Below are positions 1 to 64,000 of a stretch of 64,000 nucleotides of DNA, in pieces. Under the pieces are notes generated by a model. It was not told where the DNA came from. It ran no database searches and saw only the letters and a list, made by a program, of their open reading frames with translations. Positions within the stretch are counted from its first letter, which is position 1. Every line of letters starts with the position of its first letter. The stretch is from Zobellia uliginosa. Lineage in GTDB: Bacteria > Bacteroidota > Bacteroidia > Flavobacteriales > Flavobacteriaceae. The stretch is taken from contig NZ_JAHKPY010000002.1 of the NCBI RefSeq assembly GCF_018860745.1, forward strand, positions 688,618 through 752,617, given 5' to 3'. The translations under genes and the position numbers were made by a program.

Positions 1-2546
1 TCTAAGTCAAAAACTAGATTTATTTTATTCAAAGAAATACTTTCTATGGTAACGTTTGTGCCATATTCCTTAAATGAAAATGAAGCATTTGAAATTCCTT
101 TTTTTGAAAATGAAAATCTTCCCATTTCATTTCCATTGCCGGTAATAATTGCGGTTCCTGCACTAGAATCGGTATTTATATAAGTTACTTCACTAGAATA
201 ATTGGTCGTGTTATTGGAAGGTCGTTCATTAGTAGTTTTATAGCCTTCATTGGTATACCTAACTATTGCATCTGGTTTTTTACTAAGTCCCCATGTAAAA
301 ATATTGGTCTGTACTAAATTTCCATTTTCATAAAGGTGTTCTAGGGTATCGCTATGGTATATTTCAAGTAGATTGCCTTGAAATGGTTTTCCGTTTTTAT
401 AGCTTACACTATCTAAAACAACCTGCATATTGGATCCCATGGTAGTAAAGTATTCCATGCCCGATTTTTTACCGTTTGCATAATGACTTACAGACTGATA
501 GCTACTTTTGGTTTCTGTATCAGGTAGGTTAATAGCTAGTGTCGTTAAAAAATCTCCTGAAAAAGGCATGTTGTTTTTATAGGTACCTACAAGACTTTTT
601 TTGTCTTTGAAAGGGAGAAAAATAATTTCACTTAGTATCTTTCCATTTTTATATTGAATCACTTTTTCTATTAAATTCTCTTTGAAATTGACCACAGTTT
701 CTTCTCCATTTTTCTTACCTTTTTTATAGCTAGTAAGTGTGTACTTCTCTGGGAAATAGTTTTTGTCGATTTTTTCTAGTGTGGCAAAGCTACCTTCAAA
801 CGAAATGCCGTTTTTATAGCTGCCCTCAGCAATTAAATCTTCATTGTAATAGAATTTTCCTTGATGAAGTTTACTGTCTTTATATTCGTAGTTAGCTTTA
901 AATTTCTGAGAGATGTATTCCTCTTTTAATTGTTCGCCTTCGTTGTAGGTGCTGCGGGTATAATTAGTGCCGCCAGAATACTCATAAAATACTCCGGTAA
1001 AAGGTTTGTTCTTATTGTACAGTCCTTCTGCTATTAATGTACTTTCTTCAAAGTATTTAATTTGACCATGCAGCTTACCATCTATATAGTTTCTGCTAAT
1101 ACTATCAAAAGGTGAATTGTAGGCTCCATAAGCACGCATAGGAGTTTCTAATCCGTTTTTAAGTCCGTTTTTATAAGATATAATGGTGTCTTTGTAAATT
1201 GCAGTACCATCAATTGGTTTTCCATTTTGGTACATACAAAATGTACTTGTCTTACTTTGTAAATTTTCAAATTCTATTTTTCCTTCGTAAACGCCTTGGT
1301 TGTAATTACCAGATGCTATATAGCCCTTATATTTCTTACTGATTCGAAAAGGACCTTCTTTTGTACCATTTTTAAAAGTGGTTAGGCTACCCGATATACG
1401 ATCGTATTCTCGACCAGAATATGCCTTGCCATTTTTATAAATTAGCTCGTATGCTTCTCCGTTTAAGTTGACAAATTTTTTAGTTTTCTCTTTATCTTTA
1501 AACAACTGAATTTCTATTTTTTCACCTTCATTTTCCGAATTGCAAGAGGTTAATTTAATCAATTGTCCATCTACATACTCATAAACGTCATAACCTTTGC
1601 ATTCTTCACCGTTGAAAGGTTTTTGATTTCTATACTCACATTCACATGTTTTGGTTTTAAAAAGCCCTGTACTCATGACTTTACCTGAAATCTTACCATT
1701 AACATATTCACGTATGGAAATTATTTTTCCTTGTTCATTAAAGGTGGTGAGCGGACCATGAAAAACGCCTTCTTTATAAGAGGTGATTTTGCGCGTATAT
1801 TCATTGTAAAATGAACCGTTATATGACATTCCCGCCTTATTTATACCTCTAGCTTTTTCTTTACCGTCTTCGTAATAGGAAATTTCTTCGCCTTCTTTTA
1901 AACCATCGCTAATAGCATACTTCTGCTTTTTTTGACTAAAATTTAAATCATAGTATGCTGTGGTGAAACCGTCATTTTTTCCGTCTGTGTACGTGGTTTT
2001 TTCTGTTTGTGTATTGGCAAATTCTCCACTAAATCGTTTACCGTTTTTATTGATTCCTCTAGTTGCTATTTTGCCATTTTCAGCATAACTTATTTCTTCG
2101 CCATTTAATATACCATTGGCATAGGTTTGTAATAATCGGTAAACGATAAAACTACCTGAATACGGCTTGTTGTTCTTATAGATGCCTTTAGAACTTACCT
2201 GGCCTCCTTCTTTATAAATGGTATTTGTACCATCTAATACACCATAATTATATTCTGATTCTATAGATTTTGTGCCGTCTTTAAAGTACCAGGTAATTTT
2301 GCCATGCAAGGTCTCTTTTTCCAAATTAGACCAATAGCCATTCATTTGTAGATTACCGTTTATATAAAAGTCTTTTACCTTATATAAATCGCCCTTTTTT
2401 TCTAACGGTACAAGGCGAAAAAAGGCAGCATTGCTTTTGTCTGTTTTATTCCATTTCAAATTGAAGTAGAGCGTATCCTTTTGCGCTATAAGGTTGGTAA
2501 TGCTACAAAAGACAAGTAATAGTAAGAATTGATTTTTAATGTTCAT
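1..2546 (-). CDS. MORN-repeat (YwqK-like) secreted protein, 3' end outside window
   Basis: An open reading frame without stops runs from an ATG at 2546 through the left edge, so at least 848 codons are present and the C-terminus is missing. Residues 1-21 form a signal peptide ending in LIAQ. The rest is a long run of units of the type YKNGKPFxG, YEDGKEKARG and YNEGEQLKEEY, about 20-25 residues apart, which is the MORN / toxin_YwqK repeat pattern. Proteins of this family are often named YwqK-family antitoxins, but a protein this long is more likely a cell-surface or periplasmic repeat protein, and its partner is unknown. Its start overlaps the stop of the upstream DKNYY gene by 11 bases, so the two are probably translationally coupled. 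Family call is firm; function is not known. Confidence 0.85.
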   Translation of the reverse strand, partial: MNIKNQFLLLLVFCSITNLIAQKDTLYFNLKWNKTDKSNAAFFRLVPLEKKGDLYKVKDFYINGNLQMNGYWSNLEKETLHGKITWYFKDGTKSIESEYNYGVLDGTNTIYKEGGQVSSKGIYKNNKPYSGSFIVYRLLQTYANGILNGEEISYAENGKIATRGINKNGKRFSGEFANTQTEKTTYTDGKNDGFTTAYYDLNFSQKKQKYAISDGLKEGEEISYYEDGKEKARGINKAGMSYNGSFYNEYTRKITSYKEGVFHGPLTTFNEQGKIISIREYVNGKISGKVMSTGLFKTKTCECEYRNQKPFNGEECKGYDVYEYVDGQLIKLTSCNSENEGEKIEIQLFKDKEKTKKFVNLNGEAYELIYKNGKAYSGREYDRISGSLTTFKNGTKEGPFRISKKYKGYIASGNYNQGVYEGKIEFENLQSKTSTFCMYQNGKPIDGTAIYKDTIISYKNGLKNGLETPMRAYGAYNSPFDSISRNYIDGKLHGQIKYFEESTLIAEGLYNKNKPFTGVFYEYSGGTNYTRSTYNEGEQLKEEYISQKFKANYEYKDSKLHQGKFYYNEDLIAEGSYKNGISFEGSFATLEKIDKNYFPEKYTLTSYKKGKKNGEETVVNFKENLIEKVIQYKNGKILSEIIFLPFKDKKSLVGTYKNNMPFSGDFLTTLAINLPDTETKSSYQSVSHYANGKKSGMEYFTTMGSNMQVVLDSVSYKNGKPFQGNLLEIYHSDTLEHLYENGNLVQTNIFTWGLSKKPDAIVRYTNEGYKTTNERPSNNTTNYSSEVTYINTDSSAGTAIITGNGNEMGRFSFSKKGISNASFSFKEYGTNVTIESISLNKINLVFDL

Positions 2547-3309
2547 TTGTTACTTCGGTTTTCTTGGTTATTCTGATACTACTACCGTTGCCACTATAAA
2601 GATTGTTGTGGTCTTGCGCCTCGAATTTGTATTCGTATTCTTTTACCTCTTCGTAACTTAAAATTTGAAACGAATTATAGTCGGCTTCTTTAATTTTTTC
2701 CCTTTTAAAGAATATAGATGTTCCATCTTTAGAAAAATCATTTTTTAAAATGCTAAATGATTTAACATCGGCGTCATCGATTGATTTCCCCTTATAGAAT
2801 ACCTGTTTTTTATCTTTGGCATACTCGCTGTAATCATCACCTAAAACCGAAAAAGAGTTTTTGTCAATACCATGTAAAATGCTGTTAGGGTCAGAAGGAT
2901 TGTAATATACTTGATTATCATCTACAGCATATTTGTCGTTTAAAAACCTAAAGCTTGGACCATGACTGTTTGGGATAATATTATTGTCATAATACACACC
3001 ATATTTATCAGCCGTAACGTATCTTTTTATAACCTTAAAGGTAGCTGGGTCTCGTTTAATCAGTTTTTTAGTTTCGTTAAAAACACTCAATTTATCTATG
3101 CCGTAATATTTCGTTAATTGCTGAAATGTTTTTGCATCTGCCCCTTCTACAACTTCAATAGAAGTATGCGCTTTTGTGTAGTATTCCTGTCCAAGTCTAT
3201 AAACGGAATGGTATAGTACTTCATCTCCGCTTATCTCGTAATAGGTTTCGTCAGCATCTGAGCAAGAAGCTAATAATAACACCATTAAAATAAGTTTATA
3301 TGGTTTCAT
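2536..3309 (-). CDS. DKNYY-family lipoprotein
   Basis: I choose the ATG at 3309 (MKPYKLILM...) over the upstream in-frame start at 3330. It gives a clean lipoprotein signal with lipobox LLASC at residues 13-17, and its first bases overlap the stop of the gene before it (TAATG). The 257-residue product has repeated units of the form AVDDNQVYYN, YAKDKKQVFYKG and FSKDGTSIFFKR, the hallmark of the DKNYY family. The molecular role of this family is not established; members are common in Bacteroidota, often in clusters with immunity-like genes. The next upstream gene is a truncated paralogue aligning from about residue 83 onward, which implies a local tandem duplication. Confidence 0.85.
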   Translation of the reverse strand: MKPYKLILMVLLLASCSDADETYYEISGDEVLYHSVYRLGQEYYTKAHTSIEVVEGADAKTFQQLTKYYGIDKLSVFNETKKLIKRDPATFKVIKRYVTADKYGVYYDNNIIPNSHGPSFRFLNDKYAVDDNQVYYNPSDPNSILHGIDKNSFSVLGDDYSEYAKDKKQVFYKGKSIDDADVKSFSILKNDFSKDGTSIFFKREKIKEADYNSFQILSYEEVKEYEYKFEAQDHNNLYSGNGSSIRITKKTEVTNEH

Positions 3310-3935
3310 TAAAATTCTCTTTTTAACCATTTTTCTTTTTCTTTAGACCAAATTCCTAAGCTACCATCATCATGCGTACCACCACCAGATCTATAATAAT
3401 TGTTTTTGTCTTCGCCATCATAGCCAGAATTGCCTTCAATCATTTTATAGGATTCATAATCAACTTCTTTAACTGGTAGACCTCGATAGAAAATAGATTT
3501 GTTGTCTTTTGCTAAGTCATACTTTAAAAGTTGAAAAGAATTTACATCTGTATCTTTCATAATAGCATAATGATGATATACATGATTTTTATCTTTTGAA
3601 TATCCATTCAAACTATCAAGTATTTTAAATGAAGAGGGGTCGGCTCTTTCAATACTATGCTCATTACAATACACCTGATTTTTATCTTGTGCATAAGAAA
3701 CAAAACCAGAATTTATGATTTCAAATGTTTCTTTATCAGCCCCTTTTAAAACGGTATAAAAATTAGTGGGAATATAATATACTTGATTATTATCTACAGC
3801 ATACCCACCATCAAGTAATTTAAAACTTAAACCATCACTATTTGGTATTAGTTTATTTTGAAGATAAACCCCAAATTTATCTATCGTTATAAATTCACTA
3901 ATAACCTTAAAAGTATGTGGGTCCCTCAGATTCAT
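3309..3935 (-). CDS. DKNYY-family protein, N-terminally truncated paralogue
   Basis: The 208-residue product aligns almost end to end with the downstream DKNYY lipoprotein (RDPHTFKVI against RDPATFKVI, then AVDNNQVYY against AVDDNQVYY). It starts where that protein is already at about residue 83, so the signal peptide, lipobox and first repeat are missing. An in-frame TAA lies directly before the ATG at 3935, so the start cannot be extended. The product would stay in the cytoplasm unless another signal exists. The reading frame is otherwise intact, with repeats YAQDKNQVYC, YSKDKNHVYH and LAKDNKSIFY. It may be a decaying duplicate or a cytosolic variant. It sits between close neighbours on the same strand. 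Confidence 0.75.
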   Translation of the reverse strand: MNLRDPHTFKVISEFITIDKFGVYLQNKLIPNSDGLSFKLLDGGYAVDNNQVYYIPTNFYTVLKGADKETFEIINSGFVSYAQDKNQVYCNEHSIERADPSSFKILDSLNGYSKDKNHVYHHYAIMKDTDVNSFQLLKYDLAKDNKSIFYRGLPVKEVDYESYKMIEGNSGYDGEDKNNYYRSGGGTHDDGSLGIWSKEKEKWLKREF

Positions 3936-3939
3936 TTAA

Positions 3940-4308
3940 TTAATCAATTATGTTTATAAGCTTTAGATAAAATGATTCTGTATGAAAAATTTCTAGAATT
4001 TCATCCTTGGATGTACCTCTTCCTATTGATTTAACCCTTTTTTTTAAAAACTCAATATTGTACTTATCTAGCTCAATATAATCTGGATTCGTTCTATGTT
4101 GGTTTTCAATATAATTTGCTTGATAATTAAGTATCGTTTCTATCTGAAAGAGAGAAAGCTTCTCTTTTAGCTCATCGGAAAGGTTAGCGTAAATCGTTTT
4201 TGAAGCTTGTGCGGAATCATAAACAGCAGCTACATATATTTCGTCTTCTGGTATGTTAATAGCATATGTTTCACCACTAACTTCGATATCTTCTATTCTA
4301 AAATTCAT
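3940..4308 (-). CDS. Small conserved-looking hypothetical protein
   Basis: I do not recognise this 122-residue protein. It has no signal peptide and no membrane helix. The N-terminal 40 residues look like beta strands (RIEDIEVSGETYAINI, then EIYVAAVYD), and the rest is charged and probably helical. It sits 4 bases before the truncated DKNYY gene, and its ATG overlaps the stop of an upstream MORN-like fragment by 11 bases, the same overlap style seen at 2536-2546. In such clusters small cytosolic proteins between repeat proteins are often immunity factors, but nothing in this sequence shows that. Confidence 0.6.
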   Translation of the reverse strand: MNFRIEDIEVSGETYAINIPEDEIYVAAVYDSAQASKTIYANLSDELKEKLSLFQIETILNYQANYIENQHRTNPDYIELDKYNIEFLKKRVKSIGRGTSKDEILEIFHTESFYLKLINIID

Positions 4309-4400
4309 TTTCTTTTAATTCAGCCGGTTTACGTTTCCCATTCTGCTCAAAGTATTTCCAAATACCTGTTTTTCTTTGTTTTAATGAATAAATAGCGGAA
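4298..4400 (-). pseudogene. C-terminal remnant of a MORN/YwqK-like gene
   Basis: Between the BNR gene stop and the next ATG, one minus-strand frame reads KTGIWKYFEQNGKRKPAE and stops at a TAG overlapping the next start. The phrase GIWKYFEQNGK is typical of a YwqK/MORN repeat. No start codon exists in this frame before it runs into the upstream gene, so I read it as the leftover end of a deleted gene. The match is short, so confidence is moderate. Confidence 0.45.
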
Positions 4401-4406
4401 TTTTTT

Positions 4407-5600
4407 TTAGGAATATTTTACTTTATGTTGAATTGCTGTTTTATACAAATTATATCTATCTAAAATAAGCACTTCATTATCTAGAGTTTGAATACCGAAT
4501 GACTCACCAGTAAATAATACCTCTTCATTATTGGAAGTCAAGAATGGTCTACAATTGGTTCCGTCTATATTGAGTTCGTAAACAAAGGTGTCTCTATAAT
4601 AATCAGAAGATATACTTGTGGTAATTAAGGCAGATTCTTTAGTGAAAATAATATCAGAAATATTCGCTTTGTACCCATCTCCATCTTTTGGCATATCAAT
4701 TTTACGCCAATCATTACCGCTATTATCGGTATAGAATAAGTCTCCATTTAAACCACCTATTAACCCAATGTTTTGGTTTAAGAAAGCAATAGAATTGAGG
4801 TTTACAAAATCTTCACCGTCCGTCTCAAATAGTAGTTGCCAATTACTACCACCGTCAATACTTTTATAACTTCTGCCAGAAAAAGTCACTACAATAATTT
4901 CTTTTTCTGAAAAGGCAACAAAGTCTGAGATTCCTTCAGTTTCTTTTTCTAAGCCCATATGTTCAATAGTAGTCCAGGTTTTGCCAGCATCTACGGTTTT
5001 AAGAATAACTGAAATGCTATTCTCTTCTCCACTTATGTACCCAGAGCCTACTATAAAACCAATCTTGTCATTAACAAAACGTGTTTTATAGTATTTGGGA
5101 GAAATACGTCCTCTTTTTTCAAATAGTACTTTGGTATTGAATACACTCCAGTTTTTTCCAAAATCTGGAGTAGTGAAAATGTATTCACTATCACCAATTA
5201 CAAATATGTTATCACCAGAAAATGCTACTGAATAAAACGGATTGCCAAATCTAGAAAATCGATTTTCTAGCCAGGTTTTACCACCATCTTTTGTAATTCT
5301 GGTTATTAAACCAGCACCGCCAACAATAATCCCAACATTCTTGTTTTTGAACGCTAAGCCATTATACATATGAAACCCTGTTTCTTCTATATGATGTAAG
5401 ACAGAAACATTTTGCTTGGTTGTAGCATTTGAAAAACTGGTGTTTTGTTGGGTAATGGTATCTTTTGATATAAACTCATTATCTAGAATTAATTCTACCT
5501 TGTTAAAACCTGTTAGTGGCTTTTCTTCTTGGTTGTTTTGCCCTTTGCAGGAGTTTAGAACAACTATAAAAAGGAATATTAAGGATTGTAATATTTTCAT
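4407..5600 (-). CDS. BNR/Asp-box beta-propeller lipoprotein (YCF48-like)
   Basis: The 397-residue product begins with a lipoprotein signal (lipobox LNSC, residues 15-18). It then has at least five Asp-box units: TKDGGKTW, TPDFGKNW, TVDAGKTW, SIDGGSNW and TDNSGNDW, spaced 45-60 residues apart. This is the S/T-x-D-x-G-x-x-W blade motif of sialidase-like and YCF48-like propellers. Without sialidase catalytic residues it is best read as a surface binding or scaffold protein, not an enzyme. It lies 10 bases downstream of the glycan-binding protein gene on the same strand, so they may form an operon. Confidence 0.85.
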   Translation of the reverse strand: MKILQSLIFLFIVVLNSCKGQNNQEEKPLTGFNKVELILDNEFISKDTITQQNTSFSNATTKQNVSVLHHIEETGFHMYNGLAFKNKNVGIIVGGAGLITRITKDGGKTWLENRFSRFGNPFYSVAFSGDNIFVIGDSEYIFTTPDFGKNWSVFNTKVLFEKRGRISPKYYKTRFVNDKIGFIVGSGYISGEENSISVILKTVDAGKTWTTIEHMGLEKETEGISDFVAFSEKEIIVVTFSGRSYKSIDGGSNWQLLFETDGEDFVNLNSIAFLNQNIGLIGGLNGDLFYTDNSGNDWRKIDMPKDGDGYKANISDIIFTKESALITTSISSDYYRDTFVYELNIDGTNCRPFLTSNNEEVLFTGESFGIQTLDNEVLILDRYNLYKTAIQHKVKYS

Positions 5601-5610
5601 TTAAAATTAT

Positions 5611-6465
5611 TTAATACACATCTAAACCATCAAAGTAAATTTCTGTTATAGCGGTGTCCTCATATTTATCGCCTTTATACACACTCATAATCTCAAACCT
5701 GATGGTACCTCCGGTTGTTATCTCTTTATTATATGATTTAAATATCTCACCATTCGCATCTTTATAGCTATACCAACTTGTTCCATCTTTATTTAAACCT
5801 CTGTATGTTATTTCATAACCAATGGTCGGTATTTTAAAAGTCTGTTCTGCATACACATCTTTCAGATTTAAAATGGCAAATTCTTTATTGTTGACACATA
5901 CTTTTAATTGCTTTACACGGGAGTTATTTTGCCAAGTAATTTTGTCTTTTACATAACCGTTAGCAATCTTAATGGTTGTAATACGCGGATGTTGCGCAGT
6001 AAAGTTAAACTCAACATATTGACCAATTCCATCTCCTTTGACACCTTCTACCCAAGCAGTGGCATAGCTCAAATCACTTATACTAGTTTGATTGTAAATG
6101 TTGCCTTTCTGTGTACTTAGAGCAGAGGAAACGCTACAAAATGGTCTTTGTTTATTAAGCTTTTGAATGTTGTAGCTTTCATCTGTCCAATCATTACCGG
6201 ATACTATACTAAAAGGATCTTTTTTTGCTTGACTAAAGCCTATTTCGTCACATTTGTCTCTAAAAGCATTCCATTGGTTCCGGGTAAAAGTTTCTTTTGG
6301 AAATAAGTGTTGGTCCAAAGAATCGCATATAGACCAATAGCTTTGCTTTTCAACAAAATTATAGGGTGCTCCTATTGTGGAATCAAGACTTGGGGGGACT
6401 TGACTTTTTGCAGAATAGCTAGTTAAAAAAAATAATAAGACAAAAAGTAAATGTTGTAGAAGCAT
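5611..6465 (-). CDS. Secreted protein with NADase-type glycan-binding domain
   Basis: A 284-residue protein with a signal peptide (cleavage near SAKSQ, residue 22). The C-terminal half, from about residue 128, contains the phrase SYATAWVEGVKGDGIGQYVE followed by beta-rich sequence ending in ITEIYFDGLDVY. This is the pattern of the NADase-type glycan-binding (discoidin-like) domain found at the end of many secreted Bacteroidota proteins. The N-terminal 120 residues are not recognised and have no visible catalytic motif. It is the first gene of the minus-strand cluster that ends at the left edge. A carbohydrate- or surface-binding role is likely from the family; the ligand is unknown. Confidence 0.75.
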   Translation of the reverse strand: MLLQHLLFVLLFFLTSYSAKSQVPPSLDSTIGAPYNFVEKQSYWSICDSLDQHLFPKETFTRNQWNAFRDKCDEIGFSQAKKDPFSIVSGNDWTDESYNIQKLNKQRPFCSVSSALSTQKGNIYNQTSISDLSYATAWVEGVKGDGIGQYVEFNFTAQHPRITTIKIANGYVKDKITWQNNSRVKQLKVCVNNKEFAILNLKDVYAEQTFKIPTIGYEITYRGLNKDGTSWYSYKDANGEIFKSYNKEITTGGTIRFEIMSVYKGDKYEDTAITEIYFDGLDVY

Positions 6466-6945
6466 CTTGCTTTATCTCTCGTTAGGCTGTCTAGTATAAA
6501 CACTTAATAGCTTTTATATGGAACGGTAATAAAAGCCATTAGGTATAAAACTGCTTGGCAATGGTGTTTTATTTAGCATTAAGCTATATAGATACTTAAA
6601 AAAAGTAGTTATATGGGTTGATTTGAATGATTAGGTTTACAGTACACATCTATAACACACAATTGTTTCTTTTAGTTGTATTTATAAAAAAGTATGCTCC
6701 TTAATCGTGTCATAAGATAAAATGCGTATTGGTCTCCTGCCGAAAATACCATTTAATACCAATGTTAACATTGGTCAAAGCAAGTTTCAAAATCAAAAAA
6801 TCAATTTAAAAAATAACTGATCACCATCATAAAAATTACTGTTGTTGATGTGGCTAAAGTTATCACTACTAATATTATAACCAGTGAACTCGGTAAATTT
6901 GGTTACATTGTTCTGCAGAAAAACACAACCAACCAACAGCAAAAT
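6466..6945. other. Divergent intergenic region
   Basis: About 480 bases separate the minus-strand glycan-binding gene from the plus-strand transporter. The region is AT-rich and must hold both promoters. I see no RNA gene, strong terminator or repeat. A GTG at 6850 is in frame with the transporter but was rejected as its start. Confidence 0.4.
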
Positions 6946-8199
6946 ATGGGAAGAATTAAAAGTATAATAAAAAACCTTGGACCAGGTCTTTTATTTGCGA
7001 GTATGGCTATAGGCACATCGCATTTAGTGCTTTCAACAAAGGCAGGTGCCCAATATGGGTGGTTTATGATCATACCTATAATCTTGGCTAACCTTTTAAA
7101 ATATCCGTTTTTTGAATTTGGTATTCGATACACCAACGTTACGGGCAAAAGTATTATAGAGGGGTATAATGATAGGGGCAGAGGGTATTTATGGCTCTAT
7201 GCCTTTATTACTTTGGCAACTAGTTTGGCAAGTCCCGCTGCACTTTGTTCTATTACTGCCGGACTCTTTATAAATCTCTTTGGAATAACCACTGTTAGTA
7301 TTACAACTGTAGCTGTTGGTCTGTTTACTTTTAATAGTATTATCCTGATAATTGGCAAATACAAATTGTTGGAAACCACATTAAAATTTTTAATTCCCAT
7401 TTTATTTGTCGCCCTATTAAGTACAACGGTGTTGGTTATTAATGCTGGTCCAGTAACTCCAATAGTTGATTTTAAAGCTCCCGAATTATTTGATGAATTT
7501 GGAATCTTGTTTCTTATTACGTTAATCGGTTGGATGCCTACAGCTGTGGAAGGTAGCAGTTGGTTAAGTCTTTGGAGTGCAGAAAAATATAGAATAGATA
7601 AAAATAAGCCACCTTTAAAAGAAGCCCTTCAAGAATTCAATACGGGATATGTATTGACTGCCGTGCTTGCTATTTTCTTTTTGACTATTGGTTGTATGAC
7701 GTTGTATGGCTCTGGAACGGAATTAAGTGGAAACGCCGTAACATTTGCTGACCAGGTCATAAGTTTGTTTACAACGCATATTGGCGATTGGGCATACGTT
7801 TTGATTGCTGTATCTGCATTTGCCACAATGTATAGTACTTGCCTAACACAACATGATGCTATAGCTAGGGTTAGCGTAGATGTAATTGGATTGATAGTTG
7901 GTGAGCATAATAAGTTTACAGAAAAAAAATACTATGCGGCAGGTATAATTATCATATCTGTTACCAGCATTATTGTATTGGTGGCATTGGGTGCAAATAT
8001 GGGTGTAATTCTTGCTACAGCTACTGTCATTTCATTTGTTTTAGCTCCATTGGTGGGTTATATGAATCTTAGGAATGTAGTAAATACAGATTTCCCTCAG
8101 AAATATCAACCTAAAAAAGGGTTACAGTTGTTGACTTATACCGGAATCTTATTCCTTTCACTACTTTCACTTTACTATTGTTGGACGCTCATTTTTTAA
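6946..8199 (+). CDS. Nramp-family-like metal transporter with atypical motifs
   Basis: I place the start at the ATG at 6946 (MGRIKSIIKN). The in-frame GTG at 6850 would add 32 residues with no relation to the family. The 417-residue protein is strongly hydrophobic with about 11 membrane segments and opens with the Nramp phrase LGPGLLFASMAIG. The canonical metal-site motifs are changed: helix 1 has GTSH where classical Nramp has DPGN, and helix 6 has WMPTAVEGS in place of the MPH motif. Such divergent members are common in Bacteroidota and their substrate cannot be read from sequence; Mn/Fe or Mg are possible. It is followed 74 bases later by the DUF1080 gene on the same strand. Confidence 0.85.
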   Translation: MGRIKSIIKNLGPGLLFASMAIGTSHLVLSTKAGAQYGWFMIIPIILANLLKYPFFEFGIRYTNVTGKSIIEGYNDRGRGYLWLYAFITLATSLASPAALCSITAGLFINLFGITTVSITTVAVGLFTFNSIILIIGKYKLLETTLKFLIPILFVALLSTTVLVINAGPVTPIVDFKAPELFDEFGILFLITLIGWMPTAVEGSSWLSLWSAEKYRIDKNKPPLKEALQEFNTGYVLTAVLAIFFLTIGCMTLYGSGTELSGNAVTFADQVISLFTTHIGDWAYVLIAVSAFATMYSTCLTQHDAIARVSVDVIGLIVGEHNKFTEKKYYAAGIIIISVTSIIVLVALGANMGVILATATVISFVLAPLVGYMNLRNVVNTDFPQKYQPKKGLQLLTYTGILFLSLLSLYYCWTLIF

Positions 8200-8273
8200 A
8201 AACAAAAGTTGTCAATAAATCAAACAGACATTTTTTGGATTGATAATACTATTCATTTGGAAATTCACCGGTC

Positions 8274-8846
8274 ATGAGAAATTATAAAGCTTTTCTATTC
8301 ACACTTCTGATTTTATCTTTTTTGTTGATTTCATGTAACGAAAAACAAGAATTATTTAAAGAGGGCTCTAGTGATTGGTATTCCTATGGAGAAGCCAAAT
8401 GGTATTTCTCTAATAACGAGTTGATAAGTACAATTAACAAGAAGGAAGGCTATTTATTGACTAAACAAGTATATAAAGATTTCGTGTTTGAAATGGAATT
8501 TAAGCCGGATAGCACCATAAATACAGGCGTATTTATTCGATGTAAGAATAATGATTTAAATCCTGCCAATTGTTACGAAGTAAATATTTGGGATTTACAT
8601 CCGGACAAAGACAATAGCACAGGGTCTATCGTTACCCGTGTAGCACCATTGGAATTTGTTGAAACTATTAACAAGTGGAACACATTAAAAGTAAGGGCTA
8701 AGAAGAACAAAATACAGGTCTGGATAAACAACCGGTTAACTGTAGATATGGTAGACGATAATCTTCCGGAAGGTCATATCGGACTTCAGTCTAAAGGAAC
8801 AGGGGAAATTAGATTTCAAAATTCTACAATTAAAATTTTTAAGTAA
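8274..8846 (+). CDS. DUF1080 (3-keto-disaccharide hydrolase family) lipoprotein
   Basis: A 190-residue lipoprotein (lipobox LLISC, residues 17-21) made of a single jelly-roll domain. Diagnostic phrases are YKDFVFEMEFK, NTGVFIRC, NCYEVNIWD, WNTLKVRAKKNKIQVWINN and GHIGLQSKG, which match the DUF1080 / 3-keto-disaccharide hydrolase family (PF06439). Members bind or hydrolyse oxidised disaccharides in the periplasm, and many are uncharacterised. It follows the transporter on the same strand, but a shared role is not evident. Family call is firm; catalytic activity is inferred only from the family. Confidence 0.85.
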   Translation: MRNYKAFLFTLLILSFLLISCNEKQELFKEGSSDWYSYGEAKWYFSNNELISTINKKEGYLLTKQVYKDFVFEMEFKPDSTINTGVFIRCKNNDLNPANCYEVNIWDLHPDKDNSTGSIVTRVAPLEFVETINKWNTLKVRAKKNKIQVWINNRLTVDMVDDNLPEGHIGLQSKGTGEIRFQNSTIKIFK

Positions 8847-9525
8847 GACGAATTTTGGTAGACTAATTAGTTTATTTTGAATTGAATTATAGCATGATTG
8901 TTCTGTAGCTCTCCAATAGGTCCTTACGTCATCATTGCCATCACAGCGGAGCAACCCATAGGTTAGGAACAGGAAATGGCGTATGGTGTCAAAGGGTTGC
9001 CGCGGTCGTGTCTTCCTTAAAATGGTGTCTTGCAATGCCATTTAGCACACCTCTTTCCATCTATGATTTTCCTCTACTACCTTCATTTATCTTGCTATGG
9101 CATCTTCTATTTCTTTACAAGACGATAAACGTTGTAAATAGTTCTAACAGGGACAACGTAAGGCTCAATAATGTGGCCGATGAAAAAAGGTAAATGTTAC
9201 TGCATATGACCCCAACATATTGCAATGATAACATCTTTTTCTATTTTAAATTAGGTCGACTTCATTCAAAGTAAGAAAAAATTTACATCGGTTAGGGTAT
9301 CGCAATGGTGCAAGGGAAAAATCAGTAAAATCTTTGTAAAATGTGCGTTTGTATAACATTTTATTAAACCTTTTCATAAAGTGAAATAATTTATTGATTA
9401 GTACCCTTTTAGATAATATTTATCCCTATTTTTAACGGCTACGGAGACAACCTCTATAGTTATATCAAAAGTAGTTTTAACCTTAATTTTAATCCAGATT
9501 TTACTTACATTTATTTCGTTATAAA
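8847..9525. other. Long intergenic region without a convincing gene
   Basis: About 680 bases. Short open frames exist on both strands (for example 9008-9193 plus and 8736-9041 minus), but their proteins show no family features and one overlaps the DUF1080 gene. Around 8930-9020 the base composition is noticeably more GC-rich than the flanks, which may be a remnant of other DNA. Nothing else is supported. Confidence 0.4.
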
Positions 9526-12000
9526 ATGAATTCATTAAAAAACATCTTTTCAATTTATACCAGCCAAGATAAAGATGTGCTACAGTATTTCTTACTCCAT
9601 TTACAATCCATAAAAAATAATGTGAACGTAGCTATTTGGAGTGATAATTCCGTTGATGATATAGCGCTGTGGAAATCAGCAGACCTATCTCGGGTAAATG
9701 AAGCAGATGTGTTTCCCATTTTATTGAGCAATGCATTTATGAATTCTGAATTTGTCAAAAGTGATGAATTTAAAATGGTGGTAGAGCAATATAAAGTGCA
9801 TGGGGCTGTAATAATTCCCATAATTCTTGATGATTGCTCTTGGGACGTCACTTTTACCTTTGATCATTATGATTTTAATTTTAATGAACTACAGGTATTT
9901 CACAAAACTGAAAATCCAATAAATAACGGAAATCCAACAGACATAGTTTTTACACAGGTTTCGTATTACATTATGGGTTTGCTCAATTCATTAACAAAAA
10001 AGAGTGTTCTAACAACGCCTATCGGTGCTGAGGAACAAAAGGAGTCGAGTTTGGTAAGTGAAGGGCAAATAGCATTTGATTTTTTTGAAGAAAGTGTTGC
10101 TGAGAATAAAGACGAGAATAAGATAAAAAATAACAAAGAAGCAGAGGTAAAAGAGCGGGTTGAAGAAGAGAATAAACTGCTTGAGGAGACAGAGGTTCGT
10201 GAGCAGATTATAAAGGAGAAATGGTTAAGGCAAAAAGCGGAAAACGAAAGAAAAATAGAGAAGGAGGCCGAGGCTAGGAGAGCAGTAGTTCAAGAAGAAA
10301 TCCGCGAAAGAGAATTTATAAAGGCACGTATAGCAATAGGACAAAAAAGACAGGGCCAAGTTGCCGAATCACTAAGCGAGTCAACTTGGGAAAAAGGGTA
10401 TGTTGAAACAGTTACTACACAAAGAATACCGAATAGAAAAAATAGCCTTGCTAAATATAATTATCGATTCAATAATAAGAATACGATTGAGGCCCGAAGT
10501 ATAGTTCCCGAAAGAAAACGGGTTATTAAAGAGCCAATAGTCCAATTAAAAGTAAAGAAGAAATTAGAGGAGAAGGTTGGGGAAACAACAATAAATCCAG
10601 TTAGAGAAACACAACCCAAAAAAGAATTGGAGGATGTAGTAGCGGTAGAACAAACAGCCACTAGAAAAACTGATCTTGCAAAATATAATTATCGCTTTGA
10701 TAATAAAAGAGAGGTAGAGACTTTAGCAGTAGAAAAAGAAAAATCGGACAAAGAAGAAACAAAGACCCAAATAAAAGTAGAGAGAAAAAAACGTCCTATA
10801 TTCCTTAAGGTCTTAGAAGAAACAGAATGGAAAAAGAATCTTGGAGAAAAAGTTTCCTCGCTGATAATAGTTGCGAAAGAAAGTATTAAAAAATATAAGC
10901 ACCTATTAGACCAAAAAATGGATGCTTGGGGTAAACAAGTCGTATCAGAAGAAAGATTGGACAAAGATGAATCAAAGCCCCAAATAAAAACAAAAGGAGA
11001 AAAACGCCCTTCAGCATTCAAGGCTTTAGGAGCAACGCAGTGGAAAAATAAATTTGGAGAAAGAGCTACATCATTTAAAACAGCTGCAAAAGAAAACCTT
11101 GCAAAATATAAAAACCTGTTGGTTGAAAAATTAAAGGTAAAAGCCAAAAGAGTTGTTTCGGAAGAAGAATCGGACCGCGAAGAACCAAAGTCGCAATTGG
11201 CGGTAGAGGAGAAAAAACGGACTATTCTAACAAAAAGATTACGCGCGGCTAAATTGAATATGAAGCTTAGTGAAAGTACTGCTGTACTTAAGAAAGCAGT
11301 TAAGAAGTATTCTAGCAGCATCCAAGATTCCCAGGTAAAAAATATAGCCGCAATTAATAAATTCTATAAAAAATCTAAGAAGAAAATTAGTACCGATAAA
11401 AAGACAAGAGTTCGTTCTGGGGTTTTAGTCGGGGCCCTTGTTGTTTTTATAGTATTAGCTTACATATTTATAGGAGATTCTGAAAAACAACCCTCTACTA
11501 CATTGTCGGAAATTGAGGAAGTAGCTATAGAAACGGAAGTAGTTGCCGATGCTACTGTTAAGACTAAGAATATTCAAGAGAATAGCATTGAGAGTAGTAA
11601 AGAAAATAGCGCAGCAGCTACCCTAAAACTTGATATTGGAGATACGTATAAAGGAGGTGTCATCTTTTCTGTTGACTCATCTAACAAAACGGGTAAAATC
11701 GCTTACGTGGAGGACAAAGGTCCAATGGCATGGAAAGACGCTATGAATATTCACGAACAATTAGGTGAAGGCTGGCGATTGCCCGAACTAGATGAATTAC
11801 GTCTCCTTTATAAGACTATAGGGCCGGGTGCTGATAACCAAGGCAACTTTGTAGCTGAGTTGTATTGGAGCGCCACACCATTTGATAAGCATCAAGCGCG
11901 TCTTGTTAAATTCAGCGATGGTAATGCTTCGTATCACTATAACAGTTCAGGAACGCATCGAAAATTTCGAGTCCGTGCTATTCGAGATTTCAAGCGATAG
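9526..12000 (+). CDS. TIR-domain / transmembrane / DUF1566 (Lcl) protein
   Basis: The 824-residue protein has four parts. Residues 1-155 are a TIR domain: IFSIYTSQDKD (strand A and BB loop region), VNVAIWSD, WKSADLSRVNEADVFPILLS, then NAFMNSEFVKSDEF with Glu81 at the position of the catalytic glutamate of NAD-cleaving TIRs. Residues 190-270 are a charged coiled coil. Residues 295-617 hold repeats: two copies of LAKYNYRF (308-315, 384-391), then three tandem units of about 72 residues (403-474, 475-545, 546-617). Residues 632-650 are one membrane helix. Residues 701-824 are a DUF1566/Lcl C-terminal domain with GWRLPELDELRLLY and LYWSAT. The topology suggests a cytosolic TIR linked to an outside or periplasmic sensor. 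The gene stands alone. A signalling or defence role is inference. Confidence 0.85.
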   Translation: MNSLKNIFSIYTSQDKDVLQYFLLHLQSIKNNVNVAIWSDNSVDDIALWKSADLSRVNEADVFPILLSNAFMNSEFVKSDEFKMVVEQYKVHGAVIIPIILDDCSWDVTFTFDHYDFNFNELQVFHKTENPINNGNPTDIVFTQVSYYIMGLLNSLTKKSVLTTPIGAEEQKESSLVSEGQIAFDFFEESVAENKDENKIKNNKEAEVKERVEEENKLLEETEVREQIIKEKWLRQKAENERKIEKEAEARRAVVQEEIREREFIKARIAIGQKRQGQVAESLSESTWEKGYVETVTTQRIPNRKNSLAKYNYRFNNKNTIEARSIVPERKRVIKEPIVQLKVKKKLEEKVGETTINPVRETQPKKELEDVVAVEQTATRKTDLAKYNYRFDNKREVETLAVEKEKSDKEETKTQIKVERKKRPIFLKVLEETEWKKNLGEKVSSLIIVAKESIKKYKHLLDQKMDAWGKQVVSEERLDKDESKPQIKTKGEKRPSAFKALGATQWKNKFGERATSFKTAAKENLAKYKNLLVEKLKVKAKRVVSEEESDREEPKSQLAVEEKKRTILTKRLRAAKLNMKLSESTAVLKKAVKKYSSSIQDSQVKNIAAINKFYKKSKKKISTDKKTRVRSGVLVGALVVFIVLAYIFIGDSEKQPSTTLSEIEEVAIETEVVADATVKTKNIQENSIESSKENSAAATLKLDIGDTYKGGVIFSVDSSNKTGKIAYVEDKGPMAWKDAMNIHEQLGEGWRLPELDELRLLYKTIGPGADNQGNFVAELYWSATPFDKHQARLVKFSDGNASYHYNSSGTHRKFRVRAIRDFKR

Positions 12001-12277
12001 TTTTTGACCAATCTTGTTGATGACATTATCCCGGTGCCCGTGTGTATTGAAAATTTTAGGGTGTCCAGCAGCTTTTTCTTGGTTTATTTGTACTGGTTAC
12101 TTCCCGATACAATAAGTGCTACTCATAGTGAGCATAGGGGGTAGGGGAGTTTGAGGTACAAATGAGGTACACTACAATGGTTTCCTTTGACTGGATGTTG
12201 GTTGATAATCCCTGTTTATAACTTTCAAAAGGTTAAATAAAAAAATTATGGAAGAACCAACAATCTGAACACTTGGT

Positions 12278-12309
12278 ATTAATACGCAAAAACTATTTTA
12301 CGAATTAAT
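12278..12309. promoter_or_regulatory. Inverted repeat with TACGCAA-type half sites
   Basis: Arms ATTAATACGCAAAA and TTTTACGAATTAAT are complementary at 12 of 14 positions around the spacer ACTA. The core TACGCAA resembles the arms of the inverted repeats at 14313 and 21756, so it could be a weaker site for the same regulator. It lies downstream of both adjacent genes, which makes a promoter role uncertain. A decayed version exists in the right repeat copy. Confidence 0.4.
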
Positions 12310-12375
12310 ATTAGGTCAAAAAAAGGACAAAGTTTAATTTGACGACTTTTTGTTAATGCCTTAGAATCGTTCAAT

Positions 12376-12405
12376 AAAAAATGCGCCAACTCTCGCTGAC
12401 GCATT
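12376..12405 (-). terminator. Rho-independent terminator of the slipin gene
   Basis: Read on the minus strand, AATGCGTCA pairs with TGGCGCATT (9 bp with one G-T pair, 8-base loop) and is followed by a T run. It begins 10 bases after the slipin stop. Confidence 0.8.
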
Positions 12406-12414
12406 CTAACCAAC

Positions 12415-13515
12415 TTACTTATTGACGGAGAAAATCTCTTTCAATTGTTTCACAACACCTCCGTTTCCAGAGACCGTGATTTCACCGATTCTCTCGGCGA
12501 TTTTTTCAACGTATTCCATTTCCTTCAGCTTGAAGAGCATTTCGTTGTCTTCCATCAGTTTTGCGGTGTTCAGCAAACTTCTGGTCGACGCCGATTCTTC
12601 ACGTCGGGTAATGATATTCGCTTGAGCTCTTTTTTGAGCCACCAAAACTTGGTTCATGATATCTTTCATTTCACCAGGCAAGATTACATCACGGATACCG
12701 CAGCTCAAAACTTCAACACCCAATTGGGTAGCGGCTGTCTTGATATCGCCAAACACAGCTTCCGCGATGCTTTCTTTACGCTCTAGAAGTTCATCTAGCG
12801 TATAGGTGCCGATATACGCACGTAATACCAATTGCATAGCGATATACAATTGCTTCTCGTAGTCTTTGCTTCCTAGTAAGGCCTTTTCGATATCTATAAC
12901 TTTATACTGTGTATAGAAGTTGATACGAATAGCAGCCTTGTCTTTAGTCAACAGTTCTTGACCAGAAATCTCCAATTGCAATTGACGCATATCTGCCTTG
13001 GCAATTTTGATGGAGATGTCATTTTTCCAGAAATGGTATGCACCACTTTCGAGAGTCTTGACATAAACATCATCAACCAAAAGAACAGCTTTTTCATATG
13101 CTGCAACTTCTAAAACACGAACATAAGGACGCAATAGTGTATGACCCAACATTGCTTTGCTGATAGTCTCAGTGATATAGATTTTACTCAAATCAGCCAT
13201 CACGAACTCATACTTTAGCAAGCTTTTCCAAAAGGCATACTTACCAGCTGTCAAGACCTGCTTCAAGTTTCCGTTTTCAGAAACTAAAGCCAGTTCAGCA
13301 TCTTTAACTTCGATAATATGCAACATCGCTTCCAAACTTTGGTCCTGTAGCAAGATTTCTAATGCTATAGGAGCAACAAAGGCTTTGGTAAGGTCATAAA
13401 TCATAACCGCATTTCTAAAACCTACCCAATGTGTACCTTGGGTAATTACTTTTTGGTAATCGCCTCTTTTGAAGACCAAACCTACTTTTCCTGCATTAAT
13501 TCTTACTCTTTTCAT
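12415..13515 (-). CDS. Slipin-type SPFH/Band 7 protein
   Basis: A 366-residue protein with two halves. Residues 1-130 contain an N-terminal module with VGLVFKRGDYQKVITQG and a second copy-like segment AELALVSENGNLKQVLTAG. From about residue 140 comes the SPFH domain, with LVLRAYIGTYTLDELLERKE, GVEVLSCGIRDVILPGEMKD and the helical stretch VLVAQKRAQANIITRREESA typical of slipins. There is no clear membrane helix, unlike eukaryotic stomatins. SPFH proteins form oligomeric scaffolds at membranes; slipins are known to be encoded near rtcB in other bacteria. Here the gene ends the minus-strand side of the RNA-repair island, downstream of the tRNA array. Its 3' end has a decayed duplicate at 26243-26297. 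Confidence 0.85.
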   Translation of the reverse strand: MKRVRINAGKVGLVFKRGDYQKVITQGTHWVGFRNAVMIYDLTKAFVAPIALEILLQDQSLEAMLHIIEVKDAELALVSENGNLKQVLTAGKYAFWKSLLKYEFVMADLSKIYITETISKAMLGHTLLRPYVRVLEVAAYEKAVLLVDDVYVKTLESGAYHFWKNDISIKIAKADMRQLQLEISGQELLTKDKAAIRINFYTQYKVIDIEKALLGSKDYEKQLYIAMQLVLRAYIGTYTLDELLERKESIAEAVFGDIKTAATQLGVEVLSCGIRDVILPGEMKDIMNQVLVAQKRAQANIITRREESASTRSLLNTAKLMEDNEMLFKLKEMEYVEKIAERIGEITVSGNGGVVKQLKEIFSVNK

Positions 13516-13896
13516 TACTTAAAATTTGTGTCCGCCAGTCTAGTGACGGACGAACGAGTTAAACTATTATCATGTATTACTATTTGTTCTATTTAAAAAA
13601 AACAGCAGGTGCATATCATCTTTCTGATACGGAAATACTGGTTTTTGATACTTGTTACAATTCGTTTTATAGCATGCGTCCGATTGTGCTACTAATAATA
13701 TTGTTATCAGTTTTCCAGAAGGAAGGATGACCAAAAAAGGATTTGCCTTTCACATCAAAAAATCACCATCTCAAAGTAGCTTCATGATTGTCTTTACTTC
13801 CCTTAGGAAACAATTACTGATCTACAGCTACTGCTTTTTGTCATTTTAAGCCTAACAGGGCTTGGTAATCAGTTTTAAAAGATGATTAGCTTTAGG
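13516..13896 (-). other. Leader region of slipin, with hairpin at 13530-13551
   Basis: About 380 bases between the last tRNA piece and slipin. A hairpin (GTCCGTCA with TGGCGGAC, 8 bp including one G-T, 6-base loop) lies 15 bases before the slipin ATG and would be in its mRNA leader. A weaker hairpin AAGCC/GGCTT near 13848-13863 follows the array. No protein gene is supported. Confidence 0.5.
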
Positions 13897-13939
13897 CTAC
13901 ATTATGAGTGTAGTGCTCTACCAACTGAGCTAAAGGGCC
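13897..13939 (-). tRNA. 5' half of a tRNA with CAT (Met/Ile2) anticodon
   Basis: On the minus strand: acceptor strand GGCCCTT, TA, a perfect D arm (GCTC/GAGC), then a perfect anticodon arm CTACA-CTCATAA-TGTAG with anticodon CAT. After that the sequence has no variable loop, T arm or matching 3' acceptor strand. A partly complementary 3' half (T arm plus AAGAGGCC) lies upstream, not downstream, so the order of halves is reversed. Confidence 0.7.
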
Positions 13940-13949
13940 TAAAAAAGGT

Positions 13950-14012
13950 GGCCTCTTGCAGGAGTCGAACCTGCGCGTCCTTCTGTTGTTCTAACCGCTG
14001 AACTACAATCCC
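13950..14012 (-). tRNA. Chimeric or permuted tRNA piece with shortened anticodon region
   Basis: It starts as a normal tRNA (GGGATTG, TA, D arm GTTC/GAAC) and ends as one (T arm GCAGG-TTCGACT-CCTGC). Only 13 bases separate the two arms, where about 23 are needed, and its own acceptor strands (GGGATTG and AAGAGGC) cannot pair. The 5' part pairs perfectly with the 3' half just upstream; the 3' part fits better with the Met 5' half just downstream. Confidence 0.65.
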
Positions 14013-14014
14013 AA

Positions 14015-14045
14015 TGGGATTGATGGGAATCGAACCCATGACTCA
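14015..14045 (-). tRNA. 3' half of a tRNA (T arm and acceptor strand)
   Basis: It contains the T arm ATGGG-TTCGATT-CCCAT, acceptor strand CAATCCC and discriminator A, but no 5' half before it. Instead, upstream is a hairpin (GATTGTTT/AAACAATC, 14053-14076). Two bases after its end begins GGGATTG, its perfect 7-bp acceptor partner. Confidence 0.65.
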
Positions 14046-14117
14046 CAGAGTGGTGATTGTTTTTTGGTAAACAATCGAAACCATCAAGTCAAGTTGTACA
14101 TGAAGACATTATACTTC

Positions 14118-14276
14118 TCAGTAAAACTTCATACAATAGTGCCCTACAGAAACACCCAACAAGACTAGCTTGATATTGTTATTCCTGCCAAGGCAGGAAA
14201 GTATTTTAATGAACTTTTGTAAAGCCTCACAACACTCCTTGTTGCTATGAGGCACTACCACAAAACATGTTTCCAT
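14118..14276 (-). CDS. Possible 52-residue small protein in the array spacer
   Basis: An ATG at 14276 opens a 52-codon frame starting METCFVVVPHSNKECCEALQ. The opening faintly recalls small proteins of about 90 residues that start with a VxxPHxxxEC phrase, of which this would be a shortened form. The frame covers two good hairpins (14182-14199 and 14224-14253), so the region may instead be structured RNA. I rate coding as uncertain. Confidence 0.25.
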   Translation of the reverse strand: METCFVVVPHSNKECCEALQKFIKILSCLGRNNNIKLVLLGVSVGHYCMKFY

Positions 14277-14312
14277 GAGCTTGTTTTTAATTACATGACA
14301 AAAGTGAAACTG

Positions 14313-14337
14313 TACTACGCAACTATTGTGCGTAGTA
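14313..14337. promoter_or_regulatory. Candidate operator: perfect 9-bp inverted repeat
   Basis: TACTACGCA and TGCGTAGTA are perfect inverted arms around a 7-base spacer. The right part and flank (TGCGTAGTAAAA) recur almost unchanged at 21756-21780, in the divergent promoter region of rtcB and the WYL regulator. Two such copies in one island suggest a shared binding site, most simply for the WYL protein. Confidence 0.55.
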
Positions 14338-14357
14338 AAATATTCTTTTGCTTTTTG

Positions 14358-14430
14358 TGGAACAGACAGGACTCGAATCTGTATCGTCGAATCTTCAATC
14401 CGCCGCATTGACCATCTTTGCTACTGTTCC
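14358..14430 (-). tRNA. tRNA-Phe(GAA), imperfect stems
   Basis: Acceptor GGAACAG/CTGTTCC is perfect, discriminator A. The anticodon loop TTGAAGA gives GAA. One pair in the anticodon stem (27:43 G-A) and one in the T stem (A-C) do not match. CCA is not encoded. Confidence 0.8.
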
Positions 14431-14435
14431 CTCTT

Positions 14436-14509
14436 GGGTGTACTCCGGGACTCGAACCCTGTTCCTCCCGTTCACAGCGGGGCGCTTTACCGGATAAGCT
14501 AGAGACACC
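14436..14509 (-). tRNA. tRNA-His(GTG), with mismatches
   Basis: Anticodon loop CTGTGAA gives GTG. The histidine identity pair G-1 with C73 is present if the acceptor is taken as GTGTCTC; the 3' strand then has a bulged T. Mismatches also occur in the anticodon stem (C-A) and T stem (A-G). It looks functional but degraded. Confidence 0.75.
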
Positions 14510-14514
14510 ATATG

Positions 14515-14586
14515 AAAACCCGAAAGGATTTGAACCTTTACAACAAGAATCAAAATCTTGTATGCTAACCGTTACATCACGGGTCT
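14515..14586 (-). tRNA. tRNA-Gln(TTG)
   Basis: All four arms form. Acceptor AGACCCG/CGGGTTT, anticodon arm CAAGA-TTTTGAT-TCTTG with TTG, T arm AAAGG-TTCAAAT-CCTTT. Spacing to neighbours is 5 bases on each side. Confidence 0.9.
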
Positions 14587-14591
14587 ATTTG

Positions 14592-14663
14592 CAAGCTTAA
14601 CAAGATTTGAACTCATACCTCAGGTTTAGAAATCCTGCGTGCTATCCATTACACCATAAGCTT
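14592..14663 (-). tRNA. tRNA-Arg(TCT)
   Basis: Acceptor AAGCTTA/TAAGCTT is perfect, discriminator G. Anticodon loop TTTCTAA gives TCT. The innermost anticodon-stem pair is A-A; the T stem contains two G-T pairs. Confidence 0.85.
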
Positions 14664-14668
14664 AATTG

Positions 14669-14742
14669 TACCCCACTCAAGATTCGAACTTGGACTTGAA
14701 GGATTTTAAGTCCTTTGCCTCTGCCAGTTGGGCTAGTGGGGC
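14669..14742 (-). tRNA. tRNA with Leu anticodon TAA, short variable loop
   Basis: Acceptor GCCCCAC/GTGGGGT, D arm GCC/GGC, perfect anticodon stem AAGGA/TCCTT with loop CTTAAAA, discriminator A as in tRNA-Leu. The variable region is only 5 bases (CAAGT). Bacterial tRNA-Leu normally has a long variable arm, so this is an unusual class I form. Confidence 0.85.
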
Positions 14743-14746
14743 ATTG

Positions 14747-14819
14747 TACAGGGAGAGAGATTCGAACTCTCAGACTACTGGTTCTAAACCAGCTGCGGTT
14801 GCCATTTCGCCATCCCTGC
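14747..14819 (-). tRNA. tRNA with Leu anticodon TAG, short variable loop
   Basis: Acceptor GCAGGGA/TCCCTGT, D arm GCG/CGC, anticodon arm GCTGG-TTTAGAA-CCAGT, T arm GAGAG/CTCTC, discriminator A. As in its neighbour, the variable loop has 5 bases (AGTCT) where tRNA-Leu should have a long arm. Confidence 0.87.
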
Positions 14820-14823
14820 ATTG

Positions 14824-14896
14824 CTGAGGCATTAGGAATCGAACCTAAAACTTCCGTGTTAACAGCACGGTACTCTACCTATTGAGTTATACCTCA
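14824..14896 (-). tRNA. tRNA-Asn(GTT)
   Basis: Acceptor TGAGGTA/TGCCTCA, D arm ACTC/GAGT, perfect anticodon arm CCGTG-CTGTTAA-CACGG, T arm TTAGG/CCTAA, discriminator G as expected for Asn. Confidence 0.93.
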
Positions 14897-14901
14897 CTTT
14901 G

Positions 14902-14973
14902 TACTCTGTAGGGGAATCGAACCCCTATTTCCTGATAGAAAGTCAGGCGTACTAACCGTTATACGAACAGAGC
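14902..14973 (-). tRNA. tRNA-Glu(TTC)
   Basis: Acceptor GCTCTGT/ACAGAGT, D arm GTA/TAC, perfect anticodon arm CCTGA-CTTTCTA-TCAGG, T arm AGGGG/CCCCT, discriminator A. Confidence 0.92.
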
Positions 14974-14977
14974 AAAT

Positions 14978-15060
14978 GTCTGAGAAGCAAGATTGACTTC
15001 GTCTTTCTTGCAACTACTCCTTGTTAATCAAATTCAAGTAAACTTGATTTGATTAAGTCG
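14978..15060 (-). other. tRNA-Pro 3'-end fragment and 15-bp hairpin
   Basis: The minus strand carries CTTGCTTCTCAGA, identical to the 3' end of the adjacent tRNA-Pro, with the T-stem strand GCAAG kept but the T loop replaced by about 15 other bases. Just upstream (15024-15056) an almost perfect inverted repeat of 15 bp with a 2-base loop fills the gap. It looks like a partial duplicate of tRNA-Pro. Confidence 0.6.
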
Positions 15061-15132
15061 TCTGAGAAGCAAGATTCGAACTTGCGACCTCCCGCGTCCA
15101 AGGCGGGTAAACAACCACCGTTATCTTCCCAG
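15061..15132 (-). tRNA. tRNA-Pro(TGG)
   Basis: Acceptor CTGGGAA/TTCTCAG (one G-T), short D stem AAC/GTT, perfect anticodon arm CCCGC-CTTGGAC-GCGGG, T arm GCAAG/CTTGC, discriminator A as expected for Pro. Confidence 0.88.
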
Positions 15133-15137
15133 TTTTG

Positions 15138-15210
15138 CAGTACCGACGGGACTCGAACCCGTACCTTTCCGATAGACAGTCGGGCGCTCTAGCCTTTGAA
15201 CTACGGTACT
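15138..15210 (-). tRNA. tRNA-Asp(GTC)
   Basis: Acceptor AGTACCG/CGGTACT perfect, D arm GTTC/GAGC, anticodon loop CTGTCTA with one outer C-A mismatch in the stem, T arm ACGGG/CCCGT, discriminator G as expected for Asp. Confidence 0.9.
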
Positions 15211-15214
15211 AAAG

Positions 15215-15297
15215 TGGAAGCAGTAGGACTCGAACCTACATGTCATTTTTGAATCTGATTTACAGTCAGGCGAGCCAGCCAGTTGCTCAATACTTCC
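15215..15297 (-). tRNA. tRNA-Tyr(GTA)
   Basis: Acceptor GGAAGTA/TGCTTCC, D arm GAGC/GCTC, anticodon loop CTGTAAA, long variable region of about 14 bases as bacterial tRNA-Tyr requires, T arm GTAGG/CCTAC, discriminator A. One outer C-A mismatch in the anticodon stem. Confidence 0.9.
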
Positions 15298-15305
15298 ATT
15301 TTTAG

Positions 15306-15378
15306 AGACAAGGATGAGATTCGAACTCATAAAGAACGGATTTGCAGTCCGCCACCTTAACCATTCAGCCACCTTGTC
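15306..15378 (-). tRNA. tRNA-Cys(GCA)
   Basis: Acceptor GACAAGG/CCTTGTC perfect, anticodon arm GCGGA-CTGCAAA-TCCGT, T arm ATGAG/CTCAT, discriminator T, the identity base of tRNA-Cys. Confidence 0.92.
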
Positions 15379-15385
15379 AATTTGG

Positions 15386-15472
15386 CGGAGGGCAAAGGAA
15401 TTGAACCTTCACTACCTTATGGTAGACTCGCTTAGCAGGCGAGCGCAACAAACCAGTATTTGCCTACCCTCC
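15386..15472 (-). tRNA. tRNA-Ser(GCT)
   Basis: Acceptor GGAGGGT/GCCCTCC, D arm GCA/TGC, perfect anticodon arm CTCGC-CTGCTAA-GCGAG, long variable arm with stem CTACC/GGTAG, T arm GAAGG/CCTTT, discriminator G as expected for Ser. Confidence 0.93.
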
Positions 15473-15475
15473 AAT

Positions 15476-15546
15476 TGCTTCAGCCGCGGGAGTCCAATTT
15501 CCCAGACTGGCAGAGAACCTGCATGTGCCGTTATCCGCTAACACCT
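15476..15546 (-). other. Degenerate tRNA-like sequence at the head of the array
   Basis: A tRNA-sized stretch 4 bases from tRNA-Ser has a possible anticodon hairpin (GCAG/CTGC) and a GGGA/TCCC hairpin with a T-loop-like ATTGGACT, but the acceptor strands do not pair and the T loop lacks TTC. Probably a decayed tRNA; the specificity cannot be read. Confidence 0.45.
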
Positions 15547-15641
15547 TTATTCATTTTTAATTATTCGCCTGCCCGGTTCGGGCCAAGAGTGTGGCCACCG
15601 CCCTTTGGCTTGCTCTTCCTTTTTTCAAAAAATAATGCGCA
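15547..15641 (-). promoter_or_regulatory. Region upstream of the tRNA array
   Basis: The array on the minus strand must be transcribed from here or from read-through of the terminator at 15642. The stretch 15560-15612 is GC-rich and holds a hairpin GCCCG-AAC-CGGGC. I see no promoter that fits the Bacteroidota consensus well. Confidence 0.35.
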
Positions 15642-15672
15642 TAAAAAAAGCATCTCGTTATCGGAGATGCTT
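15642..15672 (-). terminator. Terminator of predicted small RNA 1
   Basis: Perfect 9-bp stem AAGCATCTC/GAGATGCTT with a 7-base loop, followed on the minus strand by seven T. Confidence 0.85.
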
Positions 15673-15848
15673 CATATATGCTAATGTTGATTTTATGTCA
15701 ACACATGATACACGTATTTCTCCTTTGTTTACAAATGGACAGTTGATTACTATAGAACCGTTCAAACCCTTTCGGCGAACAGAGATGTAGTTCCACTAAT
15801 TGTATACGTCTTTTTAAAAATTCCATTAGTATGGGTTTGTGATTTATT
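15642..15848 (-). ncRNA. Predicted small RNA 1 of the RNA-repair island
   Basis: A promoter with TTTG and TTTGCA boxes (15854-15886) is followed by about 205 noncoding bases that end in a strong terminator (AAGCATCTC/GAGATGCTT plus T run, 15642-15672). No open frame is convincing. The same promoter layout appears before predicted small RNA 2 at 19269, after the other rtcB operon. Expression is a prediction only. Confidence 0.5.
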
Positions 15849-15853
15849 ACGGT

Positions 15854-15886
15854 GCAAAGATTATAACGATTTTTGAATTACGCAAA
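15854..15886 (-). promoter_or_regulatory. Bacteroidota-type promoter of small RNA 1
   Basis: On the minus strand a -33 TTTG is separated by 20 bases from TAATCTTTGC. The segment AATTCAAA-N13-TTTGCACC is kept with the same spacing in the promoter at 19276. Confidence 0.55.
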
Positions 15887-16070
15887 TAAAAATGAATTTA
15901 AATTATTGATAATCAATTAGTTATATTGAAATTAGACACTAAAATCCCTGTCCGTCATATTGCGGATTTTGAACATTTGCTACAATCGCCTGTCTACCAA
16001 TTGTTTCGTAATTCAACTATCTAGTTTTGTATTTTTTTACTTCTCATTCAATTGTTTAAAATTATTCCAT

Positions 16071-16104
16071 AAAAAAAGCGCCCAATGTTAGTTGGACGCT
16101 TTTT
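16071..16104 (-). terminator. Terminator after the rtcB-prfH-TPR operon
   Basis: AAGCG-x-CCAA pairs with TTGG-x-CGCTT around a 6-base loop, with T or A runs on both sides. It is almost the same hairpin as the one at 19482. Between it and the TPR stop lies a perfect 10-bp hairpin (TTTTCGCTCA/TGAGCGAAAA, about 16176-16203), so the 180-base tail may be a processed 3' UTR or a further small RNA. Confidence 0.75.
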
Positions 16105-16285
16105 AATATCAATATATGGTATTAGTTCATAGAATTAACTCTCATACAAAGTCACAAAACGTCCTTTTCGCTCACTATATTCTGAGCGAAAATTGAAGAG
16201 ACAAAGCTCTATTTGTTGGATGATATGTAACTCTCTCGGTGTCATTTGTTTTACAAAGATGTTATTTTTAAACGTTTTGATACTA

Positions 16286-16831
16286 TTATTTATTCTTTTT
16301 CTTCCTTTTTTTAGTTGAAGATTTCTTCTTTTTAACTTTAGATTTATCTAATTTCAACTTCTTTTTAATTCTATTTTCTTCATCAACTATATAAAACATA
16401 TAGTCGTTGTTATAGGTAAGTCTTTTTGCTTCTTTTAAATGCTGCAGCGCAACCTTATAATTTCCATTTGTTTCTAATGCATAGGCTGAAATAGAGTACA
16501 GCTGAGCTTTATCTATACCTTTTATCGAAAGAGCAAATTCAATTAATCGAAACGCCTTTTCAGTTTCATCCGCCCAGATTAAATACTTAGCATATAATGG
16601 GTATACATCTATATAATAAGTATCAATTGCTATCACCCTATCAAAGCATTCGAATGCTTCCGAATACTGATTCAAATTTCGAGCATATACTTTACCTAAA
16701 AGACAAAGTGCTGCACAATGATTTTCATCATAAGACAAGGCGTAATTTAGTGATTCACAAACTTCGTCCCAATCATAACCAGATGCTGCCTTTGCTTTTA
16801 AATAATAGGTGTCGGCTATTGTTAGTCCCAT
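16286..16831 (-). CDS. TPR protein with lysine-rich tail, RtcB/PrfH-associated
   Basis: The 181-residue product is helical with three to four TPR-like units (ALCLLGKVYARNLNQYSEAF; YPLYAKYLIWADETEKAF; YSISAYALETNGNYKVAL). It ends in a very basic tail (KKKLKLDKSKVKKKKSSTKK...) that could bind RNA or ribosomes. Its ATG overlaps the prfH stop by 10 bases, so it is the third gene of an rtcB-prfH-TPR operon. I do not know this protein from characterised PrfH systems. An adaptor that brings PrfH or RtcB to damaged ribosomes fits the context, but that is inference. Confidence 0.7.
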   Translation of the reverse strand: MGLTIADTYYLKAKAASGYDWDEVCESLNYALSYDENHCAALCLLGKVYARNLNQYSEAFECFDRVIAIDTYYIDVYPLYAKYLIWADETEKAFRLIEFALSIKGIDKAQLYSISAYALETNGNYKVALQHLKEAKRLTYNNDYMFYIVDEENRIKKKLKLDKSKVKKKKSSTKKRKKKNK

Positions 16832-17514
16832 TTTTGTTTATTTAGATCGTTTTTAAGCTTTTGCCGTTTTGGTTTAAAGCTTTTATTCTCTTTTTGATGT
16901 TTGAAATCGGTTCCTTTAAAAATCCGGATCGGATTTCCTCGTTGCAGATTCAAATGATTCTCCCATTGGTCGGTCATACTGCCCTTCAACTGCTCTAGGT
17001 TAGCTTCATTTACTTTTTCTTTTAACCGAGCTATTGCTAGTTTTTTGTTTTGATGTTGTGAGCGACTATCCATGGCAACTACTTGAACTCCTGTTGGGTT
17101 ATGAATTACCCGTACGGCTGAGTTTACCTTATTTACATTCTGACCACCAGGACCTGTACTTCTCATCGTTTGAAAAGAGATATCTCTGTCGCATATTTCA
17201 GAATGCTGTGGCAATTTCAATTCGAAAGCACCGATAAACCAGTTTTTACGTTTGTGGTATTTTCTAAAAGTTGAGTTGCCAATCCATTGAATTGTTCCTA
17301 ACCAAGTAGCTAAAAAAATTTCTAGGTTTTTCCCTGTCAAGCGGATGCTGACTGATTGTACCGTTCCATTTTGATTTCCTTTTTCTCTTTGCAAGATGAC
17401 ATACTGAAACCCTTCAGTCTTGGCCTCTTGCAAGAATTTCTTAAGCACTTGGGAAACAACCCAGCTACATTCTGATGGGCCTCTTCCTGCTGTTATTTGT
17501 ATAATTTTTTCCAT
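16822..17514 (-). CDS. prfH: Peptide chain release factor homologue PrfH
   Basis: A 230-residue class I release factor relative. The catalytic GGQ motif (GPGGQNVNKV, GGQ at 123-125) is intact, but the domain that reads stop codons in RF1/RF2 is absent, and the start IIQITAGRGPSECSWVV is the PrfH signature. The C-terminus is basic (KRQKLKNDLNKQKWD), as in factors acting in the ribosomal A site. PrfH is encoded with rtcB in many bacteria; work on the RtcB2-PrfH pair links it to release of peptide from ribosomes with a cleaved decoding centre (colicin E3 type damage), with RtcB then rejoining the 16S rRNA. Here rtcB is 94 bases upstream, with a large hairpin between the genes. Confidence 0.93.
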   Translation of the reverse strand: MEKIIQITAGRGPSECSWVVSQVLKKFLQEAKTEGFQYVILQREKGNQNGTVQSVSIRLTGKNLEIFLATWLGTIQWIGNSTFRKYHKRKNWFIGAFELKLPQHSEICDRDISFQTMRSTGPGGQNVNKVNSAVRVIHNPTGVQVVAMDSRSQHQNKKLAIARLKEKVNEANLEQLKGSMTDQWENHLNLQRGNPIRIFKGTDFKHQKENKSFKPKRQKLKNDLNKQKWD

Positions 17515-17533
17515 TTTTTGTTTCTTTAAAAGA

Positions 17534-17603
17534 AGTAGCTAGCGTTGGTATTCCAATAATCTTAAGTTTTCAATATGCTCTATGAATACTTTCGCTAACT
17601 ACT
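17534..17603 (-). other. Large hairpin in the rtcB-prfH intergenic mRNA
   Basis: On the minus strand AGTAGTTAGCG pairs with CGCTAGCTACT (11 bp, one G-T). After a symmetric 3x3 internal loop, GTATTC pairs with GAATAC (6 bp) around a 30-base loop. It fills almost all of the 94 bases between the two genes. It is not a terminator, as no T run follows at once. It may tune the ratio of RtcB to PrfH, mark an RNase site, or be an RtcB substrate. Confidence 0.7.
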
Positions 17604-17608
17604 ATCTA

Positions 17609-19000
17609 TTATTTATCCATTCGTACTATTTTAGGAGTGAAGGTTCCGAGTACTTCAACCAATTCTTGTTGATTCGCCATGACTTTTTTAATGTCTTTAT
17701 AGGCCATAGGCGCTTCATCAATTCCGCCACCAATAAGCGTTACTTCATTTTTTTGTAACTGCTTTTTAATTTCACTTTGGGTAAAAGTCTCTTTGCACTT
17801 ACGTCTTGAAAAAAGACGACCGGCGCCATGAGAAGCAGAGTTTAGACTCTCTACATTTCCCAAACCTTTTACGATGTAACCAGGAGCGGTCATTGAACCA
17901 GGAATGATTCCTAAAACTCCTTTTGCTGCAGGTGTGGCTCCTTTTCTGTGCACAATGCACTCTTCACCGTTTATGGCTTCTTTCCAAGCGAAATTGTGAT
18001 GATTATCAATTTTCACCACCGCTTTTTCTCCAATTAATTTGGCCAGACGCTTGTGAATATTATCATGACATGCGGTTGCATAATCGCCAGCTAAATTCAT
18101 AGCTAGCCAATATTCTTGGCCATCATGAGTATTCAAATCCAACCAAGCCAAGTGTTGTACTTGTTTTGGTAACGGACATTGCTTAGTTGCCAAATAGGTA
18201 TAGTGCTTTGCAATATTTGCACCCAACCCTCGTGAACCGCTGTGAGATAATATGCCTAGATATTCTCCAGGTTTTAATCCCCATTCGTTTTTTGCATCCA
18301 TTATAGATACACTTCCGAACTCGACAAAATGATTTCCTCCACCAGAGGTGCCTAATTGTTTATAGGCTTTGTCTTTCAATCTTTTTACCAAAGGGATGTC
18401 GTTAAATTCATCTCTTTCGAAGATTTCATGATCATGTTTTATTTGATGCGTTTCTCGCATTCCGAATTTGGTATGCTCAGAAAGGATGTTCGACAATTGA
18501 TGTTTCTTTCCTTTCAGATAAGAGACTGGAATCGGATAAATAGTCAAACACATTCTACAGCCGATATCAACGCCTACTCCATAAGGAATCACCGAGTTCT
18601 TCGTCGCCAAAACACCACCGATAGGTAAACCATAACCAGAATGTGCATCTGGCATCAATGCGCCGGCAACAGAAACTGGAAGTTTTAAGGCATCGTACAA
18701 TTGATACTTGGCTTGTTTTTCAATTTCATTTTCACCATAAATATGAAATGGTGCACGTACCGTTTTGAGTGCATGCTTTTTCACTATTACAGGATCTAAC
18801 AAACTTTCAGCAATCTTACCCCAAACCCCATCACCTTGATAGTTTTCAGGATGTAACAATACTTTTTTGGCTTCTCTCAGTATCTGTTCTTTCTTTACTC
18901 GTTTGTGATACCGATTGATTTGACCTAATGTAATGTTGATACTATTGTTCTTTGGAAAGCCCAATTTAATTAGGGCTTTTCCGCTTAATTTCTTTCCCAT
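17609..19000 (-). CDS. rtcB: RNA-splicing ligase RtcB (PrfH-associated type)
   Basis: A 463-residue 3'-phosphate RNA ligase that joins 2',3'-cyclic phosphate or 3'-phosphate ends to 5'-OH ends using GTP and Mn. All active-site elements are visible: VDIGC (Asp145, Cys148), GGGNHF (His224), SHSGSRGLG (His253), DNHHNFA (His335), and SHGAGRLFSR with the guanylylated His391. It is the first gene of an operon with prfH and a TPR gene, which places it with the RtcB2-type repair ligases of ribosomes. The start MGKKLSGKAL at 19000 gives normal length. A second, divergent rtcB lies 1.3 kb upstream in its own operon. Confidence 0.96.
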   Translation of the reverse strand: MGKKLSGKALIKLGFPKNNSINITLGQINRYHKRVKKEQILREAKKVLLHPENYQGDGVWGKIAESLLDPVIVKKHALKTVRAPFHIYGENEIEKQAKYQLYDALKLPVSVAGALMPDAHSGYGLPIGGVLATKNSVIPYGVGVDIGCRMCLTIYPIPVSYLKGKKHQLSNILSEHTKFGMRETHQIKHDHEIFERDEFNDIPLVKRLKDKAYKQLGTSGGGNHFVEFGSVSIMDAKNEWGLKPGEYLGILSHSGSRGLGANIAKHYTYLATKQCPLPKQVQHLAWLDLNTHDGQEYWLAMNLAGDYATACHDNIHKRLAKLIGEKAVVKIDNHHNFAWKEAINGEECIVHRKGATPAAKGVLGIIPGSMTAPGYIVKGLGNVESLNSASHGAGRLFSRRKCKETFTQSEIKKQLQKNEVTLIGGGIDEAPMAYKDIKKVMANQQELVEVLGTFTPKIVRMDK

Positions 19001-19100
19001 GATTTTAATTTTAGGAATAGGATGGCCGTTCCATTTATGGAAACCATACTAGATTTGATATATGTATTCGGAAAGTTGTGCCTTGAAAAATAAGGGCATA

Positions 19101-19134
19101 AAAAAGTCCGAAACTTTAGAGCTTCGGACTTTTT
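19101..19134. terminator. Terminator of predicted small RNA 2
   Basis: Perfect 12-bp inverted repeat AAAAAGTCCGAA/TTCGGACTTTTT with a 10-base loop; it works in both directions. Confidence 0.88.
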
Positions 19135-19269
19135 ATCATATTGCGAGTAGCGCTATGTGTGTATGAAGTCCTGAAGCGACACCACAATTGCACCTAGTGC
19201 TTGTAGTGTTTTTTGATATGTGATTGAAATTGTCATATATACTTCAGTTAAAAATGTTATTGTTTAATT
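19101..19269 (-). ncRNA. Predicted small RNA 2 of the RNA-repair island
   Basis: Downstream of a consensus promoter (19276-19307), about 170 bases without a coding frame end in a 12-bp terminator hairpin. A long-range pairing TGAAGT/ACTTCA is possible inside. Its position after the rtcB-HEPN operon mirrors small RNA 1 after the rtcB-prfH operon. The RNA could alternatively be the 5' leader of rtcB at 19000, but the strong terminator argues for a separate product. Confidence 0.5.
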
Positions 19270-19275
19270 CTGGTG

Positions 19276-19307
19276 CAAATCTAAAACGGATATTTGAATT
19301 ATACAAA
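19276..19307 (-). promoter_or_regulatory. Bacteroidota-type promoter of small RNA 2
   Basis: On the minus strand, TTTG, a 20-base spacer and TAGATTTG match the Bacteroidota housekeeping promoter (TTTG ... TAnnTTTG). The spacing and the sequence AATTCAAA...TTTGCACC equal those at 15854-15886. Confidence 0.65.
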
Positions 19308-19481
19308 TAAAATTTATTATAACTTGTTGAAAAACAATAAGTTATATTTTAATTTAGACATGAGTTAGCCTGTCCGTTAGTTAACAGATAGTAGCATATT
19401 TCATCAATTTGCTGCTTTTCAAATACTTAGCTTTCAAATGGCATTCTTTTAGAATTTTAAGAATTCTCAAAAATTTTACAT

Positions 19482-19509
19482 AAAAAAAGCGCCCAATTTC
19501 TTGGACGCT
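19482..19509 (-). terminator. Terminator after the rtcB-HEPN operon
   Basis: AGCG-x-CCAA with TTGG-x-CGCT around a 4-base loop, followed by seven T on the minus strand. It is nearly the same sequence as the terminator at 16071. The 140 bases between it and the gene stop contain AATTCAAA-N13-TTTGCA at the gene end, which resembles the two small-RNA promoters. Confidence 0.75.
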
Positions 19510-19651
19510 CTAGTTATGTATCTGTTTTCAATAGTATCTACCCATCAATTCGATGCAATCCTAGCTTTTCAGCGTCCGGTATGTGAATAAAATGATTTAA
19601 CATAGATATACTATTTTCTTGTTTTTGTTATTAGTAATATGCAAATATGGC

Positions 19652-20248
19652 TTATTCTTTTGAATTCTTAGATTTAAATTCGTCAAAATCAAAGTTTGTC
19701 CATGCGAAAACCATACCAGCAAATTTAATCAAACCCGACAATTCAGAAATATCAGAATTATAAGCTTCTTCGTCCTCAATGGTAATTCTTACCACTTTAC
19801 CATTAAAAATAAATTCTCTATCCTTTTGCTCTTCCTTTATTTCTTCAGCTCCCATAAGCATGTCATAGTTTATCTTACCATGTGCAACTACATTTCTAGT
19901 TTCTACGATTTTTGCTATTTTACTTTTTAGCCGATTACTGAACTTTTCATAGGTATCATATTTATGTAAAATTCCCATCCCATTCTTTTTAAAAAATTTC
20001 ACTAATTCGAAGAAGTATACATTTTTAAATATTTCTGAATTCACAATGTCCTTAAGAAATTCTACCTTTCTGCCAAAGGTTTTCCCAATTATAAAGTGCT
20101 TTTCCATTATTTGATAAACGGCCTTTTGATGCTCAGTATCCTTTCCATAAGAACGCATAAATCTTAGTATGAATGCATCTATTTCGTCCTCTAAAATAAT
20201 CGCGCTATTAATAATTCGTCCTCTTAATTCAGGAGTTTCTATTTCCAT
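19652..20248 (-). CDS. HEPN-like helical protein with Rx4H motif
   Basis: A 198-residue, mostly helical protein with no signal peptide. Residues 118-124 read RNVVAHG, so Arg118 and His123 form an R-x4-H motif. This is the catalytic motif of HEPN ribonucleases, although the same phrase also occurs in non-catalytic HEPN proteins. HEPN nucleases leave 2',3'-cyclic phosphate and 5'-OH ends, the exact substrate of RtcB. The gene follows the divergent rtcB by 17 bases and is surely co-transcribed with it. It could be a nuclease whose damage is repaired, a nuclease trimming ends before ligation, or only a sensor. I did not recognise a named family. Confidence 0.6.
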   Translation of the reverse strand: MEIETPELRGRIINSAIILEDEIDAFILRFMRSYGKDTEHQKAVYQIMEKHFIIGKTFGRKVEFLKDIVNSEIFKNVYFFELVKFFKKNGMGILHKYDTYEKFSNRLKSKIAKIVETRNVVAHGKINYDMLMGAEEIKEEQKDREFIFNGKVVRITIEDEEAYNSDISELSGLIKFAGMVFAWTNFDFDEFKSKNSKE

Positions 20249-20265
20249 TTCGGTTTAGTTTAAAA

Positions 20266-21663
<1,398 letters not shown>

Positions 21664-21667
21664 TTAG

Positions 21668-21695
21668 CTCCGCCGATTCCATTCGTCCGGCGGAG
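21668..21695 (-). other. Hairpin in the leader of rtcB
   Basis: CTCCGCCG and CGGCGGAG form a perfect 8-bp stem 17 bases before the rtcB ATG. It is very GC-rich for this genome. The slipin leader has a hairpin of similar size and position, so both may affect translation. Confidence 0.55.
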
Positions 21696-21755
21696 CGCTA
21701 CATGAAGTCGGCGAACCGGCTTCTTTATGATTCCAAAACAAACTTGCGACTCATG

Positions 21756-21780
21756 TGCGCAATTATTTTGCGTAGTAAAA
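21756..21780. promoter_or_regulatory. Candidate WYL operator in the rtcB/WYL divergent region
   Basis: TGCGCAA and TTGCGTA are inverted arms (6 of 7) around TTATT, followed by GTAAAA. The sequence matches the inverted repeat at 14313 at most positions. On the plus strand a TTTG inside the right arm, 17 bases before TAGTATTTT, could be the -33 box of the WYL gene, so a bound regulator would block or contact polymerase. Confidence 0.55.
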
Positions 21781-21814
21781 AATGATTTAGTATTTTCATT
21801 AAAAACACTCCTAA

Positions 21815-22831
21815 ATGGCTCTCAATAAAAACGCCCTTATCCGCTATAAAACTATTGACAAATGTTTACAGAATAACTACCGTCAATGGACTTTAGATGA
21901 TTTAATTGAAGCCTGCTCAGATGCCTTATATGAATACGAGGGTCGTGAAGTGAACGTGAGTAAAAGGACGGTTCAATTGGACATTCAATTAATGCGAAGC
22001 GATAAATTGGGTTACAATGCACCTATTACGGTTTATGAAAAGAAGTATTACAAGTATGAAGAGGAAGATTATTCGATTACAGATATTCCAATTACGGAAA
22101 ACGATATGAATGTGCTTTCTGAAACTGTAGAGATGCTAAAACAATTTAAAGATTTTTCCTTGTTTTCGGAATTAGGCGGTATCATTCAACGATTAGAGGA
22201 CAAGGTCTATACAGAGAAAACACATCAAGCATCAATCATTCACCTAGATAAAAATGAAAACCTAAAGGGGCTCCATTGGTTAGATGAATTGTATCAAGCC
22301 ATTCAGAAAAAGGTGGTCTTGAAATTAGAGTATAAGTCGTTCAAAGCTATAGAGGCGAACATAATCACCTTTCATCCCTGTTTATTAAAGGAGTTTAATA
22401 ATCGATGGTTCTTAGTAGGAATGGGGAACAAAAATAAGGGCGTTGTTAATTTGGCCTTAGACCGAATTATCTCGATTGATTATGATTTTACAACTTCCTA
22501 CACAGACTTTGAATTTGATGCAGATACCTTTTACAAGGACGTTGTTGGTGTAACGGTAAATCAAGGAGAGCGAGCTTCAAATATTAAGTTGTGGGTTGAT
22601 AGATATAATGCTCCTTACGTGATTACAAAACCCATGCATCATTCACAGCTCATTGAGAAAGAAAATGAAGATGGTAGCATTGAAATCAATATCAAAGTAA
22701 AAATCAATTTTGAGTTAGAACGATTGATTTTAGGTTTTGGAGAGGCCATAAAAGTGATACAACCAGAGCGATTGCGTAAACGAATTGCTAAGAAACTGGT
22801 AAAAGCTGTCGGTTACTACAATTTAAATTAA
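21815..22831 (+). CDS. WYL-domain transcriptional regulator
   Basis: The 338-residue protein has an N-terminal winged helix-turn-helix (residues 8-65, with WTLDDLIEACSDAL and VSKRTVQLDIQLMR). Then comes a linker and a WYL domain (about 150-250) with HWLDELYQAIQKKVVLKLEY, FHPCLLKEFNNRWFLVG and VVNLALDRI, and a WCX-like C-terminal end. WYL domains sense ligands, probably nucleotides or nucleic acid fragments, and regulators of this type control many defence and RNA-repair loci. It is divergent from rtcB with the inverted repeat between them, so it is the likely regulator of the island. Confidence 0.9.
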   Translation: MALNKNALIRYKTIDKCLQNNYRQWTLDDLIEACSDALYEYEGREVNVSKRTVQLDIQLMRSDKLGYNAPITVYEKKYYKYEEEDYSITDIPITENDMNVLSETVEMLKQFKDFSLFSELGGIIQRLEDKVYTEKTHQASIIHLDKNENLKGLHWLDELYQAIQKKVVLKLEYKSFKAIEANIITFHPCLLKEFNNRWFLVGMGNKNKGVVNLALDRIISIDYDFTTSYTDFEFDADTFYKDVVGVTVNQGERASNIKLWVDRYNAPYVITKPMHHSQLIEKENEDGSIEINIKVKINFELERLILGFGEAIKVIQPERLRKRIAKKLVKAVGYYNLN

Positions 22832-22890
22832 TCTTATCGAGAAATTATCGTAGAAAGCCAGAAAATGAATAAATTCAAGAAAAATATGAT

Positions 22891-23244
22891 ATGGTAATAA
22901 CAATAAAAGATGCCACCTTCTCAGGAGATATCTTAAATGAAATAGAGATTGCAGTTCAAAACGAACGTACTACGGTCAAAGACCTTATTGCCGCTCGTGT
23001 AACTTCTGAAGTGAAATCCTATAATGAAAAACTCCCTGAATACTTTAAAGGCTTAATTCAACCTAGTGAAGCTGAAAAGACACTAAACGGTTTTAAATTA
23101 AGGGACAGAAAAAAGAAGATTGATATTGAAAAGCAGATATTAGTTGCGCTAGACGCTTTTCAAAAAAATGGATACTTCATACTTATTGATAATCAACAGG
23201 TAGAGGATTTAGATCAAGAAGTATTAGTGAGTAAAACCACGTAA
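22891..23244 (+). CDS. Small hypothetical protein linked to the DUF4132 gene
   Basis: The 117-residue product has no signal or membrane segment. It starts MVITIKDATFSGDIL, then has a helical, charged middle (EIAVQNERTTVKDLIAARV, EAEKTLNGFKL) and ends GYFILIDNQQVEDLDQEV. I do not recognise a characterised family. It lies between the WYL regulator and the large DUF4132 protein on the same strand with short gaps (59 and 51 bases), so all three are likely one transcript. Small proteins of this shape occur next to MolR/DUF4132 genes and may be partner subunits; that is from context only. Confidence 0.65.
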   Translation: MVITIKDATFSGDILNEIEIAVQNERTTVKDLIAARVTSEVKSYNEKLPEYFKGLIQPSEAEKTLNGFKLRDRKKKIDIEKQILVALDAFQKNGYFILIDNQQVEDLDQEVLVSKTT

Positions 23245-23295
23245 ATTAGTTTTGTGAAACTCACTCAGTTAGTTGGTGGATAACATTAGAAGAAA

Positions 23296-25902
23296 ATGAG
23301 TATAAAAGATAGCTTAGCAAGTTTATTCGGAAAAGGAAATAATCAAAACGAATCCAGATCGGAATTTAATAAACTACTAAATGATTTACTAAAAGAAGCT
23401 TACAATGGTAATGAACACAACCATTGGATTACTGTATCTTTTAGCAAGTTAGAGACATATCAAAAAATCAAGTCAAAAGATTCTATAACAAAGAAAAAGT
23501 TGCTCTTTGATTTGATACCCCTAATTAACAAATACGAAAAATTATCTAGGAAACCGGGCGGTTATAGTGGACGAGAGGAAACTTATAGAAAAAGCTATCT
23601 CTATCCAGAGTTGTTTAACCTTATGATGCGCAGTAATCTCGATTTTTCGGATGAAGAAATTATTTCTCTGTTAAATGAGTACAAGATATCAGACGATAAA
23701 GCAGGAAGATGGTTCCGTGATTGGCCTCTAGGTTTTACTATCCAACAAGTAGAACGAATTGCAAAAAAGCATGGGCTTTCAGAAATACTAAAAAACCATC
23801 TTAAACAAGTTTTAAAATGGCCTCAGCTTAAAGAAAAAAGACATCATTGGGGGGCCGATCTAGAAAAAGTGAAGGTGAAGATTGAGAAAATAATCTTTGA
23901 AAGTGAGAATACAGATGGTGGAGTAGCTCCTTATAATTTACCAGAAGATCGACTGGCAGAAATTATAAACCCAGAAATTGAAAAGCTAAAATCAGAAGAA
24001 CAGAATCATTGGTATTCCCTTTTTCATTTGTTCATAAAAGCTACGGGTTCGAAGCCTAGTGCAAAATATCTCAAAAGCACTAGTGAACTGATTGATAATA
24101 TTGGACCTTCTAGATATAAAAAATCAGTTCAGTTATGGTTGGATTTTGTAATTCCCTTAAAAGCAATAGAAACACCTCATGTACATGATTATGGGGATGG
24201 TACGACGTATCAATATTCTAGCTATGACTTTCTGCATGAGAAAAACACGATTTTTTTAAAAGGACTTGTTTGGAGTTTATCGAAATTTCATGATTCAAAA
24301 ACTTTAAGCCTAGTAGCAAAACTTACGGAAAGGTCATTTAAGAAAATTCCAGGAGTTGGACCCACCGCTGCAGGAGTTGGTAATGCATGTATTTACACTC
24401 TAGGCAACACAAAAGGATTGGAAGGGATTAGTCATTTGTCTAGATTAAAGTTAAAAATCAAGCAAAACAATACTAAAAAACTTATTGAAAAGTACATTGA
24501 AACTTCTTCGGAAAAATTGGGTGTTTCTTCCTCTGAGATTGAAGAATTGTCTATTCCAGATTTTGGGCTTACTGACGGTTTTAAAAGTTATTCCTTCGAT
24601 GATTATACCCTGAAGCTTAAAATTGAAGGTTTGGGCAAAGTGTTATTGACTTGGATAAAACCAGAAGGTGGAATTCAAAAGACACCCCCCGCATTCATTA
24701 AAAATTCTACAAAACATAAACAGACCTTAAAACGTGTTAAGGAAGATGTTGCCCAAATAAAGAAATATTTAACTGCGCAAAGAGATCGAATCGATCGCTC
24801 ATATCTATATGATAGGATTTGGTCCAACGAGAATTTCTCTAAATTTTATTTGAATCACGGATTGGTAAGTTTCGTGGCTAAAGATTTGGTTTGGGAATTT
24901 AAAAAGATGGACAAATTTATTGCAGCTTATTGGCACCAAGAAAAATGGAAAGATATTAATGATATCGAGCTATCTTGGATTACTGAAGAGACATTAGTAC
25001 GTCTATGGCACCCTATCAATTCTGAAATTAATGAGGTTTTAGGTTGGCGAAATAAGTTAGAGGAATTACAGATAAAACAGGCAGTTAAACAGGTGTATCG
25101 AGAAGTATATATTTTAACCGATGCTGAGATAAATACAAAGTCCTATAGTAATAGAATGGCAGCTCACCTTTTGAAACAGCATCAATTTAATGCGCTTACA
25201 GCTATAAGGGGTTGGCGCTACTCTTTGTTAGGTGCTTATGATGATGGTCGTGATGGCGAAGTTGCTAAAATCAATTTAAAAGAGCATGGTTTAGAGGCGC
25301 AATTTTGGATTAATGAAATCTATGCTGATGATGCGTTTAACGATGCTGGTATTTGGAATTACGTAGCAACAGATCAAGTGCGTTTTATTGATGAAAAGGA
25401 CGAAGTAAAAGATCTGGTTGATATTCCCAAAATGGTGTTGTCGGAGATAATGCGGGATGTGGATTTGTTTGTTGGAGTGGCAAGTGTTGGTAATGACCCA
25501 GAGTGGAGAGATAATGGAGGATTACCTCAATATCGAGATTATTGGACCAGTTATTCTTTTGGAGATCTAAATGAAGTAGCTAAGACAAGAAAAGATATTC
25601 TAGAAAAATTAGTGCCTAGATTGAAAATAAACAATGTTGCAACGATTGAAGGAAAATTTCTTAAGATTAAGGGTACAAAAAGAACATATAAGATTCACAT
25701 AGGAAGCTCCAATATTTTGATGGAGCCTAACGATCAATATCTGTGTATTGTTCCTGCTCGAGGTAAGGATAAAAATACAGAGGACTTGTTTTTGCCTTTT
25801 GAAGGGGATAGAGGTTTATCATTAGTCTTAAGTAAGGCCTTTTTATTAGCAGCCGATGATAAGATTGACGACGCAACTATTCTTAGTCAAATTAATAGCT
25901 AG
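23296..25902 (+). CDS. Large DUF4132 / MolR-like protein
   Basis: An 868-residue cytosolic protein, helical in its N-terminal two thirds (HEAT-like, for example GVGPTAAGVGNACIYTLG and LTERSFKKIPG). The C-terminal third has the phrases LRGWRYSLLG-like AIRGWRYSLLGAYDDG, FWINEIYADDAFNDAG, MVLSEIMRDVDLFVGVASVG and NDPEWRDNGG, typical of the end of DUF4132 proteins such as E. coli MolR/YehI. Their biochemical role is unknown. It closes the WYL operon. Genes of this type are found near rtcB in other genomes as far as I recall, which would make this part of the repair system; I cannot confirm this here. Confidence 0.75.
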   Translation: MSIKDSLASLFGKGNNQNESRSEFNKLLNDLLKEAYNGNEHNHWITVSFSKLETYQKIKSKDSITKKKLLFDLIPLINKYEKLSRKPGGYSGREETYRKSYLYPELFNLMMRSNLDFSDEEIISLLNEYKISDDKAGRWFRDWPLGFTIQQVERIAKKHGLSEILKNHLKQVLKWPQLKEKRHHWGADLEKVKVKIEKIIFESENTDGGVAPYNLPEDRLAEIINPEIEKLKSEEQNHWYSLFHLFIKATGSKPSAKYLKSTSELIDNIGPSRYKKSVQLWLDFVIPLKAIETPHVHDYGDGTTYQYSSYDFLHEKNTIFLKGLVWSLSKFHDSKTLSLVAKLTERSFKKIPGVGPTAAGVGNACIYTLGNTKGLEGISHLSRLKLKIKQNNTKKLIEKYIETSSEKLGVSSSEIEELSIPDFGLTDGFKSYSFDDYTLKLKIEGLGKVLLTWIKPEGGIQKTPPAFIKNSTKHKQTLKRVKEDVAQIKKYLTAQRDRIDRSYLYDRIWSNENFSKFYLNHGLVSFVAKDLVWEFKKMDKFIAAYWHQEKWKDINDIELSWITEETLVRLWHPINSEINEVLGWRNKLEELQIKQAVKQVYREVYILTDAEINTKSYSNRMAAHLLKQHQFNALTAIRGWRYSLLGAYDDGRDGEVAKINLKEHGLEAQFWINEIYADDAFNDAGIWNYVATDQVRFIDEKDEVKDLVDIPKMVLSEIMRDVDLFVGVASVGNDPEWRDNGGLPQYRDYWTSYSFGDLNEVAKTRKDILEKLVPRLKINNVATIEGKFLKIKGTKRTYKIHIGSSNILMEPNDQYLCIVPARGKDKNTEDLFLPFEGDRGLSLVLSKAFLLAADDKIDDATILSQINS

Positions 25903-25933
25903 CAAAAGTTCAAATAAATTGATTCGAAAATGG

Positions 25934-26297
25934 GATACAATATGTAACAAACCTAGTAAAGATAGGGCGTAGGGGAGTTCGGGTTACAAATGAAGTACAC
26001 TACAATGGTTTCTTTGGGTTGGATGTTTGTTGTTAAGAGCTGTTTATATCTTTCAAAAATTTAAATAAAAAAAATAATGGGAGAACCTACAATCTGAACA
26101 TCTGGCATTAATACGCAAAAACTATCGCACGAATTATTACTACATTATAAAAGACAAAGTTTGAATTTGAGGACTTTTTGTTAATGTCTTAGAATCGTTT
26201 AATAAAAAATACGCCAACTCTCGTTAATGCATGCTAACCAACCTACTTTTTGACTGAGAAAATCTCTTATAATTGTCCAATCACTCCACCATTACGG
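25934..26297. repeat. Direct repeat copy B flanking the RNA-repair island
   Basis: It aligns over about 360 bases with 12106-12466, same orientation, at roughly 75-80 percent by eye. It starts 31 bases after the DUF4132 stop. The terminator hairpin and the inverted repeat of copy A are both damaged here, so this is the older or unselected copy. Confidence 0.85.
26243..26297 (-). pseudogene. Remnant of a slipin gene 3' end
   Basis: Read on the minus strand it gives NGGVIGQL-stop-EIFSVKK-stop, against NGGVVKQLKEIFSVNK at the end of the intact slipin. One internal stop and loss of everything upstream show it is dead. It implies a second slipin copy or a segmental duplication once stood here. 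Confidence 0.75.
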
Positions 26298-26367
26298 TAG
26301 GGTTGGGAATTCGGAGAAAGCCTCAAATCTCATCCCTATTATGGAGAAATATCAAAATATGCATTAC

Positions 26368-28551
26368 TTATTCTTTTCTAACCTCATACAATTCTCCTTG
26401 AAATTCCTTGTTAAAGATTACCTTAAAGCCTTTGGAATACAGTTCTTTTCCCGAACCATTACTAATAACTCTCTTTTCTGGACCTAGAAGCACTTCATAT
26501 GTAGAACTTGGGTCAAGGTGATCTATGGTGACCCACATTTCATTCTTTTTAGAGTTTTGTTTAAAAACTCCAACAATTCCACCGGATTTAGTATCCGTAT
26601 TTATACGTTGAAAACCATCCCAAAACCCATCTTGTGGTTCCCCAAAACCTGGAAGATCTTGTCGATAGGACATGAAATCATATTGAACCTGCATCTTTTT
26701 CAGCCAATCTGCCATTGTCTTGATTTCACTTTGCTGTTCATTAGATAATTGTCTAGGATCTCCTAAGACAATTGGTAAGGTCCCGGATAAGGACTTCAAA
26801 GAGAACACAAAGTTAGGGTCATCCAGTCGTTGATTACCAATTACCATTGAAGAAGCAGGAATAACAGGTGTGCGAGACCAAGCCAACCTACGAACCTTTA
26901 AGCTCCCCAATGGCGCGTTATCGATAAAATTGGAAAGCCAGTTGCCATCGGCATGCTTGCACATATCCAAATCAATTAAGTGCAGTGCACCCATAGTTTC
27001 AAAAGTACAATCTATAAAGAGGTTGGGGGCGGAGGCGTGCAACTCGTCAAACAGTTCCCAAGTAGATTGGTACATTTCTAACATAGATTCATTACGGTCT
27101 TTATGATTGTGGTTTGTTGCATGGCATCCAGACCTAGTTTTGTCTGAAGTATAAGCACCCGTTACTGCTGCGAAATCTCCTTTTACATATTCTAAACCAT
27201 ATTCATTTACCATTTCTAAAATTACATCACGGATGTAATCTTTCCAGCCCGTGGTCATACACATGGATCGTGATTCCCAGTCATATACTTTATCTTTATC
27301 TGAATGTAAGTTGATATCTTCACCGTTAGCCTTTCTCACCGTCCATTCTGGGTGGTCTATATAGACATTACTTTTCGTTTCGGCGGAAGCAAGACTAATC
27401 CAGACACCAGGTTTCATTCCTTTAGATTTGATATAATCAAAAACAGGTTTTAGGCCATTTGGAAATTTTTTTTTGCTAACGCCCCAATCACCATAGGATT
27501 CTTGCCAGCCATCGTCAATAACAAACTCTTGTGCTCCACATGCTGCAGCCGCGTCTATGAGCCCATAAATAATATCTTCATTAATGTCGTGCCGAAAAGG
27601 CTCCCAAGTGTTATAAACAAATGTGGGTTTTTCTGTTACATTGTAAATACGTGCACCCATATGTTTTCTCACAAAATCATTTACTGTGGTATTTAAAACT
27701 AAGCTTGGGTCGTTAGTATGATTGTAGAGACCTGAAAACACCCATGTGCTTTCCCAAGTTTCATTAGGTTCTATCCATTTTCTAAAACCAAAATTTTGTT
27801 GAATATGTGTGAGACCAGTGGTTAATAGGCTTGGTTTCAAAAATGCCGATGTTCTTTTCATTACTCCTGGTGCCTCATTGCCTAAAAACACTCCCCGTTT
27901 TGTTGAGTGGTTATGAATCACCATTATTGGATCGTACCATTCTCCAATGAATTGTCCTAAATGCTTTTGACGGCCATAATCGTTCATTATCCAACTTGAT
28001 GTGCCTACATCATCATCTGCTATTTTTAATCGTTCAACATCCACGGATTCTAGTTTTAACTTATTATCACCGGTGTTTTTAAATTCAAGCTTTTTTCGGA
28101 TGAGAGGTAAATCTGGGTAGATGAGATAGGTAATACTTAACTGTAATTCGATTTCCTTTGATCTAAGATTTAACTTAATCCCATTTTCAACTTTCTGAGA
28201 AGAAATAAATTCCCACTCACTAAGGCCAGTATATTCCTTGTCGTTAATCTTAAACCCAAATTCATCGGAATCGGATACTAAAAGTTTGTCTTCATCATTT
28301 TTATTAGAGTGGGTATTGATAAGAAGAAATTCTTGTTTGTCGTTAAGTAGTTTAAAGGAGCTCGCCGTAAAACTACCGGACTGACTTAGTTTTATTTCTC
28401 TATGTATAATACCATTATCTAACGTCACTACATTATTATTATAAATAGCGGTAACCTGTGACATAAGTACTTGTTTTGGGAAGAATAAACTAAATAAGGT
28501 GGAAATAAAAAGCCAAACTCTCATGTCTGTTTTGGAATACTTTGTTTTCAT
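26368..28551 (-). CDS. GH36 alpha-galactosidase-like enzyme
   Basis: A 727-residue secreted protein (signal about residues 10-31). It has an N-terminal beta-sandwich, a TIM barrel from about residue 300 (FVYNTWEPFR, FVIDDGWQESYGDWG, KFPNGLKPVFDYIKSKGMKPG) and a C-terminal beta domain. The barrel matches GH36 melibiases. Asp459 in YVKGDFAAV is the likely nucleophile and Asp535 in KHADGNW the likely acid/base. It would release terminal alpha-galactose in the periplasm. It is the last gene of the SusC arm, 6 bases after the sulfatase gene, so desulfation and galactose release are probably coupled. Other GH36 specificities, such as alpha-N-acetylgalactosaminidase, are possible. Confidence 0.88.
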   Translation of the reverse strand: MKTKYSKTDMRVWLFISTLFSLFFPKQVLMSQVTAIYNNNVVTLDNGIIHREIKLSQSGSFTASSFKLLNDKQEFLLINTHSNKNDEDKLLVSDSDEFGFKINDKEYTGLSEWEFISSQKVENGIKLNLRSKEIELQLSITYLIYPDLPLIRKKLEFKNTGDNKLKLESVDVERLKIADDDVGTSSWIMNDYGRQKHLGQFIGEWYDPIMVIHNHSTKRGVFLGNEAPGVMKRTSAFLKPSLLTTGLTHIQQNFGFRKWIEPNETWESTWVFSGLYNHTNDPSLVLNTTVNDFVRKHMGARIYNVTEKPTFVYNTWEPFRHDINEDIIYGLIDAAAACGAQEFVIDDGWQESYGDWGVSKKKFPNGLKPVFDYIKSKGMKPGVWISLASAETKSNVYIDHPEWTVRKANGEDINLHSDKDKVYDWESRSMCMTTGWKDYIRDVILEMVNEYGLEYVKGDFAAVTGAYTSDKTRSGCHATNHNHKDRNESMLEMYQSTWELFDELHASAPNLFIDCTFETMGALHLIDLDMCKHADGNWLSNFIDNAPLGSLKVRRLAWSRTPVIPASSMVIGNQRLDDPNFVFSLKSLSGTLPIVLGDPRQLSNEQQSEIKTMADWLKKMQVQYDFMSYRQDLPGFGEPQDGFWDGFQRINTDTKSGGIVGVFKQNSKKNEMWVTIDHLDPSSTYEVLLGPEKRVISNGSGKELYSKGFKVIFNKEFQGELYEVRKE

Positions 28552-28557
28552 AAGTAG

Positions 28558-30084
28558 TTATTGTTTAAATTGATCAAACTCAGGATTAAGTTTAGCATTT
28601 TTGAAATACGGTATGTCTTTCCATAAATCGTAAGTAGCTTTTAATTGGGCTGTTGACTCTGAATATTGACCTTTATCATCAGTTTCTTTTATCCAATTTT
28701 CTAAAACAATTCTGTGTTCTTTCAATATTTGAAAATATTTTGGATTTTTAGCCAGGTTGTCAATTTGATATGGGTCTTCTTTTAAAAAATATAATTCTTC
28801 AAGCGGTCTTGCTCCAAACCAATGGCTTTTTTGATATGTCGTCAATAAATCTTCTTCATAAGCTTTTTTCATATCTTTTACAATTAGTCTATCATCTCTG
28901 TAACTAGCCTGCATCATTGTTCTGTTAGGATAATAATTTTTGATATAACGATAGTTTTTTGACACCACAGTTCTAATTTTGTCGATGGTGTAGTCACAAC
29001 GATCTCTTGCTCCAATTACATAATCTTGCTCAATAAATGTTTTTGAAAATAAATTTCGGCCATCTAAATAAGCTGGAACCTTTGCTTTTCCCATGGCCAG
29101 TGTCGTAGCGGTAATATCTAAAAGAGAGACTAAATCGTATCTAACACTTCCTGGAATTAATGCAGGGTGATTTCCTTTTATTATCAATGGTACTAACATT
29201 CCGCCTTCATAACAAAATTGCTTGTGTCGCAATGACATAGGACTTCCATGATCAGAAAAGAAATATACAATGGTATTATCTAATTCCCCATCCGTTTCTA
29301 ATTGTTTTAAAATAGTATCTACATTGACGTCAGCACCTCTATTAGCATTGTAATGGTCTGTCCATGCTTCACGTTGTGAAGGAAGATCAGGAAAATATGG
29401 AGGTATTGGAACCTCATTAGCCCCTAATTCTTGACCTTTACGTACAAATTTGGCATGAGCTTTTCCGCCATCTATTTGAATTTGGCCAAACCAAGGTTGC
29501 TTTTTATCCGTTCTTGCATTCCATGTATCTTCTGTAACTGATCTGGCGTGTTTTGCCCAATTACCTTGCCAGCCATTCATTCCATGCTCATAATCCTCTT
29601 TATTTCCTACAGTATATAAGTCCTTTCTATTATAATGGAAATTGTAATCATCTTTGCCACTATTAAATGTAAAGTAACCTGCTTCTTGCATTAATTCAGG
29701 GAGCGTCTTCATACCTTCCTGTAAATAAATGCGAAGATTTTCAGGTACGATTTCTCCATCTGCTGATCTGCTCGAACGATGATTATGGGTGCCTGTAGTA
29801 GTTTGCATAACGCCAGTAATTAATGCAGAACGGCTTGCTGAACATACGGGTGCAGTAGCGTAGGCCCTATTGAACCGTACGCCTTCTGAAGCTAATCTAT
29901 CTATTACTGGGGTAGCATTTTTGTTTATTGAATCGCCATAACAACCCATAAATGGCGATAAATCTTCAGCAAAAATCCAAAGAATATTTGGTTTCTTACT
30001 CTCTACCCTTTTTTGTGAATTACACAAAAAGCATGTCATGATAATGACTGAACATAGAGCACATTTAGATAATATAACTTTCAT
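28558..30084 (-). CDS. Type I sulfatase (formylglycine-dependent)
   Basis: A 508-residue lipoprotein-like sulfatase (Cys21 in TCFLC as lipobox candidate). The sulfatase signature VCSASRSALITG puts the formylglycine cysteine at Cys81, a C-x-A-x-R variant. Metal ligands include FAEDLSP (residues 38-44) and FFSDHGSPMS. The family is S1; the subfamily and regiospecificity cannot be read. It needs an anaerobic- or aerobic-type maturase, which is not in this window. Placed between the cupin and GH36 genes in the SusC operon, it shows that the target glycan is sulfated. Confidence 0.93.
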   Translation of the reverse strand: MKVILSKCALCSVIIMTCFLCNSQKRVESKKPNILWIFAEDLSPFMGCYGDSINKNATPVIDRLASEGVRFNRAYATAPVCSASRSALITGVMQTTTGTHNHRSSRSADGEIVPENLRIYLQEGMKTLPELMQEAGYFTFNSGKDDYNFHYNRKDLYTVGNKEDYEHGMNGWQGNWAKHARSVTEDTWNARTDKKQPWFGQIQIDGGKAHAKFVRKGQELGANEVPIPPYFPDLPSQREAWTDHYNANRGADVNVDTILKQLETDGELDNTIVYFFSDHGSPMSLRHKQFCYEGGMLVPLIIKGNHPALIPGSVRYDLVSLLDITATTLAMGKAKVPAYLDGRNLFSKTFIEQDYVIGARDRCDYTIDKIRTVVSKNYRYIKNYYPNRTMMQASYRDDRLIVKDMKKAYEEDLLTTYQKSHWFGARPLEELYFLKEDPYQIDNLAKNPKYFQILKEHRIVLENWIKETDDKGQYSESTAQLKATYDLWKDIPYFKNAKLNPEFDQFKQ

Positions 30085-30218
30085 TTTTTGTATGCTAAGA
30101 AATTAAACCAAATAGGATTACAATTGTGGTAAGTTCTTTTCTGTATGACAATAGGAATAGTAAACTAACCAATTTAAAGAGTGAAAATTTTCTCTATTAT
30201 GGTATTTTTAATTTGTAT

Positions 30219-30578
30219 TTATTGTCTTAAATATGCATCAGTTTTATCAATCCAATCTTGTCGGAGAGGGGTAAATGTGTCTGTCTCCTCAACATCCCCA
30301 ATCATAAGTGCTTCATGGGGTAAATTTCCAGGAATTATTATAAATTCACCAGCATGTACATCAATAACCTTAGATTTATCTTCACCAAACCAAAAGCGAA
30401 TAGTCCCCTTATGGACATCAGTAAATTGTTCATTTTCATGCTTGTGTAATGGTACCAAAAAACCATCTTTGAATTTCATACGTCCAACCATTATTTTTTC
30501 ACCAAATACTAATTGCCGTTGCATTTTCTCATTAATTTCTTCTTCGGGAATACTATCCCACCTACGTTTTTCTATCAT
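30219..30578 (-). CDS. Single-domain cupin protein
   Basis: A 119-residue cytosolic cupin. The two metal motifs are visible as LVPLHKHENEQ (His-x-His...Glu) and IIPGNLPHEA. Small cupins in PULs often act as sugar isomerases, lyases or dioxygenases in monosaccharide catabolism, or bind sugars. It lies on the minus strand between the sulfatase and VCBS genes with gaps of 134 and 177 bases. The substrate is unknown. Confidence 0.85.
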   Translation of the reverse strand: MIEKRRWDSIPEEEINEKMQRQLVFGEKIMVGRMKFKDGFLVPLHKHENEQFTDVHKGTIRFWFGEDKSKVIDVHAGEFIIIPGNLPHEALMIGDVEETDTFTPLRQDWIDKTDAYLRQ

Positions 30579-30755
30579 ATTTTTTTTATTAATTTAACAA
30601 GGCTTTGATATTGTTAAAATTGTAAAGACTAATAAGATGTTTGCAACAAACATCTTATTAGTGATTTTTATGGAACTGTTTATACTAGAAAGTATTATGT
30701 TTTGCGTATCTCTATCTATTACTGAAACCTGAAGGTTATGAGACACATAATTTAT

Positions 30756-33700
30756 TCAATGTTTTAAAAGAGCTTTTTTTCCTCCATTGAAATTATAAAT
30801 AGTAATCTGTTTGACGTTCAAGGGGTTGTACTTTAAAATTCTAGAAGATTGCGATAAATACGATTGACCATAATAGAATTCATGCTTTCTTGTTCTTCCA
30901 TCATTTAAAGTTATTAAAGCGAATGAATTCATCTTTTCAGCTTTATAAATTTTAAAACTGCTAGTTGTTTGGAGATATGCTTTTAAATTATTGTTATTCT
31001 GTGATGCTAAAAAGAGCGACTTTCCATTTTTGCAGATAAGTTCCGCCAATGATCTGCTATCATTTTGAACCGAAAATCCAGTTTCTTTGAAATTCAAAGC
31101 ATTGAAATTACCTTCGCCATCCCCACTAAAAAATAGTCCATTTAAAGCATCATACCTTCCCAAGGTAGCATTTGTCTGGTAAGAATTACCTATTAAGGTA
31201 AGGTCTAAAGTGCCATTTTCATCAACATCTTGAACGAGCATTCCATTAACAGGTGCGAATTGAGCTATATATGGAAGACTTTTAACTTTAAATGATGGAA
31301 TACCATCTTTATCCGTACCCTGGTTTTCAAAATATGCTGATGCAAAATATTTAGCGTTCATTTGAAGACTTTCCTCAACTTCTTCTTTAGTTAATACTTG
31401 AGATAATTTTGATTCTGCATACGTAGTATGGTTCTTAAACCTTTTTTTCATCATTACCAGTTGTTCAGCGATTTCATTTCGAGAAGGTAATGGATAGTAT
31501 GAACCATCTTGTTCAAAAGCTACAATAGGATCAATACTGCCGTTGCCATCAAAGTCATTAACATAAATCAGGAGGGGAAATTCGGTTGACGCCTTTAGTT
31601 TTGAGTTCAAGCCAAGATTACCACCTATATAATCAATATCACCGTCGTTATCGAAATCAGCCCCAACAAAGCTGTTCCACCAACCCGTATGGTTATTCAT
31701 ACCGGTTATTTTGGTAGTTATATTTATAAATTTATTCCCGGTATTCTGGAAAAACGTAGGAGGCATCCACTCACCAGCCAATAACAAATCTAGTTTTCCG
31801 TCATTGTTGAAATCAGTCCAAAGAGATGTAGTAACCATACCCAGGTCTTCCATTTCAGGGGCTACATCATGTGTGACGTCTACAAAAACTGGGCAATCTT
31901 TTTTCTGCGAATCGTTCCTTAGAATGGCACTCCGCGATGGGTATGGGTAGCTGTTAGGCTTAATTCTGCCACCTACAAATAAATCTAAATCACCATCACC
32001 GTCATAATCTGCAGCGATTACATTTGATCCACTTTCCGCAAGCTCTGGAAGCGCATTAGTATCTAATTTAAAATTGCTATTACCATCATTAATATATAAT
32101 CTGTCTTTATAATAATCAGATCCGCTTTTAAACTCAGTGCTACCGCTTACAATATAAAGATCTAAATCATCATCATTGTCGGCATCGAACAATAAACAGC
32201 CCATATCTTCTTCATACTTGCGACCATCAGTTATGGGGATTCCTAAAAAAGTTCCATCAGTTTTTTGGGTAAACAACTTGCCGGAGTGACCAAAGCTACC
32301 ACCAACAAAAAAATCCTCTAGGTTATCACCATTTATATCACCAATAGCTATGCCAGGCCCACTTTGCGAATGCATATGTGGTAATAATGGTTGATTAAGA
32401 AAATCAATATATACTTTTTCCTTATGCAGATATGTGAGATTGAGACTATCTGTAACATTTTTGAATAGTGGTTTAGTATTGGTTAGAGAAATACTATCCG
32501 AATTTTTAAGTTTTGGTAAATTCGCATTTTTATAGCTTAATTCTAACTTTTGATTGCCATTAATCATTTCTAGTAATTGACTTTTGCCATCGGCCCATAC
32601 CACTTCCAAAGTATCAACAAGTTTGGTGGAACCAACACCAAAATGGATAATATCCTCAACAGTAGATTGAAATCCGCGATAGGGCGATTGTTCATAGTAC
32701 TGCATCCTCTCTTTGGTTTTTATATATATTTTTGTTCCTATTCCAGAAAGATTATTGGTTGGGCCTTTTAATTTGACTTTAAGGAAATTGTTTCTCGTAG
32801 TTGAGTCTTTATTACTAATTGGGTATAAGGTGTTTTCTAAGAATTGTACTTTATCGTTTATATTGTTGACCACTATATCTAAATCACCATCATTGTCGAA
32901 ATCTGCAAAAGCAGCACCTTGTGAAAAAGTAGAGTCAATAACTCCCCATTTTTCTGATACGTCAGCAAAGGTAAGATCTCCGTTATTTTTAAAAATTTTA
33001 TTAGGTACTTTCAAAGAAGGATAAGTGTCGAGTAATTCTAGTAACTCTCTGTTTTGGTCTACATATGACTTAAATAAAAGCCTGCCGCCCTCATTTCTAT
33101 AGTCTGAATAATCAGAATTAGTGATGTCTTTGGGGTAACCATTAGCGATAAACAAGTCCCTATTGCCATCGTTATCTAAATCTATCATTAAAGGTGACCA
33201 ACTCCAATTCGATTCTGAAACACCTGAGAATTGACCAATTTCGCTAAATATAGGTAATCCACTTTCAGAATTTCCTTGGTTTAGTTGCAAAGTATTTCGC
33301 ACATATTGGGGGTCGTAATTGTATTGCTCTTTATACAAATTGCGTTCATAACGGATACCTTGAAGCATCAGCTTTCTTCCTTTGTTTTCTCTTGGCAGCA
33401 TATCTAGAGTAATCACATCAACCAAACCATCATTGTTAATATCTGCAATATCATTTCCCATAGCAGAATGGCTCTGATGTTTAAACATGGAAGATATTTG
33501 ATCTGTAAAGGTGCCATTTTTGTTGTTTATATATAGAATGTCATTTGAAATGTAATCGTTAGATACGTAAATGTCTGGCCACCCATCTAAATTCATATCC
33601 TGTATAGCTAAACCTAGTCCGTAACCTTCTTTTATAATTCCAGCTTCTATAGTCACATCGGAAAAAAAAATTTCACCTGTTTCTATAAAGTTGTTTTTAT

Positions 33701-34373
33701 AAAGTTTATCATTGTTTACGGAAGTACCATCGTTTTTTTTCGGCACAATACTGTTTGCAGACACGTCATTTTTTTGAATATTGTTAAGAAGGTAAACATC
33801 TAAATCGCCATCTTGATCATAATCTAGAAATGCAGCATGTACTGAAGGCCCATCATCATCTAACCCGTATTCTGCACCCTTTTCTTCAAACACAGGTATA
33901 CCTTTTTTATCAATCCCTTGATTAATAAAAAATAAATTTTGTTTGTTGTAAAAATTGTATGGACCGCTGCTGTTAACATATATATCAAGCCAACCATCGT
34001 TATTAATATCAACCGTTGTTACTCCTGTAGACCATTTATTTATAGCTTCAACTTTTGAAATTTTTGTAACATCAGAAAATTTTAATTTACCCTGGTTTAG
34101 GTATAATTTGTTGTCAACCATGTTACCTGTTAAATAGATATCTGGAAGCCCATCATTATTAAAATCGCCAATACCTACACCACCTCCATTATAAATGTAT
34201 TCGTAAGTTAAAATATTTACCGAATCATTCTCGATTATGTCATTGGAGAAGGTTAAATTAGTCTCGTTTGAAGGTAATATCTTGAATAAAGTATTTTCTT
34301 TTGGCTTGTTACAACCAACCAAGATAGTGATGCAAAGTGTAATAAGAGTTCTAAAATTTTTCAACTTATTCAA
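30756..34373 (-). CDS. VCBS/FG-GAP repeat lipoprotein with ASPIC/UnbV domain
   Basis: A 1205-residue outer-surface lipoprotein (lipobox LVGC, residues 18-21). It is built of many FG-GAP units with Ca-binding loops such as DFNNDGLPDIYL, DINNDGWLDIYV, DYDQDGDLDVYL and DFDNDGDLDIVV. The ASPIC/UnbV domain lies at about 530-620 (GIGTKIYIKTKERMQYYEQ), followed by a second set of propeller repeats. Proteins of this layout (CRTAC1-like) accompany SusCD systems in marine Bacteroidota. They are thought to bind glycans or stabilise the outer-membrane complex, but no enzyme activity is known. It follows susD by 107 bases in the same direction. Confidence 0.9.
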   Translation of the reverse strand: MNKLKNFRTLITLCITILVGCNKPKENTLFKILPSNETNLTFSNDIIENDSVNILTYEYIYNGGGVGIGDFNNDGLPDIYLTGNMVDNKLYLNQGKLKFSDVTKISKVEAINKWSTGVTTVDINNDGWLDIYVNSSGPYNFYNKQNLFFINQGIDKKGIPVFEEKGAEYGLDDDGPSVHAAFLDYDQDGDLDVYLLNNIQKNDVSANSIVPKKNDGTSVNNDKLYKNNFIETGEIFFSDVTIEAGIIKEGYGLGLAIQDMNLDGWPDIYVSNDYISNDILYINNKNGTFTDQISSMFKHQSHSAMGNDIADINNDGLVDVITLDMLPRENKGRKLMLQGIRYERNLYKEQYNYDPQYVRNTLQLNQGNSESGLPIFSEIGQFSGVSESNWSWSPLMIDLDNDGNRDLFIANGYPKDITNSDYSDYRNEGGRLLFKSYVDQNRELLELLDTYPSLKVPNKIFKNNGDLTFADVSEKWGVIDSTFSQGAAFADFDNDGDLDIVVNNINDKVQFLENTLYPISNKDSTTRNNFLKVKLKGPTNNLSGIGTKIYIKTKERMQYYEQSPYRGFQSTVEDIIHFGVGSTKLVDTLEVVWADGKSQLLEMINGNQKLELSYKNANLPKLKNSDSISLTNTKPLFKNVTDSLNLTYLHKEKVYIDFLNQPLLPHMHSQSGPGIAIGDINGDNLEDFFVGGSFGHSGKLFTQKTDGTFLGIPITDGRKYEEDMGCLLFDADNDDDLDLYIVSGSTEFKSGSDYYKDRLYINDGNSNFKLDTNALPELAESGSNVIAADYDGDGDLDLFVGGRIKPNSYPYPSRSAILRNDSQKKDCPVFVDVTHDVAPEMEDLGMVTTSLWTDFNNDGKLDLLLAGEWMPPTFFQNTGNKFINITTKITGMNNHTGWWNSFVGADFDNDGDIDYIGGNLGLNSKLKASTEFPLLIYVNDFDGNGSIDPIVAFEQDGSYYPLPSRNEIAEQLVMMKKRFKNHTTYAESKLSQVLTKEEVEESLQMNAKYFASAYFENQGTDKDGIPSFKVKSLPYIAQFAPVNGMLVQDVDENGTLDLTLIGNSYQTNATLGRYDALNGLFFSGDGEGNFNALNFKETGFSVQNDSRSLAELICKNGKSLFLASQNNNNLKAYLQTTSSFKIYKAEKMNSFALITLNDGRTRKHEFYYGQSYLSQSSRILKYNPLNVKQITIYNFNGGKKALLKH

Positions 34374-34480
34374 ATTTAGTTTTGTTGGTCTGTTTTAATA
34401 ACTACAAGCTGATGGCAATAAATTTCGTAAAATAAAAGATTGCGCCCATTTATTTGACGCAATCTTTTACAAGTATTAAA

Positions 34481-35923
34481 TTAATAACCTGGGTTTTGCA
34501 TTAAATTGCCCTCGCTAATGTCAACTTGCGATTGTGGGATAGGAAAATGTTCGTGCTTCCCATCTACAAAAGCATGACCAGCAGCCCTGTTGACTTCACC
34601 TGCAATGCCCCATCGAACCAAATCAAAAAATGATTTCATTTCGGAGGCTAATTCAATTCTTCGTTCATTTCTAACGGCTGCGATAAGATCAGGTTGAGAT
34701 AAGCCTTTTAGTTCAGGAATTGCTTCAGGAATACTTCTGGCATCATTTCTAGCACGAGCTCTAACAATTTCTAATGCATCTTCCGCCTCTGTTAGGTTGC
34801 CGAGTTCGGCTTCACTTTCAGCCACCATAAGATAGACCTCTGCTAAACGCATGAATATAAAATTGTTAGAGGCATTCGCATCAGCTCCCTCACCAAATTC
34901 AGGATCACCAATAAGTTTTAATAGTCCATATTGCTCATCGGGTATACAATCTTCTGGGATTGTAAAATCATTGTAGTTGTCACCTGGTTTAAGTAGGGTG
35001 TATTCTCTTCTCGGATCCCCTTCTTCAAAAGCGTCATATAATATTTGAGTTCCAGTGTGTGACCCCCATCCACCAATACAGCCTGGTCGGTGCCATACTG
35101 TAATAGAGCTACCTTCATTAAGGTCTTCCCATCCTGATGTGTTTGGTACAGCCTGCATTTCGAAGATTGATTCTTTGGTATTTTTTGCCCAAGTAGCTTC
35201 TCTAAAATCACCTAATAATTCATATTGTTTTGAATCAATCACTTCATTAGATTTAACAGCAGCTTTATCCCACTCTTCCATAAAAAGATAAAGTCTTGAT
35301 AAGAAAGCTTTTGCTGCGCCACTTGTAACTCTACCCACATTGCCGTCATCATATTCTATAGGTAAGGCTTCTGCATCCTTAAAATCTTGCTCTATAGAAG
35401 TTAATATATCTTCCGTACTTGCTTTTCCTTGTGTTAAGGCTTCTGTATCGCTTGGTGAAATGGGCTCTAATACTAATGGAACTTCACCGTATACTTGATA
35501 AAGCCAGAAATAGTAGAATCCTCTTAGGAATTTAGCTTCATTCACCAATCTTTCTCGGAGTACAGGGTCCATGTCAATTTCAGGAATATTTTCTATAGCA
35601 TAATTTGCTCTACTAATTCCTTCATAAACATCTGACCAGAAAGCTCCAATATCCCCATTTGTTGGGGTATGATTAAAACTTTCAAATCCTCCATTGGTAT
35701 CTGGAGTAGAGGTGTCTGCTAAACGCCATAAAACTAGATTTGTAGTTGACCTCTTGTTTAATTTGTCATAAACTGCGCTGACTGCAGTTATAGCATCTGA
35801 TTCAGTTTTGTAGAAACTATTTGTACCTAGTACAGCTTCTGGTTCTTCATCTAAAAATTTACTACAGCTGATAACTAGTGCTACGCTTAAAAGCGTGTAG
35901 AAATAAATTAAAATCTTTTTCAT
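34481..35923 (-). CDS. SusD/RagB-family outer-membrane glycan-binding lipoprotein
   Basis: A 480-residue lipoprotein (lipobox VISC, residues 17-20). It has the SusD core: FLDEEPEAVLGTNSFYKTESDAITAVSAVY at the start, FLRGFYYFWLYQVYGEVPLV, GRVTSGAAKAFLSRLYLFMEEWDKA, and the C-terminal RNERRIELASEMKSFFDLVRWG. SusD proteins lid the SusC transporter and capture oligosaccharides at the cell surface. The gene is 16 bases downstream of susC, the normal pair. The glycan ligand is that of the PUL. Confidence 0.96.
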   Translation of the reverse strand: MKKILIYFYTLLSVALVISCSKFLDEEPEAVLGTNSFYKTESDAITAVSAVYDKLNKRSTTNLVLWRLADTSTPDTNGGFESFNHTPTNGDIGAFWSDVYEGISRANYAIENIPEIDMDPVLRERLVNEAKFLRGFYYFWLYQVYGEVPLVLEPISPSDTEALTQGKASTEDILTSIEQDFKDAEALPIEYDDGNVGRVTSGAAKAFLSRLYLFMEEWDKAAVKSNEVIDSKQYELLGDFREATWAKNTKESIFEMQAVPNTSGWEDLNEGSSITVWHRPGCIGGWGSHTGTQILYDAFEEGDPRREYTLLKPGDNYNDFTIPEDCIPDEQYGLLKLIGDPEFGEGADANASNNFIFMRLAEVYLMVAESEAELGNLTEAEDALEIVRARARNDARSIPEAIPELKGLSQPDLIAAVRNERRIELASEMKSFFDLVRWGIAGEVNRAAGHAFVDGKHEHFPIPQSQVDISEGNLMQNPGY

Positions 35924-35939
35924 ATTTGTAATTTGTTTA

Positions 35940-38900
35940 TTAAAAAGTAATATTAAGACCGAGTAAGAAAGTTCTAGGTTGAGGATATCTTCCTTGGTCT
36001 ATTCCGTTTGATAAATCAGTGCCATATCCATTCTCTTGACCTGTATTTGTTCCGACTTCAGGATCATAACCGTTATAATTAGTTAGTGTAAGTAAATTTT
36101 CTATAGAAGTATATATCCTTAATCTTTTTAAACGTAATGATTCTAGAATATTTCCTGAAAAATTATATCCTAATTGAACATTTTTAATTCTCAAGTAAGA
36201 TGCATCCTTTATATATCTATCTGAAACTCTATTATTATTGTTTGGGTCATCCCAAGTTAGTCGCGGTATATCCGTATTTGTATTAGAAGGAGTCCAGCTA
36301 TTTAGTATTTCTGTAGATTTATTTCCACCTTGGCTATCTAGTATTAAATAGTCAATTCCATTAAATACATCTACATTGGAAACACCTTGTAAGAAAATTG
36401 ATAAATCGAAGTCTTCATATTGACCAGAAAAGTTAAAAGAATATGTTAAATCAGGAAATGCATCACCTAAAATGATTCTATCATCTGCTGTAATTATTCC
36501 ATCAGGTACACCTTCTGGCCCACTTAAATCTTTATACTTAATATCACCAGGAGCTGTTCTTACTTCTTGGACAGGGCTCGCGTCAATCTCTGCTTGTGTT
36601 TGAAAAATACCATCGGTTGCATACCCAAAGAAAGACCCAATAGGATATCCTACTAAAGCTCTAGATAATGATTCAGAACCTCTCAGGTCGTTAGCTACAA
36701 TAATCTCATCAACAGTTGATAAACTAGTAACTTCATTTTCAATTTTACTTGCATTTGCTGAAATAGAATAGGTAAGTTTACCAGCGGTATTACGATAAGT
36801 GATACCTAGTTCTAGACCTTTGTTGTTTACAGATCCTGCATTAACATTTGGAACGCTGGCCTGTCCGATTATTTGTGGTAACGGTACTTGGAGAAGCATG
36901 TCCTTTGTATCATTGTTAAAATATTCGGCTGTGAATTCTATTTTGTTTTTTAAAATACTAAAATCTAATCCTATGTTTGACATTACTGTTGTCTCCCAGC
37001 TTAAATCTTCATTTCCATACACTGATGGTGCAACTCCAGAGACTAAATTTCCGCCGAATGCATAATTATAACTTTGCCCTGAGGAAACCTGTGTAACATA
37101 AGGGTAGTAGTTATTTACAGATTGGTTACCAACTTCGCCCCAACTTCCACGTAATTTAAGATTAGATATCCAGGGTGATTCTTTTAAAAAGTTTTCTTCT
37201 GATAGTTTCCATCCTAATGAAATAGAAGGAAATGTACCCCATCTTTTGTCTTCTGTGAACCTAGAAGAACCATCTCGTCTCACTGTTGCATTTAATAAGT
37301 ATTTGTCCTTATAGCTATAGGTAAGTCTTCCGAAATAAGAGAGTAGTGTAAACCCTCCAGATGCTCCGTAATTAGACATAGATAATGGTGAGCCAAAGTT
37401 TAGATATCTTAAGCTTTCAGGGTCGCCATCAGCGAATTCCTCTCTACTAGCACCAAATCCATCATTTTGAAATTCTTGTGCTGAAGTACCACCTAATAAG
37501 GTTAAATCATGATTGCCTAAGCTTTTTGTATATAACAATGTGTTTTCCCACGAATAGAAGAAATTTTTGTTATAACTTCTGCTTAATGAAGATACAGTAA
37601 TCGGTCTTTGTCCTTCGGGAAATTTCTCATTGTACGTTTTTGTTTCAGTAGTAGTGTAATCTATGGATAATTGCGACTTAAGTTTTAAACCATTAATTAT
37701 GTCGTATTCGCCATAAACGTTTCCCAATAACCTGAATCTATAAACTGGATTATCTAATCTCGTAGCCTGTCCTACGGGGTTATTAGCATTTCCAAAGATA
37801 CTGCCAGTATTATCTGTTGGTGGAGCCACGAATTCCCCATCTGCATCTTTAACTGTATAATTTTCTGGTAGGTTAAGTGCATTAATAAGAACACCGTTCC
37901 ATAAATCATTTAAAATAACCCCATCAGTCTTTTCGTGTGATAAACTTATAGTAGAGCCAAAATTTATTTTATTATTCAACTTATGGTCAATACTAGATCT
38001 AAATGTATACCTTTTATTGTTGGTAGTTATTATAATTCCGCTCTCATCGCGCATACTAGCAGACACAGCATAATTAGTAGTTTCATTTCCTCCAGTAACA
38101 CCAAATTGGTAATCTTGGACTATACCCGTTGTAAATATTTCATCTTGCCAGTCCGTTCTAGATATTCTGTAATTAGGGTCTGTTAGTCTAGCGTCGGGGT
38201 CAAGTGACTCTTCCCCAGCAGCAGTTCTTTGTGCATTAGCGTTGTTTCGAGATTCATTTATTACATCTATGTACTGACCTGCATCCAATACATCTAATTT
38301 GTTTGAAGCATTACGCATACCTGTATATGTAGAGAAAGTAAATTCAGTTTTTCTGTTTTTACCACCTCTTTTTGTTGTTACTATTACAACGCCATTTGCT
38401 GCTCGAGAACCGTAGATTGCAGATGCGGAAGCATCTTTAAGTACACTAATGGATTCTAAATCATTTGGATTTATACCCTGCAAAGAACTTGTTTGAACCC
38501 CATCCACCACATATAGCGGTGAATTATCACCAATTGTACCGATACCTCTAATTCTCACTGTGGGAGTGCCACCTGGAGAAGCATTTTGTATTACTGTTAC
38601 ACCAGTCATTCTTCCTTGCAAAGCTTGTTCTACATTGGCAACAGGTAACTCGGTAATTGTTTTGGATGATATTGTAGATATAGCACCTGTTAAATCAGTT
38701 TTTTTCTGGGTTCCGTAACCGATAACAACAACTTCACTTAATTCCGAGGCGGACACTTCTAGTGCCACTGATAAATTTGATTGATTGTTGATGCCTATTT
38801 CTTGAGAGGCATAACCAAGGTAAGATATAACTAGAATATTGTTTCCATCAGAAACATCTATTGAGAACTGACCATCAAAATCAGTTAGAGTACCATTAGT

Positions 38901-39092
38901 AGTACCCTTTTCAATTATATTAACACCAGGAATCGGAATATTGGATTCATTATCAACAACTAAACCTGTTATTTTTTTTGTTTGAGCCACAGTATTAAAG
39001 GATACTAAACATATGCACAAGATTGTGAAACATGCTTTAATATGATTTTTAACTTGTCTGCTTCTAGTTATTTTATTTTTTAGCATGTACAT
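35940..39092 (-). CDS. SusC/RagA-family TonB-dependent oligosaccharide transporter
   Basis: A 1050-residue outer-membrane barrel. After the signal peptide (ending near NTVAQ) there is a carboxypeptidase-regulatory-like domain (KITGLVVDNESNIPIPGVN...), a TonB box and plug (VVVIGYGTQKKTDLTGAIS, GIGTIGDNSPLYVVDGV), and a 22-strand barrel ending in FLLGLNITF. It imports oligosaccharides with energy from TonB-ExbBD. The start could be 39092 or the Met two codons later (39086); the second gives a more usual signal start. It heads the left operon and is probably induced by the adjacent hybrid two-component regulator. Confidence 0.96.
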   Translation of the reverse strand: MYMLKNKITRSRQVKNHIKACFTILCICLVSFNTVAQTKKITGLVVDNESNIPIPGVNIIEKGTTNGTLTDFDGQFSIDVSDGNNILVISYLGYASQEIGINNQSNLSVALEVSASELSEVVVIGYGTQKKTDLTGAISTISSKTITELPVANVEQALQGRMTGVTVIQNASPGGTPTVRIRGIGTIGDNSPLYVVDGVQTSSLQGINPNDLESISVLKDASASAIYGSRAANGVVIVTTKRGGKNRKTEFTFSTYTGMRNASNKLDVLDAGQYIDVINESRNNANAQRTAAGEESLDPDARLTDPNYRISRTDWQDEIFTTGIVQDYQFGVTGGNETTNYAVSASMRDESGIIITTNNKRYTFRSSIDHKLNNKINFGSTISLSHEKTDGVILNDLWNGVLINALNLPENYTVKDADGEFVAPPTDNTGSIFGNANNPVGQATRLDNPVYRFRLLGNVYGEYDIINGLKLKSQLSIDYTTTETKTYNEKFPEGQRPITVSSLSRSYNKNFFYSWENTLLYTKSLGNHDLTLLGGTSAQEFQNDGFGASREEFADGDPESLRYLNFGSPLSMSNYGASGGFTLLSYFGRLTYSYKDKYLLNATVRRDGSSRFTEDKRWGTFPSISLGWKLSEENFLKESPWISNLKLRGSWGEVGNQSVNNYYPYVTQVSSGQSYNYAFGGNLVSGVAPSVYGNEDLSWETTVMSNIGLDFSILKNKIEFTAEYFNNDTKDMLLQVPLPQIIGQASVPNVNAGSVNNKGLELGITYRNTAGKLTYSISANASKIENEVTSLSTVDEIIVANDLRGSESLSRALVGYPIGSFFGYATDGIFQTQAEIDASPVQEVRTAPGDIKYKDLSGPEGVPDGIITADDRIILGDAFPDLTYSFNFSGQYEDFDLSIFLQGVSNVDVFNGIDYLILDSQGGNKSTEILNSWTPSNTNTDIPRLTWDDPNNNNRVSDRYIKDASYLRIKNVQLGYNFSGNILESLRLKRLRIYTSIENLLTLTNYNGYDPEVGTNTGQENGYGTDLSNGIDQGRYPQPRTFLLGLNITF

Positions 39093-39440
39093 CTTTAATT
39101 GGAATTGGTTAATAATAATGATGTTAATTATTTGTTAACCAAAAATAAAAAAGAGCACAGTTAAAATGGTGTATTTATTGTCCTTATAAGGGGTAATTAT
39201 TGTCTAAATCTAATAAAAACGGACGTTTTAGACGTGATTGTTGTTGTTTCTAAAATAACAGCTACTTAAATTCATAATAATGCATCTAAGTTAAACGATG
39301 CGAATATTATACGGATTTCTTAAGATAAACTTAATATATATTACTTGATGCTCAAAAAAATCGTTCAAGTTAAGAAATACTCATTTGGTGTAGGGTTGGA
39401 GCCCACCATTGTCTCTTCTTATAATGATTAAATTACCCAA
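39093..39440 (-). promoter_or_regulatory. susC promoter region
   Basis: About 350 bases between the regulator stop and susC. Near 39221-39236 the motif GACGT occurs twice, nine bases apart (GACGTTTTAGACGT). On the minus strand TTAGATTTAG near 39205 resembles the -7 box. Direct repeats upstream of susC are typical sites for AraC-type output domains of hybrid regulators, so this is a candidate site. Confidence 0.4.
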
Positions 39441-42400
39441 TTAATTTTTAATAGTTGTAGGGAGTTGACCATGAAACTCCTTAAAGCTTTTGCTAAAATA
39501 TTTTGGGTTTGAGAATCCTACCATAAAGGCTACTTCTGAAACTCGTACCCCTTTATTATCAATTAAGATTTGCTTAGCTCTTTTCATTCGCATAGTTAGC
39601 AATATATCCTTACATGACTGGCCAGTTAATCTTTTAACTTTTCTATAAAAATTTGTATGACTCATTCCTAATTGAGACTCAAGAGAATTAATGGAAAAGC
39701 TAGAGTCTGAAATCCCTTCTTCAAGTGCTTTTATTAATGATGACATGAATTTTTCGTCCAGTGATGTAAATGTAATTGCAGACGGTTCGAGTGTATTATC
39801 CAGTTGAAACAGTTTTCGTAATTGTACTCGGGTGGTTATTATGTTTTTTATCCTAATTAATAAGTATTGCATATCAAATGGCTTAGAGATGTAATCGTCC
39901 GCACCCATTTCAATACCATTATATTTAGTTTGAACATCAACTTTAGCTGTTAATAGAATTACCGGAATATGGCTTGTTTCAATGTTAGACTTAATAAATT
40001 TGCAAAACTCAATACCATCCATATTAGGCATCATAATGTCACTAACAATTAAATCAGGTGAATATTTTTTAGCCATTTTTATACCCTCCTGACCGTCCTC
40101 AGCTTCAAAGACTTGATATTTGTTTTTAAGTTCATCTTTTATAAAAATCCTCATATCAGTATTGTCTTCAACTAAAAGTACTTTATGCTCTTTCTTACTA
40201 AAAGATTGCTCTTGATTATCATTAGTGTATTCAATATTTTTTTTGTTTTTTATGTCTTCAATAATATATATTTCATCAGTGTTAGGTGATTGCATTTTAA
40301 TATTGGGAATAAATATGCTAACGGTTGTTCCATAATCTTTTTTACTAGTAACTTTAATTGCCCCAGAATGTGCTTCAATTAAATCCTTACAAAGAGAAAG
40401 ACCAATACCATACCCTCCGGAATCAACAATATTTGCTTGATAAAACCTATCGAATACCTTATTGATATCACTTTCAAAAATACCTATTCCTGAATCTTGA
40501 ATATCAATTTTTACAAATTCCATAACTGACTTAGCTTGTAATTCCTGTGGCAAGTTGTTAGTTACTCTTTCTATATAAATATTAATTTCACCTTCGTTTG
40601 TATATTTGACAGCATTCGAAATTATATTAAATATGACCTTTGAAATCATATCATTATCATAGCTAGTATTAATAATAGCCTCGGAACTAGATATATTCAA
40701 ATCTATTTGTTTTCGACTCAGTTCTGTTTCAAAATACTTGACTTCCTCTTTTATTAGATCTATAATATTATTGTATTTTAATATTGGAGACAATTTGCCG
40801 GCATCAGCTCTTCTAACATCTAATAATTGATCAATTATATGTTTTAGTTTTTTTACATTAAGCTTTATCCTGTTTAATTGATTTTTTAAATCTGGTTTTA
40901 AATCAGTACTCTCTAGTATAATTTCTAAAGGACTACTTATTAGTGTTAGAGGTGTTCTAAGATCGTGAGAAACGTTAACAAAAAAGCGTGCTCTTAATTG
41001 GTCAACTTCGTGTAATTTTTTATTAAGTTCATTTTCAAGTAAAATTTCCTTCTTGGTGGTGTAGCGGATTACTGAATATTTAGTGAGATAAAAAACAATT
41101 ATTCCAAAGATTAAAACATAAAGAATGTAAGCTAGAGGTGTTTTGAAAAAAGGTGTTCTTATGTGAACATAAACGCTCCTAGGGGTCTCTTCCCAAATGC
41201 CATCATAGTTCGTAGATTTAACTTTGAAGGTATATTTTCCGAAGGGAAGGTTTGTGTATGTTGCTCTTCTATTTAGGGCATTAGTATATTGCCAATTCTC
41301 ATCAAACCCTTCCAGTGTGTAAGCATATTTGATTTTATCGGGGTTTGAAAATAGCATAGCAGAAAACCCAAAACCAAAATTATTTTGATTGGGAGCAAGA
41401 AAAATGGAATCGGTTAGAGTAATATTTTCTATTAGTACGTTATTTTTAGTAACCTCGTTACCAATTTTCACTTTCTTGTTAAAAAGGAAAAAGTCTGTTA
41501 TTTCGGTTTCGGCTTGAATTTTATCTGAATATATATTGTTTGGATAAAAGGTGTTAATACCGTTTATGCCTCCTATAATAATTTCACCATCTGATTTTTT
41601 AAATACGGTATGTTCAGAGAATTCGTTACTTTGAATTCCATCGCTTATAAAATAGTTGTAGTATTTTTCAGTTGTAGGATTAAATTTGCTTAGACCTTGA
41701 TTAGTTCCTATCCATAAATTACTATCATTATCTTCAACTATAGACTGGATCATATTATTTGGCAAACCATCTTTTTTGTTAAAGACTTTAAATGATAATT
41801 TTCCAGAATTGGAATCACGTTGGATTTTATTTAATCCCTCATAGGTTCCAATCCACATATTATCTTGTTTATCCTTAATTATAGATCGTATATAATTATT
41901 ACTTAACGAATTTGAGGAAGTACCTTTTTTGTAGATAGAAATATTTATAGCGTTAGAGTTCTTATCTAATTTTAAAATATTTAAACCTCCTCCTTCTGTT
42001 CCAACGTATAGCTCATTTGTTTTCTTCGCAAAAAATAAATCACGACAATTATTAAAAGAAATACGAGGCGTTGTTGAAGTACTATACTCCTTATCTAATA
42101 TAATTTGGTTATTTAGTATTTTACACTTTTTCAAACCCTTAAAAGTGGCAACCCAATAAATATTCTCAGCAACACGTTTAATATTAAAAACAGCATCGTT
42201 ATAAAATTTACTTAGAATTTTAAGTTCATTGTTACTGTATTGAACTAGGTAAATACCAAACTCGCTACAGACAAAAAGATTATTATCATTTGCAGGTCCT
42301 ATGTAGTAAATCGATTCTGTTTTAAACCCTATTTTCCTAAAAATATTTTCTTTTCTATTAAGAAGATAAAGGCCGTCATTATGTTTTCCTACAAAGATGT

Positions 42401-43559
42401 TATCATTTATATCGGCATAAAGAGCTCTGACAAAATTAGACTCTGATACATCTTCCGTTGATTGATTTTTAGCGGAGTAGTAATTGAATTGTTTTTGATG
42501 AGGATTATAAATATTTACTCCAGACCCCACTGTTCCAATCCATACTAAGTTATTTTTTGAAACATATAACGAATAAATAAGGTTTGAGTTTAGGCTTCTA
42601 CTGTTAGATTTTGAATTTTGAATATTCTTAAATGGAGGATTTTCATCATTTAAATTGCCTGACTCTAAAACTATTACTCCTTTATCTCGTGTCCCAATCC
42701 ATAAATCCCCAACTTTATCAATTACAACAGAAGAACATTTATCTGAACAAAAATTAGAATCAGATTTATTTTCGGTGAAATGGCTTAACATTTTGGTTGA
42801 AGAGTTATATCTAAAAACACCTTTCTTGTGTGAAGCAACCCATAAATTTCCAAAAGTATCTTCCTTAATACTTCTTACGCCAATATATTTTGCTTTCTCA
42901 TCTAAAGAGTCGGTAAAATTTATAGTATCTATTAGAATAGGACTGGTAGCATTCACTTGAAAAACTAAATGGTGAATATTATTTTCTGTTGCAACCCATA
43001 CGGTTCCATCTTCTGCTCCTTCTAAAGCCACAACATTTTTTAAATTTTTATCATTTAGTTGAATTTGGGTGAAATTTTCACCGATATCAAATAAATTAAC
43101 ACTTTCTATATTTGCGCGTAAGAAGCCTAATGATGTCCCTAAAAGTATACGATTCTCATTTATTAGGATAGCTTTGATGGATAGTAATTCTTTTTGGAAA
43201 CTAGTTAGTTCTATCTGTTGAATTTTATCTGATTTTGGACTATAAACACTTAAGCCATCATCTGTTCCAATCCATACTCTCCCTAGTGAATCCTCAGCCA
43301 ATGACCTAACTGTGTTGTTTGATATGGAGTTTGGGTTGTTTTTTTCAGTATTAAATACTGTAATGTTGTATCCATCAGATCTATTAAGTCCATCTAGAGT
43401 TCCAAACCACATAAAGCCTCTAGAGTCCTCCAAAAAACAATATATTTCACTTTGAGATAGTCCGTTTTCAGTCGTAATATGACGGAATTGTTTTGACTGT
43501 GAAAAAGTTAACACATGGAATATTAGAAAAAACAATATCAAAAAGCACTTTAGTTTCAT
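39441..43559 (-). CDS. Hybrid two-component system regulator (HTCS) of the PUL
   Basis: I choose the ATG at 43559 (MKLKCFLILF), which opens directly with a signal peptide; an upstream in-frame start at 43604 adds 15 doubtful residues. The product of about 1372 residues has a periplasmic double propeller of two-component regulator repeats (for example MWFGTLDGLNRSDGYNI, VWIGTDDGLSVY, NMWIGTYEGLNK), a Y_Y_Y domain (about 690-770) and a membrane helix near TPLAYILYVLIFGIIVFYL. Then come the histidine kinase (His865 in VNVSHDLRTP), a receiver domain (Asp1174 in VSDIMMPNMDG) and an AraC-type DNA-binding domain at the end (ISEVAFMVGFSNPKYFSKSF-like). It senses an oligosaccharide and activates both flanking operons. 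Confidence 0.96.
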   Translation of the reverse strand: MKLKCFLILFFLIFHVLTFSQSKQFRHITTENGLSQSEIYCFLEDSRGFMWFGTLDGLNRSDGYNITVFNTEKNNPNSISNNTVRSLAEDSLGRVWIGTDDGLSVYSPKSDKIQQIELTSFQKELLSIKAILINENRILLGTSLGFLRANIESVNLFDIGENFTQIQLNDKNLKNVVALEGAEDGTVWVATENNIHHLVFQVNATSPILIDTINFTDSLDEKAKYIGVRSIKEDTFGNLWVASHKKGVFRYNSSTKMLSHFTENKSDSNFCSDKCSSVVIDKVGDLWIGTRDKGVIVLESGNLNDENPPFKNIQNSKSNSRSLNSNLIYSLYVSKNNLVWIGTVGSGVNIYNPHQKQFNYYSAKNQSTEDVSESNFVRALYADINDNIFVGKHNDGLYLLNRKENIFRKIGFKTESIYYIGPANDNNLFVCSEFGIYLVQYSNNELKILSKFYNDAVFNIKRVAENIYWVATFKGLKKCKILNNQIILDKEYSTSTTPRISFNNCRDLFFAKKTNELYVGTEGGGLNILKLDKNSNAINISIYKKGTSSNSLSNNYIRSIIKDKQDNMWIGTYEGLNKIQRDSNSGKLSFKVFNKKDGLPNNMIQSIVEDNDSNLWIGTNQGLSKFNPTTEKYYNYFISDGIQSNEFSEHTVFKKSDGEIIIGGINGINTFYPNNIYSDKIQAETEITDFFLFNKKVKIGNEVTKNNVLIENITLTDSIFLAPNQNNFGFGFSAMLFSNPDKIKYAYTLEGFDENWQYTNALNRRATYTNLPFGKYTFKVKSTNYDGIWEETPRSVYVHIRTPFFKTPLAYILYVLIFGIIVFYLTKYSVIRYTTKKEILLENELNKKLHEVDQLRARFFVNVSHDLRTPLTLISSPLEIILESTDLKPDLKNQLNRIKLNVKKLKHIIDQLLDVRRADAGKLSPILKYNNIIDLIKEEVKYFETELSRKQIDLNISSSEAIINTSYDNDMISKVIFNIISNAVKYTNEGEINIYIERVTNNLPQELQAKSVMEFVKIDIQDSGIGIFESDINKVFDRFYQANIVDSGGYGIGLSLCKDLIEAHSGAIKVTSKKDYGTTVSIFIPNIKMQSPNTDEIYIIEDIKNKKNIEYTNDNQEQSFSKKEHKVLLVEDNTDMRIFIKDELKNKYQVFEAEDGQEGIKMAKKYSPDLIVSDIMMPNMDGIEFCKFIKSNIETSHIPVILLTAKVDVQTKYNGIEMGADDYISKPFDMQYLLIRIKNIITTRVQLRKLFQLDNTLEPSAITFTSLDEKFMSSLIKALEEGISDSSFSINSLESQLGMSHTNFYRKVKRLTGQSCKDILLTMRMKRAKQILIDNKGVRVSEVAFMVGFSNPKYFSKSFKEFHGQLPTTIKN

Positions 43560-44086
43560 TAAACATGTTTTGAGCACAATTAAAAAGAAAATCAAATTCA
43601 GCAACGAAATGCTGTAGCTAATTAAAATATACTTTATTAAAAAGTATATAATATGCTTATTTGAAGATACATTTTTATAATCTTTTTCAATGATAATTTA
43701 ATTATTCTACTTCTTTTTTCTTTAAGAAATAGGAATTAACGTTTAAATAGATTGATTTTCTTAAATCTAACAATTTTTAGTACCTATTTGGTACAAAATG
43801 CACCCTTTAGAACATTTTCAAACTCTTACATTAGCTAATGTTCTTATTGAAATGTTAATGCCGCAGGTTATTTGAGTGAACAATCTTAAGGAAGCTTCTT
43901 TATTTAAATAACAGAAAGCTATTCATGGGAGTACTCAGGAATTATACGGTTTTATTGGTAAATAATCAGAATAATAAAACAATCCTTTAATGTGTAGAAG
44001 TTCGAGTTAGTTTGAATTGTTGTTTGAATTGACCCATACTTTGTGGGTCAATTTATTTTGCTCGAATTGTTATAAAAATTAAATTT
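43560..44086 (+). other. Intergenic region between the regulator and the right arm
   Basis: About 527 AT-rich bases holding the promoters of the regulator and the GH31 operon. A strong hairpin (AATTGACCCA/TGGGTCAATT, 7-base loop, 44027-44052) followed by TATTTT sits 35 bases before the GH31 start. It could be an attenuator or the end of a short leader RNA. Confidence 0.5.
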
Positions 44087-45706
44087 ATGAAGAGAGAAAT
44101 TATTATCATTTTAACCTTTCTGTTGCCTTTAGGGGTTTTTGCTCAAAGTTCAAAGAAAATAGAGTTAGAAATATTGAATAATGAGTATTGGTGGACAGGT
44201 TTGAGTTCATTAGGGCATGAAATGCCCTATGATAAGAATTCAGAGCTCACTTTTGATTTATGGGGCGATAATGGAGGAAACCAGGCACAACCTCTTTTAT
44301 TATCTAATAAGGGGCGTTATATATGGAGTGAATCACCAATTAAATATGAATTTAATAAAGGATTGTTAACGGTCGAAGTGCGGAATGGCAGTATTAATTC
44401 TGGAACTGCGGGTAATAACATAAGAACTGCGTATAAATTTGCTGCAGAAAATTTCTTTCCGTCAAACGGAAAAATTCCTGACCCGCTAATGTTTACTCAT
44501 CCTCAGTATAATACTTGGATTGAATTAGTTTATGACCAAAATGAAGAAGCAATATTAGAGTATGCACAGGCAATTATTGATCGTGGTTATCCTCCTGGTG
44601 TGTTAATGATAGATGATAATTGGCAAGAAAATTATGGTGTTTGGGAATTCTCTCCGCGCCGGTTTAAAAATCCTAAATTAATGATTGAAAAATTACATGC
44701 TATGGGTTTTAAGGTTATGCTGTGGGTATGTCCTTTTGTTAGTCCTGATTCAGAAGTTTTTCGTCATTTGGCACAAGAAGGTTTGTTAATATTAGACCAA
44801 CAAGAGACTCAAGATATATTATGGTCTAATACAAGGAATAAAGCAGCTATTGTGCGCTGGTGGAACGGTGCAAGTGCTTGCCTGGATTTAAGCAACCCTA
44901 AAGCAATGAATTGGTTTAAGGAAAGACTTGATCATCTAATGACTGAATATGGAGTTGATGGTTTTAAGTTTGATGCTGGAGATGCAGAATACTATACAAA
45001 AAATGTCGTAACATATGAGCCGGGATTGCCTAATTCCGGCACCACGTATTTTGCCAAACTCGGTCTGAATTATCCCTTAAATGAATATAGAGCATCGTGG
45101 AAGATGGCCGGATTACCTTTAGCTCAACGATTAAGAGATAAGGACCATAAATGGGAAAGTCTTCGAAAGCTTATTCCTGATCAAATGTCCCAAAGTTTGA
45201 TGGGGTATGCTTATACTTGCCCTGACATGATTGGTGGTGGCCAATTTCTATCGTTTCAAAATGCATCAACTATTGATGAAGAGTTGGTTGTCCGTTCAGC
45301 TCAGGTTCATGCTTTAATGCCTATGATGCAATTTTCTGTTGCTCCATGGAGGGTTCTCTCTGAGGAAAACAATGAAATTTGTTTAAAGGCTGCTAATCTG
45401 CATACAAAAATGGGAGATTACATTCTTAAGTTAGCAAAAGAAGCTTCAATTACTGGTGAGCCTATTGTAAAGCCAATGGCTTTTGCTTTTCCTAAAAATA
45501 ACTATGAAGAAATAAAAGATCAATTCGTGTTGGGTAATGATATTATTGTTGCCCCGGTCATCGATCAAGGTGCACGGTCGCGAAAGGTTATATTGCCTAA
45601 AGGAAAATGGAGAGCCGATGATGGTAAAGTTTACAAAGGAGGTAAAACGATTGAAGTTTCAGCTGCCCTAGATAGACTACCATATTTTACCAAATTAAAT
45701 CCATAA
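44087..45706 (+). CDS. GH31-family alpha-glycosidase
   Basis: A 539-residue secreted enzyme (signal ending GVFAQ, residue 20). It is shorter than most GH31 enzymes, with a short N-terminal beta domain. The GH31 barrel shows GVLMIDDNWQENYGVWEF, FKVMLWVCPFVSPDS, GVDGFKFDAGDAEYY (nucleophile Asp296) and TCPDMIGGG (acid/base Asp380). This sequence style is that of the GH31 branch containing bacterial alpha-galactosidases, which fits the GH36 and GH110 genes in the same PUL; alpha-glucosidase or alpha-xylosidase activity cannot be excluded. It is the first gene of the right arm, reading away from the regulator. Confidence 0.9.
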   Translation: MKREIIIILTFLLPLGVFAQSSKKIELEILNNEYWWTGLSSLGHEMPYDKNSELTFDLWGDNGGNQAQPLLLSNKGRYIWSESPIKYEFNKGLLTVEVRNGSINSGTAGNNIRTAYKFAAENFFPSNGKIPDPLMFTHPQYNTWIELVYDQNEEAILEYAQAIIDRGYPPGVLMIDDNWQENYGVWEFSPRRFKNPKLMIEKLHAMGFKVMLWVCPFVSPDSEVFRHLAQEGLLILDQQETQDILWSNTRNKAAIVRWWNGASACLDLSNPKAMNWFKERLDHLMTEYGVDGFKFDAGDAEYYTKNVVTYEPGLPNSGTTYFAKLGLNYPLNEYRASWKMAGLPLAQRLRDKDHKWESLRKLIPDQMSQSLMGYAYTCPDMIGGGQFLSFQNASTIDEELVVRSAQVHALMPMMQFSVAPWRVLSEENNEICLKAANLHTKMGDYILKLAKEASITGEPIVKPMAFAFPKNNYEEIKDQFVLGNDIIVAPVIDQGARSRKVILPKGKWRADDGKVYKGGKTIEVSAALDRLPYFTKLNP

Positions 45707-45879
45707 AATTTCCGGCAGAGTGTCATCAGGAAAATAATTGATTAGAAAACTTCTTTCTCGGTGTGAATTGAGCTAAATGTTTAAACTTATATTATTACGG
45801 GAGTTTTAAAGAGGTAGTTATATAATAATTTAAGATTCCTATTTATCCAACAATTGATTAACATTAAATAACAATTTGT

Positions 45880-46986
45880 ATGATATACTTTAAGCGAAAT
45901 CTATTATTCCTTTTATTCTTGAGCTTTATTATTATATCCTGTAAGTCAAAAACAGAAAAAAAATCATCTACTGAAACCGAAGAATTCTCGGTTGACCAAC
46001 AATCTGTAAAAAAAATCGATATACATGCACATTATAATTATGAGCGTGACTATTTGCCAGCACTTTTCAATAAATGGAATATGCAGGGCATACTTGTCGA
46101 TGTGTCAATAGCTGATTCTGTAGGTGTAAATCGTAATTGGAATGAATATGTAGTTCATGCCAAAGCGCAACCCGATTTGTTTTTTCTGTGCTCTTCATTG
46201 ATAGGTAATGGTATAGACGAACTAGATTTTGCAGAAAAACAAATTGAACGCCTCAAGGTTGAAATTAAGGAAGGAGCTCGAATGGTGAAAGTTTGGAAAA
46301 ATTTTGGGATGGTTACTAAAGACACGTCAGGAAAATTTATTCAAATTGATGATGAACGACTAAAACCGATTTGGAATTTTTTAAAAGAACGCAACATTCC
46401 AGTTATGTCACATATTGGAGAGCCAATACAAGCATGGCGACCACTAGATGACCCTAATAATCCACATTATCCGTATTATAATGACGCTCCAGAGTACCAT
46501 GCATATAAACATCCAGAAATCCCAACATATGAAACTATTATTACTGCTCGTGATAATTGGATTGCAAATAATCCTGAGTTAAAAATTTTAGGTGCGCATC
46601 TGGGCAGCATGTCCCATGATGTTAGTATGGTGGCAGAACGTTTAGATAAATTTCCTAATTTTTATGTTGAAGCCGCTGCACGGTTTGGTGATTTGGTAGG
46701 TCAAGATTCTGAAAAGGTGAAGGCCTTTTTTGAAAAATACCAAGATCGGATCATGTTTGGTACTGATTATGGTAATTATACATCTCAACAATCAATTTCG
46801 TCAGAAGAACTTAAGTTAGAAGAACAAAACCTCGATGCAGATTTTCTACGCTTATGGGGTTATGTCGCGACAAAAGATTCTATAGTAGAACGTGGACAAA
46901 AAAATATTGGATTGGGCCTTCCAGTTAAAATTTTGAATAAATTTTATTATCAGAATGCGGCTGATTTTTTAAAGCTAGAACAGTAA
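45880..46986 (+). CDS. Amidohydrolase-family (PF04909) lipoprotein
   Basis: A 368-residue lipoprotein (lipobox IIISC, residues 17-21) with an amidohydrolase-2 barrel. Metal ligands are visible as IDIHAHYN (His-x-His, about 46-48), VMSHIGEP, LGAHLGSM and MFGTDYGN. Such proteins hydrolyse lactones, decarboxylate or open ring compounds, and secreted members occur in Bacteroidota PULs, where a sugar lactonase or esterase role is possible. No experimental parallel is clear to me. It follows GH31 by 173 bases on the same strand. Confidence 0.85.
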   Translation: MIYFKRNLLFLLFLSFIIISCKSKTEKKSSTETEEFSVDQQSVKKIDIHAHYNYERDYLPALFNKWNMQGILVDVSIADSVGVNRNWNEYVVHAKAQPDLFFLCSSLIGNGIDELDFAEKQIERLKVEIKEGARMVKVWKNFGMVTKDTSGKFIQIDDERLKPIWNFLKERNIPVMSHIGEPIQAWRPLDDPNNPHYPYYNDAPEYHAYKHPEIPTYETIITARDNWIANNPELKILGAHLGSMSHDVSMVAERLDKFPNFYVEAAARFGDLVGQDSEKVKAFFEKYQDRIMFGTDYGNYTSQQSISSEELKLEEQNLDADFLRLWGYVATKDSIVERGQKNIGLGLPVKILNKFYYQNAADFLKLEQ

Positions 46987-47148
46987 GTCCAAAGTGAAAT
47001 TTTGGCTAAGTATTATAGGATATTAATACTTGAGGTTTATTAATAATAACGAAATCTATGTATTTGAAATTTATACCGGTTCGAAATCTTTCTAATGTGT
47101 TGTTAAATATTAAGAATTAGTAAAATATATGGTTTTTATAATTATTCA

Positions 47149-48723
47149 ATGAAATTAGTAGTTCAGGTATTTTTCTTTCTTATCCTATTGATTTCCTGTA
47201 ATAGGAAACCTAAAAATAAGGCCGTTTTAAATTCTAGTAAAGAGACAGAATCTAAATTCTTGGGAGAAATACTTTCGAAAAGTTATTGCGCTAGTTGTCA
47301 TAGCTATCCCGACCCTAAGGTTTTAGATAAAAATACCTGGAAATACGGTGTTCTTCCTGAAATGGGTTTTCGCATGGGCATTTATCATGACACACCTCGT
47401 TTAAGCTTGATAGAAGGCGGAAGAGCAGGGGAGCTGATAATAGAAAAAAACATATTTCCTCAAAAGCCAGTTTTGTCAGAAAAAGAGTGGAAGAAAATAG
47501 TTGACTATTACATTGAGAACTCTCCAGACTCTTTAATTATGCCCCAAAAAGAAATAAACAGGGGGATTAGCGGAATGAGTATTCGTACTACTGAATTGCG
47601 CATTTCTCCACCAATGGTTACGTCAATAAAATACAATTCAGATTTAAACCAAATTTATGTTGCAGATGCTAAAGCAAATTATAGTACAATAAATATATTA
47701 AATCAAAATTTAAAGATGTTAAGTACGCTAAAGCTTCCTGTTCCCATCTCAGATTTAGATTATAAAGAAGATACTATATACGCAACACTAATAGGTAGTG
47801 TTTTACCTTCTGATAACCCGAACGGTAGCGTTGTTAAAATTTTCAAATTTTCTGAAGGCGATGAATATGAAGGTTATACTCCCATTTTAAGAAATTTGCA
47901 AAGGCCAGTTCATACGACTTTTACAGATATCAATGGTGATGGCCGAGAAGACATCATTGTTTGCGAGTTTGGCAATAATACTGGTAAATTAAGCCTTTTT
48001 ATAAAAAACAAAAATGGTAAATACGATAAAAAAATATTATCAAATGATCCTGGCGCAACTGATGTAATAGTTAAAGATATTAACCGAGACGGTCTGCTTG
48101 ATATTGTAGTATTAATGTCACAAGGCAAAGAAAGAATTGACGTGTATTATAACCAAGACGATACTAATTTTAAGATGAAAACACTCTTAAGTTTTCCGTC
48201 GTACTATGGTTCGGTTTCATTTTCTATAGTTGATTGGAATAAAGACGGATTTGAAGATATCCTATATGTAAATGGAGATAATGCCGATTATTCGGTAATT
48301 CTAAAACCTTATCATGGTCTTCGGATATTTTTAAATGATGGAATAAATGAGTTTAATGAAGTTTTTTTTCAACATCAAAACGGTGCGTACAAAGCCATAA
48401 CTCATGATTTTGATAGAGATGGTGATTTGGACATTGCATTGGCATCATTCTTTCCTGATCTAAAAAACGATTCTGAAGAAGGGTTTGTTTTTATGGAAAA
48501 TGTAAGTGTTAGTGATTCCTTGGGGTTTGATCTTCACACTTTTCAAGAAGCTTCAACCGGTAGGTGGCTGGTAATGGAAAAGGTAGATTTAGACAATAAT
48601 AATTTTCCTGAATTGATTTTAGGCTCTTTTACTGCGTTAGAAATAAATGGTGATAGTGATGGCGTAGTTCAGAAGAGTCTTATGGAGAATTCACCTACTG
48701 TAATGTATTTGAAATTTGATTAG
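47149..48723 (+). CDS. Cytochrome c-like / VCBS repeat lipoprotein
   Basis: A 524-residue lipoprotein (lipobox LLISC). Residues 38-110 form a small cytochrome-like domain with one heme c site CASCH (Cys47, Cys50, His51), and a Met further on as possible axial ligand. The rest is an FG-GAP propeller with Ca loops DINGDGREDIIV, DINRDGLLDIVV, DWNKDGFEDILY and DFDRDGDLDIAL. This heme-plus-propeller layout is found next to CRTAC1-like proteins in marine Bacteroidota. The propeller probably binds glycan or a partner. A redox role in glycan degradation has not been shown. Confidence 0.88.
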   Translation: MKLVVQVFFFLILLISCNRKPKNKAVLNSSKETESKFLGEILSKSYCASCHSYPDPKVLDKNTWKYGVLPEMGFRMGIYHDTPRLSLIEGGRAGELIIEKNIFPQKPVLSEKEWKKIVDYYIENSPDSLIMPQKEINRGISGMSIRTTELRISPPMVTSIKYNSDLNQIYVADAKANYSTINILNQNLKMLSTLKLPVPISDLDYKEDTIYATLIGSVLPSDNPNGSVVKIFKFSEGDEYEGYTPILRNLQRPVHTTFTDINGDGREDIIVCEFGNNTGKLSLFIKNKNGKYDKKILSNDPGATDVIVKDINRDGLLDIVVLMSQGKERIDVYYNQDDTNFKMKTLLSFPSYYGSVSFSIVDWNKDGFEDILYVNGDNADYSVILKPYHGLRIFLNDGINEFNEVFFQHQNGAYKAITHDFDRDGDLDIALASFFPDLKNDSEEGFVFMENVSVSDSLGFDLHTFQEASTGRWLVMEKVDLDNNNFPELILGSFTALEINGDSDGVVQKSLMENSPTVMYLKFD

Positions 48724-48763
48724 TGTTTTATTTTAATTACGCATAAAATTAAATTAATACGGA

Positions 48764-50221
48764 ATGAAGTCAACAAAATTAATCCTTGTTTCGAGCATAA
48801 TTGGCTATATCTTGTTTTGCTCCTTTCTTAAAAAGGATGATTATTTAACAGTAAAACCAACGGAATACAAACAAGCGCTTCGTAATCCATTAAAAGGTTT
48901 TACAACAAGAGGAATTACTGACCATCCTTGGGCAACAACCGCACAGACCTATATTCGTTGGAATGAAATTGAAAATGACAAATCTGACGGAGTAAACAAA
49001 ATTATAAATGTGTGCAATCAAAAATGGTCCGGCATTGAAGAAAAAAATATAAAAGTAATACCAAGGGTTTATTTGCATTGGAGTGGTAATAAGAAATATT
49101 GGCCAGCAGATATGCGAGAAATGGATTATTCAAGTCAACAGTTTAAAGAGAGAGTACTTCGCTTGATTAAAAGGCTTGGAGAATGTTGGGATAATGATCC
49201 TCGTGTGGCCTTCGTTGAAATGGGTGTTTTTGGAAAGTGGGGCGAACAACATTCCCCTTATCCGACTAAAGAAATGGAAAAGCTTGTAGGACATGCTTTT
49301 AGTAAGGCCTTTAAAAATAAAAAAGTTTCTGTACGAAGGAATTGGGAACGATTTACTGAAAATCCGTACGGAGTTTATTGGGATTCTTGGGCGCATTACA
49401 ACCAAATGTGGAGGCATGGAAATAGTATAGAAAAAATGAATGAAAATGGTCGTTATCTGCAAAATTATGTGGGAGGGGAAGTTGCTTATGATTGGGGCGA
49501 TTCTAAAATTCAACCAGGAGCATCTCCAACAGAAAGCGTGGCATTTGAAAAGCACCGAAATTTTTTGATTAACTCAATCCGATGGCTGCATTGTACCCAA
49601 TTGCGGTGGATAGAAGATTACGATAAAAAAAACAACAAAGCTATTGTTGGAGCTGAAAAAATTCAAAAAGCTTTTGGATATCGCTACTTGCTTAATGAAG
49701 TGCGGTTTACTTTAAATGATTCATTAAAATTATCATTTGATATAACCAACATCGGTTCTGCCCCTTTTTATTATGACTGGCCAGTTGAAGTTGCATTGCT
49801 CGATACCATAAATTATAAGCCCGTTTGGAAATCAACACTGACAAGTGCTGATATAAGAAATTGGTTGCCAGGTGAAGGATGGTCAAATCCTGAATGGAAG
49901 GCAACTGGGTCTAATGATTTTAACCCTGATCCAAAATGGAATCAAACGGGTAGATCTGCTTGGAGTAAATTACCTGTAAAAAACACTATTACTGAAAATT
50001 TCAAAGTTAAAATATCGAAAGGCACCTATATTCTTTCAATTGCAATATTAGATCCTGCAGGTAATCTACCAAGTTTAAGACTTGCTACATCAAACTATTT
50101 AAAAGGAGGAAGACACCCCATCGGATTAGTTAATTTCACTAATAAAAGTTGTTATAAATTACCTGTTAATTTTGTGTTTGATGACCCAGCTATAGACAGA
50201 AGGTTACATTATAAATACTAA
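48764..50221 (+). CDS. DUF4832-domain secreted glycoside-hydrolase-like protein
   Basis: A 485-residue exported protein with an N-terminal signal or anchor (about 6-22). The N-terminal part looks like a TIM-barrel hydrolase (NPLKGFTTRGI, YIRWNEIEND, RVAFVEMGVFGKWGEQHS, with Glu in VEMGVFGKWGE as candidate catalytic residue). The C-terminal half matches DUF4832 (RWLHCTQLRWIEDY; FTLNDSLKLSFDITNIGSAPFYYDWP). Such proteins are recurrent in marine PULs but are not assigned to a numbered family that I can name with certainty. It lies 40 bases after the cytochrome gene, so they are in one operon. Confidence 0.8.
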   Translation: MKSTKLILVSSIIGYILFCSFLKKDDYLTVKPTEYKQALRNPLKGFTTRGITDHPWATTAQTYIRWNEIENDKSDGVNKIINVCNQKWSGIEEKNIKVIPRVYLHWSGNKKYWPADMREMDYSSQQFKERVLRLIKRLGECWDNDPRVAFVEMGVFGKWGEQHSPYPTKEMEKLVGHAFSKAFKNKKVSVRRNWERFTENPYGVYWDSWAHYNQMWRHGNSIEKMNENGRYLQNYVGGEVAYDWGDSKIQPGASPTESVAFEKHRNFLINSIRWLHCTQLRWIEDYDKKNNKAIVGAEKIQKAFGYRYLLNEVRFTLNDSLKLSFDITNIGSAPFYYDWPVEVALLDTINYKPVWKSTLTSADIRNWLPGEGWSNPEWKATGSNDFNPDPKWNQTGRSAWSKLPVKNTITENFKVKISKGTYILSIAILDPAGNLPSLRLATSNYLKGGRHPIGLVNFTNKSCYKLPVNFVFDDPAIDRRLHYKY

Positions 50222-50278
50222 AAAATTATAGGTGCATTCATCAATATAAAATACAGTCCAAAACCAAATTAATATATC

Positions 50279-51028
50279 ATGATAAAAAAAATAAGGAGTA
50301 GTCAAATCATATTTGTTCTATGCATGTGGGTGAATGTGTCATGCACCGGTATTAAATCTAGTTCCGTTAAGGAGAACCCTGCAGCACAATCAACACAGAA
50401 AAATGAGGATTGGTGGAATGAGAGACACCAGACTATTATTAACCGTCTGCAAACAAACCCTGAACTAATTTTGGTAGGAAATTCAATTTTCCATTCTTTG
50501 GAAGAAGAGGATAGAAAAGAGGTTAAGGCAAAGTACCTTGATCGTTACCGAACCTTGAATATGGGTATTAGTGGTGATCGTACCGAGAATGTTATTTGGC
50601 GACTAGAAAATGGGGCATTAGAAGGTATAAGCCCTAAAATTGCTATAGTGTTAATTGGTACCAATAATACTGACGGAAACCATTATTTAAATATAAGTAC
50701 TCCTACAGAATTAGCAGATGGAATTTATAAGATATGTGATCTAATACATAGTAAGCTACCTGATACTGAAATTTTACTTATGGGCATACTTCCATATGGT
50801 TATAATGCTAACCTTAGAAATAATACGAACAAAGCAACCAACCAACTGATTTCTGCATTTCCTGAGAAAAATCCCAAAATACATTATATAGATATCGGTT
50901 CAGAATATATTGATAAAAACGGAAAGGTCAATAAAGAACTAATGCCCGACTACCTTCATCCTAATGCAGAAGGGCATATGTTAATGTTCAAGGCACTTGA
51001 TTCTAAAATTCAAAATCTTATGAAGTAA
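50279..51028 (+). CDS. SGNH/GDSL esterase (PAF-acetylhydrolase-like)
   Basis: A 249-residue lipoprotein-like protein (Cys22 after VNVSC). The SGNH blocks are complete: block I VGNSIFHS with the nucleophile Ser (GNS in place of GDS), block II NMGISGDRTENVIWRL with the oxyanion Gly, block III LIGTNNTDGN, and block V DYLHPNAEGH with the Asp-His pair. It probably removes acetyl or other acyl groups from the glycan in the periplasm. It lies 57 bases after the DUF4832 gene and 17 bases before a second SGNH gene. Confidence 0.9.
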   Translation: MIKKIRSSQIIFVLCMWVNVSCTGIKSSSVKENPAAQSTQKNEDWWNERHQTIINRLQTNPELILVGNSIFHSLEEEDRKEVKAKYLDRYRTLNMGISGDRTENVIWRLENGALEGISPKIAIVLIGTNNTDGNHYLNISTPTELADGIYKICDLIHSKLPDTEILLMGILPYGYNANLRNNTNKATNQLISAFPEKNPKIHYIDIGSEYIDKNGKVNKELMPDYLHPNAEGHMLMFKALDSKIQNLMK

Positions 51029-51045
51029 TAACCAATTACAAGCAC

Positions 51046-51876
51046 ATGAAAATCATATTCAAAATCTTATTAGTAACCTTGATCTATTTTGGTTTTGTTG
51101 CTTTTAAAAGTACGCATTCACCTTCTAAAAAAATTAAAATACTGTTGATAGGTGACAGTACTACAATAGGTAATACCCCTCGTGAGGTTAAGCCTGAAGG
51201 ACCTCATTTAGAACAAATGATAGAGCAGCTTGCACAAATTGAAGGTCTGCCTGAATTAGAAGTTATAAATACGGGGAAGGGTGGCGATACTGCTGCAGGA
51301 TTATTGGGTAGTGATTGGTATAAAGAAAAAATTGCCCATGTAAAATATGTAGATTTTATCTTTCTTCGAATGGGTATTAATGATTGGTTCAAATACAAAG
51401 ATTTTCAGACGGAATTTCCTGAAAAAATGAAAGTTTTGATTGGACGATTGAAAAATGACCACCCTAAAGCAAAAATTATTATATCTACAATTTGTCGTTT
51501 TATGTCTGAAGATGATTGTAAAGAGGTTAATAGTCTTATTAAAAATATTGCTCAAGATGAAAAATTAGACCTATTTGATCTTTACACACCTTACAATGAA
51601 TTTCTTCATGAAAATGGAGAGAACAGTCTTAATGTAAGGCAAATGTATATTGATAGCTTACCTCAAAAATATCATGAATGGCTCAAGCCATATACACATT
51701 ATAGAGAGGGTTGGCCGCAAACACCATCTGGCTATGTAGTAAAAGTAAATGATATATCTCTTGATCCCATATTTGGGGAGTATAAGGGGTGGTATGGAGA
51801 CAGGCACCCGAATAGCACCGGGTACAACTTAATCGCCCAAGAAACGGTAAAGTTTTTAAAGCCACTTTTAGAATAG
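51046..51876 (+). CDS. SGNH/GDSL esterase (rhamnogalacturonan-acetylesterase-like)
   Basis: A 276-residue exported protein with an N-terminal hydrophobic segment. Block I is LLIGDSTTIG, block II NTGKGGDTAAGLL, block III RMGINDW, and block V YGDRHPNSTGYNLIA. It is only distantly related to the esterase just upstream, so the two probably act on different acyl positions. Family precedents deacetylate pectin-type glycans, but the substrate here should follow the PUL target. Confidence 0.88.
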   Translation: MKIIFKILLVTLIYFGFVAFKSTHSPSKKIKILLIGDSTTIGNTPREVKPEGPHLEQMIEQLAQIEGLPELEVINTGKGGDTAAGLLGSDWYKEKIAHVKYVDFIFLRMGINDWFKYKDFQTEFPEKMKVLIGRLKNDHPKAKIIISTICRFMSEDDCKEVNSLIKNIAQDEKLDLFDLYTPYNEFLHENGENSLNVRQMYIDSLPQKYHEWLKPYTHYREGWPQTPSGYVVKVNDISLDPIFGEYKGWYGDRHPNSTGYNLIAQETVKFLKPLLE

Positions 51877-52017
51877 CAGGTTTTGTTGATATTGTAGGTT
51901 AAACTTAACAATAGTCAAAATGTGTATTGAAAATAGCTATGATTAAATGTAAAATCATTTTAGCCAGATAAAACACTATTCAAGATAAAAAAACAATTTT
52001 TAAAAAACATTAAACAA

Positions 52018-53901
52018 ATGCTAAAACTAAAAAACATCCTAACTATTATATTACTTTTAGCGTCAACATTAGCTATTGCTCAACAGGTCACAGTAGGTGA
52101 GCAAGTCTATTTCACTACTGAAATTTCAGAAGACGCTTCCCCTGCAGTTTTAGAAAGAGTGCTTTCTGCAAATGAAAAGCGCATTTCAAAAATTTTGTTT
52201 GAAAAGGGCACTTATCATTTCTATCCCGATAAGGCTTACGAAGTGTATAGCAATATTTCTAACCATGATGATGTCATAGTTTATACCGCTTTTCCTTTAC
52301 TGGGATTTAAAAATATAACAATTGACGGACAAGGATCAACCTTTATTTTTCATGGTAGAATGGTTCCTTTTTTGATAGAAAACTCCGAGAACATTACTGT
52401 GACCAATGTTTCTATTGATTGGGAAGTACCTTTTCATAGTGAAGGTATTATTGTGGCAAATGATGAAAAAAACGGAACTTTCGATTGGAAGTTTACAGAT
52501 GAATATCCGTATGAAATCAGAAATAAACAACTCATTTTTTTAAAACCGTATTACGAACATACTATTGGAGAGACCATTTTGTTCGACCCCGAACGGAAAG
52601 CCGTCATGTTTGATACCGAAGCTTATACCGCGATTACCACGAAGTCGAAAACGGCATTACAAAACAACGTAGATAAGATTACATACAAATACAAAACTGA
52701 CCCGCTTTCAAAACTTCATGAATCATGGGGTATTGAGAATAATACATGGGCAGAACAATTAGAACCTGGTTTAGTTCGTATTCATGGTCATACTAAAAAG
52801 CTGCCTCCAGTTGGTATGGTTCTGACCAGCAAAGGGAATCTAAGTTCAAACCGGATGTCACCTGGTTTTCGAGTAACCTATACCGATGGATTTACTGCCA
52901 TAAACGTAAATGTGCACCATGCGGGTGGAATGGCTATAATTGTAGAAAACTCCTCTGACATATTGCTAGATAATTTCAATGTTACGGCTTCAAATGGTAG
53001 AATGGTATCAACAACAGCTGATGCAACACATTTTATTGGATGTCGTGGAAAAGTAACCCTTCGCAATTGTACTTTGAAAAATATGCTTGATGATGGTTTA
53101 AATCTTCATGGTGTATATCAAGAAATCGTAGATATTAAAGGAGATCATGTATTTGGCGTGCGAATGGGACATTTTCAACAGCAAGGTTTTACTATTGGAA
53201 GGGAGAATGACACCTTGGGAATCTTGCGTTTGAGCGATTCATTTTTTCCGAATAGTAAATTGACAATTAAAAGTATTCAGAAAATGAATGCACGTTATCA
53301 AATTATTACGGTAAATGAAAAACTGCCATCCTCTATTAATGTTGGTGATTTAGTTGAGAATTTAGATGCCTATCCTGAATTATTGGTTGAAAATTGTAAT
53401 ATTAGTAACAATCGGGCAAGGGGAATATTGCTTTCAAATCCTAAGAAAACCATTATTCAGAATAATACATTTAGTACTGAAATGGAGCCGATTTTAATTC
53501 CAGTTGAAAGTGGTCATTGGTTCGAGGCAGGTAATGCGGCGAACGTTCTAATTAAAAATAATGTTTTTAAAGATGGCCAACATAGTGGCTTTAATAGGGG
53601 AGTCATTCGTTTTGTAACCGATGATGATAATAAAAATATTGCTTTTACTAATATAGAGATAATAGATAACACTTTTAATCAATTTGACAATTTGATATTA
53701 GAAATTGCCAATACTGATGGGCTATTAATTAAAGGGAATACGATTACGAATTCAGGTTCTTTCCCTATGTTATTTTCAGAAAACTCAGCAATTAAAATTA
53801 AGACGTCAAAAAACATAAAATTACAAAAGAACAATTATAGGGGTAAGGCGAAGGAAATAATTGAAGTGGATAAAGAGATGTTGAAATTAAAATTCAGATA
53901 A
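52018..53901 (+). CDS. Parallel beta-helix enzyme, GH110 alpha-1,3-galactosidase-like
   Basis: A 627-residue secreted protein (signal ending AIAQ, residue 21) with a right-handed beta-helix. The N-terminal region has NITIDGQGSTFIFHGR, MVPFLIENSENITVTNVSID and WEVPFHSEG, then AINVNVHHAGGMAIIVENSS, DATHFIGCRGKVTLRN and MLDDGLNLHG, the last with acidic residues typical for the active site. These phrases fit GH110 exo-alpha-1,3-galactosidases such as those of Bacteroides and marine bacteria acting on alpha-1,3-linked galactose. It ends the right arm of the PUL. I am confident of the fold and fairly confident of the family. Confidence 0.85.
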   Translation: MLKLKNILTIILLLASTLAIAQQVTVGEQVYFTTEISEDASPAVLERVLSANEKRISKILFEKGTYHFYPDKAYEVYSNISNHDDVIVYTAFPLLGFKNITIDGQGSTFIFHGRMVPFLIENSENITVTNVSIDWEVPFHSEGIIVANDEKNGTFDWKFTDEYPYEIRNKQLIFLKPYYEHTIGETILFDPERKAVMFDTEAYTAITTKSKTALQNNVDKITYKYKTDPLSKLHESWGIENNTWAEQLEPGLVRIHGHTKKLPPVGMVLTSKGNLSSNRMSPGFRVTYTDGFTAINVNVHHAGGMAIIVENSSDILLDNFNVTASNGRMVSTTADATHFIGCRGKVTLRNCTLKNMLDDGLNLHGVYQEIVDIKGDHVFGVRMGHFQQQGFTIGRENDTLGILRLSDSFFPNSKLTIKSIQKMNARYQIITVNEKLPSSINVGDLVENLDAYPELLVENCNISNNRARGILLSNPKKTIIQNNTFSTEMEPILIPVESGHWFEAGNAANVLIKNNVFKDGQHSGFNRGVIRFVTDDDNKNIAFTNIEIIDNTFNQFDNLILEIANTDGLLIKGNTITNSGSFPMLFSENSAIKIKTSKNIKLQKNNYRGKAKEIIEVDKEMLKLKFR

Positions 53902-54249
53902 TTAAAGCAGTAGAAAGAATTATTGAGTTAGTATAAAAGAGTAATTGGACTGAGTATTTAAACTCATTCTTACGAAATTCTTTTGCTTAATCTTAAGAAG
54001 AAAAGAATATATCTAAAATTTACTAAATCACAAAAACTATTTAAATAGGCAAGTATGTATGTTGATTAGGTAGGGTAAGCATAAGCTCTTTTTATAAAAG
54101 TTAAACTAAGAAAGGTCTTCTTATGAAAAGTCTAGACATCCCCTTTTTATTACATTGTAAGATTCTCTGAATATCATGATAAAACAAATATTGATTTTCC
54201 AGTTGAAAATATTATAATCGGACTTTCGAAAAATATGCTTTTGTTTAAG

Positions 54250-54276
54250 TAGGTTCGATTCGCGCCTCGAGTACGA
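54250..54276 (+). pseudogene. 3' fragment of a tRNA gene (possible attachment scar)
   Basis: The plus strand reads a T loop TTCGATT inside a degraded stem, then CGCCTCGAGTAC like an acceptor strand. No D or anticodon arm lies upstream. The fragment length and the terminator just after it are what an att site left by an integrated element looks like. Confidence 0.4.
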
Positions 54277-54278
54277 TT

Positions 54279-54318
54279 AAATCCTATTATTTATCTGATT
54301 AACAGGATTTTTGTTTTT
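54279..54318 (+). terminator. Terminator after the tRNA fragment
   Basis: AAATCCT and AGGATTT form a 7-bp stem around an 18-base loop, followed on the plus strand by a T-rich tail. Confidence 0.55.
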
Positions 54319-54573
54319 AGTGGTAACAGAATAGTAACAAGATTTGGCTTTAAAAAGGAAATTAGTTTAGTCTTAAATTAGATTCCATACATTAATTATA
54401 ATCTGAATTACGACTTTAAGTTGAATGGATTGTTGGTTAATTGATTGAGCTGTATTGCATAGAAGATAAGGCTAGAAAATATATGAAAGTTCTTTATACA
54501 AAGTGGATTGTTAAAACCTCATAATTACAATAGGAATATTAGTAATAAATACTTGATAATCAAATAGTTACAT

Positions 54574-55971
54574 CTATTTTCCGATACAAAAGTTAGCAAA
54601 GATATTCCCTAGCAATTCGTCATTCGTCACTTGTCCTGTGATTTCCCCTAAGTGGTAGAGTGCTTCGCGAACGTCGATTGCCATAAGATCACTAGAGAGG
54701 TCTTCTTCCATACCAAATTGGACTTTCTCAATTTCTTCTAGGGCTTTGAGTAGTGAGTTATAATGTCTGGTATTGGTTACTATAGTTTCGTTGTTTCGCA
54801 GCGCTCCGGTATTTACAAATTCCAACAGTCGGTTTTTCAAATCTTCAACACCTTCACCTGTTTTGGCTGAAAGGTAATTTACGGAATCTAGATGTTGGGC
54901 TATGTTTTCCTTATCAGTATCGGAAAGCGTATCCGCTTTATTCACCAATAAAAGCAGTGGTTTTAACGGGTTCTGATTTTTTATTTTTTCAAAGTCGATA
55001 GTAATGTTCTTCAGCTTCTCATTATCGACCAGAATTTTTGAACCATCTACCAAAAGCAAAATTACCTGAGCCTGTTCAATCTTTTCAAATGTTCGTTTGA
55101 TGCCCATACCTTCCACCACATCTTGAGTTTCCCGGATGCCGGCCGTATCTATAAACCGAAAACCGATTCCGCCAATTGCAATTTCATCTTCAATAGTATC
55201 ACGGGTAGTTCCCGCTATATCCGATACAAGGGCACGTTCTTCGTTTAAGAATGCATTGAGTAAGGTAGATTTGCCCACATTGGGTTCGCCTACAATGGCA
55301 ACGGGAATTCCATTTTTTATTACATTTCCAACGGCAAAGGAATCAATCAGACCTTTTAAAACCTTTTGAATACGTGCCAATAGCTCTTTGAATTGAGTAC
55401 GGTCCGCAAATTCTACATCTTCTTCGGAAAAATCGAGTTCTAATTCAATTAGAGAAGCAAAGTTTAGAAGTTCTTGACGTAGGTTTTTAATCTCGTTACT
55501 AAACCCACCACGCATTTGCTGCATGGCAATTTGGTGGCTTGCCGCATTATCACTAGCAATAAGGTCGGCAACGGCTTCGGCCTGGCTCAGGTCCATTTTA
55601 CCATTTAAGAAGGCCCTCAAAGTAAATTCTCCCGCGTCTGCGGTTCTACAACCATTTCTGAGAAATAACTGAATAATCTGCTGTTGAATGTATGGAGAAC
55701 CATGACATGATATTTCAACAACATTTTCTCCTGTGTACGAATTAGGACCTTTAAAAACGGAAACCAATACCTCGTCAAGTATTTTATTATTTTCTGTAAT
55801 ATGTCCTAAGCTAATGGTATGGCTTTTCTTTTTTCTTAAATCTTTGCCGTAGGCGGATTTAAAAAAAGTGGCGGCGGTATCTATTGCCGTTTCTCCAGAA
55901 ATACGGATGACTGCAATTGCGCCAGCACCCGAAGGAGTTGCCATTGCTATAATATTATCATTAGGAATCAT
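54574..55971 (-). CDS. mnmE: tRNA uridine-5-carboxymethylaminomethyl GTPase MnmE
   Basis: I choose the ATG at 55971 (MIPNDNIIAMATPSGAG), the family start, over the in-frame start at 56013. The 465-residue protein has an N-terminal folate-binding domain, a central helical domain and an inserted G domain (G1 GEPNVGKST, G3 DTAGI, G4 NKAD). It ends in CIGK, the conserved cysteine motif. With MnmG it modifies U34 of tRNAs such as Glu, Gln, Leu and Arg, several of which are present in the array of this window. It is chromosomal housekeeping and marks the end of the accessory region. Confidence 0.97.
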   Translation of the reverse strand: MIPNDNIIAMATPSGAGAIAVIRISGETAIDTAATFFKSAYGKDLRKKKSHTISLGHITENNKILDEVLVSVFKGPNSYTGENVVEISCHGSPYIQQQIIQLFLRNGCRTADAGEFTLRAFLNGKMDLSQAEAVADLIASDNAASHQIAMQQMRGGFSNEIKNLRQELLNFASLIELELDFSEEDVEFADRTQFKELLARIQKVLKGLIDSFAVGNVIKNGIPVAIVGEPNVGKSTLLNAFLNEERALVSDIAGTTRDTIEDEIAIGGIGFRFIDTAGIRETQDVVEGMGIKRTFEKIEQAQVILLLVDGSKILVDNEKLKNITIDFEKIKNQNPLKPLLLLVNKADTLSDTDKENIAQHLDSVNYLSAKTGEGVEDLKNRLLEFVNTGALRNNETIVTNTRHYNSLLKALEEIEKVQFGMEEDLSSDLMAIDVREALYHLGEITGQVTNDELLGNIFANFCIGK

Positions 55972-56110
55972 TAGAAAGTTTTGGCAAAAATAGGTAAAAA
56001 CCTCTAGATGCAAATTGCAGTGGTGGTATCAAAAATAAAAGGTTGGAATGTTTTTGGATAACGGAAAATAATTAACTTCGCCGTCCATTAACTATTTAAA
56101 TCCTATTATT

Positions 56111-56578
56111 ATGAATATGCGATTATTGGCGTTTTTAGCCCTATTTATTGGAGTAACAACTTTTTCCTTTGCCCAAGAAGAGGAGAGTGAAGAAGGAGAA
56201 GTGATTCGATTGGATTCTATTTCCAGAGTGGAGCAAGTAGAAAGGGAAGCTAAGGAAATTAGAAAACAAATTGAAGCTGCCGAAAAAGAAGCTAAAGAAG
56301 CTGAAAAAGAGGCTAAAGCAGCAAAAAAAGAACAAAGTAAGTCTGAAAAGGCGAAAAAAAAGTACGAAAAGCTGAATAGCCAAATCAGTTCTATTAAAAA
56401 GGGATTGGAAAAAGACGAGAAGAAGGTTGCCAAGATCAGCGATAAAATGGCCGTTGATAAAATTAAGGGGAAACTTTCTCCTAACGATGTTGCCAAAATC
56501 GAGAAGAAATTAGGGAAGCTAAAAAGCAATATCAGTAAGAATCAGCAGAAGTTGATTAAGCTTGAAAGAAAGCTTTAA
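56111..56578 (+). CDS. Secreted lysine/glutamate-rich coiled-coil protein
   Basis: The 155-residue product has a signal peptide (ending TFSFAQ, residue 22; start MNMRLL with Met3 as alternative). It is followed by an acidic stretch and a coiled coil with AEKEA repeats (about 45-100), then GLEKDEKKVAKISDKM and a second helical pair. I recognise no named family. It is probably a periplasmic structural or envelope-associated protein. It is followed by its own terminator. Confidence 0.75.
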   Translation: MNMRLLAFLALFIGVTTFSFAQEEESEEGEVIRLDSISRVEQVEREAKEIRKQIEAAEKEAKEAEKEAKAAKKEQSKSEKAKKKYEKLNSQISSIKKGLEKDEKKVAKISDKMAVDKIKGKLSPNDVAKIEKKLGKLKSNISKNQQKLIKLERKL

Positions 56579-56598
56579 GCCTGAGAATTTATTTTTTG

Positions 56599-56633
56599 AA
56601 ATCCCGTAGGACATTGCTCTTACGGGATTTTTT
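56599..56633 (+). terminator. Terminator of the coiled-coil protein gene
   Basis: Perfect 10-bp stem AAATCCCGTA/TACGGGATTT with a 12-base loop and a T run. Confidence 0.9.
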
Positions 56634-56700
56634 GTGTCCATTAGTGTAACATTTTGGTTTTTTACGCGTCATATCTCTAGAACCCCTAAAACAATCAAAA

Positions 56701-57066
56701 ATGGAAATCATCAATCAAAACAGAGCATTAGAACAAAACAATCAGTTATTGGTAATTGCACATCTATCTCAAATGTTAACGTATGTAACCGGATTTGGCG
56801 GTTTAATTGTACCGTTGCTCTTATGGCTTACAACCAAAGATTCCGTTGCGGGAATGGATGAGCATGGCAAATCTATTATTAATTTTCAATTAACTGTCTT
56901 ACTTTTTACTATTGTTAGCGTGCCGGCCATATTGCTTTTTGGCCTTGGTATTTTAAGTTTAATATTTTTGGCTATAGTTGCTTTTGTAATTCCCATTGTT
57001 AATGCGGTAAAAGCGAGTAATGGAGAAAAGCCTAGTACGTTTATGACTATTAAGTTTATTTCTTAA
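56701..57066 (+). CDS. DUF4870-family small membrane protein
   Basis: A 121-residue protein with three membrane helices. Family features are LVIAHLSQMLTYVTGFGGLIVPLLLWL, then DEHGKSIINFQLTVLLF and the polar end VNAVKASNGEKP. DUF4870 (Tic20-like) proteins are widespread; their role is unknown. The ATG at 56701 fits the family start. The gene is monocistronic, bounded by terminators on both sides. Confidence 0.9.
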   Translation: MEIINQNRALEQNNQLLVIAHLSQMLTYVTGFGGLIVPLLLWLTTKDSVAGMDEHGKSIINFQLTVLLFTIVSVPAILLFGLGILSLIFLAIVAFVIPIVNAVKASNGEKPSTFMTIKFIS

Positions 57067-57086
57067 TGCATAGCGAGTTAAATAAT

Positions 57087-57118
57087 AAAAGCCCCAAGAA
57101 GAAATTCTTGGGGCTTTT
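57087..57118. terminator. Shared bidirectional terminator (DUF4870 gene / dnaN)
   Basis: Perfect 14-bp stem (AAAAGCCCCAAGAA and complement) with a GAAA tetraloop between two convergent genes; T runs are available on both strands. Confidence 0.95.
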
Positions 57119-57140
57119 TATGTATTGAGAAAATAGTTTT

Positions 57141-58259
57141 TTAGTTGTTCAACATAACCGGCATTACAAGCATAGTTACATTTTCGCCTTCATCAAGACC
57201 GTCTATCGGGGTAAGAATACCAGCTCTGTTAGGTAAGCTCATTTCTAATGAAACATCGTCAGAAGTAAGGTTGTTCAACATTTCTGTTAAGAAGCGTGAG
57301 TTAAAACCAATTTGCATGTCGTCACCTTGGTATGAACATGTTAATCGTTCTTCGGCCTTATTGCTGTAATCGATATCTTCCGCAGAAATATTAAGCTCTG
57401 CACCAGCAATTTTAAGACGGATCTGGTGTGTCGTTTTATTAGAGAAAATAGCAACCCTTTTTACAGAGCTCAAGAATTGGTTTCTAGCGATTGAAAGTAC
57501 ATTCGGGTTCTCTTTAGGGATAACAGCTTCATAATTAGGGTATTTACCGTCTATCAAACGACAAATAAGTTCTGTATTTTCAAAACTAAATTTAGCATTA
57601 CTGTCGTTGTATTCAATAACAACATCAGACTCGCTCCCTGCCAAAATTCCTTTTAAAAGCGTTAAAGGTTTCTTGGGCATGATGAATTCAGCAACTTGAG
57701 AAGCCGTAACATCCGTTCTTTGGTATTTTACCAATTTGTGGGCATCTGTTGCAACAAAGGTTAGGTTCTCCGTAGAAAACTGAAAAAACACACCGCTCAT
57801 TACGGGTCTTAGGTCATCATTACCGGCTGCAAATATAGTTTTGTCAATCGCGGTAGCTAAAATATCACCTAAAAGGGTAGTGGAACTAGGGTTGGCCAAT
57901 TCAACAGCTTTAGGGAACTCAGCCCCGTCAGCATATGCCAATGCATATTTACCATGGTTAGAGCTTATTTCTACTGTGTTATTGTCTTCTACAACAAATG
58001 TTAGCGGCTGCTCAGGAAAAGTCTTTAGTGTCTCTAACAACAAACGCGCCGGAACGGCAATAGTTCCTTGGTTGTCCGAATCTACATCTAATACCGAGCT
58101 CATTGTAGTTTCAAGATCAGAAGCGGAGACCGTTAATTTGTTGTTGTCTAGATCGAATAAGAAATTGTCTAGAATAGGCAGGGTGTTACTGTTATTGATA
58201 ACACCGCCTAAAACTTGTAACTGTTTTAAGAGATAGGTACTGGATACTATGAATTTCAT
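57141..58259 (-). CDS. dnaN: DNA polymerase III beta subunit (sliding clamp)
   Basis: The 372-residue protein has the three repeated clamp domains. Recognisable parts are MKFIVSSTYLLKQLQVLGGVI, DLETTMSS, RLLLETLKTFPEQPL, FVATDAHKLVKYQRTD, and the C-terminal end NLTSDDVSLEMSLPNRAGILTP and MLVMPVMLNN. It holds DNA polymerase III on DNA. It is essential and chromosomal. The gene is transcribed alone, away from gldG, in a synteny typical of Flavobacteriaceae. Confidence 0.98.
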   Translation of the reverse strand: MKFIVSSTYLLKQLQVLGGVINNSNTLPILDNFLFDLDNNKLTVSASDLETTMSSVLDVDSDNQGTIAVPARLLLETLKTFPEQPLTFVVEDNNTVEISSNHGKYALAYADGAEFPKAVELANPSSTTLLGDILATAIDKTIFAAGNDDLRPVMSGVFFQFSTENLTFVATDAHKLVKYQRTDVTASQVAEFIMPKKPLTLLKGILAGSESDVVIEYNDSNAKFSFENTELICRLIDGKYPNYEAVIPKENPNVLSIARNQFLSSVKRVAIFSNKTTHQIRLKIAGAELNISAEDIDYSNKAEERLTCSYQGDDMQIGFNSRFLTEMLNNLTSDDVSLEMSLPNRAGILTPIDGLDEGENVTMLVMPVMLNN

Positions 58260-58389
58260 AGGAGAATCGTTATTTCAATTTGTGGTATATAGTGTCTAAA
58301 ATGTCTCGATATTGATACAAGGTTCTAAAAACCTGTGTGAAACAAAGATATTTGAAATGACTTTTTTACCGAAACAAACTTATTAACAT

Positions 58390-60054
58390 CTAAGCCCCGT
58401 ATTTGCGCTTTCTAAAATAGCGAAAAACGACTCCAAAAAGAAGTATCAACCCCACGGGAAGGCCAATATTTATTAGTTGCCATTTGGTTTTCTGGTCCGT
58501 TATCCTATTAGAGTCAAGAAAGGGTACCGCAACTTTTTTATTTCTAATGTTTATAAGTCCTTTTTCATCTAAAAGGTAATTCAACGCATTTATTAAAAAT
58601 TCTTTGTTGCCATAATAGTTGTTTGTCCACTTGTCATAACCTAATTCCAATGGTCTATTATTTCGTATTTGATTTCGAATAATATCGCCATCTGAAACTA
58701 CCAGCATTTGGTTTTGCACTCCTTGGTCTACTGCTCCTTTTAGCTCAACTGGCTTAATACGATTTGCAAATGCCGATGAAAATACACCGGATAAAAGAAC
58801 GGCCAGTGGATTATTTCCTTTGTTATAAGTCTCCTTTTGAGGTGGGGTATTAATAATATCCAGACTGATCTGTTTTGGAGTACCCTCTAATTTAGACAAT
58901 GGTGAGCTTGCCAATAGTACGGTCTTTTTGTTTTTATTGGCCAACGTATCTATAGAATTGGCAAATTGAAAACGAATAGCTTCTAAATTATTATTAATGG
59001 GATGGTCGTTTTTTGAAAAGACCATGGGATTGTAGTACCAAGGTACCGGATTGTATTCCGATGAATTACCTTCGCCTGATGCCAGAACGATTTGTGTAAA
59101 ATATAAATCATCTATTAAATTGGGGTTAATTCGAATCCCGTATTTGAAAAAGAAATCGGTTAGATTCAAATCTCTCGGTAATGCCATAGCCGCTCCGTTT
59201 TCGTTGAATAGGCTGTCTAGCTCCATTTGAACTTGGTCTATAAGCCACATGGATTTGCCTCCGCCAACAATATATTGATCTAACACATACTTCTCGGCCT
59301 CGGTAAATGCCTCCGTGGGTTTGGCAATCAAGGCCAAATCATACTTATTAAGCTGTTCTAACGTCTTTTGCGGGTTCGTAGCTACAGAATCTAGGGTTAT
59401 AGCTCCTATATTATAATAGTCCTTGATGGAGGTCAAGAAATCTGCTATGTACATATCAGCTAACTCCCCATTTCCTTTGAGTACGGCAATCTGTTTCTTT
59501 TTGGTTATACTAATTTTTGCAAAAGCATCTGCAAAGGCGTATTCCAGATGTTGAATGGAATTATTCGTGCGCTCCTCTGTAGTGGCTCCTAATTTGTTTT
59601 TTAACAAAGGAACCTTCACCGTTTTATTGTTGTAGTTGACCATCGCCCACGGAAAAACGATTTCTTGCGAGGTTTTTCCATTTTCCTCTACGGTAATCTG
59701 TGCAGGCGTTAGGCCTAAAGCTTGCAAATCGGTTATGGTACCGTCTATTGTGGTAGCATCTTCCAATGGATTTGTAAAACTGAATTTTATGTTCCTATTC
59801 TTAGATGCAAATTCTTCTAACAACTGCCGTGTCTCCGTCTTTAGCTTTAGGAATTCGGGAGGAAGGTTTCCATCTAAAAGAACATCTACAATAACGGGAT
59901 GATCAAAGGCCTCAATAGTTTCTATCGCTTCTTCGGATAATGTATATCTATGGTCCTCTGTCAAATCAAAACGGGTATATGCCCATCCAGAAATAAAGTT
60001 CAACACCAGTAAAATGACAAAGGCAGCTGCAATTGGGAATATTGTTTTTTTCAT
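58390..60054 (-). CDS. gldG: Gliding motility ABC transporter component GldG
   Basis: The 554-residue protein has an N-terminal membrane helix (about 5-24), a large periplasmic region (HPVIVDVLLDGNLPPEFLKLK, GNGELADMYIADFLTSIKDYYNI) and a C-terminal helix (WQLINIGLPVGLILLFGVVF). It is the GldG auxiliary component of the GldAFG ABC transporter needed for Flavobacteriia gliding. Its start overlaps the stop of gldF, so the two are coupled. The ATPase gene gldA is not in this window. Confidence 0.95.
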   Translation of the reverse strand: MKKTIFPIAAAFVILLVLNFISGWAYTRFDLTEDHRYTLSEEAIETIEAFDHPVIVDVLLDGNLPPEFLKLKTETRQLLEEFASKNRNIKFSFTNPLEDATTIDGTITDLQALGLTPAQITVEENGKTSQEIVFPWAMVNYNNKTVKVPLLKNKLGATTEERTNNSIQHLEYAFADAFAKISITKKKQIAVLKGNGELADMYIADFLTSIKDYYNIGAITLDSVATNPQKTLEQLNKYDLALIAKPTEAFTEAEKYVLDQYIVGGGKSMWLIDQVQMELDSLFNENGAAMALPRDLNLTDFFFKYGIRINPNLIDDLYFTQIVLASGEGNSSEYNPVPWYYNPMVFSKNDHPINNNLEAIRFQFANSIDTLANKNKKTVLLASSPLSKLEGTPKQISLDIINTPPQKETYNKGNNPLAVLLSGVFSSAFANRIKPVELKGAVDQGVQNQMLVVSDGDIIRNQIRNNRPLELGYDKWTNNYYGNKEFLINALNYLLDEKGLINIRNKKVAVPFLDSNRITDQKTKWQLINIGLPVGLILLFGVVFRYFRKRKYGA

Positions 60055-60785
60055 TACCGGTTTGTATTTTTAAGTTGAACAACGGTTAGAAAAAGAAAGC
60101 ATATGGTTAAGGTGATAAAGTAAATTAAGTCTCGTGTGTCCAAAACGCCTCTGGCTATACTTTCATAATGATGTTTCATTCCCAATTTTTCGATAAAAAC
60201 GGTTATCTCTCCCTCTTCAAAAACAGTGGATAGTCCTTCAAATCCGTAGTAAAAAAGAAAACATATTATGAGTCCCACTATAAAAGCAACAATCTGGTTT
60301 TCTGATAAAGTGGAGGCAAATAGCCCGATAGCTGTGTAACATCCCATTAAAAACAGGGTTCCAAAATATGACCCAACCACTAATCCTGTATCTAAGTTGC
60401 CAGTTGTAGTTCCCAATTGTGAAATGGTATATACATAGAGAAGGGTAGGTATAAGAGCTATTAACCCCAAAGCGAAGGTTCCTAGGAATTTTCCCAAAAC
60501 CGTTTCCCAGATTGATATGGGTTTAATGAACAGCAGTTCTAAAGTGCCTAATTTCTTTTCTTCGGAGAAGGTTTTCATGGTTATGGCCGGAATAAGGAAA
60601 AGAAAAACCCAAGGAGCCAGCAGAAAGAAGTTGCTAAGGTCTGCAAACCCATAATCAAAAATATTAAACGGGCCTTTAAATACCCATAAGAACAATCCGT
60701 TCAGTACAAGAAAGAGTCCAATTACCAAATACCCAATGGGAGATGTAAAGAACGATTGTATTTCACGTTTAAAAATGGCAAGCAT
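60054..60785 (-). CDS. gldF: Gliding motility ABC transporter permease GldF
   Basis: The 243-residue membrane protein has six helices and the ABC-2 permease pattern: MLAIFKREIQSFFTSPIGYLV, PAITMKTFSEEKKLGTLELLFIKPI and ENQIVAFIVGLIICFLFYYG. It overlaps gldG by one base (shared stop/start region). With GldG and GldA it forms the ABC transporter linked to gliding motility and is a taxonomic marker of Flavobacteriia. Confidence 0.95.
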   Translation of the reverse strand: MLAIFKREIQSFFTSPIGYLVIGLFLVLNGLFLWVFKGPFNIFDYGFADLSNFFLLAPWVFLFLIPAITMKTFSEEKKLGTLELLFIKPISIWETVLGKFLGTFALGLIALIPTLLYVYTISQLGTTTGNLDTGLVVGSYFGTLFLMGCYTAIGLFASTLSENQIVAFIVGLIICFLFYYGFEGLSTVFEEGEITVFIEKLGMKHHYESIARGVLDTRDLIYFITLTICFLFLTVVQLKNTNR

Positions 60786-60945
60786 ATGCGGCTTATAGAT
60801 TTTTAGTACTCCCTACGTTCGGAGTAACTATATTTAAGTTTGAGGTTGATTATGTCTACAGCTCAAAAGCATAACATCAAATTTATAAACAATTTCAGTT
60901 TAAATAAACATTTGTTGAATTCTCTGAGAATAGTTTTTCAACTTT

Positions 60946-61779
60946 CTATGAGAAAGTAATGGTAACTGTATCCCTAAAATCCAAACCAAGTAGGGTAGAG
61001 GCTCCACCTACGGTATTCAGGTCACTTTTATATATAGCAAGCTGAATGTAGTTGGCACTGTTAAAAAGGGCTAAACGGTCTCCCGCACCTTTCCGCTGGC
61101 TCTTATCTAAGTCAAAATTGATGATATCACTATACTTATTATGAATTTTTTTGAATTTGGCCGTACGGGCCGTTATTTCAAAATCCCTCCCCTTGCGGTA
61201 GGCTTCAAAGAAGTTTTTGCTAATATTGGTCACCACATTTCCGTAGTTATCAATGTAGATAACGCTGCCTATAATCTTGTTGCCATTATCTGTTACCGTC
61301 GGCGCAAATTCACGGAGGTCTTTGAGTTGGTCAAAAGGTTTGCCCACAACCTCTAAAGTACCGCCACGCGCTATATGACAGGCAACTTTAACAAATACGT
61401 CCAAAACAGGAAATGACCCTTGGCTGGGATTTGGAATATTTAACTGCACCACTTTTTCAGGTTTGGTTTCACTGGTAATTAGACCAATAACCCCGTTATT
61501 GGCACTAATAAAGTAATGACCGTTAACTAAGACGGCAACATGTTGGTTTTCTGGGGTAGGTTCGGAATCCACTCCCACAATATGTATGGTGCCTTCAGGG
61601 AAATGTTTGTAGGAGTTCTCAAGAATATAGGCGCATTCTTGAATGTTGAACGGGCTTATGTTATGGGAGATATCAACTATTTTAGCATCGTTAAGTTCCC
61701 TGTATATGGTTCCCTTTAGGGTGCCCACAAAGTAGTCCTTAAGACCAAAATCTGTAGTTAACGTTATAATTGGATTCAT
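60946..61779 (-). CDS. S-adenosyl-L-methionine hydroxide adenosyltransferase (DUF62)
   Basis: The 277-residue protein starts MNPIITLTTDFGLKDYFVGT, the signature of SAM hydroxide adenosyltransferases (relatives of fluorinase and chlorinase). It also has DISHNISPFNIQECAYIL, ISANNGVIGLI and SVIYIDNYGNVVTNI. The family converts SAM and water to adenosine and methionine; halogenase activity needs residues that cannot be judged here. It lies 160 bases upstream of gldF and is divergent from phoH. Confidence 0.92.
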   Translation of the reverse strand: MNPIITLTTDFGLKDYFVGTLKGTIYRELNDAKIVDISHNISPFNIQECAYILENSYKHFPEGTIHIVGVDSEPTPENQHVAVLVNGHYFISANNGVIGLITSETKPEKVVQLNIPNPSQGSFPVLDVFVKVACHIARGGTLEVVGKPFDQLKDLREFAPTVTDNGNKIIGSVIYIDNYGNVVTNISKNFFEAYRKGRDFEITARTAKFKKIHNKYSDIINFDLDKSQRKGAGDRLALFNSANYIQLAIYKSDLNTVGGASTLLGLDFRDTVTITFS

Positions 61780-62069
61780 AAAATACTTTAATTTACATCA
61801 AGTAATATAGGCAACGGGCTAGCGTACGATACTTCTTCAACGAAGCGGTCTACCGTAACAATTGCGCTAAACCTATATAAAATGAAATGCAAGATGTTAT
61901 TTGAGAATAAAAGAATCTGATTATTTGAGTTCGCTATCATACAGTAATGTTGATATGTTTTAGTTAGGCAAACTGAAATTTTCGTTAAGTTTGTTAAACA
62001 AAATTATAACAAAAAAATAGCCAAGCGAAATATTATGTTCACAGGCTTCCATTTTAACACCTATACTTC

Positions 62070-63023
62070 TTGAACGAACTCATAATTGAACTTACCGAGA
62101 TTAGCCCAAGGGAATTTTTCGGGCAACAAAATGAAAATATCGACTTACTTAAAAAGTATTTTCCAAAGCTGAAAATAGTAGCAAGGGGAAGTAAAATAAA
62201 AGTCTACGGAGACGAAGAACTCTTGGAGGAATTTGAACGCCGTTTTGATATGTTGACTACACATTTTGGCAAGTATAATAAACTAGACGAAAATAGTATT
62301 GAAAGGGTTTTGACCAGCAATATATCTACGGATTATGAGTCGCCCGAAAGTAGTGATGAAACTTTGGTGCACGGGGTTAACGGAAGGTTGATCAAACCCC
62401 AGACCGTAAACCAAAGAAGACTTGTTGCCGCAGCTAAGAAAAACGATATGGTATTCGCAATAGGGCCAGCTGGTACAGGTAAAACGTATACAGGAGTTGC
62501 TCTTGCGGTTAAGGCACTGAAAGAAAAGCAAGTAAGGCGCATTATCTTAACAAGACCTGCGGTTGAGGCCGGAGAGAATTTAGGTTTTTTACCGGGTGAT
62601 CTTAAAGAAAAATTAGATCCGTATATGCAACCCATTTATGATGGTCTTAGGGATATGATTCCTGCTGAAAAATTAGCGAATTTAATAGAGAATGATATTA
62701 TTCAAATTGCGCCATTGGCTTTTATGCGCGGCCGTACTTTGGATAATGCCTTTGTTATTCTGGATGAGGCACAAAATACCACGCACGCACAAATGAAAAT
62801 GTTCTTGACGCGTATGGGTAAGAATGCCAAGTTTATGATAACGGGGGATCCAGGTCAGATAGATTTACCGCGTAGGATGATTTCGGGCCTAAAGGAAGCT
62901 CTTTTAATACTCAAGGATACGGAAGGTATTGAAATTATATACTTGGATGATAAAGATGTTGTGCGTCATAAGCTGGTTAAGAAAGTTATTGATGCATATA
63001 AAAATATAGAGCACCAGAACTAA
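62070..63023 (+). CDS. PhoH-family ATPase
   Basis: The 317-residue protein uses a TTG start at 62070 (MNELIIELTEISPREFFGQ); this start gives the family N-terminus. The P-loop is AIGPAGTGKTYTGVALAV, followed by ILTRPAVEAGENLGFLPGDL, FVILDEAQNTTHAQMKMFLTR and ITGDPGQIDLP. PhoH proteins are ATPases of the YbeZ type, linked to RNA metabolism and ribosome maturation. It is 42 bases before purC on the same strand. Confidence 0.95.
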   Translation: MNELIIELTEISPREFFGQQNENIDLLKKYFPKLKIVARGSKIKVYGDEELLEEFERRFDMLTTHFGKYNKLDENSIERVLTSNISTDYESPESSDETLVHGVNGRLIKPQTVNQRRLVAAAKKNDMVFAIGPAGTGKTYTGVALAVKALKEKQVRRIILTRPAVEAGENLGFLPGDLKEKLDPYMQPIYDGLRDMIPAEKLANLIENDIIQIAPLAFMRGRTLDNAFVILDEAQNTTHAQMKMFLTRMGKNAKFMITGDPGQIDLPRRMISGLKEALLILKDTEGIEIIYLDDKDVVRHKLVKKVIDAYKNIEHQN

Positions 63024-63065
63024 ATTAATATTTTACCTTTTTCAATTACAAATCACGAATATCTC

Positions 63066-64000
63066 ATGAGCAGTACCATTACAGACACAAATTTTAAATT
63101 TCCAGGCCAGAAAAGTATATATAAAGGCAAGGTGCGCGAGGTTTATGAACTAACTAATGGAGTATTGGTTATGGTGGCTACCGATCGTTTATCTGCTTTT
63201 GATGTGGTTATGCCCAAAGGTATTCCTTACAAAGGACAGATTTTGAATCAGATTGCTACTAAGATGATGGATGCTACTAAAGATATTGTCCCAAATTGGT
63301 TAATGGCCACACCAGATCCGAATGTGGCGGTAGGCCATGCTTGCGAGCCTTTTAAGGTGGAAATGGTGATAAGAGGGTATCAATCCGGTCATGCGGCACG
63401 TGAGTATAAATTAGGAAAGCGAATGTTGTGTGGTGTGGCTATGCCAGATGGCATGAAAGAAAACGACAAGTTCCCAGAGCCTATTATTACACCGGCTACC
63501 AAAGCGGAAATGGGTGATCATGACGAAGATATTTCTAAAGAGGATATTCTTAAAAGAGGTATTGTTTCTAAGGAGGACTATGAGGTGTTGGAAAAATATA
63601 CGCGAGCCCTTTTTGAAAGAGGAACACAAATAGCAGCGGAAAGAGGACTTATCCTTGTAGATACCAAATATGAGTTTGGAAAGACGAAAGAAGGCAAAAT
63701 TGTCTTGATTGACGAAATTCATACACCGGATTCTTCGCGTTATTTTTATGCGGATACCTATAAGGAACTGCAAGATAAAAATGAACCTCAAAAGCAATTG
63801 TCTAAGGAGTTTGTACGTCAATGGCTGATACAGAATGACTTTCAGGGATTGGAAGGACAGACCTTGCCTGAGATGACGGACGCCTATATTGAATCGGTTT
63901 CTGAGCGATATATTGAATTATATGAAAACATCACAGGAGAGACTTTTTTAAAAGCGGATATATCTGATATACAGAATCGTATAGAGAAAAATGTTATTGA
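63066..64000 (+). CDS. purC: SAICAR synthase PurC, 3' end cut by window edge
   Basis: The frame opens at ATG 63066 ([20 protein letters not shown]) and runs to the right edge; 311 codons are present and perhaps only a handful are missing. Diagnostic phrases are [70 protein letters not shown] and [17 protein letters not shown]. It catalyses ligation of aspartate to CAIR in purine synthesis. Length and motifs are normal. It follows phoH as in other Flavobacteriaceae. Confidence 0.96.

Follow-up and report, generated by a model that had tools for sequence, protein, structure and literature searches.

The RtcB2-PrfH module of E. coli ATCC 25922, in which RtcB adjoins PrfH, is described in an excerpt of its report as protecting against colicin E3 (PMC9223846). 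Because the same excerpt states that it gave E. coli no protection against colicins E5 and D, tRNA repair by an RtcB-PrfH pair is not a given. The rsr-yrlBA-rtcBA system of Salmonella and other bacteria combines RtcB with a tRNA-mimicking Y RNA and is switched on by broken tRNA (excerpt of PMC7790460). In Anabaena, expression of rtcB, of a slipin and of the trn operon with its 26 tRNAs goes up when TrcR is lost, and antibiotics relieve the repression; these parts form one translation-stress regulon, are unlinked and are repressed by a ribbon-helix-helix protein (excerpt of PMC10272220). Phage tRNAs carry anticodon-loop changes relative to housekeeping tRNAs and are argued to evade anticodon nucleases through them (excerpt of PMC10264068).

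We analysed a window of 64,000 nucleotides from Zobellia uliginosa, in which genes for a slipin, 13 tRNAs, a TPR protein, PrfH, RtcB-A, a HEPN-like protein, RtcB-B, a WYL regulator and a DUF4132 protein are clustered at 12415..25902 (features lie on the minus strand unless the plus strand is given). Every protein gene named for the island is an open frame at its given position, and the co-location of genes and tRNA array claimed in the initial annotation was borne out. Like rsr-yrlBA-rtcBA, the island has RtcB and a tRNA-mimicking Y-RNA-like RNA. However, TROVE/Ro60 was not found in its genome (G000) and was present in 2 of 25 genomes tested, RtcA and RtcR were absent among the ten island proteins scanned, and the island adds a slipin beside the RNA, PrfH, WYL, the tRNA array and leader peptides. 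RtcB adjoins PrfH as in the RtcB2-PrfH module, but the row also holds the TPR gene, a leader peptide, a second RtcB and the array, and RtcB-A falls below the NCBIfam RtcB2 cut-offs (TIGR03073, 152 vs 271.8 bits; PRK09588, 185.1 vs 407 bits). The tRNA operon, rtcB and slipin shared with Anabaena are linked here and accompanied by WYL and leader peptides. In contrast to phage arrays, the island array is chromosomal and tied to repair genes, and its changes centre on position 37 and include loss of the Leu long arm. New here are the abnormal array tRNAs, the Y-RNA-like RNA upstream of the slipin, the matching attenuator-like leaders and the association of slipin with divergent tRNAs. A 2016 survey by Burroughs and Aravind reportedly covers RtcB, Band-7 and related RNA repair operons and may already mention part of the set.

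Gene content was compared with that of 15 further PrfH loci (L063-L077, with flanks of roughly 10 kb on either side; L078, with a weak PrfH, was left out). RtcB-A was present in 13 of them, TPR in 12, slipin in 7, RtcB-B and WYL in 6 each, and at least five tRNAs in 6. Most island neighbours co-occur again in other genera, the HEPN-like gene excepted, and since the clustering recurs there, it is above chance. The conservation of neighbours on which the initial annotation had staked its reading was found, these 15 loci sharing members of the island. Counts here are taken over related loci that share kinship and do not represent independent events. The counts of tRNAs, modules and leaders exclude six duplicate loci, identified as lying on the same contigs by length (L081, L086, L104, L115, L122 and L150), which the counts over 80 RtcB-A loci still contain.

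Two proposed members did not recur. The HEPN-like protein (19652..20248) shows an RNVVAH motif, spotted by eye, and a weak Pfam match; these favour the label, and the score, below the HEPN profile cut-off (E=0.014, 16.1 bits vs 26.8), speaks against it. Its single-sequence structure model was poor (pLDDT 58) and unfit for structure search. The protein occurred in 1 of 395 class genomes sampled, its own, which rules it out as a conserved partner, and the rtcB-HEPN operon, seen in 0 of 15 PrfH loci, is not the general feature it had been taken for. The DUF4132/DUF7737 protein (plus strand, 23296..25902; Pfam DUF4132 plus DUF7737) and the small protein adjoining it (plus strand, 22891..23244) are peripheral. 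DUF4132 was a weak candidate for core membership (0 of 15 PrfH loci, 1 of 25 slipin loci), and the pair adjoins RtcB in a single further locus (L150/L288). Of the combined repair and replacement originally suggested, the recurring genes and the divergent tRNAs stood, and the HEPN operon and DUF4132 fell away as general parts. The Y-RNA-like RNA, the leader peptides and the abnormality of the array tRNAs had no place in that first description. Three loci (L070, L100 and L276) encode a protein of 594-598 aa, with no Pfam match (L100 copy), no NCBIfam match (L100, L276) and no PDB match (L100).

We give a probability of about 55% to the reading that the island is a stall-induced RNA-damage response joining repair with tRNA replacement. 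RtcB-A, PrfH and probably the TPR protein would rescue and reseal ribosomes cut in 16S rRNA, like E. coli RtcB2-PrfH, and RtcB-B, probably WYL-controlled, would reseal breaks elsewhere, tRNA perhaps among the targets. The array would provide substitute tRNAs that could still be charged and could decode, with much else altered including position 37, and these may suffer less from tRNases or missing modifications. The tandem Y-RNA-like RNA may be a tRNA mimic that serves as decoy or scaffold together with the slipin, in most cases in the absence of Ro60. The repair operon and the array each follow a putative promoter, a predicted short leader peptide and a terminator; normal translation of the leader would let the terminator form and keep the genes off, and a ribosome stalled in the leader would leave the antiterminator in place and switch them on. 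The attackers named in the initial annotation, colicins and phage effectors, would be candidates.

If this is true, bacteria as well as phages would keep spare tRNAs built to withstand tRNases, and these would be joined with RNA repair under one translation sensor, giving a ready test for the purpose of silent tRNA arrays. Bacterial leucine-anticodon tRNAs without a long arm and pyrimidine-37 tRNAs would exist, and Y RNA may act with slipin in place of Ro60. We put forward tentatively, as possible rather than probable, the fuller statement that Bacteroidia hold an inducible second tRNA set rebuilt against tRNA cutting (pyrimidine 37, Leu without long arm), kept off via ribosome-testing, alanine-poor leaders that match arrays without tRNA-Ala. 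This set would be coupled to RNA ligases, to ribosome rescue and to a Y RNA working with a slipin instead of Ro60.

PrfH, the ribosome rescue release factor (16822..17514), scored 225.8 bits with TIGR03072 (cut-off 166.65), and the GGQ of the family is visible in the alignment. The TPR protein (16286..16831) had only TPR_14 above the Pfam cut-off, and its gene was found in 54 of 80 RtcB-A loci, duplicates included. In RtcB-A, the RNA ligase partner of PrfH (17609..19000; Pfam 2.3e-84), Cys and His residues that we take to be those of ligase catalysis line up with P. horikoshii RtcB. The catalytic residues of the second ligase, RtcB-B (20266..21651; Pfam 2.3e-36), could also be aligned. Divergent from RtcB-B lies the WYL regulator (plus strand, 21815..22831; Pfam WYL plus WCX). 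No RtcB match was detected in the rest of the genome outside the window.

The array comprises 13 divergent tRNA genes (14357..15472), in transcription order Ser, Cys, Tyr, Asp, Pro, Glu, Asn, Leu, Leu, Arg, Gln, His and Phe. ARAGORN found 13, all on the minus strand, and Rfam found 12 with default filters and the same 13 with laxer ones, confirming the number first given. The laxer filters added two partial tRNAs (13887-13939 and 13958-14005); the whole genome gave 52 Rfam tRNA matches. The array sits between the repair genes and the slipin, a position shared by loci of several families. Its size varies between loci and it is optional, being missing from most RtcB-A/PrfH loci, and 11 of 25 slipin loci had no tRNA gene. 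At least two divergent tRNAs were present in 23 of the 40 loci with slipin, compared with 8 of the other 76 (P=1.2e-7).

We collected 240 divergent tRNAs from such loci, leaving out six that were ≥82% identical to housekeeping tRNAs; the set retains a few possibly ordinary singles (e.g. L124, L127 and L156). Acceptor stems of divergent and housekeeping tRNAs were 51% identical, vs 72-76% between the housekeeping sets of two families. Retained features were the discriminator base (218/240), U33 (238/240) and the long arms of Ser and Tyr tRNAs; the discriminators of the window Gln and Arg array tRNAs differ from housekeeping. The long variable arm was missing in 26 of 28 divergent tRNA-Leu. Judged from these sequences, the array tRNAs are not additional copies of the usual tRNAs. 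Of 118 array tRNAs from 18 nearer loci, 111 resembled the window array (mean 82.5%) more than the housekeeping tRNAs of G000 (67.4%). Arrays of distant islands were 66.2% identical to the window array vs 65.3% to housekeeping tRNAs (16 of 38 nearer the window array), and acceptor stems of the window array and L290 were 49% identical. The distant arrays are thus no nearer to the window array than to housekeeping tRNAs, which does not support common descent of all arrays. The idea of replacement draws support from the divergence of the array tRNAs and from their kinship among nearer genera.

Position 37 was altered in 98 of 227 divergent tRNAs, and U37 occurred in 28 of the 240 and in none of 103 housekeeping tRNAs. 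The changes were G37 to A (Pro 16, Leu(UAG) 13, Gln 12, His 9), A37 to U (Asp 18, Glu 10) and A37 to G (Phe 12, Leu(UAA) 6). Most Asp, Glu, Pro, Gln, His, Leu and Phe array tRNAs were altered in this way, and Tyr, Cys, Ser, Lys, Asn and Trp array tRNAs retained the usual base. Position 37 is the site of the m1G37, m2A37 and ms2i6A37 modifications, and the changes would remove the m1G37 and m2A37 sites and part of the ms2i6A37 sites. They could therefore belong to emergency tRNAs that need fewer modifications and, freshly made, work immediately whatever the translation stress; nucleases would then not be the selective force. Translation inhibitors do induce the Anabaena trn operon (excerpt of PMC10272220). 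However, six of the tRNA types are unaltered at 37 and the linkage to RtcB and PrfH would be unexplained, and we consider this alternative unlikely, though one to be taken seriously.

The slipin (SPFH/Band 7; 12415..13515; Pfam Band_7 1.6e-28) matched 26 of the 395 genomes of the class, its own counted, at E≤1e-60. Between it and the array lies a conserved noncoding RNA region (13836..14177), defined by an nhmmer family built from this region and three relatives. The region reached E=3.4e-6 with Rfam YrlA but missed the gathering score of 69 (38.2 bits; best of the three relatives 49.1 bits, L064). It holds YrlA-type features, a T-arm, a capped acceptor-like hairpin and a D-arm in permuted order, in two tRNA-like modules. 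Module 1 (13989..14039) scored 56.4 bits (E=5e-14) with model R1, whose training set includes it, and module 2 (13916..13974) scored 40.5 bits (E=3.5e-9). Helices other than the D-arm were 98.9% paired, with both-side changes in 9 of 11 pairs, in modules chosen partly by pairing. In 38 of 39 slipin loci an R1 module of ≥38 bits stood upstream, and 2 of 44 other loci had one (L110, without upstream DNA, left out), the 38-bit cut-off (the weakest slipin match) and a 50-bit one having been chosen after the scores were known. As a genome-wide detector R1 failed, with at least 244 of 395 genomes matched at E≤1e-4; since weak matches include junctions of ordinary neighbouring tRNAs, only those of ≥50 bits were used genome-wide (20 genomes, 16 of them with slipin). 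In some Bacteroidia without this slipin, TROVE adjoins the same module. The tandem permuted-tRNA RNA upstream of the slipin is a relative of YrlA, a bacterial Y RNA, and usually comes without Ro60.

Such a tRNA mimic would suit a model in which array tRNAs and Y-RNA-like RNA stay outside translation and absorb tRNases, RtcB resealing the cut decoys. Hughes et al. suggest inhibition of the anticodon nuclease as a possible effect of the tRNA-like domain of YrlA (excerpt of PMC7790460), and tRNA-Leu without a long arm is strange for translation. We nevertheless rate a purely decoy array as rather unlikely, as the retained discriminators, U33 and Ser and Tyr long arms fit selection for charging and decoding, and decoys would be expected to conserve the loop read by the nuclease, not to alter it.

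Leader peptide 1 (27 aa, 19153..19236) precedes RtcB-A and is followed by a terminator (19102..19132), the sole match of its pattern in the genome. Leader peptide 2 (36 aa, 16135..16245) comes directly after TPR, with a terminator read in the sequence (16077..16104), and leader peptide 3 (42 aa, 15698..15826) is separated from the array by a called intrinsic terminator (15647..15673). The full attenuator layout of leader peptide, terminator and competing antiterminator is present for leader 1; for leaders 2 and 3, frames and terminators were found by eye only. The "paired noncoding blocks" of the initial annotation proved real: promoter/leader blocks at 19261..19360 and 15840..15938 align with 75% identity over 100 nt (E=1.7e-13 within ten stretches compared). 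Repair-operon and array leaders have common blocks in the window, L063, L064 and L065, and their match supports, at the level of sequence, a common control of repair operon and array. A sigma-70 promoter scan was uninformative, with 36 found vs 35.2 expected.

Alternatively, only the repair genes matter and the leader frames are chance frames before ordinary terminators. Protein-level selection on the leader peptides was not convincing (dN/dS 0.5 to 1.2), and 46 of 88 RtcB-A loci had no terminator within 600 nt, 11 of these having another gene before RtcB-A with a terminator ahead of that gene. Against this, of the 42 RtcB-A loci with a terminator just upstream, 40 had a leader frame, where shuffles predict 12.5, and an L[RQ][DGA][FLT] leader end occurred in 37 (0.0 expected), a control that lowered the alternative from clearly unlikely to improbable. 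In a duplex test allowing bulges, pairing between leader end and terminator arm surpassed that of 95% of shuffles for 20 of 24 leaders (distinct sequences, 23 of the 40 framed leaders plus L123); a strict contiguous antiterminator scan scored above almost every shuffle in just 4 of 42. Alanine was scarce relative to nucleotide shuffles in leader 3 (0.8% vs 3.1%; 3 of 2000 shuffles equally low) and leader 2 (1.2% vs 3.6%; 13 of 2000), in nine sequences per leader chosen by eye out of 16 loci.

That the array is unrelated mobile-element or phage cargo landed beside repair genes, a reading already disfavoured, is very improbable: arrays are optional and of varying size, distant ones lack close kinship, and tRNA arrays and RtcB occur in phages, but the place between repair genes and slipin is constant in several families, array leaders match repair-operon leaders, and a search for phage or plasmid origin gave partial matches only, the best-ranked phage match spanning 14% of the array and none 80%.

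A further leader frame of 21 aa, found by eye and with similar frames in relatives, lies upstream of leader 1 (19538..19603) and is followed by a called terminator (19486..19511), near which the sequence aligns with the terminator after leader peptide 2 over 43 nt (86%).

The genes named in the initial annotation were found at the positions it gave them, both as reading frames and in profile searches. RtcB-A, beside PrfH, and RtcB-B are located on the minus strand (17609-19000 and 20266-21651, respectively), and the genome search confined RtcB matches to the window. Both proteins retain a cysteine and histidines at the aligned positions of the catalytic ones of the P. horikoshii ligase. PrfH scored above the NCBIfam cut-off. 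The gene labelled HEPN-like is present, but its HEPN assignment is weak. Adjoining the island, an 824-aa protein (9526-12000, plus strand) has a TIR-like N-terminus (PADLOC ThsB, 1.8e-9) and an Lcl_C C-terminus (5.1e-9); it had no match in 80 RtcB-A loci.

True PrfH relatives (E<=2.6e-79) were present in 16 of the 199 genomes of the family, this one included. Another genome, G079, carries a weaker relative (1.4e-36), and the remaining matches look like RF2 and RF1. Within about 10 kb around PrfH, the 15 other loci contained RtcB-A (13), TPR (12), slipin (7), RtcB-B (6), WYL (6) and at least five tRNAs (6). HEPN and DUF4132, initially counted as partners, were each found in none of these 15 neighbourhoods, nor was the small gene beside DUF4132 (22891-23244). 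Among the best 80 of 586 RtcB-A loci, six of which duplicate other locus sets, PrfH occurred in 61, TPR in 54, slipin in 9, WYL in 8, RtcB-B in 6, DUF4132 in one and HEPN in none. The neighbour counts around both genes therefore define a common core of RtcB-A, PrfH and TPR, to which some members of the group add the array, slipin, RtcB-B and WYL.

The array comprises 13 tRNAs (14357-15472, minus strand) in a genome of 4.86 Mb (15 contigs) with 52 Rfam tRNA matches. These 13 and 227 tRNAs from related loci (240 divergent tRNAs) were compared with 103 housekeeping tRNAs of three genomes (38, 35 and 30 distinct). The discriminator of the own amino acid is retained in 218 of the 240, and their acceptor stems match those of the nearest housekeeping isoacceptor at 51%; housekeeping stems match at 72-76% between two families and at 91% between two genera of one family. 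In the 18 nearer loci, 111 of 118 tRNAs resembled the window array (mean 82.5%) more than they did the housekeeping tRNAs of this genome (67.4%); in the 11 distant loci this held for 16 of 38 (66.2% versus 65.3%). These identities show that the arrays of the nearer loci are related, but do not show it for the distant ones.

At position 37, 98 of 227 tRNAs depart from the housekeeping base: Asp 19/19 (18 U, 1 G), Pro 16/17, Leu(UAG) 13/16, Gln 12/13, Phe 12/18, Glu 10/13, His 9/15, Leu(UAA) 6/9 and Arg(UCG) 1/1. U37 was seen in 28 of 240 divergent versus 0 of 103 housekeeping tRNAs. The variable region spans 5-6 nt in 26 of 28 leucine-anticodon tRNAs, distant loci included, compared with 12-15 nt in all 12 housekeeping leucine tRNAs; the other two are single tRNAs of Sphingobacterium loci without slipin. 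Since ARAGORN assigns tRNA names by anticodon, we infer leucine charging of these array tRNAs. Long arms are retained in divergent Ser and Tyr tRNAs. Judged by sequence, the array tRNAs are altered rather than extra copies. The selective force on them may be either nucleases or a lack of modification. An ARAGORN call of tRNA-Stop (tta) was made for two adjacent tRNA-like genes in L391 (genome G272).

The stretches preceding RtcB-A and the array have in common a block of 100 nt (75% identity) as well as a 43-nt terminator region (86%), and are also alike within the related loci L063, L064 and L065. The block carries TTTG and TAnnTTTG-like elements, which we take to be the Bacteroidota promoter. 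Downstream of it lies a short frame of 27 aa before RtcB-A and of 42 aa before the array; a third, of 36 aa, follows TPR. By a criterion set for this analysis, a terminator occurs within 600 nt upstream of RtcB-A in 42 of 88 loci. Of these 42, 40 carry a leader frame, where shuffles predict 12.5, and 37 show the frame-end motif L[RQ][DGA][FLT], where they predict 0.0. By eye, where another gene precedes RtcB-A (11 loci, of which L065, L066, L070, L073, L083, L084 and L100 bear arrays), a like terminator and frame precede that gene, with an LR/LQ-like end in all except L105 (10 of 11). Across the 24 leaders tested, the frame end pairs with the first terminator arm, and in 20 of them this pairing exceeds that of 95% of shuffles. 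The leaders thus have the layout of ribosome-mediated attenuation, although their weak protein-level constraint counts against this reading. In array leaders, whose frames were chosen by eye, Ala, Gly, Val and Thr make up 12.0% versus 19.5% in nucleotide shuffles (0 of 2000 as low). This parallels tRNA content: among 18 arrays with at least five tRNAs, Thr occurs in 2, Val in 4, Gly in 4, Arg in 15, Leu in 15 and Ala in none. An extra leader frame (19538-19603, minus strand; HI.DAEKL-like), with its own terminator, lies upstream of the RtcB-A leader, and similar frames occur in L065, L070, L100 and L107.

The evidence supports the repair-and-replacement response proposed at first annotation, with altered tRNAs and probably with control by stalled translation. 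RtcB2-PrfH is reported to protect from colicin E3 and not from E5 or D (PMC9223846), which would leave tRNA damage to RtcB-B or the array instead of RtcB-A. In Anabaena, TrcR is reported to control rtcB, a slipin and a 26-tRNA operon (PMC10272220), the same three parts that are linked here. An escape of phage tRNAs from nucleases via loop changes has been argued (PMC10264068). The literature search returned no title or abstract describing this gene-RNA combination; Burroughs and Aravind 2016 may cover part.

Slipin matches (E<=1e-60) occurred in 26 of 395 genomes of the class. At least one tRNA gene was present in 14 of the 25 other slipin loci (maximum 20), on the slipin strand except for two in L283. 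At least two divergent tRNAs were found in 23 of 40 loci near slipin versus 8 of 76 elsewhere (116 loci; Fisher P=1.2e-7, only a guide because the loci are related and unequal in length). RlaP (PF10127) in pairs, an RNase H-like protein, a DEDD exonuclease and a PcfJ-like protein also recur at slipin loci. A protein of 594-598 aa is conserved beside arrays in L070, L100 and L276; the L100 copy matched nothing in Pfam or the PDB, and neither L100 nor L276 matched an NCBIfam model.

The array-slipin interval contains a conserved RNA of two tandem modules, each with T-arm, closed acceptor-like hairpin and D-arm, an order permuted as in YrlA. Matches to Rfam YrlA in the window, L063, L064 and L065 all fell below the gathering score. 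In the latter three loci the interval also holds, by eye, a normal-order tRNA with a long insert replacing the anticodon arm, not seen in the window. A structure scan of up to 1.5 kb upstream of slipin detected the module in 34 of 38 usable loci (33 without tRNA-overlapping hits) versus 14 of 669 control stretches. The module model R1 scored at least 38 bits upstream of slipin in 38 of the 39 loci with that gene, versus 2 of 44 others (L126, L153; hand count); its training modules came from 19 of the 39, and 19 of the remaining 20 matched. Base pairs changed on both sides at 9 of 11 positions, partly owing to the selection of modules. At 50 bits or more, R1 matched 20 of 395 genomes, 16 with slipin; in the other four the module adjoins TROVE/Ro60 (L379, L387 and L388, with RtcB in addition at L388) or RtcB-B, WYL and tRNA-Phe (L386). 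A search for TROVE in 25 genomes, three of them non-island genomes, gave a match in two; the genome search found none in the window's genome, and in G239 it lies inside the slipin island. The RNA is thus a Y RNA relative, placed here with slipin and usually without Ro60. Beside the module, L379 and L387 carry a T4-type RNA ligase gene with TROVE/Ro60. In G239, a single island (L297) combines Ro60, slipin, WYL, TPR and 12 tRNAs, and possibly bridges the version with Ro60 and the one with slipin.
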